From Aliiroseovarius crassostreae (GTDB lineage Bacteria > Pseudomonadota > Alphaproteobacteria > Rhodobacterales > Rhodobacteraceae), in the NCBI RefSeq assembly GCF_001307765.1, contig NZ_LKBA01000019.1:558001-622000 (forward strand): DNA of 64,000 nt, in the 5' to 3' direction. Below the pieces are notes generated by a model. That model made no database searches and was not told the origin of the DNA. It worked only from the letters and a program-made list of their open reading frames with translations. Below are positions 1 through 64,000 of this stretch, piece by piece. The position numbers and the translations under genes are program-made. Every line of letters begins with the position of its first letter. Position 1 is the stretch's first letter.

Positions 1-18
1 AGTCTACCGTCGGGATAT

Positions 19-59
19 GGGCGGAGGTAAGTTTGTACTGATGAAAGATCTCTCCGCCC
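19..59 (+). terminator. possible terminator hairpin
   Basis: An 8-bp perfect inverted repeat (GGGCGGAG at 19-26, CTCCGCCC at 52-59) is followed by a short T-containing stretch (TATTTT from 61). The loop is long (25 nt), so this is only a candidate end signal for a plus-strand gene lying before the window. Confidence 0.3.
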
Positions 60-143
60 CTATTTTCGTAAATGGAAGACATTGGGGCGGGTTACGTTTG
101 GGCTACAGGGTTTGATCGGAATTGCGAAAAGCGTACTCCCGAT

Positions 144-179
144 AAAAAAGCCGCCGCACTTCTTTTCAGAAGGCGGCGG
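144..179 (-). terminator. Rho-independent terminator (minus strand)
   Basis: A 7-bp GC-only stem (CCGCCGC at 151-157, GCGGCGG at 173-179) is followed, on the minus strand, by six T residues (plus-strand A144-A149). It lies about 150 nt downstream of the 40-residue minus-strand gene at 327-449, for which it is the likely terminator. Confidence 0.75.
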
Positions 180-326
180 TAGAATGCGGATCAGATCATT
201 CCGGTCGTGGAGTGGGATAGAGGCAAACACTCCGGTTTGGGACAGGTGACGGGCAGTGAACCGTCTCAGCATCAAATTGGGACAGGATGCTGTACCGGGG
301 GATCCGCAAGGCAGACAATGGTAATA

Positions 327-449
327 TCACACCAGTCCAGGCAGATGGAGAGACGCAAAAAGGATGATGACAAGAGAAACACACCCCATCAGATCCTGCA
401 AAATCGTTGCGGATGACCGGGACAATACTTCCATAACCTGTTTCATCAT
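327..449 (-). CDS. 40-residue predicted membrane peptide
   Basis: A very small gene. It starts ATG ATG, with a strong AGGAGG-type ribosome binding site a few bases upstream (plus-strand GCTCCTCCTGC at 451-461), and ends in TGA after 40 codons. The N-terminal half is polar (MMKQVMEVLSRSSATILQDL). Residues about 21-40 are hydrophobic (MGCVSLVIILFASLHLPGLV) and could span the membrane once. The near-perfect Shine-Dalgarno sequence, the hydrophobic tail and the terminator at 144-179 together argue for a real expressed peptide. Function is unknown; I infer an inner-membrane micropeptide and cannot name a family. Confidence 0.6.
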   Translation of the reverse strand: MMKQVMEVLSRSSATILQDLMGCVSLVIILFASLHLPGLV

Positions 450-568
450 AGCTGCTCCTCCTGCTCTCATCATGTGATATTAACCTTTGTTGCTATTTTG
501 TTCCCACATCACACCCCTCATGTAAAGAACTTTTTGGGAACATTTGTGAACTTTTCATGAATAAATCA

Positions 569-2659
569 CTAACCCACTGAAATCAAACGAATTGCCTGAT
601 CTTGCCGCATCAACCACAGAAGAACGCGCGCCGCATGGCCACGTTCAGTTTCCAAACCGGGGTCATTTGCCAGCAAAAGCCGCGCATCTTTTTGCGCCAC
701 CGCCATAAGTCCAGACTGATGCTCCAGATCGGCAACCCAGAACTGAGGAAGACCGGATTGAGCTGTCCCGATCAGATCCCCTGCCCCCCTCATTTCCAAG
801 TCCGCTTCAGCGATCACAAAACCGTCCTCGGTATCTCGCATCGTCGCCAAACGCTTTTCGCCTCCTGCGGTCAACGGTGGCTGATACAACATCAGACAGG
901 TCGAAGCAGCCTGGCCGCGCCCGACCCGACCTCGTAACTGGTGCAACTGGGCGAGGCCAAAATGCTCCGCCCCTTCAATCACCATGATCGTCGCATTGGG
1001 AACATCGACCCCCACCTCGATCACAGTTGTTGCCACAAGCACCTTCGTCTCACCGCGTTGGAACCGGGACATGGCCTGATCTTTCTCGGTCCCCGCCATT
1101 TGCCCATGCACCAGGCCGACATTGCCTTCCCCCAATGCCGCGCGCAGATGTTTGAACCTTTCTTCAGCTGCCGTCAGGTTCATGACTTCGCTTTCATCCA
1201 CCAGAGGGCAGACCCAGTATGCCTGAGTGCCGGTCTCGATCGCGGATTGCAGTCGGGCCACCACTTCTTCCAGACGGCTGGACGGAACCAACACTGTCTT
1301 GATCGGTTTGCGACCCGGCGGTTTCTCATCCAGAACTGACACATCCATATCGCCATATTGGGCCAATGCCAGGCTTCTGGGGATAGGCGTTGCCGTCATC
1401 ACCAACACGTCAGCCGCAATTCCTTTTTCCCCAAGCTGCATACGCTGCGCAACGCCGAACCGGTGCTGCTCATCCACAACAGAAAGCCTCAGATCATAAA
1501 ATTTGACATCCTCCTGAAACACCGCGTGCGTGCCAACCAGAATATGAATGTCCCCACGCGCCAAGGCGTCAAGCTTTGCACGCCGTTCGCTCCCCTTGTC
1601 GCGCCCGGTCAGGATCTCAACAACCACACCTGCGTGCTCCGCCAATGGACGGATCCCCTGCAGATGTTGGCGTGCCAGAATTTCTGTCGGGGCCATCATG
1701 ACACCCTGACCGCCGGCTTCGACCGCAATCAGCAACGCCAAAACCGCCACCAGAGTTTTCCCTGCCCCGACATCCCCCTGCAGCAGACGATTCATCCGGT
1801 TGCCGGATGCCATGTCCTCTGCGATTTCCTTCACCGCCCGAATTTGGGCCTTGGTTGGTTCATATGGAAGATGTTCAAGAACTCTGTTTTGCAGTGTACC
1901 CGTTGAAAGGCTGACCTGCCCCACACCCCGCCTCACTTTGGACCGGGCCAGCGCAAGCGTTAACTGATGTGCAAACAGTTCGTCATAAGCCAGACGACGC
2001 CGCGCGGCAGACAGAGGGGACAAATCATCCGGCCCGCTTGGGGCATGAGCTTGCCGCAACGCATCTTGCCAGTCAGGCCAATGCTCCTTTGCCTTCAACC
2101 CCGGATCAATCCATTCCTTGAGGACTGGCATACGCGACAAGACTTCTCCAACCGCCCGCAACATAAGTTTGGATGTGACCCCGGATGTCAGCCTGTAAAC
2201 TGGTTCAAAATCGGGAATTTTACCAACTTCCGCTGGTGTCACGATGAAATCAGGATGTGCAATCTGCAACTGTCCGTCAAAAGCCTCGACTTTGCCGGAA
2301 ACCACCCGTTTCTCACCAACTGGCAGCTGTTTGTTCAGCCAATCCCCATTTGCATGGAAAAAAACCAATGTGAAACTGGTCAGGGCATCACGGACCTCAA
2401 CCCGATATGGGGCCTGTCTGCTGCGCCCCGGACGATGCGCCACCACCTCGATTTCAATTGTGGCCACTGTTCCCGGCTCAACCTCGGCAACCGAGGCACG
2501 AAACTTGCGATCCACACCTGAGTAAGGCAACGAAAACAACAAGTCGCGCGGGGCATCAATTTTCAACACGCCAAGAGCTTTTGCGGTTTTTGCACCGATT
2601 CCCCCCAGGCTTTCCAATTCAGAAAACAGAGGAAACAGGATTTCCGGGCGTGCAGTCAT
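569..2659 (-). CDS. recG: ATP-dependent DNA helicase RecG
   Basis: RecG remodels stalled replication forks and branch-migrates Holliday junctions. The product is 696 residues, the usual RecG length. An N-terminal wedge/OB region (about residues 1-200) precedes superfamily 2 helicase domains with Walker A GDVGAGKT near residue 300, the DEQHRFG box, the TATPIPR motif and VATTVIEVGVDVPNA. The C-terminal region carries the QLRGRVGRG arginine-finger motif. I chose the ATG at 2659 over a TTG 15 nt upstream because GAGGGG sits correctly before it. The start lies one base after the ligA stop, so ligA and recG are probably cotranscribed in that order. Confidence 0.97.
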   Translation of the reverse strand: MTARPEILFPLFSELESLGGIGAKTAKALGVLKIDAPRDLLFSLPYSGVDRKFRASVAEVEPGTVATIEIEVVAHRPGRSRQAPYRVEVRDALTSFTLVFFHANGDWLNKQLPVGEKRVVSGKVEAFDGQLQIAHPDFIVTPAEVGKIPDFEPVYRLTSGVTSKLMLRAVGEVLSRMPVLKEWIDPGLKAKEHWPDWQDALRQAHAPSGPDDLSPLSAARRRLAYDELFAHQLTLALARSKVRRGVGQVSLSTGTLQNRVLEHLPYEPTKAQIRAVKEIAEDMASGNRMNRLLQGDVGAGKTLVAVLALLIAVEAGGQGVMMAPTEILARQHLQGIRPLAEHAGVVVEILTGRDKGSERRAKLDALARGDIHILVGTHAVFQEDVKFYDLRLSVVDEQHRFGVAQRMQLGEKGIAADVLVMTATPIPRSLALAQYGDMDVSVLDEKPPGRKPIKTVLVPSSRLEEVVARLQSAIETGTQAYWVCPLVDESEVMNLTAAEERFKHLRAALGEGNVGLVHGQMAGTEKDQAMSRFQRGETKVLVATTVIEVGVDVPNATIMVIEGAEHFGLAQLHQLRGRVGRGQAASTCLMLYQPPLTAGGEKRLATMRDTEDGFVIAEADLEMRGAGDLIGTAQSGLPQFWVADLEHQSGLMAVAQKDARLLLANDPGLETERGHAARVLLWLMRQDQAIRLISVG

Positions 2660-2660
2660 G

Positions 2661-4925
<2,265 letters not shown>

Positions 4926-5089
4926 TCAGCTCCGTGTTGATCTTATTTTCTCTCACTTAAAACGGAGCGACAACCAAGGTCCAGCTTCTTCCGGCAGGCA
5001 CATACGGGCTCGACCAGAAAACTTAGGCTCAGGCCCCATTGATTTCGGACGTTTGGCATGTTTCACGATGCAAAAACCAAGCTGTGAAC

Positions 5090-5573
5090 ATGTGTGATCT
5101 CTTCTGGCTGACCGATGCGCAGATGGCACGTCTGGAGCCCTTCTTTCCGAAATCCCACGGCAAGCCTCGCGTTGACGACAGGCGCGTCTTGAGCGGGATT
5201 ATTTTTATCAATTACAATGGCTTGCGCTGGCGGGACGCGCCGAAGGCGTACGTGCCACACAAGACTTTGTACAACCGTTGGAAGCGGTGGAGCAACAAAG
5301 GTATCTTCGCCCAAATGATGGTCGGCCTGGCGGCAGATCACGGCGAAGAAAAGACCGTCATGATCGATGCGACCTATCTGAAAGCCCATCGTACAGCGTC
5401 CAGTCTGGGCGTCAAAAAGGGGGGCGTGGACGCCTGATCACTGCCGGGCAGTGATCGAGATCATGTTCGCGCGTCTGAAGGATTGGCCGCGGGTCGCCAC
5501 CCGATATGACAGATGCCCCAAAGTCTTCCCCTCGGCCATCGCTCTCGCCGCAACAGTTATGTTTTGGTTATGA
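5090..5573 (+). pseudogene. IS5-family (IS427-like) transposase, internally deleted
   Basis: Residues 1-115 from the ATG match the N-terminal half of an IS5/IS427-group transposase (DLFWLTDAQMARLEPFFP, YLKAHRTASS, GVKKGG). The reading frame then stops. After a short palindrome the typical C-terminus resumes in another frame (IEIMFARLKDWPRVATRYDR ... AATVMFWL, stop at 5571-5573). The central part with the catalytic DRGYD segment is missing, so the gene is dead. The run AAAAAGGGGGG at 5414-5424 resembles the frameshift site used by IS427-group elements. Confidence 0.85.
5436..5456. repeat. perfect 21-bp palindrome at the transposase deletion junction
   Basis: GATCACTGCC, one G, then GGCAGTGATC: 10-bp arms with a single-base loop. 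It sits exactly where the front and back halves of the IS5 transposase are joined, and its centre resembles the CTGCCGGGCA portion of the palindromic insert family described elsewhere in this window. Confidence 0.7.
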
Positions 5574-5586
5574 GGCCTGAGCCTAG

Positions 5587-6056
5587 GGCGTAGACCGCCA
5601 ATGGTGCCCAAAAAACAACGGCCAAGGGCGGTGCATCGGCCAGACAAAAGGCGGGTTGAATTCAAAGCTGCATCTGGTGTGCGATGGCAGTGGCTAGCCG
5701 GTTCATCTGCATCTGACCGCAGGCATAGAGCCGATATTACCCATGCGAATCAATGCCTTGAGCCATATATTGCCAGGGGAACCACCGTCATTGCAGACCG
5801 AGGTTACGACGCAAATCACCTGCGCGACTGGCTGAGCGACGCCAAGGCAACCGCCTGCATCCCACCGTGCAAGAACCGAAAAATCCAGTTCGAGTATGAC
5901 ACCGATCTCTCCAAAACCCGCAACATCGTCGAGCGCATGTTCAACCGACTGAAGGACTGGCGACAACTCAGCCTGCGAACATTTCGATGCCAACAAACCT
6001 TCTTGGTAGCAGCCCACATCGCCGCAACAGTCATTTGGCTCTTATGAGTCTACGCC
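5587..6056 (+). mobile_element. IS5-family element, 470-bp deletion derivative with CTAG target duplication
   Basis: The ends are inverted (GGCGTAGAC at 5587 and GTCTACGCC ending at 6056) and flanked by CTAG on both sides (5583-5586 and 6057-6060), the target duplication expected of this IS5 subgroup. It contains only the C-terminal transposase part (5601-6047: VIADRGYDANHLRDWLSDAK, ERMFNRLKDWRQLSLRTF, AATVIWLL). A longer copy of the same element lies at 58052-58838, so about 317 bp of N-terminal coding sequence is missing here. It therefore cannot move by itself, although both ends look intact. Confidence 0.85.
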
Positions 6057-6078
6057 CTAGGAAAGCGGAGGACCAGAG

Positions 6079-6357
6079 ATGGCCATTAAGAGACCGAAGC
6101 CCGAAGAGATTGTCGTGAATTTACGGCAGGTTGAAGTTTTGATGGGGCAAGGCATGCCTCGGATAGATGCACTCAGACAGATCAGCGTGACTGAACAAAC
6201 GTATTATCGCTGGAAGAAGAAGTACGGCAGAATGGGCATAGAACAACTCAAGGAACTGAAGCGACTGCAAAAAGAGAATGAACGCCTCCGGCGTGCAGTT
6301 TCTGACCTTACGCTGGATAAGTTGATCTTGAGGGAGGCCGCATCGGGAAACTTCTGA
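6079..6357 (+). CDS. IS3-family (IS407-type) transposase OrfA
   Basis: The 92-residue OrfA has a helix-turn-helix for terminal repeat binding (LRQISVTEQTYYRWKKKYG), followed by a leucine-rich coiled coil (LKELKRLQKENERLRRAVSDL) typical of the IS407 group. A ribosome binding site (GCGGAGGACC) precedes the ATG. It overlaps the OrfB frame near 6348, as in IS3 elements that make OrfAB by -1 frameshifting. The downstream OrfB is interrupted, so this copy cannot produce full transposase. Confidence 0.9.
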   Translation: MAIKRPKPEEIVVNLRQVEVLMGQGMPRIDALRQISVTEQTYYRWKKKYGRMGIEQLKELKRLQKENERLRRAVSDLTLDKLILREAASGNF

Positions 6358-7084
6358 GACCCTCGCGCCGACGTGCCTGCATCGATCATATACGTAGCAA
6401 GGTGAAGGTTTCAAAACGACGGGTTTGCCGCGTTCTTGGCCAACACCGATCCACGCAACGTCGATTGCCGCATGGGCGTGCTGACGAAGAACGCTTGGTC
6501 GCGGACATGATTGAGCTGACGCGCCAGTACGGTCGATATGGCTATCGTCGGATCGCAGCCTTGTTGAGAGATGCTGGCAGGCAGGTGAATGACAAACGTG
6601 TGGAACGTCTGTGGCGACGTGAGGGGCTTAAAGTGCCAATGAAACAACCAAAGAAGGGGCGGCTCTGGTTCAATGATGGATCCTGTGTCCGGCTGCGTCC
6701 TGAGTATCGCAACCATGTCTGGTCGTACGACTTCGTGCATCAGCGGACAGAGGACGGTCGCGCCTTTAGGACGCTCAACATCTTGGACGAACACAGTCGG
6801 GAATGCCTGGCTATCCGGGTGAAGCGGAAGTTGAACTCGACCGAGGTCATCGACGCTCTGACGGACCTGTTCATTCTGCGCGGCGTGCCTGCCTACATTC
6901 GTTCAGACAACGGCCCGGAGTTCATCGCTGAGGCTGTCAGGGACTGGATCAAAGCCGTCGGAGCCAAGACTGCTTACATTGAGCCCGGATCGCCCAGGGA
7001 GAACGGATACTGTGAGAGCTTCAACGGGGACTATCCTGAATTTTGTGCTCTGGCGTGGTAGCTCAAGAATGAGGAGACCCACGT

Positions 7085-8345
7085 ATGAGCATCGACAAAG
7101 ACCTTTTGGACCAGCTGATGGATGGGCGTTCGCCCGGTGATCTGTTTGGTAAAGATGGCGTTCTGGCTGAATTGACGAAAGCGCTGGCGGAACGTGCCCT
7201 GAGTGCGGAATTGGACGATCATCTGACAGAAGACCGGTCTGATCCGCCGTCTGAAGGGGCAAACCAGCCGCCAAATCGGCGCAATGGCAGCAGCCAAAAG
7301 ACGGTAACGACCGGCAGTGGCAAGGTTGTTCTGGACATTCCCCGCGACCGCAACGGCAGCTTCGATCCGCTGCTGATCGCCAAGTATCAGCGGCGGTTTT
7401 CCGAGTTCGACACCAAGATCATCAGCATGTATGCGCGCGGCATGACGACCCGGGAAATCCAGGGCCATATTGAGGAGATTTACGGCGTTGAGGCGTCCCC
7501 CAGCCTGATCTCGGCGATCACCGACGCTGTCATGGACGAGGTCACTGCCTGGCAGACCCGCCCGCTGGAACCGTGCTATCCGGTCGTGTTCATGGACGCG
7601 ATCCGGGTCAAGATCCGCACCGATGGCGTGGTCATGAACAAGGCGGTCTTCGTCGCCCTGGCGATCCTCCCGGACGGTACGCGGGACGTTCTGGGGCTGT
7701 GGTTCCAGGCCAATGAAGGCGCCAAGTTCTGGGCCAAGGTTCTGAGCGATCTGCGCAATCGCGGTGTTCAGGACATCCTTATCGCCGTCGTTGATGGGCT
7801 CAAGGGCTTCCCCCAGGCCATCGAGGCCGCCTTCCCGCAGACCCAGGTCCAGACCTGCGTTCGGCATCGGTCTCGAACCGATGGCGACCAATGCCTCACT
7901 CCATCTTCTTCGCCATTCCATGAGCTTTGCCAGCTACAAGGACCGCAAGGCGGTCGCCACAGCGCTGAAGGCGATCTACACTGCCATCGACGCTCAAGCT
8001 GCCGAGACCGCGCTGGCCGAGTTCGAAGAAAGCGATCTGGCCGCCCGTTACCCGGCGATCGCGCCGAGCTGGCGGCGGGCCTGGAGCGAGGTTATCCCCT
8101 TCTTGGATTACCCGCCGGAGGTGCGCAGGCTGATCTACACCACCAACGCAATCGAGGCGCTGAACTCGAAAATCCGTCGAGCCGTCCGCACCCGGGGTCA
8201 CTTCCCAAGCGATGAGGCAGCCGCAAAATTGATCTATCTGGCCCTGAATGCTACATCACAGGAGTGGAAGCGCTCCGTGCGTGAATGGCATGCAGTGAAA
8301 AGCCAGTTCGCGATCATGTTCGAGGAACGCTTCCCGATGACGTAA
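7085..8345 (+). pseudogene. IS256-family (mutator-type) transposase, frameshifted by a 40-nt insert
   Basis: The first 259 codons match IS256/mutator transposases (SIDKDLLDQLMDGRSPGDLF, YARGMTTREIQGHIEEIYG, VVFMDAIRVKIRTDGVV, VVDGLKGFPQAIEAAFPQTQ). After the conserved VQTCV the frame is lost by exactly 40 extra nucleotides (7862-7901). The rest continues one frame over as LLRHSMSFASYKDRKAVATA ... IYTTNAIEALNSKIRRA to MFEERFPMT. Removing the 40 nt restores one uninterrupted gene of normal size. Confidence 0.9.
7862..7901 (+). repeat. 40-nt palindromic insert inside IS256 transposase
   Basis: Extra sequence between the codons for VQTCV and HLLRHSM. It forms a hairpin: CATCGGT (7865-7871), CTCGA loop, ACCGATG (7877-7883), with an outer GGCAT/ATGCC pair (7863-7867 and 7890-7894) separated by a one-sided bulge. 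Size and bulged-hairpin shape match the CCTCTCGG palindromic inserts elsewhere, but the sequence differs, so it may be a second family. Confidence 0.65.
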
Positions 8346-8465
8346 CAAACGCGTCAGAGCACAAAATATCTGACAGTCTCCTTCAACGGGCGGATGAGAG
8401 ACGAGCTGTTAAACGGCGAAATCTTCTACTCGCTTCAAGAAGCACAAATCATCATCGAAAGCTGG

Positions 8466-8504
8466 AACCTCTCGGTGAATGCTGGCATTCACCTGCCGGT
8501 CAGC
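8466..8504 (+). repeat. palindromic mini-insert P1 in IS3 OrfB
   Basis: A 39-nt in-frame insert that adds NLSVNAGIHLPVS to the transposase tail. It begins with CCTCTCGG at 8468 and contains a perfect 9-bp stem, GGTGAATGC / GCATTCACC, with a 2-nt loop, followed by CCTGCCGGTCAG. The flanking blocks CCTCTCGG and CCTGCCGG are shared with copies P2, P3 and P4, while the inner stem sequence differs but still pairs. Confidence 0.75.
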
Positions 8505-8752
8505 GGGAAACATTACAACACCAAACGACCCCATAGTGCATTGGGCTACCGCCCACCTGCGCCAGAGGCCATCGTACCGATGGACCAAAGGCCGATCATG
8601 CACTAACTTGCAATATGGACCACTCAAGTGGGGCTGCTCAATCAGAACGAGGGAAGTTTCGGGTGGCAGGTCGGCGTCACTCCGCGATCGGGCACCAAAC
8701 GCCGCAACAGGCGTTCAACAATATGACTTGGAAAATGGCCGCATAGGGTCAA

Positions 8753-8866
8753 TAAAGCGTTTCGACTTTAACCTGAGACAGGGAAAAATCGAAACGCTAC
8801 AAGAGATATCAATGTTGTGGACGTTCGGAATAAATATGTGTGTCAAATTTATCCCGAAACGCTTTA
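8753..8866. repeat. MITE-like double-hairpin repeat, copy 1
   Basis: A 114-bp repeat with ends TAAAGCGTTTCG and CGAAACGCTTTA, present two more times (27240-27354 and 35402-35516). Each copy folds into two consecutive stem-loops built from GCGTTTCG/CGAAACGC arms. This copy is the most diverged. It lies between the IS3 tail and the end of cheD. The first and last TA dinucleotides could be a target duplication. Confidence 0.85.
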
Positions 8867-8917
8867 GTGAAACTATCCGGTTATTGGGACAAAAGCCAAT
8901 ATCGCTTCTTATGTATT

Positions 8918-9448
8918 TCAGAACAATTCAACATCATTGCGTTTTACAATACCAAGTTTGATCAGCGGCAGATCCCTTGCGACCAGTTTTTGGCGGACAA
9001 AGCCGGTTCCTGGCCAAAACTCAAGACGACGCGCTTTGTTCCCTCCCAGGTCCCCCCCAAAATACGGGATATTCTCTTTTTTGAGAAAGTCGATGACAAA
9101 TTCACCATTTCTCACGCCGGCATCTGAAAGCCCTGCTATCATTTGGGCGCCTCCAAAAACTTTTGCCTTCATGTTATTTCTGCGCGCGCCCATGTGAAGC
9201 ATACCGTTTATCAGTAGTTCCATTCCATTCACACCGTGCCCCAAAACCTCTTCTGCGTTCTGAGTATCATCACAAAAAAGCACATGATTCATGCCGCCAA
9301 TTTCTAATGCTTTATCCCACAGACAGACAGATACACATGACCCCAACAACGTTGAAATAACCGCTTCAGGCCCCTTTTCTATAGCGAAATCACCTTGCGA
9401 TATGTAGGTTCGCACAACTTTATTGTGTGGCGGTGAGAACGGCTTCAT
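8918..9448 (-). CDS. cheD: chemoreceptor glutamine deamidase CheD
   Basis: CheD deamidates specific glutamines of chemoreceptors and often helps adaptation together with CheB. The 176-residue product shows the catalytic cysteine in LLGSCVSVCLWD (around residue 38), the histidine in GGMNHVLF and the conserved KVFGGAQM segment. It is the last gene of the minus-strand mcp-cheB-cheD group. Its start lies two bases from the cheB stop, implying translational coupling. The CDS ends about 50 bp from MITE-like repeat copy 1. Confidence 0.95.
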   Translation of the reverse strand: MKPFSPPHNKVVRTYISQGDFAIEKGPEAVISTLLGSCVSVCLWDKALEIGGMNHVLFCDDTQNAEEVLGHGVNGMELLINGMLHMGARRNNMKAKVFGGAQMIAGLSDAGVRNGEFVIDFLKKENIPYFGGDLGGNKARRLEFWPGTGFVRQKLVARDLPLIKLGIVKRNDVELF

Positions 9449-9449
9449 T

Positions 9450-10529
9450 TCAATTCGTCCTCTTCAAGCTGGAACACATATCAAGAATGGCGTTAGGGAG
9501 CTGAACGAGAGGTAAAACAACGTCGACACCTCCTTTTTCGATCGCAACCCTTGGCATTCCGAAAACTACAGAGCTTTTTTCATCCTGAGCAAGGCAAGTC
9601 GCCCCTTGGGCCTTTAACTGGGCCATGCCTTCCGCGCCGTCAGTCCCCATACCAGTCAAAATGACCCCGACCACCCGATTTGCCATAGCTTGGGCAGACA
9701 GCATCATTTCATCAACCGAAGGGCGGTGCCCCGTACGTTTAGGAGCTTTGAGAAGGTGAATTTTCGGATCCTGAGGATTAACCAAAACCAAATGCGTTTC
9801 GCCTCCTGGTGCTATCAAGATCTCTCCTGGAAGTGGTCGGTCTCCTTCTTTTGCCAAACGAACTTTTGGTTTTGCAATTCTGTCTAGCCGATTGGCAAAT
9901 TTGACTAAGAACTGTGCTGGCATATGTTGGGTAATCAAAATGGGAGGACAGTTCACTGGCATTTTTTCAACCAGGAACTCCAACGCCTCCACTCCTCCCG
10001 TAGATGCCCCAATTAGAACAGTTTTTCCATTCCAGTCACTAAACCCCTGTTGCGATGTCAGGTTTTTTCTTATCGCGCGCCCAACAGGGTCTATGCGTGC
10101 TTGCGCTGCGGCGTGGATCGTTTGCGGAAGGCTCTCAAGTGAACTTTGCCCGGCACCGGGACCAGGTTTCAATATGCATTCAAAAGCACCAAGTGATAAT
10201 GCTGTGATAGCGGCTTCACTGCCTTCAGCAGTCAATGATGAGAACATAACAACCGGCATAGGCTTTGCGCGCATCAATCTACGCAAGAACTCCAACCCGC
10301 TCATCCCCGGCATTTCAACGTCAAGCGTCATTACATCCGGAGATTTGGTTTTCACCAATTCCCGAGCTTCTAACGCTGACGCGGCTTCCCCCACGACCAC
10401 TAGACAAGGGTCTTTTTGAATCCCAAAGCGTATCAGGCTTCGCATAGTCGGACTATCATCCACAATAAGAACCCGTGTAGGCGGTTTCTTTGCGGCAACA
10501 TTCCATGATCCTTTAAGATCAAAACTCAT
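9450..10529 (-). CDS. cheB: chemotaxis protein-glutamate methylesterase CheB
   Basis: CheB removes methyl groups from receptors when phosphorylated by CheA. The N-terminal receiver domain has VLIVDDSPTMRSLI, the phospho-acceptor in TLDVEMPGMSGLEFL and a lysine in the CILKPG segment. The C-terminal esterase domain has the catalytic serine in IGASTGGVEALE, the histidine in ITQHMPAQFL and the aspartate in LTGMGTDGAEGM. The ATG at 10529 has GAGG six bases upstream and is preferred over one 12 nt further up. The start overlaps the end of the mcp gene by 11 nt. Confidence 0.95.
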   Translation of the reverse strand: MSFDLKGSWNVAAKKPPTRVLIVDDSPTMRSLIRFGIQKDPCLVVVGEAASALEARELVKTKSPDVMTLDVEMPGMSGLEFLRRLMRAKPMPVVMFSSLTAEGSEAAITALSLGAFECILKPGPGAGQSSLESLPQTIHAAAQARIDPVGRAIRKNLTSQQGFSDWNGKTVLIGASTGGVEALEFLVEKMPVNCPPILITQHMPAQFLVKFANRLDRIAKPKVRLAKEGDRPLPGEILIAPGGETHLVLVNPQDPKIHLLKAPKRTGHRPSVDEMMLSAQAMANRVVGVILTGMGTDGAEGMAQLKAQGATCLAQDEKSSVVFGMPRVAIEKGGVDVVLPLVQLPNAILDMCSSLKRTN

Positions 10530-13131
10530 CCCAATCCTCATAGGTATGGTCTGCTTCGATCTGCTGTGCGATTGCTACGGAGCTTTTGGGGGCCGCGAGG
10601 GGGTGGGGATGGAGGGCGCTCTCTTCGGTTTGTAAAACGGGTTCGACAAAAACATCACTTTCAATGATTTGTGCCGCAGGTCGTTCCGCCTGATCAGTTT
10701 TGAAACGAGACATGGTGCTGGTCAGCGTTTGGGCCTCACATGTCAAAGAATGGCTGGCTGCGGTTGTTTGTTCAAACATCGCCGCATTTTGCTGCGTCAC
10801 CTGATCCAACTGGTTTACCGCCTCATTGATTTCCGCAAGACCTGCGCTCTGCTCTCGTGCAGATATGGCAATTTCACCAACATTTCGGCTGATTTCACTA
10901 ACACTTTCCACAATCCCGACCAGGGCTTCTCCCGCTTGGTCCACCAGATGCACGCCACGTTTCACCTGGCTGCCTGAGGCGGAAATCAGTTCATTGATTT
11001 CTCGTGCAGCGTCAGAAGAACGTTGCGCCAAGGCCCGAACTTCCGAGGCGACCACCGCAAAGCCCCGCCCCGCCTCACCGGCTCGTGCCGCTTCGACCCC
11101 GGCATTCAACGCCAACAGGTTGGTCTGGAACGCAATATCGTCAATCACGCCGGTAATTTTCGAGATTTGCAAGGACGAGGTTTCAATCTCCCCCATGGCC
11201 TCCACGGCCTCCCGCACAACCTCGCCAGAAACTTCTGCATTTTTCCGCGCACTTTCAACCACTTCACTGGCATGCGCGGCACCATCGGCTGCGGAACGCA
11301 CCGATGATGTCAGCTCATCCAGCGCCGTGGCTGTCTCCTCCAGCGTGGCCGCCTGCCTTTCGGTTCTCTGCGACAGGTCATCCGCCGCATTCGAAATCTC
11401 GGACGCTTCCCCCTGGATCATCTCAGCATTCTCAACCACCCCACGCATCGCTGTAAGAAGGTTATCAACAGCCCGGTTGAAATCATGACGAAGCTGTTCG
11501 TAATTCTCGGAGAACGCATCCGTGATCTCGGTGGTCAGATCCCCATCCGACAAACGGCTCAACCCATCGCGCAGCGCGTCAACAACGCGGTTCTGCGCCG
11601 CCTCCATCTCGGCACGACGAACCTCCGATGCCTCTATCTCCCGCCGCGTCTCCGTAACATCCGTCGCTATCAAAACGATGCGCATCAACCGACCATCAAG
11701 ATCCCGGACAGGAACAAACCCACCGTCGATAACCAATTGCGATCCATCACTTCCTGTCAAAACAAAGTGGTCATATAGAGATGCGCCCTGAGAAACCTGT
11801 TTAATCACCTGTTGAAATTTCTTACTATCTCCGTCAGAGCCGGAATAAAGCTCCTCAAACGCCAAGCCAGGCAGACTTTCAATCTCTCTTCCCAGAAGAT
11901 CAGAAAAGTGAGCGTTGCAGCTCATGATCTCTCCATCCAAACTGAGATCAACTTTAATCTGGTTTTCGTCAATCGCCTTCATCAACGCATGGTTTACAAA
12001 ACTGTCCGATATATCCGACCATTCTGCCACATACCCGATGAGAATTTCTTCCGCATCACGGACATCATTGATCATCACGCGATAGCGGCTTTCACCAACG
12101 ACAAGATCAACCATACAAGGGAGATTTTCAGCGGCTGCAATTCTGTCCAGAACGGTCGGATCTGTTGCTGCCTGCAGAAACGTTTCCAGGCTTTCCCCTT
12201 CGACACCGCCCATTGGGAACCCCTTAATACAACTCAGAAATTCCTCTCTTTTTTCGGCAAAAAGCGCCTCCATGGCTGGGTTGATCTCTTGAATGCTCAA
12301 GGTGTCATCCATCATCATGAGATTGGTAGAGACATCCCGGAACGCAGTACTTCGGAACTGATTTTGCTTTTCAAGTTCAGCACCCGTAGCAAGTTCTTCC
12401 GCAAAGTCACACAACGCTCCGGCCAAATTCCCCATCTCATCACCATGGGCAGCAGCTTTGATTTCCACATCATACTGCCCTTTGGAAATTTTGCGAACAG
12501 CCGACCCAATTTGTTTGAGCGGCCCGACGACAACCTTCTGAACTCCAAACATGATCAGAATAAGCGCTACAAGAAAAACCCCCGCCGAAATCGCAGTTGT
12601 ACGCACTTGTTCAACGCGCACAAGTTCTCGGGTTTTCTTTGCATTCCAAGCGAACGCCAGAACTCCATAGAACTTTTTCCCATCCTCAGAATGTATCGGG
12701 TAAGCATAGTAAAGGCCGTCATTCGCCTCTTGCGAGCGTTGCGTTTGCACTGCCTCCGCAACCAGACTTTCCAAAATGGGCATGTCATTCAGCTCTGGTC
12801 CCATCTGAGCCAGAACACGGCCATTCTTTGCGACAGCAATGACTGTAGGGGAATAAGGATCTTCGGGATCAACAACTGTCATCAGCCGGTTCTGTACCCC
12901 GTTTGCACTCATCACCTGGAATGCCCCCAGCAAACTCTGTCCCAGCAAACGGGTGATTTCCTGGTCTTTCGCCGATGTAAGTTTATCAACGACCTCGTCA
13001 CTCCCCTTCAAAGAAAGAAAAACCATAGACAGAGCTGCGACGCCTATGGATGCAACTATCGTCGCTGTCAGTTTGACAAACACGGAGTTCAGTTTCTTGG
13101 GTGAAAATTTTCCATGAGCATCGGTGGTCAT
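10519..13131 (-). CDS. methyl-accepting chemotaxis protein with PAS domains and CheR/CheB-docking tail
   Basis: A transmembrane chemoreceptor. Counting from the ATG at 13131 (AAGGA about 12 nt upstream), residues 21-41 form TM1, followed by a periplasmic sensor of about 140 residues and TM2 near residues 180-205. A HAMP domain, two PAS-like segments, a second HAMP-like region and a full MA signalling domain follow, with the hairpin-tip signature AFQTNLLALNAGVEAARAGE. The protein ends in DWDEF, which resembles the C-terminal pentapeptide that tethers CheR and CheB to high-abundance receptors. Ligand unknown. First gene of an mcp-cheB-cheD unit. Confidence 0.93.
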   Translation of the reverse strand: MTTDAHGKFSPKKLNSVFVKLTATIVASIGVAALSMVFLSLKGSDEVVDKLTSAKDQEITRLLGQSLLGAFQVMSANGVQNRLMTVVDPEDPYSPTVIAVAKNGRVLAQMGPELNDMPILESLVAEAVQTQRSQEANDGLYYAYPIHSEDGKKFYGVLAFAWNAKKTRELVRVEQVRTTAISAGVFLVALILIMFGVQKVVVGPLKQIGSAVRKISKGQYDVEIKAAAHGDEMGNLAGALCDFAEELATGAELEKQNQFRSTAFRDVSTNLMMMDDTLSIQEINPAMEALFAEKREEFLSCIKGFPMGGVEGESLETFLQAATDPTVLDRIAAAENLPCMVDLVVGESRYRVMINDVRDAEEILIGYVAEWSDISDSFVNHALMKAIDENQIKVDLSLDGEIMSCNAHFSDLLGREIESLPGLAFEELYSGSDGDSKKFQQVIKQVSQGASLYDHFVLTGSDGSQLVIDGGFVPVRDLDGRLMRIVLIATDVTETRREIEASEVRRAEMEAAQNRVVDALRDGLSRLSDGDLTTEITDAFSENYEQLRHDFNRAVDNLLTAMRGVVENAEMIQGEASEISNAADDLSQRTERQAATLEETATALDELTSSVRSAADGAAHASEVVESARKNAEVSGEVVREAVEAMGEIETSSLQISKITGVIDDIAFQTNLLALNAGVEAARAGEAGRGFAVVASEVRALAQRSSDAAREINELISASGSQVKRGVHLVDQAGEALVGIVESVSEISRNVGEIAISAREQSAGLAEINEAVNQLDQVTQQNAAMFEQTTAASHSLTCEAQTLTSTMSRFKTDQAERPAAQIIESDVFVEPVLQTEESALHPHPLAAPKSSVAIAQQIEADHTYEDWDEF

Positions 13132-13256
13132 ATTTGGTCCCATTCCTTTTGCCGTGTAACCTCGTGAACTGGTCTTCGCCAGACTAAGGCGCGGAGTGTT
13201 GAAATGGGGTTAAGATCAATCGCATCCGTCCGGTAAAGGAGCGCACCGGATTAGAT

Positions 13257-14035
13257 TGGACTTGTCCCGGTTTAGTTCCGGACCAAGAGCTCTCATGTTA
13301 AGCGGCTTTCCGTTCGAAAGTCACGGGGCTTTTGTATCCAAGGGCTGAGTGCCGTCGGCGTGGGTTGTAAAAACCGTTGATGTACTGGAACAGCGCCAGT
13401 TCGTATTGCCGGCGAATGTACCAGGGTTGCGGCCAGGCCAGCTCGGCCCTCAGTGTTTTGAAGCAGGTCTCAAGGGCAGCGTTGTCATAGCAATTTCCCT
13501 TGCCGCCCATCGAGACCTTGAAGCCGCGCTGTTTCAGCGGCTTCTGGTCCTCATGCGAACAATATTGGCTGCCGCGGTCGGTGTGATGGATGCAGCCTTT
13601 CGGGGGGGCAGATTGATCGCCGTGAACGGTAGCCGATCGGTTACTCCAGGCAGGCCGCAGAGCTGGCGCTGGCTGAGTTTACCGTCGCACTGGTCGATGA
13701 ATGCGACCCTCACGTCTTTTGCCTCGCGAAAAGGCCGTGGCCTTTTTTAGCACGCCCCTCTCCTCCTTCAGGATGCGGTTCTCCCGTCGAAGCCGTTCAC
13801 TCTCCCGTGCCAGATCCTGATCGGGCCCGGAAACAACCGCTTCTTCGTCAAAGGATGTGATCCATTTGTTCAGCGTTGAAAGGCCCCCCCAAATCCGCAG
13901 AAACCTGTCGCCGCGTCAGGCCGCGCGTCAGCGCGATACGCACCGCATCCCGCTTGAACTCTTCACTGTGTCCGTTTGCCATAGTTCAAGGCAATATTGC
14001 TCTCAAAGGGCCGGAACTGAACTGGGACAAGTCCA
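13257..14035 (-). mobile_element. IS3-family element, internally deleted, copy A
   Basis: A 779-bp element with matching ends, TGGACTTGTCCCGGTTTAG at 13257 and its near-complement ending at 14035. On the minus strand it holds the OrfA start (ANGHSEEFKRDAVRIALTRG), the coiled-coil end, and then only the back half of OrfB (NCYDNAALETCFKTLRAELA ... RRRHSALGYKSPVTFERKAA, 13298-13510). The middle of OrfB with the first catalytic aspartate is gone. Copy B at 36042-36823 has the same deletion, so the truncated form itself must have been duplicated. Confidence 0.88.
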
Positions 14036-14203
14036 ACGAACCTCTGAACGTTGCGCATTCCCCGATGGCACCCGCCAAGCTGCAGTTTGCTCTGAATTGC
14101 AAACAGCGCAAGGCGATGGAAGCCAGGTAACGCAAAACGGCCAAGTCCGGCAAACCGATCGCGTGTTGAGAAATGAACCACAAGGACATCCCCCCGCGAT
14201 ACG

Positions 14204-14380
14204 GTCAAAGCCTTCTACCCCAGTGACTACGGTTTCAAGAAATTCGAGTGGGTCAAGAAGCCCACTCACATTCCCGAGCCACGCAAGCAGACACTCTATG
14301 GCATTGAGGTCGTGGACATGCACGGGAACCCCGCGCCGTTCATTGCGCATCCAAAACCGTTTAAGGATTCGCTGAACTGA
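14204..14380 (+). pseudogene. C-terminal gene fragment, unrecognised family
   Basis: A 58-codon open stretch with coding-like third-position GC ends in TGA at 14378-14380. It encodes VKAFYPSDYGFKKFEWVKKP and KQTLYGIEVVDMHGNPAPFI, then HPKPFKDSLN. A plausible start region (ATGAACCACAAGGACATC at 14174) is one frame off. It follows IS3 copy A and looks like the tail of a gene truncated by rearrangement. I do not recognise the family. The rest of 14036-14546 shows no other supportable gene. Confidence 0.35.
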
Positions 14381-14546
14381 CGGGCACGAAGCCAGGCTTG
14401 GGTGGCGCTGCTATCAGTCAACGGAGCGCGGTATCAGCAGCCCATCGCGCCAAAAAAAGACCGCCACATAGCGATCAAGTTCACACAGACGTTTCCGCGC
14501 CGCAAAAATGCCCCGGGACAAACCGGAGAAACATTTTCCGAGCCGC

Positions 14547-15068
14547 TTAGCCAACCGGTTTCAGGCTTTTGGCGAAATACGCCGCATTGAGCTGATAATG
14601 ATGGGCCGAGGCCAGAAGTGACTGCTTTGCCGCCTCATCAATCTCTCTCACGATCTTGCCGGGGCTGCCCAGCACCATGGACCCGTCCGGGATCTCTTTG
14701 CCTTCGGTCACCAGCGCCCCTGCCCCGATCAGGCATCCTTTGCCGATTTTTGCGCCATTCATCACTGTCGCGTTCATGCCGATCAGGCTGCCATCGCCAA
14801 TTGTGCAGCCATGCAAAAGCACCTTATGGCCAACGGTGACATTGGCACCAATGGTCAGCGGAAACCCAAGATCGGTGTGAAATACGCAGTTTTCCTGCAC
14901 ATTGGTGCCGTCGCCCACGTCGATCAGCTCATTGTCGCCACGCAGGGTGCAGCCAAACCAGACCGACGCCTTGGCGCCGATCCGAACCCGACCGATAAGA
15001 TTGGCATCCGGGGCCACCCAGGCCGCCGGATCAATCTCGGGTGTTACGCCATCCAATGCATAGATCAT
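14547..15068 (-). CDS. gamma carbonic anhydrase family protein
   Basis: A 173-residue left-handed beta-helix protein made of hexapeptide repeats ([43 protein letters not shown]). The metal-binding histidines fit CVFHTD and GHKVLLHG. Members hydrate CO2 or act as trimeric scaffold or acyltransferase-like proteins; activity of this member is not proven. The start overlaps the gmk stop by 4 nt (ATGA), so the two are translationally coupled. Confidence 0.9.
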
Positions 15069-15718
15069 GTTTCATTCTCCTCAAATTCCGATTGCAGCCC
15101 GCGCACGAAGTTCAGAAGTCCGGGCTGCTGCGCCCGGCGCAGGCGTTCCGCGGACACGATGGTTTTCAACCGGTCAAACGTCGCCTCCAGATCATCATTG
15201 ACCAGAACGTAATCATACCCGTCCCAGTGGCTGATCTCGTCCCAGCTTTTCTGCATCCTTTTCTGGATCACCTCGTCACTGTCCTGTCCCCGGCTGACCA
15301 GACGACGCCGCAGTTCCGTGATCGAGGGCGGCAGCACAAAAATCGACAGCACATGGTCACGCAGGGCCGAGTTGGAAATCTGCTGGGCGCCTTGCCAGTC
15401 CACGTCAAACAGGACATCACGACCGCTTTCGATCGCGTCGCGCACCGGACCTGCTGGTGACCCGTAAAAATTGCCGAACACATGGGCGTGTTCCAGCATC
15501 TCACCCTCTGTCACCATACCCTTGAAGGTGGGCTCGTCCACGAAATGGTAATGCACGCCGTTCTCCTCGCCCTCACGCGGGGCGCGGGTCGTGGCTGACA
15601 CTGAAAAGCGCAAACTGTCATCCCATTGCATCAACTGTCTGGCTAGGGTGGATTTCCCGGCCCCTGAGGGCGAGGACAGGATGATCAGCAAACCGCGACG
15701 GTTTTCGAAATTGGCCAT
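15065..15718 (-). CDS. gmk: guanylate kinase
   Basis: Phosphorylates GMP to GDP in purine metabolism. The 217-residue enzyme has the P-loop [15 protein letters not shown] at the N-terminus, the GMP-binding STRAPREGE-like segment (here [20 protein letters not shown]) and the lid region [14 protein letters not shown]. The size is typical. It lies between the YicC gene (5-bp gap) and the gamma carbonic anhydrase gene on the same strand; a yicC-gmk arrangement is common in bacteria. Confidence 0.97.
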
Positions 15719-15723
15719 GAGAC

Positions 15724-16617
15724 TTACTCCAGATTCTGCACTTGCTCACGCATTTGATCGATCACATGTTTGAGGTCCAGCCCAACCGTGGTCAACGCGT
15801 TGAATTGCGCTTTTGAACAAAGCGTGTTGGATTCGCGGTTGAACTCCTGCATGAGGAAATCGAGCTTTCGCCCCACCGGCACCGAACTTGCGAGGTGCTC
15901 GCGCGCGGCTGAGACATGGGCCCGTAGGCGGTCCACCTCTTCGCGCACATCGGATTTGACGGCAATTAACGCAAGCTCCTGCACGATCCGGTCCGGCTCA
16001 AGCCCGTCTGTGTTGTCCAGAACCCGCGCCATGGCATCGGCAAGCTGAGTCTTCTGTGCCTCCTGCCGCTCAGACAAAAGCTGTTCTGCCTGATCTACAA
16101 GCTGGGCCACCTCATCCACCTGTGCAGACAGGATCGCGACCAGTTCAGCCCCTTCCCCTTCACGCGCGTCTACAAACTGGCGGATGAGGTCGGGTATTTG
16201 CGCGCTCAGAGCGTTCATGAGCTCACCGGCCTCCTCCTCTCCACCTGACTTCACCTCAAGCACGCCACGCATGGTGGCAATATCTGACGGGCTGACAGGG
16301 GCCACGGGCAGTCCCCGGTTCTCGGCCTCTGCGCGGATCGTTCCCAGCAGACCAAGCGCCTGCGCAAGCCCGGCAGGACTGATCGCGGCCTGCCCGCCTT
16401 CTTCCCCTCGCGAAACACGCAGCCCAAGTGAGATATTCCCCCGTGTCACATGCCCTTTGAGAGCTTTGCGAATGGCTTCATCCAGCCCGGGGATCCAATC
16501 CGGAAGCCTCAGCCGGAGATCCAGACCGCGAGCATTGACCGAGCGGATGTCCCAGTTCCAGCTATAGGTTCCATTTTCTCCGGTGGCGCTTGCGAAACCT
16601 GTCATTGATTGGGCCAT
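15724..16617 (-). CDS. YicC family endoribonuclease-like protein
   Basis: A 297-residue YicC family protein. The N-terminus [20 protein letters not shown] and the C-terminal block [18 protein letters not shown] (DUF1732) are diagnostic. E. coli YicC is reported as an RNase involved in small-RNA turnover; the role here is inferred from family only. I start at the MAQSMTGF methionine (16617) because the 60 codons upstream are not family-like. It reads directly into gmk. Confidence 0.92.
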
Positions 16618-16795
16618 GGGGCATCCTGTTTGGTTAACCATTTGATAAGATTTATCACCACATTTTAACAGAATATGCCATATTAAGAATGTGGTGAGCA
16701 TTACCTCGATTTCAGTTAGCAGACGGCCAGCACCGGAACAAGCTGCCAGAAGGCTCTGAGCGTCACTCATCCAGACCGGCCTGTGGGACAGAGAC

Positions 16796-17557
16796 ATGAA
16801 GATCGACTATGTAAAAGGCGGGAATGTGATTTCAATCACCGCCGCGCGAACCGGAATGAAATTTCCGGCGGTGGCACAGGCCGAAGGCTACTGGGAAGGG
16901 CTGCGTGGCAACCGTCTCGTGCCGGCCCGATCTGAACTTGACCCGCGTGGCCTTTCCAACATTCTAGAACACGCCTTCATTTTGGAAAAAATCGCGCCAG
17001 GCATGGCCAAGATCCGCCTTTCCGGGCAGGGTCTGAATGATATTTTGGGGATGGAAATGCGCGGAATGCCGATCTCATCCCTGTTCCTGCCCGAGGCGCG
17101 GGCCGAGATTCAGGAGGCGTTGGGGCGTCTGTTTGACGGGCCTGCCACCCTTCATGCCAGCCTGACAAGCAAGGGCAGCTTTACCCGTAAAGCATTGGAT
17201 GCGCAGCTTTTCATGGCTCCGATGCTGGATGATCAGGGCCGGGTAACCCGTGCTCTTGGTGCGCTTCAGATCAAGGGGGGCGTTGATCGGGCCCCGCGCC
17301 GCTTTACCTTTCAGGACCTGTCGGTCAGGGACATTATCGTGGATGACCCGAGCGGTATTACGGAGAGTTTGCGCCCGGTCTTTCGCCACACTGAGGATGC
17401 ATACAACTTCCCGACCGCCGAAGGTGATCTCGGTTTCGCCTCGCGGAAAAATGCTGCAAAAGGCAATGCTGACAAAGACACAGGCAACACCGAAGACCAA
17501 GCTGGCACAGCCAAGACCATCCGCCGCGGCCATCTATGGCTGGTAGGTGAAGAGTGA
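16796..17557 (+). CDS. PAS-domain (PAS_5/DUF1457-type) protein
   Basis: A 253-residue cytoplasmic protein with a single PAS-like fold in residues about 25-160 (YWEGLRGNRLVPARSELDPR is the hallmark of alphaproteobacterial PAS_5 proteins). A low-complexity, charged C-terminal tail rich in Asn, Lys and Asp follows. There is no output domain. It is divergently transcribed from the yicC-gmk group. A role as a sensory or regulatory adaptor is inferred; ligand and partner are unknown. Confidence 0.8.
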   Translation: MKIDYVKGGNVISITAARTGMKFPAVAQAEGYWEGLRGNRLVPARSELDPRGLSNILEHAFILEKIAPGMAKIRLSGQGLNDILGMEMRGMPISSLFLPEARAEIQEALGRLFDGPATLHASLTSKGSFTRKALDAQLFMAPMLDDQGRVTRALGALQIKGGVDRAPRRFTFQDLSVRDIIVDDPSGITESLRPVFRHTEDAYNFPTAEGDLGFASRKNAAKGNADKDTGNTEDQAGTAKTIRRGHLWLVGEE

Positions 17558-17642
17558 GCCTGCGTTGGCCGCAGACAGCACCTTGGTAGTTGCGGCAGCT
17601 TTTGCGTAAGAATACTTGAAGTTATTTCAGTATAACATTGAT

Positions 17643-17681
17643 AAAAAAGAAAAACCCCGGCGAAGCCAGGGTTTTCCTTTT
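17643..17681. terminator. bidirectional terminator between convergent genes
   Basis: AAAACCCCGG, a CGAAG loop, then CCAGGGTTTT, with an A-rich left flank and a T-rich right flank. Read in either direction the hairpin is followed by T residues, as expected between the PAS gene (plus) and the DAHP synthase gene (minus) that converge here. Confidence 0.85.
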
Positions 17682-17693
17682 AAAGCGTTTCGG
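17681..17693. repeat. solitary TAAAGCGTTTCGG sequence
   Basis: Thirteen bases identical to the terminal repeat of the MITE-like element, without the rest of the element. It sits between the terminator and the end of the DAHP synthase gene. It could be a remnant or a chance match. Confidence 0.4.
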
Positions 17694-17702
17694 CGTGAGG
17701 CC

Positions 17703-19076
17703 TCATCCGGCCTTGCGCGTTTCGTTCGGTTGACGCAGGGCCGACAGTTCCTCTGCCACCAGGAACGCCAGTTCCAGCGACTGAGACGCGTTCAGGCGGG
17801 GATCACAGGCGGTGTGATAGCGATCCGAAAGATCCTCGTCCGTCACGGCGCGCACGCCGCCGGTGCATTCGGTCACATCGGTGCCGGTCATTTCGAAATG
17901 CACCCCCCCCGGAATGGTGCCCTGATCCTGATGCACGGCAAAGAACTCCTGCACCTCTTTCAGCACGCTGTCGAACGGGCGTGTTTTATAGCCAGAAGCC
18001 GATTTGATCGTGTTGCCATGCATCGGGTCGCAAGACCAGACCACATTGGCCCCTTCGGATTTCACCGTTTCGATCAGGCGCGGCAGATGCTCGCTCACCT
18101 TGCCAGCCCCAAAACGCGCAATCAGGGTCAGGCGCCCGGCTTCGTTTTCCGGGTTCAGCTTCTCCATCAGCACTTTGAGGTCGTCTGCGGTGGTGGTCGG
18201 GCCACATTTCAACCCGATCGGGTTGATCACACCGCTCAGAAACTCAACATGTGCCCCGTCCGGTTGACGGGTCCGGTCGCCGATCCACAGCATGTGGCCG
18301 GAGCCTGCAACGGTTTTGCCGGTGGTTTTGTCCTGACGGGTCAGGGCCTCTTCATATTCCAGCAGCAGCCCTTCATGCGAGGTGTAGAAATCCACTGTCT
18401 GCAGCGTGTGCATCCGGTCCGAGGTCACGCCTGCCGATTTCATGAAATCGAGGCTGTCCTGGATCCGCTCGGCCATGGCGCGATATTTTTCGGCCTCGCC
18501 CCCCTCGGTGAATTCCAACGTCCATTGATGCACCTGATGCACATCGGCCAGACCACCGGTGGAATAGGCGCGCAACAGGTTCAGTGTTGCCGCCGACTGC
18601 GTATAGGCCTGCAACATTTTCTTCGGGTCGGGGATGCGGGCATCAGAGGTGAAATCCAGTTCATTGATGATATCCCCGCGATAGCTGGGCAGTTCCACCC
18701 CATCCACGGTTTCGGTCGGTGCCGAGCGCGGTTTGGCAAACTGACCGGCCATACGGCCCACCTTGACCACCGGCACCTTGGCGCCGAAGGTCAGGACCAT
18801 GGCCATCTGCAGCATCACCTTAAACGTGTCACGAATGCCGTCAGCCGAGAAGTCAGCAAAGCTTTCGGCGCAATCGCCGCCCTGCAGCAGAAACGCTTCG
18901 CCGCGGGATGCCTTGCCCAATTCCCGTTTCAAGCGGATCGCTTCGCCAGCAAAGACCAGCGGAGGATATTTGCCAAGCTGCGCTTCGACCTCGGCCAACG
19001 CAGCCGGGTCGGTATAGTCGGGCATCTGAACTCTTGGCTTTTCACGCCAGGCCGACTTATTCCAATCCGTCATCAT
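17703..19076 (-). CDS. class II 3-deoxy-7-phosphoheptulonate synthase
   Basis: First enzyme of the shikimate pathway: condenses phosphoenolpyruvate and erythrose 4-phosphate. The 457-residue product is of the plant-like class II (AroF-II) type, with [12 protein letters not shown] (metal-binding Cys), [14 protein letters not shown], the conserved [15 protein letters not shown] block and [10 protein letters not shown]. The start is ATG ATG at 19076/19073, with GGAG five bases upstream. The reading frame is open for another 200 codons upstream, but that extension is not family-like. It is divergent from the GlxA-type regulator gene. Confidence 0.95.
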
Positions 19077-19274
19077 CTTTGCTCCATGTTCAATCAAGCC
19101 CCCTCCTCCGGGGCAATAAGGCCCTCTTGATAGCGCCTCTATGTCCGAGGTGCAAACAGTGATATGTTTCAAGAATGTGTCGTCCGAACGGCAAAACGCC
19201 TTGAAGCTGCCGGTCAAAACTGGTGTGGTGTCCTTCATGTCAAAATTCAGCCTCATCAAGCAAGTGAGTCGCCA

Positions 19275-20273
19275 ATGAACCACAGCCTGTCCAAGGAGAA
19301 GCCACAGACGAATCCGAGCATTCGGTTCGTATTTGTACTGGTGAACGAATTCACCCTGCTCAGCTTTGCCGGTGCTCTGGATGCGTTGCGTATTGCCAAC
19401 CGGGCGGCGGGACGTAACCTTTACGAATGGCGACTGCTTGGTGAAGGCGGTGAAACGGTCAGCTGCTCTGCCGGGGCCAGCTTTAATCTGGATGGGGATC
19501 TGGAAGAGCTGAAGCGCGACGACGTGGTCGTAATCTGCTCTGGTGTCAATGTCCAAAACAACTGCAGCCCCAAGCTTTTGAACTGGATCCGCCGCGAAGC
19601 ACGTCGTGGGGTTCAGGTCGCAGGGCTGTGCACCGCATCTTATATCATGGCCCGGGCAGGGCTTCTGTCTGACAAACGCGCCACCATCCATTGGGAAAAT
19701 CATGATAGTTTTGCGGAAGAATTTGATGATGTCGACCTGACCAAGCGGGTCTTTGTCATCGATGGGCCGCGCATGACCGCTGCGGGCGGCACCGCGTCAA
19801 TTGACCTGATGCTGAAGCTGATTGCGCAACAGCAAGATGAAGATATCGCGAATATCGTGGCGGATCAGCAGATCTACACGTCTATTCGAACTGATCGGGA
19901 CAGCCAGCGCCTGTCGGTGCCAACGCGGATCGGGGTACGCCATCCCAAACTGTCCGAAGTGATCCAGCGTATGGAAGGCAATATCGAGGAACCGATTTCA
20001 CCGTCGATCCTGGCCTCGGAAGTCGGCATGTCCACCCGGCAGCTTGAACGCCTGTTCCGGCGCTATCTGAACCGCTCTCCCAAACGCTACTACATGGAAT
20101 TGCGCCTGCAAAAAGCGCGCAACCTGTTGATGCAGACGGATATGAGCGTGATCAATGTGGCGCTGGCCTGCGGGTTTTCCAGCCCCTCGCATTTCTCGAA
20201 ATGCTACCGGTCGCATTATGAAACAACCCCCTATCGGGAACGGGGCAGCCAATCAGGATCTGCCAAGACCTGA
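19275..20273 (+). CDS. GlxA family transcriptional regulator (DJ-1/PfpI-like plus AraC domain)
   Basis: A 332-residue regulator. Residues about 18-190 form a class I glutamine-amidotransferase-like domain ([20 protein letters not shown], the nucleophile-elbow-like [14 protein letters not shown]). Residues about 230-325 form an AraC/XylS DNA-binding domain with two helix-turn-helices ([40 protein letters not shown]). Relatives control amino-acid, choline/carnitine or arginine catabolism. The target here is unknown; the neighbouring liv operon is one possibility. A start at an upstream in-frame codon cannot be excluded. Confidence 0.88.
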
Positions 20274-20312
20274 TCTTCTGTCCAGTTTGCCCAGTATCGC
20301 CCTTTTATCAGT

Positions 20313-21347
20313 ATGAAGAAGATTTTCATCCGAGTGATCGCCGCGCTGATTTTGGCGGCATGTGCCTATGTGACATGGATCGTTCTGGTTCTTGGGCACG
20401 GGCTTTTCTCTTTTTACAACATGATCTGGGGCGAAGACACCAGCCACCTGCCCCGGGTGGATCTGGTCACGCTGGTCGATTTGGAAACAGCCGAGCGTAT
20501 TGTGTTTCGAAACGGGCGCAAAGGGTGGTATCTGATCGACACGCCGTCAGACGCATCCACCCAGACCATCGGATTTTATGGTGATCGCCTGTTTGAAAGC
20601 CTGTTCTCCACCCCTCATCAACCGATGCATTGCGGCTCAGAGCGCGGTAAAATTCTGTGGGCGGTAAAGGATGACAATCTCGTCCGCGAATATGCGTTCT
20701 GCAATGCCAACAGAATGGATTTGACACCGCTCAAAGCCGTCGCCCAAAGGGTCGACATGGTCGATGAGGTGCTCCCCTATCATCAGGCCGCAGCACTGAT
20801 CGAAAGGGTGGATCGCAATCCCGTCGATCTCTGGGTCACACGCCCCACCCTGGCCGGTCAGTTCACCCATTCCCTGTCTATCGATCTGCCCTACATCTGG
20901 GAGAGCCGGACTGAGCGGGGACTAAACCCGCGCGATATCGAAGCCGACATCCGCGCACGTATCACGAATGAACTTGCGATACCGGATACGGAGTATCACC
21001 TGACCCTGACGCTTGATCGAACCCCGTTCGACCTTGATCAGAACGTGCTGCTGGCCAGACAGGATGGGCAGGTTATGAGCACGAACGCGTTTGCAGGCAT
21101 TTATCGGCCTGTTCTCCGTTTTCTCTGTAATCAGGACCGATGTAACCAGCTTCGCCGCACCCGTTTCGCCGATATCGCAACCACGTTCCGGCCTGACATC
21201 CTTGACGCGGCGTTAGGTGCAGCGCAGGAGGTCACCTCCAGTCCAACCGATGAGGTCCCGACCCTCACCACCTTGCGAAACACCGCGCAAACCGTTGGAT
21301 TTCCGCAAGAAACCACATTCAGATTGCGTTATGTTTCCTTGCCCTAG
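20313..21347 (+). CDS. membrane-anchored protein of unknown function
   Basis: A 344-residue protein with one N-terminal hydrophobic segment (residues about 5-30: FIRVIAALILAACAYVTWIV) and then a large, presumably periplasmic, soluble domain. Four cysteines (in HCGSERG, FCNANR and LCNQDRCNQ) could form disulphides. The codon pattern matches the neighbouring genes, so I treat it as a real gene. I do not recognise the family. It lies 40 bp after the GlxA-type regulator and 130 bp before the liv operon. Confidence 0.75.
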   Translation: MKKIFIRVIAALILAACAYVTWIVLVLGHGLFSFYNMIWGEDTSHLPRVDLVTLVDLETAERIVFRNGRKGWYLIDTPSDASTQTIGFYGDRLFESLFSTPHQPMHCGSERGKILWAVKDDNLVREYAFCNANRMDLTPLKAVAQRVDMVDEVLPYHQAAALIERVDRNPVDLWVTRPTLAGQFTHSLSIDLPYIWESRTERGLNPRDIEADIRARITNELAIPDTEYHLTLTLDRTPFDLDQNVLLARQDGQVMSTNAFAGIYRPVLRFLCNQDRCNQLRRTRFADIATTFRPDILDAALGAAQEVTSSPTDEVPTLTTLRNTAQTVGFPQETTFRLRYVSLP

Positions 21348-21474
21348 ACCGGATGGAAAGCCGTAAGAAACCTGACGGATTTCCACTGCATTTCTTCGCA
21401 TGCGGGTCTTTTCATTTCCCCTATTCGGTCATAATGTGACGGTTGGGAGAATTTTCCAATTGGGAGAAAGATAT

Positions 21475-22662
21475 ATGAAAAAGCTGCTGATGGCGACTGC
21501 CGCCACCGCTCTGATGACCGGCACCGCAATGGCTGATGACCATGTGGTCAAGCTGGGCACGATCCTGGGCTATACCGGGCCGATCGAAAGCCTGACACCG
21601 CATATGGCCGGTGGTGCTGAGCTGGCCATGGCTGAAGTGTCGGACTCGGGCCTGCTGCTGGGTGGCAAGACCGTGGAATCGGTGCGGGCGGACTCGACCT
21701 GCGTGGACAGCGCCGCAGCCACCGCTGCTGCTGAAAAACTGATCACCTCGGATGGTGTCAAAGGTCTGGTTGGTCCGGATTGTTCCGGCGTTACCGGTGC
21801 GGTTCTGGCCAACGTGGCCGTGCCGAACGGTATCGTGATGATCTCGCCTTCGGCCACCTCGCCGGGCCTGACCGACGCCGAAGATAACGGTCTGTTCTTC
21901 CGCACCGCCCCGTCGGATGCGCGCCAGTCCGCAGTCATGGCCGACATTCTGAAAGAAAACGGCGTGGGCTCGGTTGCTGTGACCTACACCAACAATGACT
22001 ACGGCAAAGGCATGGCCGACGCGTTCAAAGCCGCGTTTGAAGCTGCTGGCGGCGAAGTCACCATCGTGGCCGCCCATGAAGATGGCAAAGCCGACTATAC
22101 CGCAGAAGTTGGCGCCCTGGCATCGGCTGGTGGTGACGTGCTCGTGGTTGCCGGTTACGTCGACCAAGGTGGCGCAGGCATCGTGCGCGGTGCCCTCGAC
22201 ACCGGCGCCTTTGACAGCTTCCACTTCCCCGATGGCATGATCGGTGAAAACCTTGAAAAGAACTTCGGCGCCGAAGTTGAAGGTTCGACCGGTCAGCTGG
22301 CTGGCACCGACAGCCCGGGTGCGGCCACTTTTGCCGAGCTTGCCGGCGACAAATTCACCGTGGGCAGCCCCTATACCGGCGAAAGCTATGACGCTGCGGC
22401 CCTGATCCTTCTGGCCATGCAGGCTGCGGGTTCCGCCGAATCCGCCGACTACATGTCGAAGGTGGAAATGGTTGCCAACGCGCCGGGCGAAAAAATCTAT
22501 CCGGGTGAGCTGGCCAAAGGTCTGCAGATCCTGGCAGATGGCGGCGACATCGACTATGTGGGCGCAACCGCGGTTGAGCTGATCAACGGTGGCGAAGCCT
22601 CGGGCGGATACCGCCAGATCGAGATCAAAGACGGTAAGATCGAAACGGTTAAGTACCGCTGA
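21475..22662 (+). CDS. livJ: branched-chain amino-acid type ABC transporter, substrate-binding protein
   Basis: A periplasmic binding protein of the Leu/Ile/Val-binding type I fold (Peripla_BP_6). The signal peptide is MKKLLMATAATALMTGTAMA, with cleavage before DDHVVKLG. Typical blocks are GPIESLTPHMAGGAELAM, VKGLVGPDCSGVTGAVL, GIVMISPSATSPGL and YTNNDYGKGMADAFK. 395 residues. GGAGAAAG lies just before the ATG. It heads the liv operon and is separated from the ATPase genes by a hairpin, which probably raises its expression relative to them. The true substrate may be another amino acid or amide. Confidence 0.93.
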   Translation: MKKLLMATAATALMTGTAMADDHVVKLGTILGYTGPIESLTPHMAGGAELAMAEVSDSGLLLGGKTVESVRADSTCVDSAAATAAAEKLITSDGVKGLVGPDCSGVTGAVLANVAVPNGIVMISPSATSPGLTDAEDNGLFFRTAPSDARQSAVMADILKENGVGSVAVTYTNNDYGKGMADAFKAAFEAAGGEVTIVAAHEDGKADYTAEVGALASAGGDVLVVAGYVDQGGAGIVRGALDTGAFDSFHFPDGMIGENLEKNFGAEVEGSTGQLAGTDSPGAATFAELAGDKFTVGSPYTGESYDAAALILLAMQAAGSAESADYMSKVEMVANAPGEKIYPGELAKGLQILADGGDIDYVGATAVELINGGEASGGYRQIEIKDGKIETVKYR

Positions 22663-22687
22663 TCCTGCTGGCATAACCAAAATGAAG

Positions 22688-22709
22688 CAGCCCGGATTTT
22701 TCCGGGCTG
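22688..22709 (+). terminator. intra-operon hairpin after livJ
   Basis: A 9-bp perfect stem (CAGCCCGGA / TCCGGGCTG) with a TTTT loop, followed by TTTC. Its location between the binding-protein gene and livG suggests partial termination or 3'-end protection, a usual way to keep binding protein in excess. Confidence 0.75.
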
Positions 22710-22755
22710 TTTCAGTAAGATACACGACCATCTAAAGGTTGTGAGAGGGGAAGAC

Positions 22756-23535
22756 ATGATCGTCATAGAAGACGTTCACAAGCACTTTGGCGGCTTTCGG
22801 GCCGTGGATGGTGCAACGATGCGGATCGAAGATCGCTCGATCACCGGGTTGATCGGCCCTAACGGCGCGGGCAAGACGACGCTCTTTAACGTGATCGCTG
22901 GTGTGCTGAAACCGACCTCGGGCCGGATCACCATGGCGGGCGAAGACATCACCGGCCTGCCGCCGCATGAACTGTTTCACAAGGGCCTTCTGCGCACGTT
23001 TCAGATCGCACATGAGTTTGGCTCGATGACCTGCCGCGAGAACCTGATGATGGTGCCGGGCGGGCAGTCGGGTGAGGCGCTCTGGAACACCTGGTTTGGC
23101 CGCAAACGCATCGCCGACGAGGAACGCGCCCTGCGGGCCAAAGCCGACGAAGTTCTTGAATTTCTGACCATTTCCCATATCGCCGACCTGCGGGCGGGTG
23201 AGATCTCGGGGGGGCAGAAAAAGCTTCTGGAACTGGGCCGCACCATGATGGTCGACGCCAAGATCGTGTTCCTGGACGAGGTCGGCGCAGGCGTGAACCG
23301 CACGCTGCTTTACACCATCGCCGATGCGATCAAACGCCTGAATGAAGAGCGTGGATACACTTTTGTCGTGATCGAACATGACATGGATTTCATCGAGAAA
23401 CTCTGCGACCCGGTTATCTGCATGGCCGAGGGCAAGGTTCTCGCTCAGGGCACATTGGCTGAAATCAAAGCCAATGAGCAGGTGATCGAGGCCTATCTCG
23501 GCACCGGGCTCAAGAACAAGAAAGAGGACGCGTAA
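22756..23535 (+). CDS. livG: branched-chain amino-acid ABC transporter, ATP-binding protein LivG
   Basis: Powers uptake together with LivF. It has Walker A GPNGAGKTT near residue 33, the LivG-type long helical insert (FGRKRIADEERALRAKADEV), signature ISGGQKKLLELGRTMM, a Walker B-like FLDEVGAGVN and H-loop VIEHDMDFI. The Walker B region reads VGAGVN where most LivG proteins have PAAGLN. The ATG at 22756 has GAGGGG upstream; a GTG 15 nt earlier is in frame but poorly placed. The stop overlaps the livF start by one base. Confidence 0.94.
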   Translation: MIVIEDVHKHFGGFRAVDGATMRIEDRSITGLIGPNGAGKTTLFNVIAGVLKPTSGRITMAGEDITGLPPHELFHKGLLRTFQIAHEFGSMTCRENLMMVPGGQSGEALWNTWFGRKRIADEERALRAKADEVLEFLTISHIADLRAGEISGGQKKLLELGRTMMVDAKIVFLDEVGAGVNRTLLYTIADAIKRLNEERGYTFVVIEHDMDFIEKLCDPVICMAEGKVLAQGTLAEIKANEQVIEAYLGTGLKNKKEDA

Positions 23536-24251
23536 TGACGGCCCCCTTCCTTATTGGTGAAGGGATGACCGGTGGCTATGGCAAACATGGCCCGGACATC
23601 CTGCATGATTGCACCATCTCCGTTGATAAAGGAGAGATTGCGGTGATCGTCGGCCCCAATGGCGCGGGCAAATCGACCGGCATGAAAGCCGTGTTTGGGA
23701 TGCTCAACCTGCGCCAGGGATCGGTGACACTGGATGGCGAAGACATCACCCGCCTGACGCCGCAGGCGCGTGTGCGCAAAGGCATGGGTTTTGTGCCGCA
23801 GAACCACAATATCTTTGGCTCCATGTCGGTGGAAGAAAATCTCGAAATGGGTGGGTTTATCCGCACCGATGATATTTCGGAAACCATTGAACAGGTCTAT
23901 GAGCTGTTCCCGATCCTGCGCGAAAAACGCCACCAGGCGGCAGGTGAGCTTTCGGGCGGTCAGCGTCAGCAGGTGGCCGTGGGCCGCGCGCTGATGACCA
24001 AACCCACCGTTCTGATGCTGGATGAACCCACCGCGGGCGTTTCCCCGATTGTGATGGATGAGCTGTTTGACCGGATCATTGAAGTGGCACGGACCGGGAT
24101 ATCGATCCTTATGGTTGAGCAAAATGCCCGCCAAGCCCTTGAGATCGCAGACAAAGGCTATGTTCTGGTTCAGGGGCGCAATGCGCATACCGGCACTGGC
24201 AAATCCCTTCTGGCCGACCCCGAGGTCCGCCAATCGTTCCTGGGGGGCTAA
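23535..24251 (+). CDS. livF: branched-chain amino-acid ABC transporter, ATP-binding protein LivF
   Basis: The second ATPase of the importer, 238 residues. Walker A is GPNGAGKSTGMKAVFG, the signature is LSGGQRQQVAVGRALM, Walker B is VLMLDEPTAGVSP and the H-loop is MVEQNARQALEIA. It starts inside the livG stop codon (TAATG) and is followed three bases after its own stop by livH. Confidence 0.95.
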   Translation: MTAPFLIGEGMTGGYGKHGPDILHDCTISVDKGEIAVIVGPNGAGKSTGMKAVFGMLNLRQGSVTLDGEDITRLTPQARVRKGMGFVPQNHNIFGSMSVEENLEMGGFIRTDDISETIEQVYELFPILREKRHQAAGELSGGQRQQVAVGRALMTKPTVLMLDEPTAGVSPIVMDELFDRIIEVARTGISILMVEQNARQALEIADKGYVLVQGRNAHTGTGKSLLADPEVRQSFLGG

Positions 24252-24254
24252 TCA

Positions 24255-25265
24255 ATGGATTTCCTCAATGCAATTGTGGCGCTCAGTAACTTTGTTCTGA
24301 TCCCCGCCATTTCCTACGGCTCGCAGCTTGCCATTGGCGCGCTGGGGGTCACGATGATCTATGGCATCCTGCGCTTTTCCAACTTCGCCCATGGTGACAG
24401 CATGGCATTTGGCGCGATGGTCACGATTTTCGTAACCTGGTGGTTCCAGTCGATGGGCGTCTCGATTGACCCGCTGCCCACCGCCCTGCTTGCCCTGCCC
24501 TTCGGCATTCTCGGCACGGCGCTCATGGTGCTGGCCACCGACCGAGTTGTGTATCGTTTTTACCGACGGGTAAAAGCCAAACCGATCGTGTTCGTCATGG
24601 CCTCGATGGGGGTGATGTTTATCATGAACGGGGTGGTGCGTTTCCTGATCGGCCCCGGTGAACAACGGTTTGCCGATGGCGCGCGCTTCATCATTAAAGC
24701 CCGTGAATTCAAAGAGATGACGGGTCTGCGCGAGGGATTGGCCTTCAAGACCAGTCAAGGGATTACAATCATCACCGCCGTGCTGGTTGTGGCGGCTCTG
24801 TTCTGGTTCCTCAACAAGACCCGGACCGGCAAATCCATGCGCGCCTTCTCTGATAACGAAGATCTGGCGCTTCTGTCCGGCATCAACCCGGAACGTGTTG
24901 TGATGGTGACCTGGATCATCGTGGCAGCACTTATCACCATCGCCGGTGTTCTTTATGGCCTCGACAAAAGCTTCAAACCCTTCACCTATTTCCAGCTTCT
25001 TCTGCCGATTTTCGCCTCTGCCATTGTTGGCGGTCTGGGCAATCCGCTGGGGGCCATTGCTGGCGGGTTTGTGATCGCCTTTTCCGAGGTCACAATCACC
25101 TATGCGTGGAAAAAAGTGGCAACTTACTTGTTGCCAGAAGCACTGGAACCTTCCGGTCTCGCACAGCTTCTTTCCACCGACTATAAATTCGCGGTCAGCT
25201 TCGTGATCCTGATCGTGGTTCTGCTGATCAAGCCCACCGGGCTTTTCAAGGGGCAATCGGTATGA
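24255..25265 (+). CDS. livH: branched-chain amino-acid ABC transporter, permease LivH
   Basis: An inner-membrane permease of 336 residues with about eight hydrophobic segments. Family motifs include GALGVTMIYGILRFSNFAHG and, near the C-terminus, ASAIVGGLGNPLGAIAGG. It pairs with LivM to form the translocation channel. Its last codons overlap the livM start (ATGA). Confidence 0.95.
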   Translation: MDFLNAIVALSNFVLIPAISYGSQLAIGALGVTMIYGILRFSNFAHGDSMAFGAMVTIFVTWWFQSMGVSIDPLPTALLALPFGILGTALMVLATDRVVYRFYRRVKAKPIVFVMASMGVMFIMNGVVRFLIGPGEQRFADGARFIIKAREFKEMTGLREGLAFKTSQGITIITAVLVVAALFWFLNKTRTGKSMRAFSDNEDLALLSGINPERVVMVTWIIVAALITIAGVLYGLDKSFKPFTYFQLLLPIFASAIVGGLGNPLGAIAGGFVIAFSEVTITYAWKKVATYLLPEALEPSGLAQLLSTDYKFAVSFVILIVVLLIKPTGLFKGQSV

Positions 25266-26617
25266 CGAAAGACATGCGCACGCCACTCCTGTTTGCCATC
25301 ATGGCCGTTCTGTTCGTGCTGGAAGGAAGCACGACATTCTGGGTCTTTTCGGGCAGCTGGAACACCTCGCTTGCCATTCTCAACATGGCGCTGATTTCGG
25401 CGATCATGGCTTTGGGGGTAAACCTGCAATGGGGCTATGCCGGGCTGTTCAACGTGGGGATCATGGGGTTTGTCGCCCTTGGCGGTCTGGCCACCGTGCT
25501 GATCTCGATGCCTGCAACCCCGGGTGCCTGGTCTGCGGGTGGGTTCCGGATCGTGTTCGGCCTCATTCTGGGGGCCGCAACGGTGGTCGCCGGGATCATG
25601 ACCTTCAAACGCATGGCCCCTGGACGGGTGCGGGGGCTTGTTCTCTTCGCTGTTCTGGCCGCGGGGTTCTTCCTGTTCCGTTATGTGTTTGATGCCGGTG
25701 TCGCCGGTGTCGAAGCAATCAATCCGGCCTCGACCGGCAATATCGGGGGCCTGAACCCCGGCGGACCCGACGGCTACAAGGATCACGGATATATGGCGAT
25801 CCTCGCCTGGCCCGTGGGCGGCCTTCTGGCGGCAGGGGCGGCCTGGTTGGTAGGTAAAACTGCGCTGGGGCTGCGGTCTGACTACCTTGCCATTGCCACG
25901 CTGGGCATCGCCGAAATTGTGCTTGCGGTGATCAAGAACGAAGACTGGCTTGCACGCGGCGTGAAAAATGTCATCGGCCTGCCACGTCCCGTGCCCTATG
26001 AGATCGACCTGCAAAACAGCGCAGAGTTTATCGCGAGGTCCGAAGGGCTCGGCGTGGATGTCACCACCGCCTCGACCATTGCGGTAAAACTGTCCTACGG
26101 CCTGATCTTCACCGTCATTCTCGTAGGCCTTCTGGTTCTGGCGCAATTGTCGCTGAAGTCGCCCTGGGGGCGGATGATGCGCGCGATCCGGGACAATGAG
26201 GTCGCCGCACAGGCCATGGGCAAAAACGTCACCAAACGCCATCTTCAGATCTTTGTGCTGGGATCCGCGATCTGTGGCCTGGCCGGCGCCATGATGACCA
26301 CGCTGGATGGTCAGCTTACACCGGGCACCTATCAGCCGCTTCGCTTTACCTTCCTGATCTGGGTCATGGTGATTGTTGGCGGGTCAGGGAACAATTTTGG
26401 CGCCGTTCTGGGCGGTCTGCTGATCTGGTTCTTCTGGATCAAGGTGGAACCGATCGGCAATTGGCTGATGCAGGTGGTGACGATGGGAATGGCGGATGGC
26501 TCCGCTCTCAAGGCCCATTTGCTGGACAGCGCCGCACATATGCGTCTGTTCTCGATGGGGATTGTCCTACTTCTGGTGCTGCGTTTCAGCCCGCGTGGCC
26601 TGATCCCTGAAAAATAG
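25262..26617 (+). CDS. livM: branched-chain amino-acid ABC transporter, permease LivM
   Basis: The second permease subunit, 451 residues with about ten hydrophobic segments. It has the conserved cytoplasmic loop SPWGRMMRAIRDNEVAAQAM and the early NLQWGYAGLFNVGIMGFVAL motif. It is longer than many LivM proteins because of an extracytoplasmic insert around residues 125-180 (Gly/Pro/Asp-rich). It completes a five-gene operon livJ-G-F-H-M. Confidence 0.94.
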   Translation: MTKDMRTPLLFAIMAVLFVLEGSTTFWVFSGSWNTSLAILNMALISAIMALGVNLQWGYAGLFNVGIMGFVALGGLATVLISMPATPGAWSAGGFRIVFGLILGAATVVAGIMTFKRMAPGRVRGLVLFAVLAAGFFLFRYVFDAGVAGVEAINPASTGNIGGLNPGGPDGYKDHGYMAILAWPVGGLLAAGAAWLVGKTALGLRSDYLAIATLGIAEIVLAVIKNEDWLARGVKNVIGLPRPVPYEIDLQNSAEFIARSEGLGVDVTTASTIAVKLSYGLIFTVILVGLLVLAQLSLKSPWGRMMRAIRDNEVAAQAMGKNVTKRHLQIFVLGSAICGLAGAMMTTLDGQLTPGTYQPLRFTFLIWVMVIVGGSGNNFGAVLGGLLIWFFWIKVEPIGNWLMQVVTMGMADGSALKAHLLDSAAHMRLFSMGIVLLLVLRFSPRGLIPEK

Positions 26618-26628
26618 GACCTGCAAAA

Positions 26629-27258
26629 ATGACGGCGCCCCCCCATCCTTGTGTTGTTCTTCTGGCAGCAGGCCAGTCGCAGCGGATGGGGGGGCAGCCC
26701 CCAATCGACAAGCTTTTGCTGCCCCTCCCACGGGCAGGCTTGCAAAAGACCCTCCTAGAAGATCGGATCGACGCGGTGCGCGGCAGCGGGTTGGACCTGG
26801 TTCTGATCCTGCCTCCGGAACAGAGTTTTCCCGGTCGCTGGAACATTGCCCGCACATGCGGGATCACCCCGGTCACCAGCCCCCACGCACATCTTGGTAT
26901 CGGAGAGAGCCTCTCTACGGCCATGGCACATATTGATGGCCGGTATGACAGTGTTCTGATTGTTCTTGCGGACATGCCGAAAATTACATCAGGCAACATG
27001 CAAACCGTCGCACATGCGGGGCAATCGGACGAAATCTGGCGTGGTGCTTCGTGTCAGGACAGCTCGAGCCAAAACACGCCGGGCCATCCTGTCCGTCTTC
27101 CCCGGCGTCTGTTTCCCCGGATTGCACAGCTATCCGGTGACCATGGGGCACAGAAGATACTGGCCCGGGAAAAGGTCCATCTGATCCCCCTGCCCGGCGA
27201 CGCCGCTATTCTGGATCTCGATACCGAGGAAGATTGGATTAAAGCGTTTCGGTTTTAA
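26629..27258 (+). CDS. MobA-like nucleotidyltransferase (C-terminus altered by a repeat)
   Basis: A 209-residue NTP_transf_3 protein with the LLAAGQSQRMGGQ nucleotide-binding loop (LAAGxSxRMG), a downstream lysine for the pyrophosphate site (PPIDKLLLPLP) and the metal-binding VLADMPKIT. Relatives transfer GMP or CMP to molybdopterin or activate other cofactors or sugars. It starts 11 bp after livM and may be cotranscribed. The last residues, IKAFRF and the stop, are encoded by MITE-like repeat copy 2, so the original C-terminus has been replaced. Whether it is still functional is unclear. Confidence 0.8.
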   Translation: MTAPPHPCVVLLAAGQSQRMGGQPPIDKLLLPLPRAGLQKTLLEDRIDAVRGSGLDLVLILPPEQSFPGRWNIARTCGITPVTSPHAHLGIGESLSTAMAHIDGRYDSVLIVLADMPKITSGNMQTVAHAGQSDEIWRGASCQDSSSQNTPGHPVRLPRRLFPRIAQLSGDHGAQKILAREKVHLIPLPGDAAILDLDTEEDWIKAFRF

Positions 27259-27354
27259 CCTGATACAGGGGGAAACCGAAACGCGGTAAGAGATCTCAAT
27301 GTCGTGGGTGTTTCGGAATAAACATGTGTCTCCAGTTAATCTCGAAACGCTTTA
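27240..27354. repeat. MITE-like double-hairpin repeat, copy 2
   Basis: A 115-bp copy, TAAAGCGTTTCGG to CGAAACGCTTTA. It begins inside the last codons of the nucleotidyltransferase gene and abuts the left inverted repeat of the IS1182 element. Close to copy 3 over its whole length; differences are scattered substitutions. Confidence 0.88.
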
Positions 27355-27434
27355 GCAGGCTGCTGAAATAGTCCTGCCTCGACAGCGGTTTGAGAACATG
27401 ATTCACCATCCGGGATGGTTACGGCGGGGGGGGT

Positions 27435-28650
27435 ATGATGCGCGGAACGGACGAGACGAGCGGGTCGCTGTTCAGCTATGTCGATCTTGAGGAGCGCATC
27501 CCGCCGCGACACCCGCTGCGCAAGATCCGGCAGGTGGTGAATGACGCGCTTGCCAGCCTCGATGGCGAATTCGAAGTGCTTTACACGGATTTCGGCCGCC
27601 CCTCGATCCCGCCGGAACGGCTGATCCGGGCGAGCTTGCTCCAGATCCTGTTCTCGATCCGCTCCGAACGGCAGTTGATGGAACAGATGGATTACAACCT
27701 GATGTTCCGCTGGTTTGTGGGCCTCGGGATCGACGATCCGGTATGGGTCCCCACGGTATTCACCAAGAACCGCGACCGGCTTCTGACCACTGAAATGTCG
27801 CGCAAGGTAATGGCGGCGATCCTGGCGCACCGCGAGGTCGCGCCGCTGCTGTCGGACGAACATTTCTCGGTCGATGGAACGCTCATCAAGGCTTGGGCAT
27901 CGATGAAAAGTTTCCAGCCCAAGGCTGAAGCCGCTCCGCCTGACGATGAAGGATCCGATGATCCGCCCGCGCCTGTTGGCCCCCTTGAGACCGCGCCTTC
28001 CGAGACCCCAGCCGAGACAGACCCGATGCCCCGCAACAAACGCCACCACCGCAATGCCGAGGTCGACTTCAAGGGCGAGAAGCGCTCGAACGCGACGCAT
28101 GCCTCGACCACCGATCCGGATGCGCGCCTTTACAAGAAATCCCCCGGCACGGGTGCCATGCTGTGCTTCATGGGGCATACTCTGATGGAGAACCGCAACG
28201 GGCTGGTCGTGCAGGGTGATCTGACCCAGGCCCCTCTCGGCAGATTGCTGCGCAATCGCCTGCCGGGCAATGGACGGTCATGCCGAGCGCAAGGCGGCAC
28301 TGGACATGATCCATCGACATTCCCCCGGATCGACGCGGCAGCTGACGCTGGGTGCCGACAAGGGATATGACGCGGCCGGGTTCGTGTCCGACCTGCGCCA
28401 AGCCTGCGTCACGCCCCATGTCGCCCAGAAAACGAGATTTTCAGCAATCGATGGCCGAACCACCCGGCACGAGGGCTACGCTCTATCCCAGCAGCACCGA
28501 AAGAAGATCGAAGAGCCGTTCGGATGGGCCAAAACCGTCGGCGGCATGGCGCAGACCATGTATCGGGGCGTCGAACGCATCCGGTCCCGCTTCATCCTGA
28601 CCATGGCCGCCAACAACCTTGCCCCGCTGCCGAGGTTGCTGGCGGTATGA
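27435..28650 (+). pseudogene. IS1182-family transposase, frameshifted by palindromic insert P2
   Basis: The N-terminal half (GTDETSGSLFSYVDLEERIP, DFGRPSIPPERLIRASLLQI, FSVDGTLIKAWASMKSFQP) runs to GDLTQA. A 40-nt insert then shifts the frame, and the C-terminal half continues as DGHAERKAALDMIHRHSPGS, GADKGYDAAGFVSDLRQACV and KKIEEPFGWAKTVGGMAQTM, ending at 28650. Excising the 40 nt restores TQADGHAER and a single gene of typical IS1182 length. Confidence 0.9.
28233..28272 (+). repeat. palindromic mini-insert P2 in IS1182 transposase
   Basis: A 40-nt insert that starts CCTCTCGGCAG and ends CCTGCCGGGCAATG. The inner stem is ATTGC/GCAAT and the outer stem is CGGCAG/CTGCCG, with a 3-nt CGC bulge on the right arm. 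It is in the same orientation as the transposase. It is one member of the family that includes P1, P3 and P4. Confidence 0.88.
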
Positions 28651-28772
28651 AGGGAAAGATGGCCCCAGAAGCGAGCCGTGGGCGCGCCGACAGACATGAC
28701 ACTTCAGTCGAACCGGACCTGACGACGGGAAAGCGTTCCGGCTCAGCGACTATTTCAGCGACCTGTTAGGCA

Positions 28773-29465
28773 TCAGCAGCGATCCTGTTCAAGCTGAACC
28801 AGAACACCGGCCTCGCGCTCATCAAGCACTATCCGATCCTGCAGATAATTGGCAATCGACTGATCATGCGCGAGCCGCGGCAGAGCGGCAATGATCTCAC
28901 TTGCAAAATCCGGTGAGACTGCTTTGATCCGCGCAATATCAGGCACAAGGCTCTCAACCCAGAAATCCCCTGCATGGATCAGTTCGAACCCGTCAAACAG
29001 CAGGTGGCACAAGGTTGGTGTTGCCGAGTTTTCCAGTTCCAGGCGGTTCGAAACCGCCAGCCCCCGCGCCGGGCACAGCACTTCTGACTTGCCGAACAGA
29101 AGCTCCGCATGGGCAGAGTTAAACAACACAAGATGATCCGCCGTCATCAACATCTGACTGCGGCTGTGGTTTTCATTCAACACCCGAACCAAAGCCGCGT
29201 CACGCGCGGCATGACGGGAGCGACCGATCCAACGGAGCGGTTGAAATCCGTGATCCTTCGTTTTCACCAGATCTCCTGCACGAAGGTCACGCGCCAGCAC
29301 GGTCCCGCGAGCGGTTTTTACCGGCGTATTGCAAGACAGGCCGGATGTGCTGAATTTCTCAGACGCACGGCTCACCGAGGAGATTGGCTCTCCATGGGTT
29401 TGCAAAACGTCCAGATAACTCAGTTCATTTTCAACAAACCGGCCTGTATTGCGGAGAAGTACCAT
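28773..29465 (-). CDS. Hint-domain (Hedgehog/intein-type) protein
   Basis: A 230-residue protein dominated by a Hint_2 domain: nucleophile-like Cys in LSCNTPVKTARGTVLARDLR (about residue 45), AGDLVKTKDHGFQPLRWIG, and the histidine-containing MLMTADHLVLFNSAHAELLF. Hint domains self-cleave proteins, but free-standing bacterial Hint_2 proteins have unclear roles. The ATG at 29465 has GAGGTGA just upstream. It is the only gene between the IS1182 element and the large RTX-Hint gene on the same strand, and shares the domain type with that gene's C-terminus. Confidence 0.82.
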   Translation of the reverse strand: MVLLRNTGRFVENELSYLDVLQTHGEPISSVSRASEKFSTSGLSCNTPVKTARGTVLARDLRAGDLVKTKDHGFQPLRWIGRSRHAARDAALVRVLNENHSRSQMLMTADHLVLFNSAHAELLFGKSEVLCPARGLAVSNRLELENSATPTLCHLLFDGFELIHAGDFWVESLVPDIARIKAVSPDFASEIIAALPRLAHDQSIANYLQDRIVLDEREAGVLVQLEQDRC

Positions 29466-29639
29466 TGGCTCACCTCGGAAAAACACTTCGTCCCTCGAAC
29501 TTACTGATCAAACATGCCCAAAATGTGAACAGACAGCATAAATTACAGATAAATTCGACTAAATTTCAGTGCTTTACCGACCAAGCCACCCTATTTTTGC
29601 CGCGGAATTGCCCAATTTTCACTCAGGGGATGAAAACAT

Positions 29640-29695
29640 AAAAAGGGCCCACGCCTAATGCGTGAGCCCTTTGGTTTCAGCCCCCCGCTGAAACC
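29640..29695 (-). terminator. double-hairpin terminator of the RTX-Hint gene
   Basis: Two successive hairpins on the minus strand. The first is a GGTTTCAGC/GCTGAAACC stem (29673-29695). The second is AAAGGGC/GCCCTTT with inner ACGC/GCGT pairing (29642-29672), followed on the minus strand by TTTTT. They lie about 35-90 bp after the stop of the giant RTX gene. Confidence 0.85.
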
Positions 29696-29727
29696 TGAAG
29701 AAAGCGATTTCTAAATCGACTGATTCC

Positions 29728-32700
29728 TCATTTCAGCAATTCCGCCTCATGCTTTTTCAACGTGCGGCGAGCCGCCGAGAAACCTTCCAGCCCTTCCCGT
29801 GTTTCCAATTCCGGGAAAAGTTCGAAAAGCTCGTTGCGCTGCGCATTTCCGATCCCCTTGAGCGAGTGATCCCCCGGCTGGAAGCTTTCGGTCCATGCCC
29901 CGTCCGACAGAACCACTTCGTGATTGTCGAACATGAAATGGAGATAGGTGGTGCCGCGCGGCTCGACCTGGAAGATCCCCTTGTTGTTGACCAGATGCTT
30001 GGCCGCTGCCAGCACTTCGCGTTCGTCGAAATAAAGCGCGGTGCGGTCGTTTGCGACCAGAATACGGTGGTTCGGGCTGACCATCATGTCGCGTTCCGGC
30101 AACCCATTGCCCAGAGAGCCCGCCGTGATCAGGATCGGCTTGAGGTGGTTGGCCCCCTGCATTTCCTGCCAGCTGATCGGTTTGGCGCCGGTCCAGCGGA
30201 TTTCCTGAATGCCATTGTCACGGGTAATCACGCGATCACCAACCTGAAGTTCTTCGACCCGGCGTTCACCTTTCGGCGTTGCAATCAGCGTGCCCGGCGT
30301 GAAGCAGGGGATGACGTTCTCAATATTGAAGAACTCCATCGTGCCGGTGCTGATGCCATTTTCATCGAAAAACTCGACCACACCATTTTCGGCATTGTTC
30401 GGGTCATAGGTGACATGGAGTGAGCCGTTTTCGGGCGCAGAGCCGCTCAGATCAAGCGTGTCGTAATCATCTCCGCCTTCGTTGCCATCCACGTAATCGC
30501 CGGCATTCACGTTGACAAAGGTATCCCGGTCATCGCCACCGAACATACGGTCATTGCCGGCCCCGCCGTCGATCAGGTCATCGCCCTGACCGCCCAGCAG
30601 GCTGTCATCACCTTCGCCGCCATAGATGCTGTCTTCGTCGATACCACCGTCGATCGTGTCATTGCCGGCATCCCCATACAGGATATCGTCATCGTCCTGA
30701 CCGTAGATGACATCATGGCCTTCGCCACCATGGATCGTATCCAGCCCATTGTCCGGGCGCGGATCACTGGCGTCGATGATGTTCAGATCATCCGTACCGG
30801 AGCCAAGCCCGCCCCAGATCGTGTCATTGCCGGTTCCGCCGTCGATATCATCCGCACCGTGGCCCCCAATGATCGAGTCATTGTCCGCGCCACCATCGAT
30901 GATGTCATCATCCAGACCACCGTCAATGCTGTCTTCTCCGGTGCCGCCGGTAATGGTATCGCGGTCATCTCCGGTCGAGATGGTGTCATTACCCGCCCCG
31001 CCATCAACGCTGTCGCGGTCATTTTCCATATCGGTGTCTTGCGGGACATAGGGCTCGAACCCGTAATCCGAGGCAGGTTCCGATCCGGATGTGTCAATGA
31101 GGTCATTGCCGTCCCCGCCCAGAACCGTATCGGAGCCGTCACCGCCGGTGATGACATCATCATCCGCACCACCATCGATCAGGTCGTCACCTCCCTCACC
31201 ATGGATCGTATCGTCACCATCGCCACCATTCAGCGTGTCATTGCCATTGGCCCCGGTGTCGATCACCTCACCCGGCACAGGCGAGCTGTATTCGTAATGG
31301 GCATTGTCAAAGGTCACACCCGAATTGGTGAGGTCAATGGTCACGACAACATCGTCGAAATCCGCATCCCCCAACCCGTTCAGATCTTCAAAACCAATGG
31401 AAATCGAGCCATCGGGGTTTTCGCTGACGCCGGTTGTGTGCACAAGCCCATCCGGGTTCAGATCCACATTGTCGCCATAGCCGGACGAGTAGAACGTGCC
31501 TTGGGGGCTGACAATCCCGACACCGATCGTGGCACCGGGGGTGGTGGTATATTCAAAACTATCACCGATATTGTCATGGGCGTTCGGCGTCAGTGTCACC
31601 ACATTGGTGATCTCTCCGGTGTCCGGATCAATCGTGTAGGCAAAGACTTCATTCTCGAACGCTGCATTCGAAATGTTGATCGAGACAGTGATCGGTTCGG
31701 GCCCGGCAGTGGGGTCAAAATCACTGTCGCCATAGATCAGATCGTCGCCAACGCCACCTTCAACCGAGTCATCTCCGCTGCCGGCATAGACATCATCATT
31801 GCCCAGACCGGACAGGATCGTGTCGTCCCCTTCGAACCCCAGCACGATATCATCGTCGGGATCTTCCCCCGGCAAGATTGCATCGCCATTGTCGATCATG
31901 TCGCCATGGGGATCGCCGGTATAGTTCACGTCGATCAGATCATTGCCATCGGTGCCCTGAACAATCCCGTCCAGGGGCTGCTCGTCAACCGTTACGGTCA
32001 CATTGGCGCTATCCGTGCCGCCATTGCCATCGGACACGGTATACGAGATGGTCGCCTCTCCTTCGAAACCCGGGTTCGGGTCAAAGGTCAGCGTTCCATC
32101 CGTGTTGATTGTCACATCCCCATCCGGCGAGCTGGCGCTGATCACGGTCAGAAGATCGCCATCCACATCCGTATCATTGTCCAGAACCGGGATCACCACG
32201 GAGCTGTTATAGGCCGTGGTCGCGCTGTCATCGACCGCAACAGGCGCATCATTCACCGGGGTCACTGTCACACCAACACTGGCTGTATCCGTGCCACCGT
32301 TTCCATCCGAAACGGAATAGGTGATGCTGTCCGGCCCGTTGTAATTGGGGTCCGGGGTATAGGTCAGGGTTCCGTCTGGATTGATTGTGACAGTGCCATG
32401 GTCGGCCGAGGCCGAGGTAACCGTCAGCGGGTCCCCTTCCGGATCGGTGTCATTATCCAGAACGGCAATCACAACCGAGCTGTCTTCATCCACGGTTGCC
32501 AGATCATCATTGGCATCCGGCCCCTGGTTCGGAGGCAGGATCACATTCTCGATATTGATGAAATCCATGGTGCCGGTCGGGGTGCCATACTGGTCAAAGA
32601 AGGTAACCGTCCCGTTTTCAGGATTGCTGGCGTCATAATCCACGCGCAGCGGACCGGACCCGGACAGATCCAGCGTATCGAAATCATCCCCGCCTTCGCC

Positions 32701-34248
32701 ACCATCAACGAAGTCACCGGCATTGGCACCGATGAACAGGTCACGGTCATCATCCCCGTGCAGTGTATCCTGACCGGTGCCGCCAATGATCGTGTCATTA
32801 TCCGCACCACCATAGATCAGGTCGTCCCCTTCGCCCCCATGCAGCTCGTCATTTCCAGCCCCGAGATCAGATCCACCGCTGCTCTCAGCATCAAAATACA
32901 CATCGGTGATGTTGATGCCCGAATTGTTGCTGCCATCCTGCGAATGCACGATCTCGATCTTGTCGACCGGCCCCGCGATGGAGATCGTCGCAGAATACTC
33001 GTCGCTGGTGTCTGCAAGATAGCCACCTGAGCTGTCGATGGTCTCATTACCCGCATGACCGTCGGTGTCCTTGAGCAGCAGCTTGGAACCGCCATCAATA
33101 TCAACCTCGACCCGTTCCCCATTCACATAGGCATAAACCTTTACAACACCATCGCCATCAATATCGTTGATATTAAAGGAAATATTTTCGACATCCGACG
33201 AAAACTCAAGTGTGTAGGTTGCGGTATTCCCGGCCCCATTCAACACGTTGTTGAGCGAGCTGTTGGCGTTGATCACCTCACCATCGCCATGGATATCGCT
33301 GATGTTCTGCTGGTCGGTGGAGAATTCGGTCACCGAGCTAGAACTCTGGTTCACGAGGGTGAAACTCACATCCACATTGCCCGTGTTCTGGGTGAAGCTG
33401 GTCAGCAAGTCGTCATTATCAATGCTTGTGCTATCATCGGGATCCGGGGCTTTGTCCCACTCGAAGCTTTCCCGGACCGTCTGGGTGCCTGACGCATTGT
33501 CGCTGTCACCATAGATCCGATCATTCCCGGCCCCGCCATAGACGGTATCATCCCCGGCGCCCGCGAAAACATCATCATCGCCTTCGCCGGATTTCACCAG
33601 GTCATCGCCCCCTTTTGCGATGACAATATCGTCCTGCGGCGCTTCACCTGGTAGGATCGCATCGCCATTGTCAATCATATCGCCATCGGGATCACCGGTG
33701 TAATTGACATCAATCACATCCGCGCCTTCGGTCCCCTCGACAATCCCGTCCTGCTGGGGGTCTGGCGCAACCAGCGTGGTATTGTCCACGCTCTGATCGG
33801 TATGCCAGCCGGAATAGTTTGCGCCATTGACCTGAACAATCTCGACATTCGAGATCTCAAGATTATCCAGCGTGCCTCCATTCAGCAGATCAGAGATGAA
33901 CAGGTCACCGTTCTGCATCTGCATGGCCACCACATCAACATAGCTTTGAGAGCCATCGGCCAGGGTCAGCAGGACCTTCAGCTCCATCGTGCCATCGGTA
34001 TACTGATTGGTGGAACCCGATCCCAGATTGTAGCTGATATAATCGCAATTGGGGTTGCACTCATCATCTTCCATGACACCGTCATTATCGATGTCGACCG
34101 CGGTAACCTGCACCAATTGCATCTCGGAGTAATCCTTGGATACCCCCACAAGATTACCCGCGTATTCAGAGGCATAATCCCCCTCATAGCTGTCGGTCGT
34201 GGCAAAATTTCCAAGATAGATCAATGTCGGATAAGTATAAGCAGTCAT
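29728..34248 (-). CDS. giant RTX repeat/cadherin-like/Hint secreted protein
   Basis: A 1506-residue, very acidic protein with no signal peptide, fitting type I secretion. The N-terminal unknown domain (about 1-165) contains the EF-hand-like DIDNDGVMEDDECNP. RTX nonapeptide runs (GGAGNDRIYGDSD type) lie near residues 175-250, 455-520, 810-870 and 1020-1290. Two bacterial cadherin-like/Ig repeats follow the second run (VDEDSSVVIAVLDNDTDPEG, TYTPDPNYNGPDSITYSVSD). A C-terminal Hint_2 domain starts at Cys about 1315 (CFTPGTLIATPKGERRVEEL). AAAGGGA precedes the ATG. Ca2+ binding and surface adhesion are inferred. No T1SS genes are seen in this window. Confidence 0.88.
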   Translation of the reverse strand: MTAYTYPTLIYLGNFATTDSYEGDYASEYAGNLVGVSKDYSEMQLVQVTAVDIDNDGVMEDDECNPNCDYISYNLGSGSTNQYTDGTMELKVLLTLADGSQSYVDVVAMQMQNGDLFISDLLNGGTLDNLEISNVEIVQVNGANYSGWHTDQSVDNTTLVAPDPQQDGIVEGTEGADVIDVNYTGDPDGDMIDNGDAILPGEAPQDDIVIAKGGDDLVKSGEGDDDVFAGAGDDTVYGGAGNDRIYGDSDNASGTQTVRESFEWDKAPDPDDSTSIDNDDLLTSFTQNTGNVDVSFTLVNQSSSSVTEFSTDQQNISDIHGDGEVINANSSLNNVLNGAGNTATYTLEFSSDVENISFNINDIDGDGVVKVYAYVNGERVEVDIDGGSKLLLKDTDGHAGNETIDSSGGYLADTSDEYSATISIAGPVDKIEIVHSQDGSNNSGINITDVYFDAESSGGSDLGAGNDELHGGEGDDLIYGGADNDTIIGGTGQDTLHGDDDRDLFIGANAGDFVDGGEGGDDFDTLDLSGSGPLRVDYDASNPENGTVTFFDQYGTPTGTMDFINIENVILPPNQGPDANDDLATVDEDSSVVIAVLDNDTDPEGDPLTVTSASADHGTVTINPDGTLTYTPDPNYNGPDSITYSVSDGNGGTDTASVGVTVTPVNDAPVAVDDSATTAYNSSVVIPVLDNDTDVDGDLLTVISASSPDGDVTINTDGTLTFDPNPGFEGEATISYTVSDGNGGTDSANVTVTVDEQPLDGIVQGTDGNDLIDVNYTGDPHGDMIDNGDAILPGEDPDDDIVLGFEGDDTILSGLGNDDVYAGSGDDSVEGGVGDDLIYGDSDFDPTAGPEPITVSINISNAAFENEVFAYTIDPDTGEITNVVTLTPNAHDNIGDSFEYTTTPGATIGVGIVSPQGTFYSSGYGDNVDLNPDGLVHTTGVSENPDGSISIGFEDLNGLGDADFDDVVVTIDLTNSGVTFDNAHYEYSSPVPGEVIDTGANGNDTLNGGDGDDTIHGEGGDDLIDGGADDDVITGGDGSDTVLGGDGNDLIDTSGSEPASDYGFEPYVPQDTDMENDRDSVDGGAGNDTISTGDDRDTITGGTGEDSIDGGLDDDIIDGGADNDSIIGGHGADDIDGGTGNDTIWGGLGSGTDDLNIIDASDPRPDNGLDTIHGGEGHDVIYGQDDDDILYGDAGNDTIDGGIDEDSIYGGEGDDSLLGGQGDDLIDGGAGNDRMFGGDDRDTFVNVNAGDYVDGNEGGDDYDTLDLSGSAPENGSLHVTYDPNNAENGVVEFFDENGISTGTMEFFNIENVIPCFTPGTLIATPKGERRVEELQVGDRVITRDNGIQEIRWTGAKPISWQEMQGANHLKPILITAGSLGNGLPERDMMVSPNHRILVANDRTALYFDEREVLAAAKHLVNNKGIFQVEPRGTTYLHFMFDNHEVVLSDGAWTESFQPGDHSLKGIGNAQRNELFELFPELETREGLEGFSAARRTLKKHEAELLK

Positions 34249-34413
34249 TTCAATTGGTCCCTTTGCTCACATCCGCTGCGGTCCCAGGCTTGGCAGCAAA
34301 AATCACATAAATAGTAGAGAGAACGCCGGATACTCCGTCGAAAAGCCGTGCTGACAACACGGCTAATTCTCGCGTGGCATGACCAAACGGCGTTTGATAA
34401 AAATTGTCCGGAA

Positions 34414-34455
34414 CTGGCAGTGCATATACCAAGTCTGGCAGTGCATATGCCAAGG
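34414..34455. promoter_or_regulatory. two tandem 21-bp dyad boxes upstream of the RTX-Hint gene
   Basis: CTGGCAGTGCATATACCAAGT is followed immediately by a second copy with CATATGCCAAGG, an exact 21-bp period. The second copy contains the dyad TGGCA...TGCCA, the first TGGCA...TACCA. The spacing of two helical turns and the place about 170 bp upstream of the RTX-Hint start suggest regulator binding sites. The regulator is unknown. Confidence 0.45.
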
Positions 34456-35071
34456 ATGGACGCAGCGCCCCCCGATTGCACATGCAGAAAAAACCACTAT
34501 TCACCTAACGTTCCCCTCAACCTCAAAAGCACTTGGCATTCCCAATAACCAATGTGCCAAAACTCCACATTACCGCGTAAGAGATGCGCAGGACGTTCCG
34601 ACCACTATTTCCAACCGAAGAGGCGTACCAACCAGGTTGACCCTGTTCCGGCACGGTCTCGAAATGTCGGACCACATCGCGTCTATTTCGTCCCAAACCC
34701 GTCCGACCTTGGTGGCCGGTTAGCAGAAACCGACCCAGTCATACGAACACACTCCTTACACACCCTATTGAGGAGAAGTCAGACCAGACAAAGCCACAGC
34801 ATGAACCACCGGTAGAGTGCCTCTACCCGCTTTCATGCGTCACCCTGTCAAATGGCTGTGCAGCACAAATTACGGACACACTCGCCACACGGACTTCTCC
34901 ATGTTTTACGTGCGGCCGCCCCCGTGGCCTTATGACATTACCCCCCAGTCGGGCTGTTACAATTTATCGAAATCTACTCTCATTCAAAAGAGGAAAATGC
35001 ACCCGACCTACCCGTAACGTCTCAAAATAGTTAATTTTTATGGAAGGTGAGGAGAGAATGAGAATTTAACC

Positions 35072-35230
35072 ATGAAAGGAATTGTTTCCACCGCGACCAC
35101 GAATTACAACCCAGAGATGTTGCATTCTGCAAGAAAAGACAGATACAGACAATTTCACACCACCTTTAGGATGTATTTTGGCCCGGACCACCTCTCCTTA
35201 AGCGCGGGTTTGTTTCGATCTAAGCGATAG
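35072..35230 (+). CDS. possible 52-residue small protein
   Basis: ATG at 35072 to TAG at 35228-35230. The predicted peptide is basic and polar (MKGIVSTATTNYNPEMLHSA, then RKDRYRQFHTTF). A purine-rich stretch, GGTGAGGAGAG, lies 20 nt upstream but directly serves a 3-codon frame (ATG AGA ATT TAA), which could act as a leader. No family recognised. It may be spurious. Confidence 0.2.
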   Translation: MKGIVSTATTNYNPEMLHSARKDRYRQFHTTFRMYFGPDHLSLSAGLFRSKR

Positions 35231-35401
35231 TATCGGGGATGACTTAAGGTAAAGATTAACTCTAAATTTTTTTTAAACTCGACAGCATTCTGCCCCGGGA
35301 AAACCCGTTTTCCGGGCGTCAATTTCCGGTTTCCCCGAACATTGAAATCAATTCAGAAACAACTTTTTTCGGCAAATTCGATTCGAGAGCCAACTATATT
35401 T

Positions 35402-35516
35402 TAAAGCGTTTCGATTTTAACCTGACACAGGGCAAAACCGAAACGCGGCAAGAGATATCAATGTCGTGGGCGTTTCGGAATAAATATGTGTCTCAAGTTT
35501 ATCCCAAAACGCTTTA
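35402..35516. repeat. MITE-like double-hairpin repeat, copy 3
   Basis: A 115-bp copy, TAAAGCGTTTCGATTTTAAC to AAAACGCTTTA. Hairpin 1 spans GCGTTTCG-ATTTT ... AAAAC-CGAAACGC. Hairpin 2 spans GCGTTTCGGAATAAA ... TTTATCCCAAAACGC. An extra solitary CGAAACGCTTTA lies 16 bp further on (35534-35545). It sits just before an IS5 remnant. Confidence 0.88.
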
Positions 35517-35578
35517 GGGTCCTGACCTTAGAGTCGAAACGCTTTACTCGGGCATCGCTTCCAAAATGGAGCGGTGAC

Positions 35579-35789
35579 GTGAGCGATCTTTTCTGGTTGA
35601 TCGACGCGACCCTCCTGAAGGCACACCGCACAGCCTCCAGCCCGGGGCTGAAAAAAGGGGGGGCGGGCGCTGCTGGAGGATCTGCCGCCGGCCAAACACT
35701 TGCTCGCTGATCGCGGTTACGATGCCGACTGGTATCGCAAAGCGCTTGAAGACAAAGGGATCAAGCCCTGCATCCCATCGTTATGTTAG
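35579..35789 (+). pseudogene. IS5-family transposase remnant with two internal deletions
   Basis: It starts GTGAGCGATCTTTTCTGG (SDLFWLID), jumps to ATLLKAHRTASSPGLKKGG, then after another gap and frame change reads LLEDLPPAKHLLADRGYDAD and WYRKALEDKGIKPCIPS. It is the same transposase type as the pseudogene at 5090-5573, but retains a different middle part (the DRGYD segment). Non-functional. Confidence 0.8.
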
Positions 35790-35902
35790 TTATCACATAG
35801 TTTAATAAGGTCCATTTCAAAGGTTTGATACCGGAAGAGGCTGTAAGTCCCGAGATGCTCCGTGATGATCCTGACGGCGAATATTTGGCCGGATTTCTCG
35901 GA

Positions 35903-36041
35903 TCAGCGTTTCTGTTGCCTCTTGGTCCAAGCATGAATGGTGCTCGTGCCAATGCGACGCGGCTCAGGAAAATGCTTCGCCACCTCTTGTGCTATCTGAA
36001 CGTATGTCAGGCGGTCAATACGCGCAAGAACGTGGGCAGTC
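35903..36041 (-). pseudogene. C-terminal fragment of a helix-turn-helix protein
   Basis: The minus-strand frame encodes HVLARIDRLTYVQIAQEVAK, then HFPEPRRIGTSTIHAWTKRQ and a TGA at 35903-35905. It looks like a DNA-binding HTH tail (TYVQIAQEVAK, STIHAW). The upstream part is cut off exactly where IS3 copy B begins. Family unknown; possibly part of another transposase or phage gene. Confidence 0.4.
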
Positions 36042-36823
36042 TGGACTTGTCCCGGTTTAGTTCCGGACCAAGAGCTCTCATGTTAAGCGGCTTTCCGTTC
36101 GAAAGTCACGGGGCTTTTGTATCCAAGGGCTGAGTGCCGTCGGCGTGGGTTGTAAAAACCGTTGATGTACTGGAACAGCGCCAGTTCGTATTGCCGGCGA
36201 ATGTACCAGGGTTGCGGCCAGGCCAGCTCGGCCCTCAGTGTTTTGAAGCAGGTCTCAAGGGCAGCGTTGTCATAGCAATTTCCCTTGCCGCCCATCGAGA
36301 CCTTGAAGCCGCGCTGTTTCAGCGGCTTCTGGTCCTCATGCGAACAATATTGGCTGCCGCGGTCGGTGTGATGGATGCAGCCTTTCGGGGGGGCAGATTG
36401 ATCGCCATGAACGGTAGCCACGATCGGTTACTCCAGGCAGGCCAGCAGAGCTGGCGCTGGCTGAGTTTACCGTCGTACTGGTCGATGAATGCGACCCTCA
36501 CGTCTTTTGCCTCGCGAAAAGGCCGTGGCCTTTTTTAGCACGCCCCTCTCCTCCTTCAGGATGTGGTTCTCCCGTCGAAGCCGTTCATTCTCCCGTGCCA
36601 GATCCTGATCGGGCCCGGAAACAACCGCTTCTTCGTCAAAGGATGTGATCCATTTGTTCAGCGTTGAAAGGCCCCCCAAAATCCGCAGAAACCTGTCGCC
36701 GCGTCAGGCCGCGCATCAGAGCGATACGCACCGCATCCCGCTTGAACTCTTCACTGTGTCCGTTTGCCATAGTTCAAGGCAATATTGCTCTCAAAGGGCC
36801 GGAACTAAACCGGGACAAGTCCA
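36042..36823 (-). mobile_element. IS3-family element, internally deleted, copy B
   Basis: A 782-bp near-identical copy of the element at 13257-14035, with the same ends (TGGACTTGTCCCGG... and ...CCGGGACAAGTCCA) and the same loss of the middle of OrfB. Minus-strand reading gives the OrfA start and coiled coil (36467-36771), then directly the OrfB back half (36083-36421: GCIHHTDRGSQYCSH, NCYDNAALETCFKT). Its flanks lack a visible target duplication, so material on the two sides may come from different loci. Confidence 0.88.
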
Positions 36824-37107
36824 CTACAAACTGGCCTGCTTTTCCTCCGCCACAGTGGCAGGGTTTTACCCTGCCGTTGACATGCGGCGAGAATAGCTTG
36901 CTCATCTTCTGATAAACCATCCGCTCCACGAGATCCTTGAAAAATACCGGATAAAGTGTCGCCAATTGGGTTTATGATATTGTTGGGTATCCAGCTGCCG
37001 ACACCGCTAACTGCATTGCCGATCCCTTCCGCTATCGAACTTATCGCATTTCCGATACTTTCAGCGACTGAGCTGATTGCATCGGATACCCCACCCCAAA
37101 AACTCAT
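36805..37107 (-). CDS. small amphipathic Gly/Ser/Ile-rich protein, C-terminus truncated by an IS
   Basis: A 100-residue predicted product. Residues about 1-55 are two or three imperfect repeats of an amphipathic motif (DAISSVAESIGN, AISSIAEGIGN, AVSGVGSWIPN), then a charged tail (GLSEDEQAILAACQRQGKT). The last six codons and the stop (GLVPV, TAG) come from the terminal repeat of IS3 copy B, so the natural C-terminus is lost. It begins two bases after the lipoprotein stop and uses an AAGGGG site inside that gene, so the two are coupled. The repeats resemble pore-forming or lytic peptides; function unknown. Confidence 0.6.
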   Translation of the reverse strand: MSFWGGVSDAISSVAESIGNAISSIAEGIGNAVSGVGSWIPNNIINPIGDTLSGIFQGSRGADGLSEDEQAILAACQRQGKTLPLWRRKSRPVCSGLVPV

Positions 37108-37109
37108 GA

Positions 37110-37853
37110 TTATAATCCCCTTGAAAGGTTGCCACCGATGCTAGGCCCGTCATCATAAAATTCGCTCACACCAAGCGCGAGATTATGTGAATATTGAAAA
37201 ACATTAACCGGATGAGAAAATCGTGATCTGGCATTGCGCCTTACCCATTCACGTTCCGCGTCATTTATTGGCGCGCGGTTGGTTCTCACTCGATAACCAA
37301 TAACGCGGCCCCGATAGTCATAACCCACAGATACTTCAGCCTGGTAAGCGACCTCTGAAAGGGTCGCTTCAGCTATCACATGCTTTTTAAATCCGAGTGA
37401 GGTGCGATCTGCACGGTACCTATTATGCACTTCTTCTGAAACTTGCTCCAAGGTTAAATCCTGCGCAGCGGTTACACATTCCCCGGAACGACACCCTGGA
37501 AATCTCACACGCCACGCATCGCCATGCCTAGTGATTTGGTCAAAATATATGTCAACTGCAGGCAGCCCAGTATCCTCAAACTGAGCCAGGAAATCGCGGA
37601 TAACAGTCTGAGGGCTATCACCACGCCTGACACCCATAAGCGCGTATCCCGGCGAACGCACCACAGCGCGCCTGGTGATAGAGGATGTTAAACGATAGTC
37701 AGGCATCCTGCGTAACACCATTGCTTGAAACTGCGCGTCTGTTTCTAAGCGTGGATCATATGACGATTGACCAGAGGCGCAGCTTGCCAAACCGAAAACG
37801 CTAACGGGGAGTAGTGACATTAAGGTGCGCCTATTGAGGTTGGAAGCGGCCAT
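37110..37853 (-). CDS. lipoprotein of unknown function
   Basis: 247 residues. The N-terminus has NRRTLMSLLPVSVFGLASCA, a lipoprotein signal with lipobox LASC (Cys about residue 27). The mature part is a mixed alpha/beta domain without a family I recognise; two cysteines (FPGCRSGECVT) could form a disulphide. GGAGAA lies seven bases before the ATG. It is the first gene of a two-gene unit with the amphipathic protein. It lies in the middle of IS debris, so it may be part of a transferred module. Confidence 0.75.
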   Translation of the reverse strand: MAASNLNRRTLMSLLPVSVFGLASCASGQSSYDPRLETDAQFQAMVLRRMPDYRLTSSITRRAVVRSPGYALMGVRRGDSPQTVIRDFLAQFEDTGLPAVDIYFDQITRHGDAWRVRFPGCRSGECVTAAQDLTLEQVSEEVHNRYRADRTSLGFKKHVIAEATLSEVAYQAEVSVGYDYRGRVIGYRVRTNRAPINDAEREWVRRNARSRFSHPVNVFQYSHNLALGVSEFYDDGPSIGGNLSRGL

Positions 37854-38058
37854 CCGTAATTCTCCATATCTTTGATGTAGGGGCAAGCCCCTTGTCAAGG
37901 TAAGGATTTCCATGGCTGAAGTGTCACATCAGCTGATGGCGCTACGTTTTGAACCGTAATTATTGGTGCCGTCCGAACCTAAAACGGCGGTTTTTGTCAC
38001 GTACAATCGGAGCGTGAGAATGGCGGAGCAGTACTCGGCCACGGTAGCGGCGGCATAG

Positions 38059-38225
38059 TGTTGTCGCGGGCGGCGTAAAAGTCGGCCACTTTTGCCCTTT
38101 CGGATTTCGGGAGGGTTTGGGGATATTCCCCGTGGATTTATATTTGAAGGTTCGTCCCGCTCACTTTGAAGAAGGGTTGAGCGGACGCCGGATTGCCCGG
38201 GATTTTGGGATCAGCCGGGACAGAG
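38059..38225 (+). pseudogene. IS21-family remnant with istA start
   Basis: The left end (TGTTGTCGCGGGCGGCGTAA, then AAGTCGGCCACTTTTGCC) resembles IS21-type ends. It is followed by the istA N-terminus in frame from 38117 (IFPVDLYLKVRPAHFEEGLS, GRRIARDFGISRD). It is cut off after about 35 codons by the left end of an IS3 element. Confidence 0.75.
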
Positions 38226-39143
38226 GTGGTCGCGGAAATTTGGGCCAGTCGTTAAGGTGGATCGCATGACGAAAGTGATGATCCAAAATGAAGAAAAGAA
38301 AGAACCATTCGCCCGAGTTCAAGGCCAAGGTTGCGCTTGAGGCGATCCGCGAAGAAATGACGTTGGCTGAGCTGTCCAAGAAGTACGGCGTCCAACATGA
38401 AACGTAATGGGCATCAATGTGGTCGGCACCGTGTACGACGGTTAATGCGTCTGATGCGTTTGGTTCCGATCTATCAGGAACCAAACGCCAGCAAGAAGCA
38501 TCCACAGCATAAGGTCTGGCCATACTTGCTGCGCAACATGGTGATTGATCGTCCGAACCAAGCCTGGTGCGCGGATATTGCTTACATACCCCCTCTCGGC
38601 AGATTTGCCCTGCAAATCGCCTGCCGGGCAATGGATGCGGCGCGGGTTTTTGTACCTTATCGCCATTATGGATTGGCACAGCCGCAAAGTGTTGAGCTGG
38701 CAGCTATCGAACAGCATGGACGCAGATTTTTGCGTGGAGGCTCTGAAAGAGGCTTTGGCCAATCACGGCACACCGGAAATCTTCAACAGTGACCAAGGCA
38801 GCCAGTTCACCAGTGGCGCATGGATCGACGTGTTGGTGGACGCAAAGATAAAGATCAGCATGGATGGGAAAGGCGCTTGGCGTAACAACCGGATGATCGA
38901 GCGACTGTGGCGCTCGTTGAAGTACGAATGCGTCTATCTGAATGCCTTTGAGACAGGCTCAGAAATGCGCACCGGGATCGGCAAGTGGCTGAGCTACTAT
39001 AATTCCGAACGCCCGCACTCGACACACAGCTTATTGACCCCCGATGAAGCCTATGCAAGCAAAACACAGCCGATGAAAATAGCAGCCTAATGAACCCCTG
39101 ATCCACCTTAAACCGGCTGCAAACTGGTCTAAAATTTAGGACA
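38226..39143 (+). mobile_element. IS3-family element with deleted, frameshifted transposase
   Basis: Imperfect inverted ends share TTAAGGTGGATC on the left and GATCCACCTTAA on the right. OrfA starts at 38288 ([20 protein letters not shown]) and breaks off after GVQHET. OrfB resumes in its middle (GHQCGRHRVRRLMRLMRLVP, DRPNQAWCADIAYIP), is frameshifted by palindromic insert P3, then continues MRRGFLYLIAIMDWHSRKVL ... EIFNSDQGSQFTSGAWID to the stop at 39090. Transposase is non-functional. Confidence 0.87.
38592..38634 (+). repeat. palindromic mini-insert P3 in IS3 transposase
   Basis: A 43-nt insert between the codons for DIAYIP and MRRGFLYL. It starts CCTCTCGGCAG and ends CCTGCCGGGCAATGG. The inner stem is ATTTGC/GCAAAT with a CCT loop; the outer stem is CGGCAG/CTGCCG with a CGC bulge. 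43 nt gives a +1 frameshift. It is in the same orientation as the transposase. Confidence 0.9.
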
Positions 39144-39469
39144 ACCTCTTTGCTCTTTGTTAACAGAACCCCCGGCAGTAGTTGAACTTGGCAATGCCTA
39201 CCAAAACTGACAGCAGAAAAGTTCGATCTTGGGCATTAACCAAGCAAAATCGAACTGTAGGACTAGGGTCATTAACCTTTGAATGAGCGCTCATACAGTC
39301 TGACTTGAGGCCAAAGTCTTCGCGGACATTGCCCCAAAGCCCCCTAAAACTTCCTATTTTTCTACGGAACTTTTAAACTAGGAAGTACTGCATCAAGCTA
39401 AGCACTTAATTTTAAATGATTTCCACACACATGGTCGTTCGCGCGGCATAGTTTGATAGGTATAATGAC
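39144..39469. other. intergenic region without a supportable gene
   Basis: AT-rich sequence between the IS3 right end and the DUF455 fragment. I see an 8-bp inverted pair (ACTTCCTA / TAGGAAGT around 39350-39390) and no credible reading frame. Confidence 0.6.
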
Positions 39470-39655
39470 GTCCTCTGTGGCCGCCATGATCTTGATCCCA
39501 AAAACACGTTTCACGGGTTGGTCCGCCGTTACTTCCATGGCGCGCTCAAACCACCTTTCAACGAAGAGAAGCGGGCCGAAGCCGGCTTGCCCCCCGACTT
39601 CTACTGGCCGCTTGCCGAAGAGACACCGAAACGTGCAGGGGGCACGCCCCCATAA
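39470..39655 (+). pseudogene. C-terminal fragment of a DUF455 ferritin-like protein
   Basis: The frame ending in TAA at 39653-39655 encodes LCGRHDLDPKNTFHGLVRRY, then FHGALKPPFNEEKRAEAGLP and PDFYWPLAEETPKRAGGTPP. The LKPPFN...AGLP.DFY.PLA pattern is, from memory, typical of the C-terminus of DUF455 ferritin-like proteins. The upstream two thirds are missing; sequence similarity is lost near 39465, close to the IS3 element. It precedes the M23 peptidase gene. Confidence 0.6.
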
Positions 39656-39801
39656 CCACAGACCCACCCGGGATCGGATCGGCGGCATCCTGCCCGGATT
39701 GCGACATAACTGCCTTGGGGGGCAAAATTTCTTGCACCAACGCCGGTCGCACGGTAATCCCTTTCCGAACATTTAACGGGCCACGCGAAAAAGGTCCGAA
39801 A

Positions 39802-41163
39802 ATGCCGGGGAATGGGAAGCCTCAACCGGGGCGAAAAGCGAGGTCTGTCTTGAAGACACGTCTGATCGACAAAATGAATCACGGGCTGGAGCGTTTCTTT
39901 CCGGAGCAGCGCCTGTTCCTGCGATCGGATGATGGCACCCGGTTTATTCGCCTGACCCCCATGACCCAGCTGATCGGCTGGACCGGCTCAACCCTGTTTG
40001 TCGCATGGTCCATTATCGCCACCGCCGTGTTCCTGATGGACAGTATCGGTTCGGGCAACCTGCGCGATCAGGCCGAACGCGACAAGCAGCTTTATGAAAA
40101 GCGCCTGCAAAGCCTGTCAGCCGAACGTGACACCCGGGCGGAAGAGGCCGCGGCAGCCCAGGCACGTTTCAGCGAGGCGCTCACGGAAATCTCGGACATG
40201 CAAAGCGAGCTTCTGGCCTCGGAAGAACGCCTGCGCGAACTGGAAACCGGTATTGGCGTCATCCAGGGCACCCTGCGCCGCACCCTGAGCGAACGGGATG
40301 ATGCGCGCGACAGCCTCGAAGCAATGATTGCCGAGAAAGCCGGTGAAGAACAAAAGGCCTCACCGCTTCCGAAACAGGCGCGTGACACCCTGACATTCCT
40401 GACAGCCGCCCTCGAAAACACCGCGGTCGAACGGGATCTGCTGGCAGAGCAATCCCTTGAAGCGCAGCAATACGCTCAGGAAATGTTCTATGAAAGCCGT
40501 CTGCGCGACGAGCGCAACGACCAGATTTTCCGCCAGCTTGAAGATGCGGTCTCGGTCTCGATGGAACCGATGGACAAGATGTTCCGCCAATCCGGCATGT
40601 CAGTGGATCAAATCCTGAGCCAGATCAAACGTGGCTATTCCGGCCAAGGTGGGCCAATGACGCCGCTGATCCTCTCGACCCGTGGCGGCGAACCCGATGC
40701 CGATGCCACGCGCGCCAACGAGATCCTGAGCCGGCTGGATCAGATGAACCTTTACCGCATTGCGGCACAGAAAATGCCCTTCGACATGCCGGTGAAATCC
40801 GGTTTCCGCTTCACCTCCGGGTTTGGGCGGCGCTGGGGACGCATGCATAATGGCACCGATTTTGCAGCCCCGATCGGCACACCGATCTATGCACCGGCCG
40901 ATGGGGTCGTCACCTTTGCCGGCTGGAGCTCGGGATATGGCCGTCTGGTCAAGATCCAGCATGAGTTCGGAATTGAAACCAGATATGCGCATCAATCTGC
41001 CATTCGGGTGAAAAAGGGCCAAAGGGTATCGCGCGGCGACAGAATCGGTGATATTGGAAACTCTGGGCGGTCCACCGGACCACATCTGCACTACGAAGTG
41101 CGAGTCGGCGGCAAGCCCATCAACCCGATGATCTACATCAAGGCAGGACGAGATGTTTTCTAA
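39802..41163 (+). CDS. M23 family murein endopeptidase, membrane-anchored, coiled coil
   Basis: A 453-residue LytM/DipM-like protein. One transmembrane segment lies around residues 55-78 (GWTGSTLFVAWSIIATAVFL). A long coiled coil follows (residues about 85-240, rich in Glu, Arg and Leu heptads). The C-terminal peptidase domain has zinc-site motifs HNGTDFAAPIGTPIYA (HxxxD) and GPHLHYEVRVGG (HxH). It cleaves peptidoglycan cross-links, or activates amidases if degenerate; key residues are present. The bactofilin gene begins inside its last codons, a known pairing in which the peptidase and a cytoskeletal bactofilin control cell shape. Confidence 0.92.
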   Translation: MPGNGKPQPGRKARSVLKTRLIDKMNHGLERFFPEQRLFLRSDDGTRFIRLTPMTQLIGWTGSTLFVAWSIIATAVFLMDSIGSGNLRDQAERDKQLYEKRLQSLSAERDTRAEEAAAAQARFSEALTEISDMQSELLASEERLRELETGIGVIQGTLRRTLSERDDARDSLEAMIAEKAGEEQKASPLPKQARDTLTFLTAALENTAVERDLLAEQSLEAQQYAQEMFYESRLRDERNDQIFRQLEDAVSVSMEPMDKMFRQSGMSVDQILSQIKRGYSGQGGPMTPLILSTRGGEPDADATRANEILSRLDQMNLYRIAAQKMPFDMPVKSGFRFTSGFGRRWGRMHNGTDFAAPIGTPIYAPADGVVTFAGWSSGYGRLVKIQHEFGIETRYAHQSAIRVKKGQRVSRGDRIGDIGNSGRSTGPHLHYEVRVGGKPINPMIYIKAGRDVF

Positions 41164-41656
41164 ATCCAGGATCAATGAACCGGGCCCCAAGGCCGGCGAC
41201 ACCGACGCAAAAGCAGCCGCCCCCGAAAAGCCCGCCATTCCGACCCCTGCAGCCCCTCCGGCCGCAGCCCCCAAGGCAAAACCGCCTGCATCCACCCTGT
41301 CCTCGGACATCGTCATCAAGGGTGACGTCCGCTCGACCGGCGATATCATTATCGAAGGCACCGTCGAAGGGGATATTCGCGCCCATCAGCTGACGGTTGG
41401 CGAAGGTGCCACGGTCAAGGGCGAAGTGGTTGGTGACGATGTGGTCATCAATGGCCGGATCATCGGCCGCCTGCGCGGGTTGAAAGTGCGCCTGACCTCG
41501 ACCGCACGTGTCGAAGGCGACATTATTCACAAGACCATCGCCATCGAAAGCGGCGCGCATTTCGAGGGATCCGTGCAGCGTCAGGATGATCCGCTGTCCA
41601 AAGGCGCCAAGCCGATCCCATCGGCCCCTGTGGCCCCGGCGGCTCCGAAAGAATAA
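41153..41656 (+). CDS. bactofilin family cytoskeletal protein
   Basis: A 167-residue protein. The proline/alanine-rich N-terminal tail (about 1-48) precedes a bactofilin core of short beta-helix repeats (SDIVIKGDVRSTGDIIIEGT, VEGDIRAHQLTVGEGATVKG, LTSTARVEGDIIHKTIAIES), then a short Pro/Ala-rich tail. Bactofilins polymerise without nucleotides and localise cell-wall enzymes. The ATG overlaps the end of the M23 gene by 11 nt. Confidence 0.93.
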   Translation: MFSKSRINEPGPKAGDTDAKAAAPEKPAIPTPAAPPAAAPKAKPPASTLSSDIVIKGDVRSTGDIIIEGTVEGDIRAHQLTVGEGATVKGEVVGDDVVINGRIIGRLRGLKVRLTSTARVEGDIIHKTIAIESGAHFEGSVQRQDDPLSKGAKPIPSAPVAPAAPKE

Positions 41657-41675
41657 GAGCGCTCTACACATGTAG

Positions 41676-41699
41676 AAAGGCCGCCCCGGGGCGGCCTTT
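41676..41699 (+). terminator. Rho-independent terminator after bactofilin
   Basis: A 12-bp perfect stem, AAAGGCCGCCCC / GGGGCGGCCTTT, with essentially no loop, 20 bp after the bactofilin stop. Confidence 0.8.
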
Positions 41700-41775
41700 G
41701 GCGTTGCAGGCAGATGCCTTTTCTTAAAGCCTTGCCAGATATTGTTGGATCACAGCAATACCTGGAAACGCCCCC

Positions 41776-42564
41776 TCAGCCCTCAAAACTCATGGTGCGA
41801 CGGTAAAGATGCCAGGTGGCATGGCCCAGCACCGGCAGCGCGATGAAGAGTCCAAAAAACAGCGGCAGCATCCCCAGCAGTGTGACCACCGTCACGATCC
41901 CTCCCCAAAAAACCATCGGCACAAGGTTTTGCATGACCGCCTGAAAAGAGTGAATCATCGCCGAGATAAAATCCATTTCACGGTCCAGCAACATCGGCAG
42001 GCTGCACACGGTGATCGAGAACGCCACAAAGGCCATGGCGCCCCCCACCAGCGTTCCCACCGCCAGCATGGAAATCCCGTTTCGGTTCAGCAGCGCGTCC
42101 TGCCAGTTCGAAGTGATATTGGTCATGGGCTGCAACCCCATGAACAGCATGAACACAATATGCGCGACAAAGATCCAGAACAGGAACCCCATGATCAGCA
42201 CCATGGCAATCGACGGAAATTGCCTGTCTTTCTGGTTGACGACAGACCCGAGGATCTGGGCCCAATCCAGCTCGTCCCCCTGCTCCAACCGGCGGCTGAC
42301 CTCGTAAAGCCCAACCGCGAGAAACGGCGCGAGGAAGGGAAATCCGAACGCGACGGGGATGATCCAGTAGCTTTGCCCCATCACCTCAAACTCAAGATAA
42401 AGAACAATTCCACCCAGCACATAAAACAGCGCAAAGAAAAGACCAAAGGCCGGGGCACGCCTGAAATCGGTCCAACCATTCCTGAGCGCCGCCATCACGT
42501 CAGAGATTGTGATCTGGTTAATCGTTGGGGGCGCAGAAGCCTCCAGTTCCGTTGCATCCGTCAT
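41776..42564 (-). CDS. DUF2189 domain inner-membrane protein
   Basis: A 262-residue protein with six hydrophobic segments. The N-terminal pattern (SDVMAALRNGWTDFRRAPAF, FGLFFALFYVLGG) and ALPVLGHATWHLYRR near the C-terminus are typical of DUF2189 integral membrane proteins, whose function is unknown. I use the ATG at 42564, which has GGGAGAAAG upstream; the open frame before it is not family-like. Confidence 0.88.
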   Translation of the reverse strand: MTDATELEASAPPTINQITISDVMAALRNGWTDFRRAPAFGLFFALFYVLGGIVLYLEFEVMGQSYWIIPVAFGFPFLAPFLAVGLYEVSRRLEQGDELDWAQILGSVVNQKDRQFPSIAMVLIMGFLFWIFVAHIVFMLFMGLQPMTNITSNWQDALLNRNGISMLAVGTLVGGAMAFVAFSITVCSLPMLLDREMDFISAMIHSFQAVMQNLVPMVFWGGIVTVVTLLGMLPLFFGLFIALPVLGHATWHLYRRTMSFEG

Positions 42565-42671
42565 TCTTTCTCCCTGCGTTTTTTCTTTATCTCGCGCGTG
42601 GTTACGAGTGTTACGAGGGAATGGCGTTCCGTCAAGTTCCTGAACATGTGAATTTGTTGCAATGGATATAA

Positions 42672-42718
42672 AAAAAGGGGCCGCGAGGGCCAGCCCCTGA
42701 CGGTATATGTTGAAAATG
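42672..42718. repeat. left inverted repeat bounding the SWIM gene
   Basis: Contains GGGGCC...AGCCCCTGACGGTATATG and TTGAAAATG. An inverted imperfect copy lies at 43304-43347 on the other side of the SWIM gene. The core AGCCCCTGACGGTA is identical in both. Confidence 0.65.
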
Positions 42719-42741
42719 CGGCCGCTGTTGGCCGCATTTTT
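42713..42741. terminator. terminator hairpin between DUF2189 and SWIM genes
   Basis: AAAATGCGGCC, GCTGTT loop, GGCCGCATTTTT: an 11-bp stem with A-tract and T-tract flanks that can work in both directions. On the minus strand it follows the SWIM gene stop. Confidence 0.85.
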
Positions 42742-42767
42742 GCTTAGCAGGCTAAATGAATGTCTAA

Positions 42768-43265
42768 TCAATCATCGAGAACGCGGCCAAGAGCCTTCTT
42801 CGCAGCCGTTACGCTCTTCTTCAGAGTAGCCATTTTCAGTTCGATGGCCGATAGATCATTCATTGCCTTCTCGACATCGGTTCCGCTCAAGAGAGTCGGC
42901 ATGCGAGCAATGCTCTCGACATCACCTCCTGTGACACCTCCATCGCGGCCCTGGAGGATACCAAGGCGGTGTTTACAAGCTGTCCGCTTCTGCCCTGCGG
43001 GACAAGTGCAAGTGCACGTTAGATTTGTTCCTTCTCGAACAACGCTCACGTGGTAGATTTCCCCGGTGGATGATGAAGCTACTTCAAAAGAAAACTGTTC
43101 TGCCATCAATTCTTCCTTGCCTAATAGTTTGCTGAATAGAGATAGCTCATTTCGCCCGAGAGGAGAAAGCTTCTTCTGTAGTTCACTCGGCCGGCCATCG
43201 AAAAAATCTTCGAGACATCCTTTGGAAAGCCTTGCCTTTGGAAGCCGACTAAGTGCTTGTTTCAT
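42768..43265 (-). CDS. SWIM zinc-finger protein
   Basis: A 165-residue protein with a central SWIM motif, CTCTCPAGQKRTACKH (CxC...CxH, residues about 84-99), a small zinc finger that binds DNA or protein. A C-terminal helical coiled coil follows (AMNDLSAIELKMATLKKSVT). The ordinary partners of SWIM domains (SNF2 helicase) are absent. Codon use is less GC-rich than that of prfB or the DUF2189 gene, and the gene is bracketed by inverted repeats, which suggests it was inserted here. No good Shine-Dalgarno site is seen. Confidence 0.75.
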   Translation of the reverse strand: MKQALSRLPKARLSKGCLEDFFDGRPSELQKKLSPLGRNELSLFSKLLGKEELMAEQFSFEVASSSTGEIYHVSVVREGTNLTCTCTCPAGQKRTACKHRLGILQGRDGGVTGGDVESIARMPTLLSGTDVEKAMNDLSAIELKMATLKKSVTAAKKALGRVLDD

Positions 43266-43273
43266 TGAAAGAA

Positions 43274-43294
43274 GCTGGCCGAGAAATGGCCAGC
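43274..43294 (-). terminator. possible prfB terminator
   Basis: GCTGGCC / GGCCAGC stem with a 7-nt loop, followed on the minus strand by TTCTTTC. It lies about 75 bp after the prfB stop and just before the SWIM gene start. Confidence 0.55.
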
Positions 43295-43303
43295 CGAATA
43301 TTT

Positions 43304-43347
43304 TATCAACATTTACCGTCAGGGGCTGGGCCGCGAGGGCCCCCTTT
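43304..43347. repeat. right inverted repeat bounding the SWIM gene
   Basis: TATCAACATTTACCGTCAGG, then GGCTGGGCCGCGAGGGCCCC: the inverted, imperfect counterpart of 42672-42718. Confidence 0.65.
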
Positions 43348-43367
43348 GCAAAGATCCGCCACCCCGA

Positions 43368-44495
43368 TCAGTCGGTAGCGTTCGCTTCGGCACGAGATTT
43401 CCCCGCAACGTCCTGGGCCAGAACAGCGGCCATGAAGGCATCCAGATCCCCATCCAGAACCCCTTTCGTGTCCGAGGTTTCGTGGCCGGTGCGCAGGTCT
43501 TTGACCATCTGATAGGGCTGCAGGACATAGGAACGGATCTGGTTGCCCCATCCCGCGTCCCCTTTGTTTTCATGCGCTTCGTTGATGGCAGCGTTCCGCC
43601 GGTCCAGTTCCATCTGATAAAGGCGCGATTTCAGCGCCTTCATGGCAATGTCCCGGTTCTGGTGCTGGGATTTTTCCGAACTGGTGGTCACGATCCCCGT
43701 CGGGATGTGGGTGATCCGCACCGCCGAATCCGTGGTGTTCACGTGCTGCCCCCCCGCACCGGATGAGCGGTAGGTGTCGATGCGAATGTCAGAGGGGTTG
43801 ACCTCAATCTCGATATTGTCATCCACCACGGGATAGACCCAGACCGAGCTGAAGGACGTATGACGTTTCGCAGCTGAATCGTAGGGCGAAATCCGAACCA
43901 GGCGGTGCACACCGCTTTCCGATTTCAGCCAGCCATAGGCATTGTGGCCGGAAATCTTGTAGGCGGCGGACTTGATCCCGGCTTCATCGCCCGCACTTTC
44001 CGATTGCAGTTCGACCTTGTAACCATGCGCTTCGGCCCAGCGGACATACATACGCGCCAGCATCGACGCCCAGTCGCAGCTTTCCGTGCCGCCAGCACCT
44101 GCATTGATCTCAAGAAACGTATCGTTGCCGTCAGCTTCACCATCCAGAAGCGCCTCAAGCTCAGCCGCAGCAGCCTTTTCGACCAGCGCCCGCAGACCGG
44201 CTTCTGCCTCTGAGACAACCTCGTCATCCTCTTCCATTTCGCCCAGTTCAATCAGGTCAATATTGTCCTGCATGTCCTGCGCCATGGATTTATAGCTGTT
44301 CACCGCATCCAGAAGCGTCTGACGGTCCCGCATCAGTTTCTGCGCCCGCTCCGGATCGTTCCACAGGTCGGGATCTTCGGTCATCGCATTGAACTCTTCC
44401 AGCCGGTGCTCTGCTGTTTCCCAGCCGATCCGCTCGCGCAGGAGGGCCAGAGATTTCTCGATGGCATCTACGTTTTTCTGAGCTTCTGCCCGCAT
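43368..44495 (-). CDS. prfB: peptide chain release factor 2
   Basis: RF2 recognises UGA and UAA stop codons and triggers hydrolysis of peptidyl-tRNA. The 375-residue product has the PCRF domain, the [11 protein letters not shown] block and the catalytic GGQ loop ([18 protein letters not shown]). The stop-codon recognition tripeptide reads SPY ([15 protein letters not shown]) instead of the usual SPF. There is no internal UGA frameshift site; the ATG at 44495 has AGAGGA eight bases upstream. Confidence 0.96.
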
Positions 44496-44653
44496 GGGTT
44501 CATCCTCTGTTTCAATTCCGTTCCCCGCAATAGCAATCAGCGGGGCGTTGGGCAAGTTGTGATCCGGGGAAGGATCAGGGGAAGGATGGAATATTTCATC
44601 CGGTGTTTGAGCGGCGCGGGCGCGAGAGGGGCCCTGCCCCTTGCACTGCGTGC

Positions 44654-45802
44654 TCACCCCGGGATATTTCTGTCCAGAAAATGAGAAGGCCCGGGCAGCG
44701 CGCGGCCATTGTGAAAGAGATGCAGCTTTTGCGGCTGGATTGAAAGCGACACCCGCCGAGAGCGCAGCCCTGTGTGATCACCGGGCAGTTTGGCGACGAT
44801 CTTGGGCGTATCGGCGTTTTCTATGGCGAGATGGACATGGCTGACATCCCCAAGAGCTTCGACCCGCTCCACCGAGGCGCTCAGAAGGTCGGGTTCGGGA
44901 GACAGGGCGATATGTTCAGGACGCACGCCAAGTGTCACGAAGGCGCCTTCCAGATCCGGGCTGGAGGGCATAGGGGCGCGCACCGCACCGCCCCCGGCAA
45001 GTGTGACCTCGGTGTCTGCCCCTGTCCGGCTGATCTGCGCAGGCAGCATGTTCATCTCGGGACTGCCGATGAACTGCGCCACAAACTCGGTTTGCGGGTG
45101 GTCATAAAGCTCCATCGGTGTCCCGATCTGAGCAATCCCCTGATCAGAAAGCACTGCAATCCGGTCCGCCAGTGTCATGGCTTCGATCTGGTCATGGGTC
45201 ACATAAATCATCGTGCTCTCGGGCATCTCGGCCTTGAGTCGGGCAATTTCGCTCCGCATGGAGACCCGAAGCGATGCATCGAGATTGGAAAGTGGTTCGT
45301 CAAACAGGTAAAGTTTCGGATCGCGCACCATTGCGCGGCCAATTGCAACCCGCTGCTGCTGGCCACCGGACAATGTTCTGGGCAGGCGATCCAGATATGG
45401 CGAGAGGCGCAGGCGCTCGGCGATCCCATGGACCTTGGCCTTGATTTCGGGCTTTGGGTACCTGGCGATTTTGAGCGCATAGGCCATGTTATCAAACACG
45501 CTCATATGCGGATAAAGCGCATAGTTCTGAAACACCATGGCCACTCTGCGGGCGTTGGGCGCAACGCAGCCCACCTCCTTGCCCGCGATATGGATGTCAC
45601 CATGGGTGGGCTTTTCCAGACCGGCAATGAGGCGCAAAAGCGTGGACTTACCGCAGCCCGATGGGCCGACCACCACAAGCAGTTCCCCCCGGCGCAGCTC
45701 AAGATCCAGATTGCGCAGCACGCTGACGGATCCGAAGGATTTTGAAAGGCCCGAAATTTTCAGCCCGATCTGTTCATGTTCCCTGCCCTGCATGTTGGTC
45801 AT
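44654..45802 (-). CDS. aglK: alpha-glucoside ABC transporter, ATP-binding protein AglK
   Basis: A MalK/UgpC-type ATPase, 382 residues. Walker A is [16 protein letters not shown], the Q-loop is [11 protein letters not shown], the signature is [16 protein letters not shown], Walker B is [13 protein letters not shown] and the H-loop is [16 protein letters not shown]-terminal TOBE/OB regulatory domain follows ([13 protein letters not shown]). The start overlaps the aglG stop (ATGA). Last gene of aglE-F-G-K. Confidence 0.92.
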
Positions 45803-46932
45803 TCTCTTGCCGCCGCCCCGCTCAGAAGGCCGTGAATGAAACAACGTTGCAAGACGAAAAAGACCAAAAGCGGCACGATCATCGAGACGAAAGCGGAGGC
45901 GGCCAGCAATTCCCATTCGCCGCCATGTGTCCCCATCATCTCAACGATCCGGCCCGTCATCACAAGATGCTCCTCTCCCGCACCCAAAAACACGCGGGCC
46001 ACCAAAAGATCGTTCCAGACCCAGAGGAACTGAAAGATCGACAGGCCTGCCAGCGCGGGGAATATCAGCGGCAGGACTATCGTGTGAAAAATCCGCAATT
46101 CCCCCGCCCCATCAAGGCGCGCGGCTTCGATCAGCTCGGCCGGCAGCCGTGCCATCGCGGCGCGCAGCAGAAAGATGGCGAAGGGCAGGCCAAACCCGGT
46201 ATGGGCCAGCCAGATCCCCGGATAGGATTTCCCCAGACCCGATTGATTGTAAAGGGACAGAAGCGGGATGAACGCGACCTGAAGCGGCACCACCAGCAAC
46301 CCGACAATGCTGGCCAGAAGAAGTGGCCGACCGGGCAACTCCATCCAGGTCAGCGCATAGGCCGCAAATGCGGCAATCAGCACGGGCAAAATGGTGGATG
46401 GCAGCGTGACGGTGAGCGTATTGACAAAACTTTGCCCCATGCCTTCGGCGCGCAGCACCTTGAGATAGTTTTGTGCCGTGAATTGCGGCGGGGTTACGAC
46501 CACGACAAAGATCCGCTGCGGCTTCAATCCCTCCGGCCGTTCCGGGTAGGTGATGACAAAATCACCGCTCTCCTCAACCCGGACCTGATACCCGGAGCGA
46601 TGGAAAGCCACCTGCCCGGCGCGCATGGCCGACGGGGCCGCGGCGATCAGGCCGAACCGCAGCACCCTGCCCTGCTTTCCATTGAGGAGATTGCCCGTCA
46701 GCACCCAGTCCTCCCCCTGTCGGATCGCCCCCTCTGGCGCAGGTGCGCGCAGTTTCAGGACCTGTTCAGAAGGCTGCAGCGCCGTCCACCACCCGCTTGC
46801 CGATACCGCATCCCGATCCCGAAATGAGCTGACCAGCAGCCCGAGTGTCGGCATGATCCACAAAAGGACCAGCAGAACCGCGACAGAATTTGCGACCCAA
46901 CGCAGGGGAGTATGATGCGACACACCTCTCAT
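45799..46932 (-). CDS. aglG: alpha-glucoside ABC transporter, permease AglG
   Basis: A MalG-type permease, 377 residues. A first transmembrane helix (residues about 13-33) is followed by a periplasmic domain of about 140 residues typical of AglG. Five more helices carry the EAA loop ELIEAARLDGAGELRIFHTI, which contacts the ATPase. It overlaps aglF by one base and aglK by four. Confidence 0.92.
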   Translation of the reverse strand: MRGVSHHTPLRWVANSVAVLLVLLWIMPTLGLLVSSFRDRDAVSASGWWTALQPSEQVLKLRAPAPEGAIRQGEDWVLTGNLLNGKQGRVLRFGLIAAAPSAMRAGQVAFHRSGYQVRVEESGDFVITYPERPEGLKPQRIFVVVVTPPQFTAQNYLKVLRAEGMGQSFVNTLTVTLPSTILPVLIAAFAAYALTWMELPGRPLLLASIVGLLVVPLQVAFIPLLSLYNQSGLGKSYPGIWLAHTGFGLPFAIFLLRAAMARLPAELIEAARLDGAGELRIFHTIVLPLIFPALAGLSIFQFLWVWNDLLVARVFLGAGEEHLVMTGRIVEMMGTHGGEWELLAASAFVSMIVPLLVFFVLQRCFIHGLLSGAAARE

Positions 46933-47924
46933 CAGCGCGACGCGCGGCCCGTGGATCGGATCATCCAGACCATCACAGGTGTCACCAGAAGCATGATCAC
47001 CACGGCAACCGCAGACGCCCGCCCCGGATCGGCCGCCCGAAACATCCAGTCATACATGAGATTGGCCAGAACCTGTGTGCCCCATTGCCCATTGGTCATT
47101 GCAAAGACAATATCGAAGACCTTCAGCACCGTCACCGTGATGGTGGTCCAGACCACTGCAATCATTCCCCGGATCTGTGGCAGCTGGATCTGCACAAAGA
47201 TCCGAAACGTCCCTGCACCGTCAAGACGGGCGGCCTCCTGCGTATCCGAGGGAAGCGTTTTCAGCGCGGCAGACAGGACCACCATCGCAAATCCGGTCTG
47301 GATCCAGATCAGAATGGCCATCAGAAAAAATGTGTTCCAGATGGGCGTGGCAATCCAGGCCTGCGGCGCACCACCGGCGCCCGTGACGATGGCATTCAAC
47401 AGGCCGATCTGGTCGCCCTGCCCTGCCCCTCGATAGGCATAAACAAATTTCCAGATCACCGCCGCGCTGACGAAACTGATCACCATGGGCATGAAAATCA
47501 GGCTCTGAACGACACCTCCCCAACGGATCCGGTTTGTCACCCCTGCCAACACAAGGCCAAGCGCGGTCGAAACTGCGGGGACAACCATCAGCCACAGAAT
47601 GTTGTTGCCGAGGCTTTCACGAAACTTGTCGTCCCGCGCAAGCCAGACATAGTTGTCACCCCCCACCCAGTTGCCGCCTACATCCATCACGGACAGGCGC
47701 AATGTCTGGAATACGGGGTAGACAAGGTAGATCAACAGCAACCCCAGCGCGGGCAGCAGAAATAACCATGGGCGGATCAGACCGCCCCAGCGCAAGTTGC
47801 GGCGCGCGTTTTTACCTCTGCCGGGCAGGCAGCAGTCCAGAACAAAGTTCGACAAGAAGAAATACCCTGCACAGACAGACAGGCTGATCACGATCAGACC
47901 AGTTACGGCAAAGATCTGCGCCAT
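46932..47924 (-). CDS. aglF: alpha-glucoside ABC transporter, permease AglF
   Basis: A MalF-type permease, 330 residues, about eight hydrophobic segments (two N-terminal helices plus six core helices). The EAA loop reads TQEAARLDGAGTFRIFVQIQ. It lies between the binding-protein gene and aglG. Confidence 0.92.
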   Translation of the reverse strand: MAQIFAVTGLIVISLSVCAGYFFLSNFVLDCCLPGRGKNARRNLRWGGLIRPWLFLLPALGLLLIYLVYPVFQTLRLSVMDVGGNWVGGDNYVWLARDDKFRESLGNNILWLMVVPAVSTALGLVLAGVTNRIRWGGVVQSLIFMPMVISFVSAAVIWKFVYAYRGAGQGDQIGLLNAIVTGAGGAPQAWIATPIWNTFFLMAILIWIQTGFAMVVLSAALKTLPSDTQEAARLDGAGTFRIFVQIQLPQIRGMIAVVWTTITVTVLKVFDIVFAMTNGQWGTQVLANLMYDWMFRAADPGRASAVAVVIMLLVTPVMVWMIRSTGRASR

Positions 47925-47978
47925 GTCTTCCTTTCCACATGCCGGTGCTGCCCTGGGCGCCCCAAGGGGACGGGCGGA

Positions 47979-49334
47979 TTATTTGAGTGTATCCCAGGTC
48001 TTCTGAATGTCACGCGCCACAAATGCGGCCTCCTTACCGCTGGCATAGTCGATCATGCCGGTCCAGAACGCCCCCGCCCCGATCGCGGCGGGCATCAGGT
48101 CGGAACCGTCAAAGCGAAACGTATCCGCATGAAGCAGAATATCGTTCATCTTGGCCAGGGTGGGATCGGTGTAAACACTTGTATTCACGCCTTTATGCGG
48201 GGTCAGAAAGCTTTTCTGCGCCATCCAGACCTCATGCGCGATTGGCGTTTTCAGAAACTCCATGAAAGCCTGCGCCGCAGGGCTGTCTTTCGTGATCACC
48301 CATAGAGAACCGGACCCAAGCACTGGCTTGCCCAGATCTTTGTCCGCAAAAGCCGGGAAATAGAAGAAATCAGCGTCCAGCCCAACTTCGACACTGTCAG
48401 GGAAAAAACTCGGGATAAAGCTGGCCTGACGATGCAGGTAGCATTGGGGTGGCGCGGCAAACAAGCCTTGAGGGCTGTCGCGAAAATCGGTGGTGGCCAC
48501 CGCCTGCGCGCCCCCGGCAACATAGGCATCATTGCGCGCGATCCGGCCAAATGCCTCGATCGCGCTTACCACTTTCGGATCGTCAAAGCGCATATCATTG
48601 CGCACCCAGGCGTCATAGTCCTCGGGTGAAAAACTGCGCAGCATGAAATCTTCGACCCAATCGGTTGCCGGCCATCCGGTGGCCCCGGCAGAACCAAGAC
48701 CGATGCACCATGGGGTGCCCCCATCCGCCACAATCTGATCCGTAAGGGCGATCAGCTCCTCCATCGACCCCGGCACGGAATAGCCTGCCTCCTCAAAGTT
48801 TTCCGGCACATACCAGACCAGGGACTTCACATCGACCTTATAGACAAACCCGTAAAGTGCCGGTGCTCCCTGCGGTCCCCGAAAGGTGCCAAGATCCACC
48901 CAGCTTTGACCGGCCGCATAGTTTTCAAGCGTCCAGGTGACCGTGTCCTCAGACAGTGGGGTCAGCTTTCCCCGCGCGGCAAACTGCTCAACCAGACCCG
49001 GCTGAAACAACATGGCGATGTTGGGGGGGCTCCCCGCTTCGATATCGATCACGATCTGCTGTTCGATGCTGTCAGATCCCGCATAGCGCACATCCGCCCC
49101 GGTTGCCTGTTCGAAATAGGCAATCACATTTTCCAGCATTGCCTGATCCGGGCCAAGCCAGCCCCCTGAAATGGTCAGAACCTCTCCCGACAGATCCAAA
49201 TCGCTCAAGGCATGATAACTGTCCCAGGAAAAAGCCCCACTGCCCGGTGGAAAGATCAACGCTTCTGCAGCGCGGGCGGTTCCGCCCCCCAAACAGATCG
49301 ACGCAACAGCCCCTGCAACAAGAACCTGCCTCAT
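47979..49334 (-). CDS. aglE: alpha-glucoside ABC transporter, substrate-binding protein AglE
   Basis: A 451-residue periplasmic binding protein with a signal peptide ending TARA-AEAL. Blocks such as YAAGQSWVDL, YKVDVKSLVWYVPENFEEAG, WCIGLGSAGATGWPATDWVE, CYLHRQASFIPSFFP and FLKTPIAHEVWMAQKSFLTP agree closely with what I remember of Sinorhizobium AglE. Expected ligands are sucrose, maltose or trehalose type alpha-glucosides. GGAGGG lies just before the ATG. First gene of the operon; no aglA alpha-glucosidase gene is present, unlike the rhizobial operon. Confidence 0.93.
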   Translation of the reverse strand: MRQVLVAGAVASICLGGGTARAAEALIFPPGSGAFSWDSYHALSDLDLSGEVLTISGGWLGPDQAMLENVIAYFEQATGADVRYAGSDSIEQQIVIDIEAGSPPNIAMLFQPGLVEQFAARGKLTPLSEDTVTWTLENYAAGQSWVDLGTFRGPQGAPALYGFVYKVDVKSLVWYVPENFEEAGYSVPGSMEELIALTDQIVADGGTPWCIGLGSAGATGWPATDWVEDFMLRSFSPEDYDAWVRNDMRFDDPKVVSAIEAFGRIARNDAYVAGGAQAVATTDFRDSPQGLFAAPPQCYLHRQASFIPSFFPDSVEVGLDADFFYFPAFADKDLGKPVLGSGSLWVITKDSPAAQAFMEFLKTPIAHEVWMAQKSFLTPHKGVNTSVYTDPTLAKMNDILLHADTFRFDGSDLMPAAIGAGAFWTGMIDYASGKEAAFVARDIQKTWDTLK

Positions 49335-49463
49335 ATACCCTCCAAGCCCATCAACTGGCACATATTTGCCCGAGATTGGCCCCGGACAAACCATGGCCTG
49401 CCAGTGCCGACCAGTGCCGACCAGTGATCAAAACTCGCGCGCCTCACTCTTCTTGTCAATGTA

Positions 49464-49473
49464 TTGCGCGCAA
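49464..49473. promoter_or_regulatory. perfect palindrome TTGCGCGCAA upstream of aglE
   Basis: A 10-bp perfect palindrome about 130 bp upstream of the aglE start. LacI-family regulators, including AglR-type ones, bind short palindromes with central CG, so this is a candidate operator. Confidence 0.4.
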
Positions 49474-49548
49474 GTTTTACAACCAGAGCAAATACCCTAC
49501 CCCCCCCTGCCTTCCCGGCCCTGAACCCCTTGCGCAGAACACGGCCAC

Positions 49549-49558
49549 GTTGCGCAAC
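49549..49558. promoter_or_regulatory. perfect palindrome GTTGCGCAAC upstream of aglE
   Basis: A second, related 10-bp palindrome 85 bp beyond the first, in the 389-bp gap between the divergent aglE and STAS-che operons. The gap also holds three tandem CAGTGCCGAC-like units (49406-49432) and no gene. Confidence 0.35.
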
Positions 49559-49723
49559 AGGCGAGTGGAAACTGATCGCGATACGGCCGGGGGCTGCTCT
49601 TCGCGGGAAATTGCTGTTGTCGTAAGCCATTTTTTAACTCCCACTGTTTTACATCTGTTTCAACTGGAACAGAAAAGGGCGAATTGTGACACAGATTTGC
49701 ACCCATGCTGCGGGGGCCCCGAC

Positions 49724-50005
49724 ATGAGCGACACAACACTTTCCCTTGACCCAAAGCTCGACTTGCGCGCTGCAGCCCCGCTAAAGGACGCCATTTTAGA
49801 ACTGCGCGGACAGGACCTGACCTTGGACGCAGCTGGGGTTACCCATCTGGGCGCACTTGGCCTGCAGGTCATTCGTGCCGCAGCCAAAACATGGGCTGCC
49901 GACGGGAAAACGCTGGATCTGATCAACGCCTCAAACGAGTGCGAAGACCAAATGATCCTGCTGGGCTTTTCTTCAAAGACGATTTGCCAATGGGAGGCCG
50001 TGTAA
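49724..50005 (+). CDS. STAS-domain protein of the chemotaxis operon
   Basis: A 93-residue single STAS domain (LDLRAAAPLKDAILELRGQD, the phosphorylatable-loop-like LDAAGVTHLGALGLQVIRAA). Such small STAS proteins precede che genes in several alphaproteobacteria; the role is unknown, possibly a phosphorylation-regulated partner. The next gene starts two bases after its stop. Confidence 0.85.
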   Translation: MSDTTLSLDPKLDLRAAAPLKDAILELRGQDLTLDAAGVTHLGALGLQVIRAAAKTWAADGKTLDLINASNECEDQMILLGFSSKTICQWEAV

Positions 50006-50006
50006 C

Positions 50007-50369
50007 ATGCAAGTTCTGGCAGTGGATGACAGTCGCACAATGCGGGATATGCTCAAACTGACCCTGAAAAGCCAGGGGATAGACGCCCATCTTGCGGAAG
50101 ATGGAATGCATGGGCTTGAGGTGCTTGAGGATATTGCCCCGCCCGATGCGATCATCACCGATATCAATATGCCCCGCCTTGACGGATTTGGCTTCATTGA
50201 TGCCGTGCGTGCGCAGGACAGGTTCAAGGCAATCCCCATTCTTGTACTGACCACCGAAAGCGCAGAAGACATGAAATCACGTGCCCGCTCAGCCGGAGCC
50301 ACCGGCTGGATCGTCAAACCCTTTGACCCTGACAAACTTGTCAAAGCTCTCAAAATGGTAGCGGGGTAA
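50007..50369 (+). CDS. cheY: chemotaxis response regulator CheY (first copy)
   Basis: A 120-residue single receiver domain: acidic pair in LAVDDSRTMRDML, phospho-acceptor Asp in AIITDINMPRLDG, Thr in VLTTES and Lys in VKPFD. When phosphorylated by CheA it would bind the flagellar switch or act as a phosphate sink for the second CheY. It lies between the STAS gene and cheA. Confidence 0.93.
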   Translation: MQVLAVDDSRTMRDMLKLTLKSQGIDAHLAEDGMHGLEVLEDIAPPDAIITDINMPRLDGFGFIDAVRAQDRFKAIPILVLTTESAEDMKSRARSAGATGWIVKPFDPDKLVKALKMVAG

Positions 50370-50374
50370 GGCAC

Positions 50375-52603
50375 ATGTCGGATCCGATGGCTGAAATCAA
50401 GGCTTCCTTTTTCATCGAATGTGAAGAACTCCTGGAAGGTCTGCAGGATGGTTTGCAGGAAATGGATGACGGGCAGTCAGACAGCGAGACGGTCAATGTT
50501 GTTTTCCGTGCAGTTCATTCAATCAAAGGCGGCGCCGGCGCCTTTGGATTGGACAACTTGGTAGAATTCGCCCACCATTTCGAAACCGCATTGGACGAGG
50601 TTCGCACAGGCAAACTCATCGCCGACCAGAATGTGCTCAAGCTCTTTTTCCAATGCAGCGATCTTTTGGCTGACCTTATCCGTGAAGCGCGCGATGGCGA
50701 CCCCCACGAGGTAAGTCGAACCGCACCCGCAGTCGCCAATCTTTCCAAACTGGTGGGAGACACAGCTTCGCAACAGGAAGAAGACGTTGATTTCCAGCCC
50801 ATGGCGCTGTCCCTGGATCTGTCTTCGTTTGAAACAGCTGACCCAGCGTCTCCCACACCCGGCTATCAAATAACTTTCAACCCAGAAAATGAGCTTTACG
50901 CACTTGGAAATGAACCCCTTTTCCTGCTCCGGGCCCTTCGCGATCTGGGCGATATTGAGGTATCGTGTGAGAGTGACGGCCTCCCAAGCCTTGAAGATCT
51001 CGATCCCGAAACAGGGCACATGACCTGGAAGATCAAACTGGAAACGTCAGAGGCCGAAACAGCCGTCACCGAAGTTTTTGAGTTCGTTGAAGGCATCTGC
51101 ATCCTGGAAGTCTCAACCCTGGATGCCCCCCTCTCATCTCTCTGCAATGACCTGCCGCCATTTGAAAACCTGACCACTGGTGGCAACCCGCCATTTCCAG
51201 ACCTCCCTCCACTGCCCGCAGCACTTTCAACATCCGAAAGTTTCTCAATGCCCCAGGAGCCCCCAGAGGAGCAAAAGTCCGCCACAGACGGCGACCAGAC
51301 TGCACCGGTTTCTCCTCCAACAGCTGAACCTAAGCGCCCCTCCCCGGTTACCCTTCCGAAGGGCCCCACAAAGCCCGCGTCTGGCAGCACAACCCCGCGG
51401 GCAACGGTGCGGGTCGATCTCGAACGCATTGACCGGTTGGTCAATCTGGTTGGAGAAATTGTGATCAATCAAGCAATGCTGACACAAAGTGTCGAAGAAG
51501 CTGGGCTGCCCCCAAATTCAACAGTGCGCACTGGTCTCGAAGAGTTCCTGCAATTGACCCGCGACATCCAGGAAAGCGTGATGATGATTAGGGCGCAGCC
51601 CGTCAAATCTCTCTTTCAACGCATGGGGCGTATTGTCCGTGAAGCATCAGCCGCGATTGGGAAGGATGTCCGCCTCAACACGGATGGTGAGAATACAGAG
51701 GTTGATAAGACGGTCATCGAGCGGCTGGCTGATCCCTTGACGCACATGATCCGAAATGCAGTCGATCATGGTCTGGAAGAGAACAGGGACCGCGAAGCTC
51801 GTGGGAAACCCTCTCAAGGACAAGTTTCACTGTCTGCGACCCATCGGTCTGGCCGTGTGGTCATAGAAGTCTCTGATGACGGGGCCGGCATCAACCGCGA
51901 AAAGGTTCATAAACTCGCGGTAGAGAAAGGCTTGGTTCCCGCAGATCTGCAGCTCACGGAAAGCGAAATTGACAACCTTCTGTTTTTACCAGGGTTTTCG
52001 ACGGCCTCCGAGGTTTCCAACCTTTCGGGGCGCGGTGTCGGAATGGACGTTGTCCGCAGTGCCATCCAGGCACTGGGGGGGAGGATCTCGATTTCCTCCG
52101 AACAAGGTAAAGGAACAACCTTCTCCATTTCGCTCCCCCTAACTCTTGCAGTTTTGGACGGCATGATCGTCACCGTGGCGAAGGAAACCCTGGTTGTCCC
52201 TCTAAATTCCATCTTGGAAACACTCACTCTTACGGGTCCTGATCTGAAAGAGTTTGGCCCGGAAACACAAGTGGTGAACATCCGAAACACATTCGTCCCG
52301 CTACTCGATCTGGGTGCAGAACTTGGTTATCGCGAGCCATTGGACAGCTACACGGGCACCGTAGCATTGCTCATCACACAAGAGGATGGCTCGCGTGCAG
52401 CCCTAGTGGTCGATGCAATTGACGATCAGCGTCAGGTTGTCATCAAGGGGCTGCAAGACAGCTATGGCCGTGTTCCAGGAATTGCGGCCGCAACGATCCT
52501 CGGCGACGGCAAAATTGCACTGATCCTCGACCCGGTCGACCTTGTTTCCAAAGCCAGTGGACGTACGCGCCCAGCCTCCACCCATGCCACAATCGCAGGA
52601 TGA
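50375..52603 (+). CDS. cheA: chemotaxis histidine kinase CheA
   Basis: A 742-residue kinase. The Hpt domain has phospho-His48 (FRAVHSIKGGAGAFG). A central region carries a proline-rich linker (about 275-340). The dimerisation domain (LERIDRLVNLVGEIVINQAM) is followed by the ATPase domain with N box (LTHMIRNAVDHGLEE), G1 (VSDDGAGINREKV) and G2 (GRGVGMDVVRSA), then a C-terminal CheW-like domain that couples it to receptors. Spacing to neighbours is 5 bp or less. Confidence 0.96.
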   Translation: MSDPMAEIKASFFIECEELLEGLQDGLQEMDDGQSDSETVNVVFRAVHSIKGGAGAFGLDNLVEFAHHFETALDEVRTGKLIADQNVLKLFFQCSDLLADLIREARDGDPHEVSRTAPAVANLSKLVGDTASQQEEDVDFQPMALSLDLSSFETADPASPTPGYQITFNPENELYALGNEPLFLLRALRDLGDIEVSCESDGLPSLEDLDPETGHMTWKIKLETSEAETAVTEVFEFVEGICILEVSTLDAPLSSLCNDLPPFENLTTGGNPPFPDLPPLPAALSTSESFSMPQEPPEEQKSATDGDQTAPVSPPTAEPKRPSPVTLPKGPTKPASGSTTPRATVRVDLERIDRLVNLVGEIVINQAMLTQSVEEAGLPPNSTVRTGLEEFLQLTRDIQESVMMIRAQPVKSLFQRMGRIVREASAAIGKDVRLNTDGENTEVDKTVIERLADPLTHMIRNAVDHGLEENRDREARGKPSQGQVSLSATHRSGRVVIEVSDDGAGINREKVHKLAVEKGLVPADLQLTESEIDNLLFLPGFSTASEVSNLSGRGVGMDVVRSAIQALGGRISISSEQGKGTTFSISLPLTLAVLDGMIVTVAKETLVVPLNSILETLTLTGPDLKEFGPETQVVNIRNTFVPLLDLGAELGYREPLDSYTGTVALLITQEDGSRAALVVDAIDDQRQVVIKGLQDSYGRVPGIAAATILGDGKIALILDPVDLVSKASGRTRPASTHATIAG

Positions 52604-52607
52604 CCCC

Positions 52608-53087
52608 ATGACTGAAGCTACAAAAAACCTCGACACCCATAGCGATGGCAGCGAAATTGAGCTCCTATCATTTCTGGTCGGCGGACAAGACTATTCAGTC
52701 GATATCATGAGTGTTCGCGAAATTCGCGGCGGCGCACAGGCAACCTCCCTACCCCATGCCCCAAACTATGTGAAAGGGGTAATCAATCTTCGAGGGACAG
52801 TGCTGCCTATTGTGGATTTGGCAAAGCGACTTGGCATGCATGAAGACAAAAACACCGAGCGCAATGTTATTATTGTCGTAGCAATCGGTGAGCGCACCGT
52901 TGGCTTGGTTGTCGATGCCGTATCAGACATCCTGGCAATTTCCGAACAGGACATGCAGCCCCCCCCTGAGATGCGTGCAGACCAGAAGCGCAACTTTGTT
53001 TCCGCGCTTACAATTGTGGAAGATCGCATGATCCGCATCCTTGATCTCAATGCGGTGCTTCCAGAAACCAACGAGGAAGCCGCGTGA
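52608..53087 (+). CDS. cheW: chemotaxis coupling protein CheW
   Basis: A 159-residue CheW domain (ELLSFLVGGQDYSVDIMSVR, PNYVKGVINLRGTVLPIVDL, GLVVDAVSDIL). It links CheA to the receptor array. The ATG at 52608 is 4 bp after the cheA stop. The stop overlaps the GTG start of cheR. Confidence 0.95.
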   Translation: MTEATKNLDTHSDGSEIELLSFLVGGQDYSVDIMSVREIRGGAQATSLPHAPNYVKGVINLRGTVLPIVDLAKRLGMHEDKNTERNVIIVVAIGERTVGLVVDAVSDILAISEQDMQPPPEMRADQKRNFVSALTIVEDRMIRILDLNAVLPETNEEAA

Positions 53088-53983
53088 CTGTTGAGCATCA
53101 TCATAGCACACAGAATCTCTCGGGGCCGACACTGGACGAGCATTCCTTTCAACGCATCGTCAAATTTGCTTACGAGACCGCCGGGTTATCAATTTCCTCA
53201 AGCAAGACGGCAATGGTCCGTACAAGATTGGCCCGACGCCTCAGGGATCTCAACTTCAATAGTTTTTGTGACTACTGCGACTACTTCTTAAGCTCTGGAG
53301 GAATGCAAGAAAGATCTGAACTAATCTCAGCACTCACCACCAACGTGTCGTACTTTTTCCGCGAAAAACATCACTTTGATATCCTTTCTCATGAGGTGAT
53401 CCCCTCCCTCATACAATCCGATTGTGCGCAAGAACCCATTCGATTTTGGTCGGCCGGCTGTTCGAACGGACAGGAGCCGCTTTCTTTGGCAATCACACTT
53501 CGAGAAAGTGGATTAGCTAACCGCGCCCAAAATCTCAAAATTTTGGCCACTGATATTGACCCCCGCGTCATCCGCTTTGCCCAGTCATCAGAGTATTCAG
53601 AAAGAATGATGGAAGGCGTGCCACATCATCTGGCCGAAAAATACTTTTCCCGGGTCAGTCAAAACAAGAACCACGATTTGGTTTGGAAAAGCAAAAGTAC
53701 AATTTTGGACCTGATTTCTTATCGCCAACTAAACCTCCTAGAACGCTGGCCCATGAAAGGAAAGTTTGACGTTATATTTTGCCGAAACGTCGTGATCTAT
53801 TTCGATCAGAAAACTCAGGATATCCTGTGGGAAAAATTCGCCAACGCTCTTCGGCCGGGCGGGTGGCTATTTCTTGGGCACTCAGAACGGATCTCGGACA
53901 GCCACCAAAACAAATTCAGAACATTTGGCACCACAGCATATCGTTTGCAAAACGAAATGCATCCTTCAAAAAGGCAGGATTAA
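53084..53983 (+). CDS. cheR: chemotaxis protein methyltransferase CheR
   Basis: Methylates receptor glutamates using S-adenosylmethionine. The 299-residue protein has an N-terminal helical domain (RLARRLRDLNFNSFCDY), the receptor-recognition segment LTTNVSYFFREKHHF, the SAM-binding WSAGCSNGQEPLSLA, LATDIDPRVI and FCRNVVIYFD. Start is GTG, overlapping the cheW stop. Its substrate receptor is plausibly the mcp at 10519-13131, which carries a DWDEF docking tail. Confidence 0.95.
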   Translation: MTVEHHHSTQNLSGPTLDEHSFQRIVKFAYETAGLSISSSKTAMVRTRLARRLRDLNFNSFCDYCDYFLSSGGMQERSELISALTTNVSYFFREKHHFDILSHEVIPSLIQSDCAQEPIRFWSAGCSNGQEPLSLAITLRESGLANRAQNLKILATDIDPRVIRFAQSSEYSERMMEGVPHHLAEKYFSRVSQNKNHDLVWKSKSTILDLISYRQLNLLERWPMKGKFDVIFCRNVVIYFDQKTQDILWEKFANALRPGGWLFLGHSERISDSHQNKFRTFGTTAYRLQNEMHPSKRQD

Positions 53984-54370
53984 ATGGCACTTAGAGATCA
54001 ACTGCGAATAATTGTTGTGGATGACATGTCCACAAGTCGCGGTATCATTACCCAAGCTCTGGAAGCATTTGGTGTGAGACAGATTGAGACTGCAAGCGAC
54101 GGTCAGGATGCTTTGCAGAAAATTTCTACATGGCCGGTCCATCTGGTCATCTCAGACATGAACATGCCAGGGATGAACGGTTTGCAATTGCTTCATGCTC
54201 TTCGCTCGACACCCCAGACAAGGGGGGTAGGTTTCTTGCTGATTACAGGCAAGGCAGATCGGGAAATAATTGAGTATGGCAAAAAACTCGGCATGAACAA
54301 TTTCGTAAAAAAGCCTTTCCAGCTAGATCAGCTTCGCGGCGCAATTGAAGCAATTGTTGGCAGGCTGTGA
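53984..54370 (+). CDS. cheY: chemotaxis response regulator CheY (second copy)
   Basis: A 128-residue receiver domain: IIVVDDMSTSRGI, phospho-acceptor in LVISDMNMPGMNG, Thr in LLITGKAD and KKPF lysine. It starts directly after the cheR stop (TAA ATG). With two CheY proteins, one probably drives the motor and the other acts as a sink, as in other alphaproteobacteria; which one is not clear from sequence. Confidence 0.93.
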   Translation: MALRDQLRIIVVDDMSTSRGIITQALEAFGVRQIETASDGQDALQKISTWPVHLVISDMNMPGMNGLQLLHALRSTPQTRGVGFLLITGKADREIIEYGKKLGMNNFVKKPFQLDQLRGAIEAIVGRL

Positions 54371-54381
54371 GGGGCTGAGCT

Positions 54382-54756
54382 ATGGGAATAGATACACCAC
54401 CTCATCACCCTAACAAGCTTGTAATACAAGAGACTTTGTCTGCAGCATCTACAGAACTCTGCACGCTGGCAGCCTTGAGCAAAGAAATTCAGTGGGCCAT
54501 CTCATCACTGTTGGAAAAAGCTCAGCACCCCGATCTTTTTGTCGAACTCCAGATATTACAAGATATTGATCGACTACAGCAAACCTTGGTTGATCTCGGG
54601 AACATGATGCGCGTTTTGAGTGCTAACTCCGCATTAGCTTCAATAGATAGGGAAACGTTGATGCAAACTGTTCAACTTGAGAGTTTAAAAGCTAGGCTAT
54701 TCGTCAGAGAAAACACTGTTTGTGAACAATCGGATGGCGAGGTAACTTGGTTATAA
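54382..54756 (+). CDS. small helical protein at the end of the che operon
   Basis: A 124-residue, mostly helical, acidic protein (LCTLAALSKEIQWAISSLLE, LQDIDRLQQTLVDLGNMMRV). No named domain recognised. The position 11 bp after cheY suggests a function in the pathway, for example a CheY-binding phosphatase or polar localisation factor. It lacks an obvious CheZ or CheX motif. IS3 sequence begins shortly after it. Confidence 0.7.
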   Translation: MGIDTPPHHPNKLVIQETLSAASTELCTLAALSKEIQWAISSLLEKAQHPDLFVELQILQDIDRLQQTLVDLGNMMRVLSANSALASIDRETLMQTVQLESLKARLFVRENTVCEQSDGEVTWL

Positions 54757-54823
54757 ACCGTTCGCCTCATTAATTAACCGTGAGCTGGACCTGTCGCGCT
54801 TTCGTGCCGCGCCAAGTGCTCGT

Positions 54824-55609
54824 TTAAGCCAGCTTCCGTTCGAATGCCACGGGGCTTTTCCAGCCCAGTGCTGAGTGACGGCGGCGCGGATTATAGAACC
54901 CGTTGATGCATTCAAAGATCGCCATCTCAGCCTGCCGTCGTGTTTCCCATGACCGTCGCCAGATCAGTTCGGCCTTGTTGGTTTTGAAGAACATCTCGAC
55001 GGCTGCATTGTCATAACAATTTCCTTTTCCGCTCATGGAGACTTTGAAGCCATGCTGGCGCAGGATTTTCTGATAGTCATGCGAACAGTATTGGCTGCCG
55101 CGATCGCTGTGGAAGATGCAGCCTTTCGGCGGAGTCCTGAATGCTACCGCCATCTTCAACGCCCGGATCGCCAAATCGCGCTTCATGCGATTGCTGACTG
55201 CCCAGCCGATCACACGTCGAGAATGCAGGCCCAGAACGACGGCCAGGTAAAGCCAACCCTCGCGGGTCCAGATATAGCTGATATCGCCCGCCCATTTCTG
55301 GTTGGGTCGCTCCGCTGTGAAGTCACGCTCCAGCAGGTTTGGCGCGATGTTGAACGTGTGATCGCTGTCTGTGGTCGCCTTGAACTTGCGTGTTCTCTCA
55401 ACGGTAATCCCGTTTTCGCGCATCAAGCGACCGACGCGCCGGTGCCCGACATCGACACCGACGTCCTTCAGTTCCTCGGTCATTCGCGGCCTGGCCGTCA
55501 CCGGGATCAGCCACAGGCCACGTTGCAGAACCAAAGCGGGCTGGTGTTCCGTCTCCGCACGCACTTCGTCACCACGCCAGAACGCTGATGATTGCTGCAG
55601 GCGTTCCAT
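54824..55609 (-). pseudogene. IS3-family (IS51-like) transposase OrfB without its OrfA
   Basis: The core matches IS3 OrfB: GVDVGHRRVGRLMRENGITV, NQKWAGDISYIWTREGWLYL (first D), IFHSDRGSQYCSH (second D), MSGKGNCYDNAAVEMFFKT (catalytic E) and PRRRHSALGWKSPVAFERKL. Around residues 30-43 the expected SYGRPRMTEEL is replaced by a longer stretch before RPRMTEEL, which may be another short insert. No OrfA is recognisable in 55610-55790. Possibly translatable, but as part of an incomplete element. Confidence 0.75.
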
Positions 55610-55858
55610 ATACCGAAGGGGCGCTTCTGTTGGGTCAACGGCTTCCAGGTGCCTCTGGTGGGTATGTGCATCAGACGCATTTGGTTGAAGCCCTTCGGCC
55701 CCATTCTCAAACTTTTGAAGATTTGGTTTTGGCCAAGGCCGGTGTTGCGTGAATGATGGCGCGATGCCTTAACACGTTGGCATATCAAGACCTTGCAAGC
55801 TGATAACCTGATTTCATCGCTGTCCATTTGGACGCATCTGGATATTGGAGTTATCAGC

Positions 55859-56020
55859 ATGAGCAACCCACAAACTGACACCCCTTGGATGACAACCGAG
55901 GTCGCTGCCACATACCTTTCGGTCTCGCCTGGCACCATGCACAATTGGCGTAGCAACGGCACTGGTCCTTCTTACAGAACCGTTGTCTCGTCGCAGACGT
56001 GGATTGCCGCCATGACGTAG
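55859..56020 (+). CDS. small MerR/excisionase-like HTH protein
   Basis: A 53-residue frame with a helix-turn-helix of the HTH_17 type (WMTTEVAATYLSVSPGTMHN, WRSNGTGPSYR). The normal continuation VxRRVVYRRxDLDAW is absent, and the frame runs VVSSQTWIAAMT to a stop, so the C-terminus may be frameshifted. A 9-bp inverted pair GCTGATAAC / GTTATCAGC (55800-55808 and 55850-55858) frames the upstream region and could be its own operator. Such genes are typical of integrated elements or plasmids. Confidence 0.5.
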   Translation: MSNPQTDTPWMTTEVAATYLSVSPGTMHNWRSNGTGPSYRTVVSSQTWIAAMT

Positions 56021-56178
56021 TGGGGCAGCGGCTCGAACTCGAAGCGAAGGCGCAGGAAGTCGAGAAAGACTTCCTCGAAACACGGAGTTTGAACTGGCTG
56101 TTTTTCCACGGGACTCACTTTCGGGGACAAAGGGCAGGCCAACACGGCGCAACCCAGAACCATTCGAAAGGTAATACC

Positions 56179-56343
56179 ATGAATGAAAAGCTTAAAGCGG
56201 CTATGAGAGCATTGCGGAACGCAGGTGCACGCGACGGCAGTGAGGTGCATTGGAAGGACGCTGACACGGATCAGATTCACACCTACCGGCTTGTGTTCAT
56301 CGAAGATGAAAACCAGCCCCAATGGGTCGAGGTGATCGCATGA
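56179..56343 (+). CDS. 54-residue small protein of unknown function
   Basis: ATG at 56179 with AAAGG eight bases upstream. The product is KLKAAMRALRNAGARDGSEV, then HWKDADTDQIHTYRLVFIED and a short tail, coherent and well biased in codons. It is a small soluble protein without a recognisable family. It lies between the HTH fragment and a convergent gene. Confidence 0.5.
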   Translation: MNEKLKAAMRALRNAGARDGSEVHWKDADTDQIHTYRLVFIEDENQPQWVEVIA

Positions 56344-56412
56344 CCTCCGAACCCAGCGAGACGCTGAATTCTCAAGCGGTCGGCTTTGAGTGAACCGACC
56401 GGAAACGCTGCT

Positions 56413-56790
56413 TCAGGCAGCAAGAAGGTAGTCAGAGAGCGGCTGCCCAGGGGCGCAGTCGATACGATACAGAAGGTCGGTGAGTGCCTCGGTCAGTAGG
56501 CAAATCTCTTCGACATAAGGATCGCTGGGATCCAGATCCGCAAAGTATGCCGCCTCGATACGATTTTCGTCGTGCACGTAGTATAGAGAAAGCAGCTTGT
56601 GCAGTTCGACGATGCCGCGCTGGAGACGGCGTGTCATCGCATTGGCGCTACGAATTTCATCCAGCAGGGATTGGGTGCGTTTCAACGCAAACTGTCCTGC
56701 CAGGACGAGCGATGCGCTCTGCAGCGCCTGATCGTGCTGGTAGGTAAAGTTCTGGACTTCGCGGAGCGGGTTCAGGGAAAAAATGCACAT
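56413..56790 (-). CDS. 125-residue helical protein of unknown function
   Basis: A helical cytoplasmic protein (FTYQHDQALQSASLVLAGQF, LLDEIRSANAMTRRLQRGIV, LYYVHDENRIEAAYFADLDP). Good coding bias; GAGGA precedes the start on the minus strand. I do not recognise a named domain. The region 56791-57118 upstream shows no supportable gene and probably contains its promoter. Confidence 0.65.
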   Translation of the reverse strand: MCIFSLNPLREVQNFTYQHDQALQSASLVLAGQFALKRTQSLLDEIRSANAMTRRLQRGIVELHKLLSLYYVHDENRIEAAYFADLDPSDPYVEEICLLTEALTDLLYRIDCAPGQPLSDYLLAA

Positions 56791-57120
56791 GGGAATCCTC
56801 CTGTGCTATGCCAACCAACCGAGCGTGACTGGCTTCAAGAGCGCCTTTCTTCTCCTTTCCGGCACTTGGTTTTGATGTGATCATGCTTTGGGGTTTTCGC
56901 GGGGTTCATCATGACGCCCCAGAAAACCGCAAACCTGATCATGTGAGCTTGATGTTTTCCACGCCTAAGAACAGAAGCGTAGAAAGGGGTAGTATGGCGC
57001 TTATTTGATGCGGTCTTTTTTACGATTTGACGCATCTGCCCCCAGTTGCCGAAATCTGTTTGGTTCGTGGAACCGATGAGCAAAAGATAAGAGAGGCAAT
57101 TTGGGGACAAAGTTCACACA

Positions 57121-57157
57121 AAAAAGCCCTCAAGTCATTGTGACTTAAGGGCTTTTT
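57121..57157. terminator. terminator after tRNA-Asn
   Basis: AAAAAGCCCT-C-AAGTCA, TTG loop, TGACTT-A-AGGGCTTTTT: a long stem with flanking A and T tracts, directly downstream of the minus-strand tRNA gene. It can act in both directions. Confidence 0.9.
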
Positions 57158-57158
57158 A

Positions 57159-57233
57159 TGGCTCCGGCGGTAGGGATCGAACCTACGACCAATTGATTAA
57201 CAGTCAACTGCTCTACCGCTGAGCTACGCCGGA
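57159..57233 (-). tRNA. tRNA-Asn (anticodon GTT)
   Basis: Reading the minus strand: acceptor stem TCCGGCG pairs with CGCCGGA, D-arm GCTC...GAGC, anticodon loop CTGTTAA with anticodon GTT, T-arm GTAGG-TTCGATC-CCTAC, discriminator G and encoded CCA. All four arms pair. Confidence 0.96.
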
Positions 57234-57299
57234 ACTGAGCCGGTGTATAGCTTTCGCCGTTTCCCGCTGCAAGAGGGGAAATTCACTTTATTTCGAAAA

Positions 57300-57450
57300 T
57301 TATTCAAGCCCGAGATTGAGTCCCGCTGGAGAAAGGGGAACCGGGATTTGGGTTATATTGTCAGTGGTTATCAGCTTGATTTCCGGGCCGATCACATCCG
57401 TGCGAACCAAGCCTAGCTTGGCGATAAGGGCCAGACGGATCCCGAGCCCC
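57300..57450 (-). pseudogene. possible C-terminal gene tail, unrecognised
   Basis: A 49-codon minus-strand stretch ending in TAA encodes LGIRLALIAKLGLVRTDVIG, then PEIKLITTDNITQIPVPLSP and AGLNLGLE. It has coding-like third-position bias and a stop just upstream of its first codon. It lies between tRNA-Asn and the IS3 remnant and is plausibly the end of a truncated gene. No family recognised. Confidence 0.25.
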
Positions 57451-57647
57451 CATTACGCGACGGGATCGTCAAAGGCAACCGCCTACACGGTACTCCCCGA
57501 TTGTTGGACAAGATTTGGCGTAAGTTAAGCTACTCTTTACTCCTGCTGATCGGGTTGGTTGTCGTCTTTTCTCAGCCAATAGACCACGGCCAGGGGTTTG
57601 CCGCCAAGGGCGGAATGAGGGCGCTTGCGGTTGTAGAACTTGATCCA

Positions 57648-57659
57648 TCTGCCGAGAGG
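57648..57659 (-). repeat. half palindromic insert P5 at a deletion junction
   Basis: Minus-strand CCTCTCGGCAGA is identical to the left arm of P2, P3 and P4. It replaces about 60 codons of the IS3 transposase between VRIS and WIKFYN. Only the left half of the element remains. Confidence 0.7.
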
Positions 57660-57785
57660 GGAGATGCGGACGCCGGATCGGCGCAGCTGGTCGGTCCAGA
57701 CAAAGGACGTGAACTGCGAACCCTGATCGGTGTTCATGATCTCTGGCGGGCCGAAGCGGGCGATAGCCTCCTTCAGTGCCTCGTA

Positions 57786-57828
57786 CCGTTGCCCGACAGG
57801 CGATTTGCTACGCAAATCTGCCGAGAGG
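57786..57828 (-). repeat. palindromic mini-insert P4 in IS3 transposase
   Basis: 43 nt on the minus strand, CCTCTCGGCAG ... CCTGTCGGGCAACGG, the same length as P3 and nearly identical outside the loop (GTA instead of CCT). The inner stem is ATTTGC/GCAAAT. It lies between the codons for AEFC and EALKEA and shifts the frame. Same orientation as the transposase. Confidence 0.9.
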
Positions 57829-58027
57829 GGCAGAACTCGGCCTCCAGCGTATTCGAGATGCGCCAAGCCAACACCTTGCGCGTGTGCCAATCCATGATCG
57901 CCACCAGATACAGGACCCTACGCCGCATCGGCAAGTATAGGTGATGCCCCCTGCCCAGACCTGGTTCAGGCGTGTCACGTGTAGCCCCCTGAGCAGATAG
58001 GGGTAGGTCTTGTGCCCCTTCGCGGCC

Positions 58028-58047
58028 CTGCCCCCTCTTGCACATGC
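58028..58047 (-). repeat. palindrome P6, one arm (split by IS5 copy 2)
   Basis: Read on the minus strand this is GCATGTGCAAGAGGGGGCAG, the complement-type partner of 58842-58859 (GCATGTGCGAGAGGGCAG on the plus strand). Without the IS5 element the two arms would form a hairpin of about 40 nt beginning CCCTCTCG inside the IS3 transposase. Confidence 0.55.
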
Positions 58048-58051
58048 TTAG

Positions 58052-58838
58052 GGCGTAGACTCATAAGAGCCAAATGACTGTTGCGGCGATGTGGGCTGCT
58101 ACCAAGAAGGTTTGTTGGCATCGAAATGTTCGCAGGCTGAGTTGTCGCCAGTCCTTCAGTCGGTTGAACATGCGCTCGACGATGTTGCGGGTTTTGGAGA
58201 GGTCTGCGTCATATTCGAATTGCATTTTGCGGTTCTTTCGAGGCGGGATGCAGGCGGTTGCCTTGGCGTCGCTCAGCCAGTCGCGCAGGTGATTTGCGTC
58301 GCAACCTCGGTCTGCAATGACGGTGGTTCCCCTGGCAACATATGGCTCAAGGCATTGAGTCGCATGGGTAATATCGGCTCGATGCCTGCGGTCAGATGCA
58401 GCTTTGAATTCAACCCGCCTTTTGTCTTGCCGATATCCCGTCCTTCGCCGGTGTTTTTTTGGCACCATTGGCTGCGATGCGATGCGTTTTGACATGGCTG
58501 GCGTCGATCATCAGCGTGGAAAGATCTGCCGTCTCCCGCACCAAAGTTTCGAACACATGCTCGAAAACGCCTGCTTCAGACCAGCGTTTGTAGCGGTTGT
58601 AGAGCGTCTTGGCGGGGCCATATTCCGGCGGCACATCGGACCAGCGATAGCCTCGCTGAATGCAGAAAATGATGCCCGATAACACGCGCCGGTCGTCGAC
58701 ACGCGGAACACCGCGCGGCGTATTGGGCAGCAAGGGCCTGATTTTATTGTACTGTTCTTCGGTGAGCCAGAAATGCGACGACATGAAACCTCCCAGATTT
58801 CACATCTTGAATCACATCAGCGTTTATAGGTCTACGCC
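58052..58838 (-). mobile_element. IS5-family element with slippery-site transposase
   Basis: A 787-bp element with ends GGCGTAGAC and GTCTACGCC, flanked by TTAG (58048-58051) and CTAG (58839-58842). OrfA (58784-58410) reads HFWLTEEQYNKIRPLLP, GYRWSDVPPEYGPAKTLYNR and LMIDASHVKTHRIA. OrfB (58495-58061) carries TTVIADRGCDANHLRDWLSD and ERMFNRLKDWRQLSL. The frames overlap at a run of seven A (58454-58460 as T on the plus strand), a likely programmed frameshift site. It may be full length and active. It is inserted in the IS3 transposase, within palindrome P6. Confidence 0.85.
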
Positions 58839-58841
58839 CTA

Positions 58842-58859
58842 GCATGTGCGAGAGGGCAG
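58842..58859 (-). repeat. palindrome P6, other arm
   Basis: Partner arm of 58028-58047. On the minus strand it reads CTGCCCTCTCGCACATGC, sharing CCTCTCG with the P1-P5 family. A CTAG-like IS5 target lies at its loop. Confidence 0.55.
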
Positions 58860-59713
58860 CGGGTGTTGGGCTTCTGGTAGACCGGCATGAGGCCCATCAA
58901 CCGCATGAGCCGACATATGCGTTTCTCATTCACCAGATGGCCTTCGTTGCGCAGATGCCAGGTCATTTGCTGGACCCCGAAGAATGGCGTTTCCAGGAAC
59001 TGCTCATCGATCTGGCGCATCAGCATCAGGTTCAGCGCCGTCTCGCCCTTGGGCCGATAGTAGAACGACGACCGCGAGATCGACAGCAGCTTGCACTGCT
59101 TGCCGATCGACAGATCGCGATTGGCAGGCTCAACCATCGAGCGCCTCACTTGCCGGTCCACGGTTTGAGCTTTCGTGACAAAAAATCGTTGGCCACAGCC
59201 AGTTCCCCGATCTTGGCATGCAGTTCTCTCTCCTGCTCTTCGTCAATCTCGGGGGCTTTCCTGCCGCCGCGCTCGAATACGCCGGACGCACCTTCCAGCA
59301 ATGCCTGCTTCCATGTGTGGATCATCGTCGGATGAACCCTGAACCGGCTCGCCAGCTCGGCAACCGTCTGCTCACCCTTCAGCGCCTCAAGCGCCACCTT
59401 CGCCTTGAACTCAGGCGAATGCTGCTTCCGTTTCGACCTCTCTGATCTCCTCTTCGTCGAAGATCAGCAGACCGCAAATCGTAGCCAACGTCAGTGTCCG
59501 AATTTCGGGGGGTAGCTCAGTTTCGGGGTCACGCCCCTCTTTTTTTGGCACAGGGAAGCATCGGAGAGCTATAGGCTTTCTTGAACTGGGTCAGAGTTCA
59601 AGCCATCAGCATGCACCACCACCGGCTCAGGTTTTCAGTTAATAAATGTAAATGGAGTGCCCGTTTCAAGATCAAGACCCGCCCAGAAAATTTTGCGGGC
59701 AGGCCTTGCTGGA

Positions 59714-60508
59714 TCAGGCTGCGTTTTGCGCGTTTACCACAACCACATCAACGACGACATTTGCAAAATCCTCCACCGCGCGGCCTTCAAGCGTCATTAC
59801 CTTTACCGAGCGGTAGAACATGTCGACGCCGGTCCCATCAGCATTTTCCTGGAAACTGACATGATCGGGGGACGGGTCATCGTCTTCAACGATCACCCCA
59901 AGAGTATCCAAACCGCTCTCGAAATCGGTCACAACCGGCGCGTTACCTTCTTCGGCGCTGTTTTGGATCGCGTAGAACGTATCGGCTTTTTCGCCGCCTG
60001 TCAGAACGTCGGATGCCCCGCCGATCAGGATGTCTGCCCCCCACCCTCCGGACAAGGTATCCGCTGCAAGGTCATCGATCAAAACCTCGTCATCCGACGA
60101 AAAGCCCCCGCCCCAAAGCGCGTCAGCGCCTTCGTGACCAAACAACTGATCTTCGCCTTCGCCGCCAACCAGAATATCGTTGCCTTTGCCGCCGCTCAGC
60201 AGGTCATTCCCCGCCCCGGCCAAAAGGGCATCATTGCCCGCACCACCGTAGATCTCGTCATCTCCCGCGCCCGTGATTGCATTATCGTCGCCACTACGTA
60301 GAGTTGCCACAATATCCTTCTTGCTGTTTTGTTCGTTGACCTCATCAGCATCTGAACTGCCGTTGATCGTCACAGGCCCGTTGCCATCACCGTCGGTCAC
60401 TGTCACATCAGGAGTTTCAGCATCCTCCACCTCATCATCATTGTCGGACCAACTGTCGATGATAAAGCCACCTGCAACCAGGGGGATCAGGGCAAACAAC
60501 CACAACAT
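59714..60508 (-). CDS. membrane-anchored RTX-type calcium-binding repeat protein
   Basis: 264 residues. A single N-terminal hydrophobic segment (MLWLFALIPLVAGGFIIDSW) acts as anchor or uncleaved signal and is followed by an acidic linker (NDDEVEDAETPD). RTX nonapeptides lie around residues 75-165 (GAGDDEIYGGAGNDALLAGA, GGKGNDILVGGEGEDQLFG). The C-terminal beta-rich domain (FESGLDTLGVIVEDDDPSPD) is typical of DUF/peptidase M10 tails. Unlike true T1SS substrates it has an N-terminal hydrophobic helix. Ca2+ binding is inferred. Confidence 0.82.
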   Translation of the reverse strand: MLWLFALIPLVAGGFIIDSWSDNDDEVEDAETPDVTVTDGDGNGPVTINGSSDADEVNEQNSKKDIVATLRSGDDNAITGAGDDEIYGGAGNDALLAGAGNDLLSGGKGNDILVGGEGEDQLFGHEGADALWGGGFSSDDEVLIDDLAADTLSGGWGADILIGGASDVLTGGEKADTFYAIQNSAEEGNAPVVTDFESGLDTLGVIVEDDDPSPDHVSFQENADGTGVDMFYRSVKVMTLEGRAVEDFANVVVDVVVVNAQNAA

Positions 60509-60646
60509 GTCTTCTCTCCAATTTCACTTTTCAATTGTGGATAGAAAGTAAAGAGCTAGCCAGAGGTTGACAATGTTAAAATCGGGCAAAAGTATGGCGC
60601 ATCGTTTCCCAGTCAAAAACAGTTATGTCCTGCGGGTCTTGCACTC

Positions 60647-61336
60647 TCAAGCCGCGGTTGGCATTTCCGCAACTTTTAGCTTCAAGAAACTGAAATCCAT
60701 TCCCTGCGTGGTCAGGTTGTCCCCGGCCACATGAACAATTGCCTCATCCTCCCCGGCCTGAATGGTCAAAGCTATCCCCTCAGGCGTCGTCTCGGCACTG
60801 ACCTCTACCTCGTCTCCATCGCCAACACCCTGAAGGTAAATAATAATCTGGTCTTCATCCGGATCAAAACCTTCGATACTGGGAACAGCATCATTATTCA
60901 TGTCATGAATAAGATGAAGGCTGTCCGCGCCTGCGCCCCCGATCAGCGTTTCATCACCATAGCCGATCAGCGTGTCGTTCCCCTCTCCTCCTTTCAGAAG
61001 GTCAGGAGCATGATCATCAAACACTTCACCATAGGTTTCGCCCAGCGTATTGCCAGACAGGAAGTCATCCCCTGCCCCCCCTTCAATCACATCTTCTCCA
61101 CCTCCGCCAATGGCAACATCATCACCGTCCCCGACAGAAATGAAATCGTCGCCTTCGGTGCCGACCACCGTGTCATCCCCAGCATAAGCCAGAAGATCCG
61201 CCCCCACGTCCTGCGAGCTTTTATCAATGAGATCATCACCTTCCGAAGGTTTGTCACTCACCTCCTCAAGGCTTCCCATCATTCCCAGAGCCAGACCAAG
61301 CAATGGCAAAACCAGCGCAATACCAAACATTTCCAA
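60647..61336 (-). CDS. second membrane-anchored RTX-type calcium-binding repeat protein
   Basis: A 229-residue paralogue of the previous gene with the same layout: N-terminal hydrophobic segment (FGIALVLPLLGLALGMMG), acidic linker, RTX-like repeats (residues about 50-140: VGTEGDDFISVGDGDDVAIG, GGAGDDFLSGNTLGE) and the C-terminal DPDEDQIIIYLQGVGDGDEV domain. It lies 140 bp upstream of its neighbour on the same strand. The two may act together at the cell surface; role unknown. Confidence 0.82.
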   Translation of the reverse strand: MEMFGIALVLPLLGLALGMMGSLEEVSDKPSEGDDLIDKSSQDVGADLLAYAGDDTVVGTEGDDFISVGDGDDVAIGGGGEDVIEGGAGDDFLSGNTLGETYGEVFDDHAPDLLKGGEGNDTLIGYGDETLIGGAGADSLHLIHDMNNDAVPSIEGFDPDEDQIIIYLQGVGDGDEVEVSAETTPEGIALTIQAGEDEAIVHVAGDNLTTQGMDFSFLKLKVAEMPTAA

Positions 61337-61474
61337 CCTCCATACAGCGATCCTTCAAGGGCAGGCTGGAGGGAAATCTCTAAAAAACGACTAAATGGAG
61401 AATTGTTTCCAAATTAAAAATAATCGGAACTTGTCTAAAAATGTATTTATCGACGTGACACCCCGCCACAAACG

Positions 61475-61500
61475 AAAAAAGCGGGCCGAAACCCGCTTTT
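61475..61500. terminator. terminator after the SDR gene
   Basis: AAAAAAGCGGG, CCGAAA loop, CCCGCTTTT: a 7-bp GC stem with A/T flanks, 22 bp beyond the SDR stop on the minus strand. Works in both orientations. Confidence 0.85.
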
Positions 61501-61522
61501 CCAATCCCGAAAGATTTTGGGG

Positions 61523-62290
61523 TCAGCGCGGCGCCATGCGGATTGCTCCATCCAGGCGGATCACCTCACCATTCAGCATCGGGTTTTCCACAATATGCCG
61601 GGCCAGAGCGGCAAACTCATTCGGATCGCCCAGACGGGACGGGAATGGGACCTGCGCGCCAAGGCTGTCCTGAACTTCCTGCGGAAGCCCCGCCACCATG
61701 GGCGTTTTGAAAATTCCAGGCGCAATGGCCATCACGCGGATGCCGTCGCGCATCAGGTCGCGCGCCATCGGCAGGGTCATGCCCACGACCCCCCCTTTTG
61801 ACGACGCGTAGGCCAGCTGACCAATTTGCCCGTCAAACGCTGCAATGGAGGCGGTACTCACAATGACACCCCGTTCTCCATCCTCGGTAACCGGATCGGC
61901 AGAGGCCATGCCAGCCGCCGCCTGACTGGCGCAGTTGAACGTACCAATCATGTTCACGGCAATGACTTTCGCAAACAGGGCCGCATCATGGGCCACGCCC
62001 TTGGACTGGGTCTTGGCCGCAGGTGCAATCCCGGCGCAGTTCACCATGATCCGTTCCTGACCATGGGCTGAGCGCAGCGTTTCAAACCCCGCAGCCACAG
62101 ACGCCGCGTCGGACACATCCACCTTGGCAAAGGCACCACCAATTTCTGCGGCCATGGCCTGCCCGGCATCTTCGTTTAGGTCAAAAATTCCAACTTTGGC
62201 CCCGGCTTTGGCAAGTGTACGGGCAACGGTGCCCCCCAGGCCTGACGCCCCACCGGATACGACGGCAACAGTGTTTTCGGTAATCTGCAT
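61523..62290 (-). CDS. short-chain dehydrogenase (3-hydroxyacyl-CoA dehydrogenase type)
   Basis: A 255-residue classical SDR: nucleotide-binding VVSGGASGLGGTVAR, the NAG-type motif VNCAGIAP, catalytic Ser in STASIAAF and YASSKGG (YxxxK). The sequence PGIFKTPMVAGLPQEVQDSL and the overall pattern resemble type II (HSD17B10-like) 3-hydroxyacyl-CoA dehydrogenases of fatty-acid or isoleucine breakdown. I use the ATG at 62290; a longer frame upstream is not family-like. Confidence 0.9.
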   Translation of the reverse strand: MQITENTVAVVSGGASGLGGTVARTLAKAGAKVGIFDLNEDAGQAMAAEIGGAFAKVDVSDAASVAAGFETLRSAHGQERIMVNCAGIAPAAKTQSKGVAHDAALFAKVIAVNMIGTFNCASQAAAGMASADPVTEDGERGVIVSTASIAAFDGQIGQLAYASSKGGVVGMTLPMARDLMRDGIRVMAIAPGIFKTPMVAGLPQEVQDSLGAQVPFPSRLGDPNEFAALARHIVENPMLNGEVIRLDGAIRMAPR

Positions 62291-62358
62291 TTGGGTCTCC
62301 CAACCTCTACCACGGCTCAGTCGTGACCCGCTTAACAGGAATTGCACAACCGTTCAAT

Positions 62359-64000
62359 TCAGCGAAAAAATGACGCAGCGTCCTGCATTCCACACGCTTT
62401 GCCCCCATCCACAGGTCCAAGTGACTGCATGGCCGCAAACTGGGTCAGGTAGACATCCCCACTGAGCGATTTGAGGAAATGGGTGTGCGACAACCGGTCC
62501 ATGACCGGTCCCTTGACCTCAGAAAGGCTGAGAGTGATCCCCATATCCCGAAGGCGCAGGTTCAGCTCCTCCAATGTCTCAAGCGCTGAGAGGTCAATCT
62601 CATTCACCGCTGAACACATCAGGACGACATGCTTAACCTGCCCCCGAGAGACCCGCTCCAGAAGATAATCCTCGATAAATCTGGCATTGGCAAAATAGAG
62701 GTTTTCATCAAGACGCAGCGTGACAAGGGCCGGATGGGTCCAGACATCATGCCGGTCGATATTGCGAAAATGCTGGGTGCCGGGCAACAACCCGACCTCA
62801 GCGATATGCGGGCGCGAGGTTTTGTGCAGGTAAAGGACAATCGACAGAACCACCCCGGCAGACACGCCAAGCTCGACCCCGAACCCGAGGGTCAGCAGGA
62901 TGGTGACCAGAACGGCGGCAAAATCCCCGCGATGATACGACCAGGTTGCCCGCAGAATTTTGAAATCCACCAGGCTGAGCACGGCGACAATGATCGTTGC
63001 GGACAGCGTGGCCTTGGGCAGAAAATAAAGGAATGGCGTCAGGAAAAGCGCGGCAAGCGTGATGCCAATGGCCGTGAACGCCCCCGCAGCCGGGGTTTCG
63101 GCACCCGCATCGAAATTCACGACCGAACGTGCAAACCCGCCCGTGACCGGATACCCACCACTTATGGCGGCTGCGATATTCGAAGCGCCAAGCCCTACCA
63201 GCTCCTGATCGGGCACGATACGCTGGCGTTTCTTTGTGGCCAGCGTCTGGGCCACTGATACGCTTTCGACAAAACCGATGATCGAGATCAAAAGCGCCGC
63301 ACCGATCAGGTCCGACCACAACCCGAGATCGAAACTGGGAGAGGTCAGCGGAGGCAGTCCCTGCGGCACCGCCCCGACAATTGCAACCCCGTGTCCCTGC
63401 AAATCAAACTGCCATGAGAGCCAGGCCGTCACGACCACCGCCCCAACCGGCCCGGCTTTGGTCAGAATATCTGCCAATCGCGTGCTGGCGCCCAACCGGG
63501 TTGCCGCAGATTTCAGCCCCTTGCGCACCCAAAGCAAAAACGCCACGCTCCCCCCTCCCAGGGCAAAGGTGATCAGGTTGATCTCGTGCAGATGGGTCAG
63601 GATCGTCGACACGATCTGAAACAGCGAATGACCATTCGCCTGAATGCCAAGGATATGTTTCAGCTGACTTGCGGCAATCAGCAGGCCAGAGGCGGTGATA
63701 AACCCTGCAATCACCGGATGGCTGAGGAAATTGGCCAGAAAACCAAGGCGAAACACGCCCATGATCAGAAGAATGCCCCCCGACAAAAACGCCAGCGTCA
63801 TGGCCGCCAGTGCGATCTGCGCCGGATCACTCAGCCCCAGCTTGCCGATTGCCGCGGCCGTCATCAGGCTGACCACCGCAACCGGCCCCACCGCAAGCGC
63901 ACGAGAGCTGCCAAATATCGCATAGGCAATCAGCGGAAGGATCGAGGCGTAAAGCCCCATTTCCGCAGGCAACCCGGCCAGAAGCGCATAGGCCAGAGAT
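62359..64000 (-). CDS. SulP family anion permease with STAS domain (5' end outside the window)
   Basis: At least 547 residues; the frame stays open to the window edge (SLAYALLAGLPAEMGLYASI is an early SulP motif, so little is missing). About ten transmembrane helices carry the family signature, then a C-terminal STAS domain (VLMCSAVNEIDLSALETLEE). It transports sulfate, bicarbonate or a similar anion; the substrate is not readable from sequence. Confidence 0.92.
   Translation of the reverse strand, partial: SLAYALLAGLPAEMGLYASILPLIAYAIFGSSRALAVGPVAVVSLMTAAAIGKLGLSDPAQIALAAMTLAFLSGGILLIMGVFRLGFLANFLSHPVIAGFITASGLLIAASQLKHILGIQANGHSLFQIVSTILTHLHEINLITFALGGGSVAFLLWVRKGLKSAATRLGASTRLADILTKAGPVGAVVVTAWLSWQFDLQGHGVAIVGAVPQGLPPLTSPSFDLGLWSDLIGAALLISIIGFVESVSVAQTLATKKRQRIVPDQELVGLGASNIAAAISGGYPVTGGFARSVVNFDAGAETPAAGAFTAIGITLAALFLTPFLYFLPKATLSATIIVAVLSLVDFKILRATWSYHRGDFAAVLVTILLTLGFGVELGVSAGVVLSIVLYLHKTSRPHIAEVGLLPGTQHFRNIDRHDVWTHPALVTLRLDENLYFANARFIEDYLLERVSRGQVKHVVLMCSAVNEIDLSALETLEELNLRLRDMGITLSLSEVKGPVMDRLSHTHFLKSLSGDVYLTQFAAMQSLGPVDGGKACGMQDAASFFR

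Follow-up and report, generated by a model that had tools for sequence, protein, structure and literature searches.

The 64,000-nt window of Aliiroseovarius crassostreae analysed here, to which all positions refer, contains four short hairpins inserted in transposase genes and a fifth, partial one, named P1 to P5. P1 (8467..8506, + strand; covariance model E 2.3e-5), of the TGA..TCA subtype, lies in an IS3-type transposase gene. Its flanks show an 82% alignment to L045 1931-2117, overlapping a fragment with Pfam rve_3, and with a net insert of 39 nt the transposase frame stays open, gaining approximately 13 residues. The other complete copies are class A hairpins. P2 (28232..28273, + strand; E 3.2e-12) interrupts the transposase gene of an IS1182-type element (Pfam DUF772) and adds 40 nt net when measured against relatives. 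All eight genome copies covering the site, which are 96–100% identical, have the same insert. P3 (38591..38634, + strand; E 5.1e-10) is found in an IS3-type transposase gene (Pfam rve), with a net insert of 43 nt versus relatives and a further copy at G000:C20:229341. P4 (57786..57829, − strand; E 1e-9) is sense to its IS3-type transposase gene and, compared with relatives, adds 43 or 44 nt, depending on the alignment. The IS3 copy of P4 also contains P5 (57645..57660, − strand), a class A hairpin reduced to its 5' half. Homology with other IS3 copies of its kind sets in precisely at the 3' edge of P5, which therefore looks like a deletion remnant at a junction.

The original prediction had described four full copies and one half copy of a single family. 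The four full copies are recovered in place as one family (E from 2e-5 to 3e-12), while P5 is indeed a 5' half but, as a remnant, reaches an E of 1.8 only. The covariance model comprises 26 copies, with P2–P4-like copies in the training set and P1 outside it. Allowing up to three mismatches, the left block matches the window three times versus a shuffled mean of 0.17, and the right block three times versus 0.53, a number reached in 3/100 shuffles. An Rfam search of the window at gathering level gave a tRNA (57162-57233) as its sole match and none at the elements, and a known structured RNA family was rejected on this basis.

These elements start with CCCTCTC, followed by a variable stem of ~6–9 bp with a short loop and then by TGYCGGGCARYG, to a length of ~37–45 nt. 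The conservation of the flanking blocks is partly a product of construction, because the regular expression and the chosen rows fix them. In the stem, 96.6% of 234 cells are paired, versus 35–46% in slid structures, and the stem arms of different copies change in concert, with 59 two-sided changes against a single one-sided change, in agreement with the earlier claim that the hairpin is maintained. Two of the five covariation measures are weak: both-side pair changes number 7, matched by 100/500 shuffles, and further pair types 15, attained in 28/500 shuffles. Only 2 of the 226 paired cells are G-U, which suggests that a folded single strand would be the mobile or recognised form, and the coupled change of the arms appears to be as in a DNA hairpin. 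Among same-site copies inside one genome, the differences seen by eye are confined to one arm or the loop. By inspection, the two ends, CCCTCTC and CARYG, do not form an inverted-repeat pair. The elements are also poor in stops, with 5.42 of six frames open versus 4.30 in shuffled sequences.

The genome of the window contains 26 strong copies (E<=0.0014). A genome-wide pattern search, of the kind that had been proposed, returned 24 matches, and its extension to the family recovered 60/295 genomes; the reversed pattern gave none in either case. One of the family matches (G228) has no stem by eye. A scan of the genome collection found at least 117 stretches; among the 80 matches listed, 78 are from Rhodobacterales or Alphaproteobacteria, and those outside Alphaproteobacteria are limited to Amycolatopsis (L343) and Verrucomicrobium (L367), both rejected as stemless by eye and located within long ordinary reading frames. 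When plasmids were searched with class A as query, under a permissive E limit, the matches listed included four Klebsiella records.

Transposase homology is found at the insertion point of 102/135 copies, around 20 others look transposase-located, and 8 are intergenic or at a gene edge; no prophage or other accessory gene was identified as a host among the 135 copies (3 unassigned). The proposed restriction to IS elements thus holds as a strong tendency, with these 8 copies outside it, and the independence of the family from any one IS is borne out by its presence in unrelated IS types. In the genome of the window, all 26 strong copies are within IS sequence, as judged by homology or by eye. 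On the other hand, the statement that every copy runs in the sense direction applies to the four copies of the window but not to the family, since 60 of the 102 transposase-located copies are sense and 42 antisense, a bias that is not significant. Both orientations occur inside a single gene, and 12 copies with different flanks from the genome of the window (~10 sites) include 5 sense and 7 antisense, with P1 assigned by its open frame and the remaining 11 classified separately. A role of the RTG at the 3' end as a translational start was rejected because phase and orientation vary among copies.

The comparison with uninterrupted relatives, which the original prediction had called for, yielded element-free counterparts for 95/135 copies. 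Of these 95 comparisons, 64 show zero net length difference and 31 are off the expected length by at least one base, and 63 alignments are ungapped within 15 nt on each side, with one base accounted for. In the ungapped sites, a C or T precedes the insertion point in 52, and the three bases after it are, in order, G in 48, A in 38, and C or T in 55. The alignments show precise insertion at approximately Y^GAYGR, on either strand and without target-site duplication. In 81/95 measurable copies, the insert has a net length that three does not divide. One 34-nt core, identical down to its mismatched pair, is present in an IS5-type gene (antisense) and in an IS3-type gene (sense) of the window's genome, so that an identical element resides in unrelated IS within one genome. 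Taken together, the empty sites and this core suggest that the hairpin is mobile. Same-site hairpins are common to different genera in 15/27 same-site pairs; some may have been inherited rather than re-inserted, the evidence being mixed.

The hairpins are carried by IS that multiplied with them inside, from which it follows that insertion does not immobilise the IS. One genome (G033) holds six full IS copies on two contigs, each with four hairpins and with open segments between them, and no full carrier copy without hairpins was found there. Another (G095) has four carrier copies, two of full length with up to five hairpins and two with part lost, and an IS3 from a third (G002) bears at least eight. 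Across the six G033 copies, 4/15 coding differences fall at third positions (hand count), and none of the eight differences found in at least two copies per side does so; in these small numbers there is no sign of purifying selection. As the six copies multiplied without such a sign, they probably moved in trans.

These observations are rather well accounted for by a non-autonomous mobile DNA hairpin of ~37–45 nt that rides on insertion sequences, which we regard as the best reading and as fairly probable. Its insertion would be performed by an enzyme acting in trans; a moving lineage would retain pairing, while stranded copies would decay on one side. IS genes are presumably dispensable, multicopy, and mobile between genomes, which would explain why they carry most of the copies, and a genuine insertion preference possibly adds to this bias. 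By usually shifting the transposase frame, insertion probably makes the IS dependent on transposase supplied in trans, and thus a carrier. The suggestion that the hairpin parasitises or silences IS fits these frameshifts, but silencing is at odds with carriers that multiplied.

It is unlikely that the hairpins insert at random and that IS-borne copies dominate the view simply because only these were amplified and spread between genomes. Such hitchhiking agrees with the multicopy carriers, the sharing of sites across genera, and the lack of a significant orientation bias; however, the sites are mostly distinct (the 102 classified copies have 96 different 12-mers upstream), no copy was identified in a prophage or other accessory gene, and every strong copy of the window's genome is in an IS. 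More doubtful still is a targeted device, host- or element-borne, that places hairpins specifically into transposase genes to inactivate them. The many IS types hit, the accumulation of several hairpins per IS, the frameshifting length in 70/80 classified hosts with an empty relative, and the position of some sites just 5' of codons that we take, by reference to DDE motifs, to encode the catalytic Asp would all suit it. Nevertheless, some copies are intergenic, carriers still multiply, no linked system was found, the frameshift is set by element length rather than by selection, and the Asp coincidence may only mirror the Y^GAY target. Quite unlikely as well is a dedicated single-strand hairpin machinery of Rhodobacterales that homes the ~41-nt hairpin into conserved DDE-transposase motifs, either as a silencing device or as a hyperparasite that, if real, would convert autonomous IS into trans-dependent hairpin carriers.

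Short frameshifting inserts in coding genes are also known from mitochondrial byp elements and T4 gene 60. Removal of the hairpin at the RNA level, or its translational bypass, would keep the transposase functional, in line with the multiplied G033 carriers, their open inter-hairpin segments, and the scarcity of stops. However, unlike byp and gene 60, the hairpins occur in both orientations, even within one gene, and no selection on a joined product is seen in the few coding differences, so this mechanism is disfavoured and considered highly improbable.

A Y1 transposase (PF01797), which had been suggested as a linked RAYT-type partner to look for, is encoded in 9/41 element-bearing versus 2/39 other genomes; being absent from 32 of the 41 carriers, it was discarded as the general mobiliser. 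Reverse transcriptase (RVT_1; 14/41 versus 13/39) lacks adequate co-occurrence, and neither search revealed a mobiliser in these genomes.

Small repeats that target IS have precedents, contrary to what had been supposed, in RUP and NEMIS (PMC2229807). RUP, a pneumococcal MITE, is reported from over six IS families, where it inactivates transposase genes; it belongs to the ~100–200 bp class of repeats, has 9-bp terminal inverted repeats, a TA target with target duplication, and stops in all six frames, and IS630-Spn1 has been proposed as its helper (PMC2229807). The hairpin of these marine Rhodobacterales is likewise a small non-autonomous repeat in transposase genes of several IS families, but it is 37–45 nt long, with a Y^GAYGR target, few stops, and no known helper, and it lacks the terminal inverted repeats and target-site duplication of MITE/RUP-like elements. 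The palindromic elements of Rickettsia also lie inside coding genes, as P1 does even in frame; nonetheless, they measure 105–146 bp, are also intergenic, and occupy conserved protein genes without breaking the reading frame (PMC2229807), whereas the ~41-nt hairpins are mostly frameshifting and hosted mostly by transposases. REP/REPIN sequences are likewise multicopy hairpins (20–40 bp), some REPs being inside genes, and CGTC-tagged REPs are similarly without a dedicated transposase (PMC3733652). However, the present hairpin has CTCTC and TGYCGGGC at its feet in place of GTAG or CGTC, its location is mainly within IS, and most carriers lack the Y1 gene. No description of this Rhodobacterales family was found in the literature searched.

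The family would add to mobile DNA a size class of ~40 nt, with a covarying stem, no target duplication, and insertion at many distinct points across the transposase genes of IS families that are unrelated. Its clean empty sites, target motif, and presence in many species provide material for finding the putative insertion enzyme. The family also lends itself, as a natural system, to the question of whether small elements hold insertion sequences in check or exploit them. Some of the disrupted transposase genes in Roseobacter-group genomes may likewise be due to these hairpins.

The four full hairpin inserts (P1–P4) are present in the window as originally noted. A covariance model, built on an alignment, copied by hand, of 26 copies from hairpin subtypes A and B, recovers all four with E values of 2.3e-5 to 3.2e-12, and the half copy P5 at an E value of 1.8 only. 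The left block CCTCTCGGCAGATTTGC has 3 matches in the window when up to three mismatches are allowed, against a shuffled mean of 0.17, and the right block has 3 against 0.53 for shuffles. The consensus also recurs across the genome (3.72 Mb in 27 contigs), where the pattern CCTCTCGGN{4,34}CCTGYCGG gives 24 matches and the reversed pattern none. The covariance scan of the same genome, which scored 150 of 4847 first-look candidates, detected at least 29 places at E ≤ 1, including at least 26 at E ≤ 0.0014. Judged by eye, the three weaker matches comprise one inside a long ordinary frame (C5:141056), one that appears intergenic (C2:340880), and one located at an IS3 end (C20:31473).

The insert opens with CCCTCTC, followed by GG plus S, usually with a bulged A, and by a variable stem of about 5–7 bp; a loop of about 3 nt leads into the complementary arm, S'CC, and TGYCGGGCARYG. 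An additional class reads CTCTCAT-stem-ACTGYCGGGC. The pairing proposed for the inner stems is borne out by the alignment, where 96.6% of 234 stem cells pair (two-sided change in 59, one-sided in 1, unpaired 8, G-U 2), a proportion that drops to 35–46% when the structure is shifted by 1–3 columns. Two of the five covariation measures are weak: as many as the 7 pairs changed on both sides arise in 100 of 500 shuffles, and as many as the 15 further pair types in 28 of 500. The scarcity of G-U pairs suggests a hairpin of DNA rather than RNA. The RNA folding z is −2.95 for one class A copy, and only −1.30 for a class B copy. Stop codons are scarce, with a mean of 5.42 of the six frames open in 121 distinct elements versus 4.30 in shuffled ones (largest 4.53), which may be a matter of composition only.

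Relatives lacking the element were found among the fetched loci for 95 of 135 copies, a gap of at least 20 being counted as filled; these relatives may hold other hairpins elsewhere. Against these relatives, the net insert is 41 nt in 42 of the 95 pairs, 40 nt in 15, 43 nt in 9, and mostly 37–45 nt in the rest, with a length indivisible by three in 81. In 63 pairs the alignment is gap-free within 15 nt of the junction. At these joints, the base 5' of the insertion point is C in 36, T in 16, and another in 11, while the first 3' base is G in 48, A in 12, and C in 3, followed in order by A (38), C/T (55), G (32), and A/G (48). These counts, together with the gap-free joints, indicate that the target is about Y^GAYGR, entered without target duplication. 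In the remaining 32 pairs the relative mostly differs by 1–2 bases at or near the joint, which leaves an uncertainty of one base at the insert's 5' end. Some sense insertions (e.g., loci L121, L140, L155, and L038) lie directly 5' of apparent DDE catalytic Asp codons, an adjacency that could be a chance product of the Y^GAY target.

Host genes were typed by comparing the flanks of the 135 distinct copies, in three phmmer rounds, with 16 reference fragments, 15 of which have a Pfam transposase/integrase-core match and one a marginal match (IS1595, E 0.0012). Transposase homology within 60 nt of the junction was detected for 102 copies; the Pfam host families include rve, DDE_Tnp_1, DUF4096, DUF772, Transposase_mut, DDE_3, Mu-transpos_C_2, DDE_Tnp_IS240, and, weakly, IS1595; the IS family names attached to these matches are provisional. 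For about 20 of the other 33 copies, P1 included, inspection suggests a transposase or IS helper gene as host. The proposed confinement to IS thus describes most copies, but not the eight located between genes or at their edge; three more are unassigned, one lies at a contig end, and one is stemless, bringing those not IS-like or unplaceable to 13. The predominance of IS hosts may reflect either targeting or hitchhiking. The claim that every copy runs in the sense direction does not hold, given 60 sense versus 42 antisense copies among the 102 classified. Four of the eight (L108–L111) belong to one genome, G128, and one subtype; each precedes a conserved repeat of the TTTATTTWGCAARATGA type, and they are insertions into another repeat family. 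The other four (L040, L059, L137, and L154) are outside genes by eye, and the left flanks of the last three are similar, GC-rich, and end in a GGC^GATGCG-like site.

Several observations bear on the mobility of the hairpin. In the window's genome, a core shared down to its C/A mismatch occurs antisense in an IS5-type gene and sense in an IS3-type gene. Four IS5-type copies of genome G282, with differing flanks, hold an identical hairpin at the same site, and genomes G059 and G116 hold different hairpins there. Subtypes differ from each other on both arms, whereas same-site copies of one genome, where not identical, differ in the loop or in a single arm. This contrast suggests that the moving lineage may maintain its pairing, which stranded copies would lose. 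The envisaged linkage to a Y1/RAYT-type transposase found no support, since Y1_Tnp (PF01797) occurs in 9 of 41 genomes drawn from the element-bearing ones versus 2 of 39 genomes without the patterns searched. RVT_1 (PF00078) occurs in 14 and 13, respectively, and these presence counts rule out both as the general mobiliser.

IS carriers have also multiplied with hairpins inside. By eye, an IS3 carrier with ends TGGACCTGTCRCGGTTTGATG holds four hairpins in G033, up to five in G095, and at least eight in G002, in both orientations. G033 contains, on two contigs, six full carrier copies in different places, each with the four hairpins, 98.6–100% identical to the first and free of internal length differences; beyond them, only fragments of 318, 166, and 155 bp were found at E ≤ 1e-20. 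In hand counts, third codon positions hold 4 of the 15 coding differences outside the hairpins, and none of the eight shared by at least two copies per side. These small numbers are as expected of drift without selection, and the carriers probably move in trans. G095 has two full-length and two partly lost carrier copies; in its IS3 copies L224 and L225, the A-rich frameshift run in orfA is the site of a different hairpin insert (AGAAAACAGTCC..GGACTGTTTTC). In the window's genome, all eight IS1182 copies covering the P2 site (96–100% identical) hold the P2 insert; a 71% identical relative is without it, yet its own frame is broken.

The insertion of small repeats into IS is a habit already known from RUP. 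RUP, however, has its own size, ends, target duplication, and proposed helper, whereas the hairpin differs in size and ends, is without duplication or known helper, and has a covarying stem that is not common to RUP. RPE and the GTAG/CGTC REPs likewise differ from the hairpin, and a literature search covering few subscription journals found no description of the family.

With GCARYGG included, the pattern was found in 60 of 295 family genomes, sampled one per genus (G228, counted among the 60, shows no stem on inspection), and its reverse in none; within the genus, 3 of 21 genomes carry the class A pattern. In the genome-collection scan at least 117 stretches match, and the 80 matches listed belong by title to unclassified Alphaproteobacteria or to Rhodobacterales, except two that are stemless. 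Two element queries matched 73 and 109 plasmid records, mainly from Pseudosulfitobacter, Sulfitobacter, Leisingera, and Phaeobacter; four Klebsiella records are candidate matches to the first query. Four viral contigs match as well, and for two the surrounding frame was judged IS3-like on inspection. The hairpins of viral contigs L408 (around 8881) and L411 (around 1528) are related, with sites alike in the right flank, and a serine-recombinase-like frame was seen by eye near that of L411.

The window also contains a MITE-like repeat of about 117 nt with inverted ends TAAAGCGTTTCG...CGAAACGCTTTA, in three copies (8752–8868, 27239–27355, and 35401–35517) that are 62–100% alike. Its sole Rfam match is a tRNA gene on the minus strand (57162–57233), near the IS with P4 and P5.
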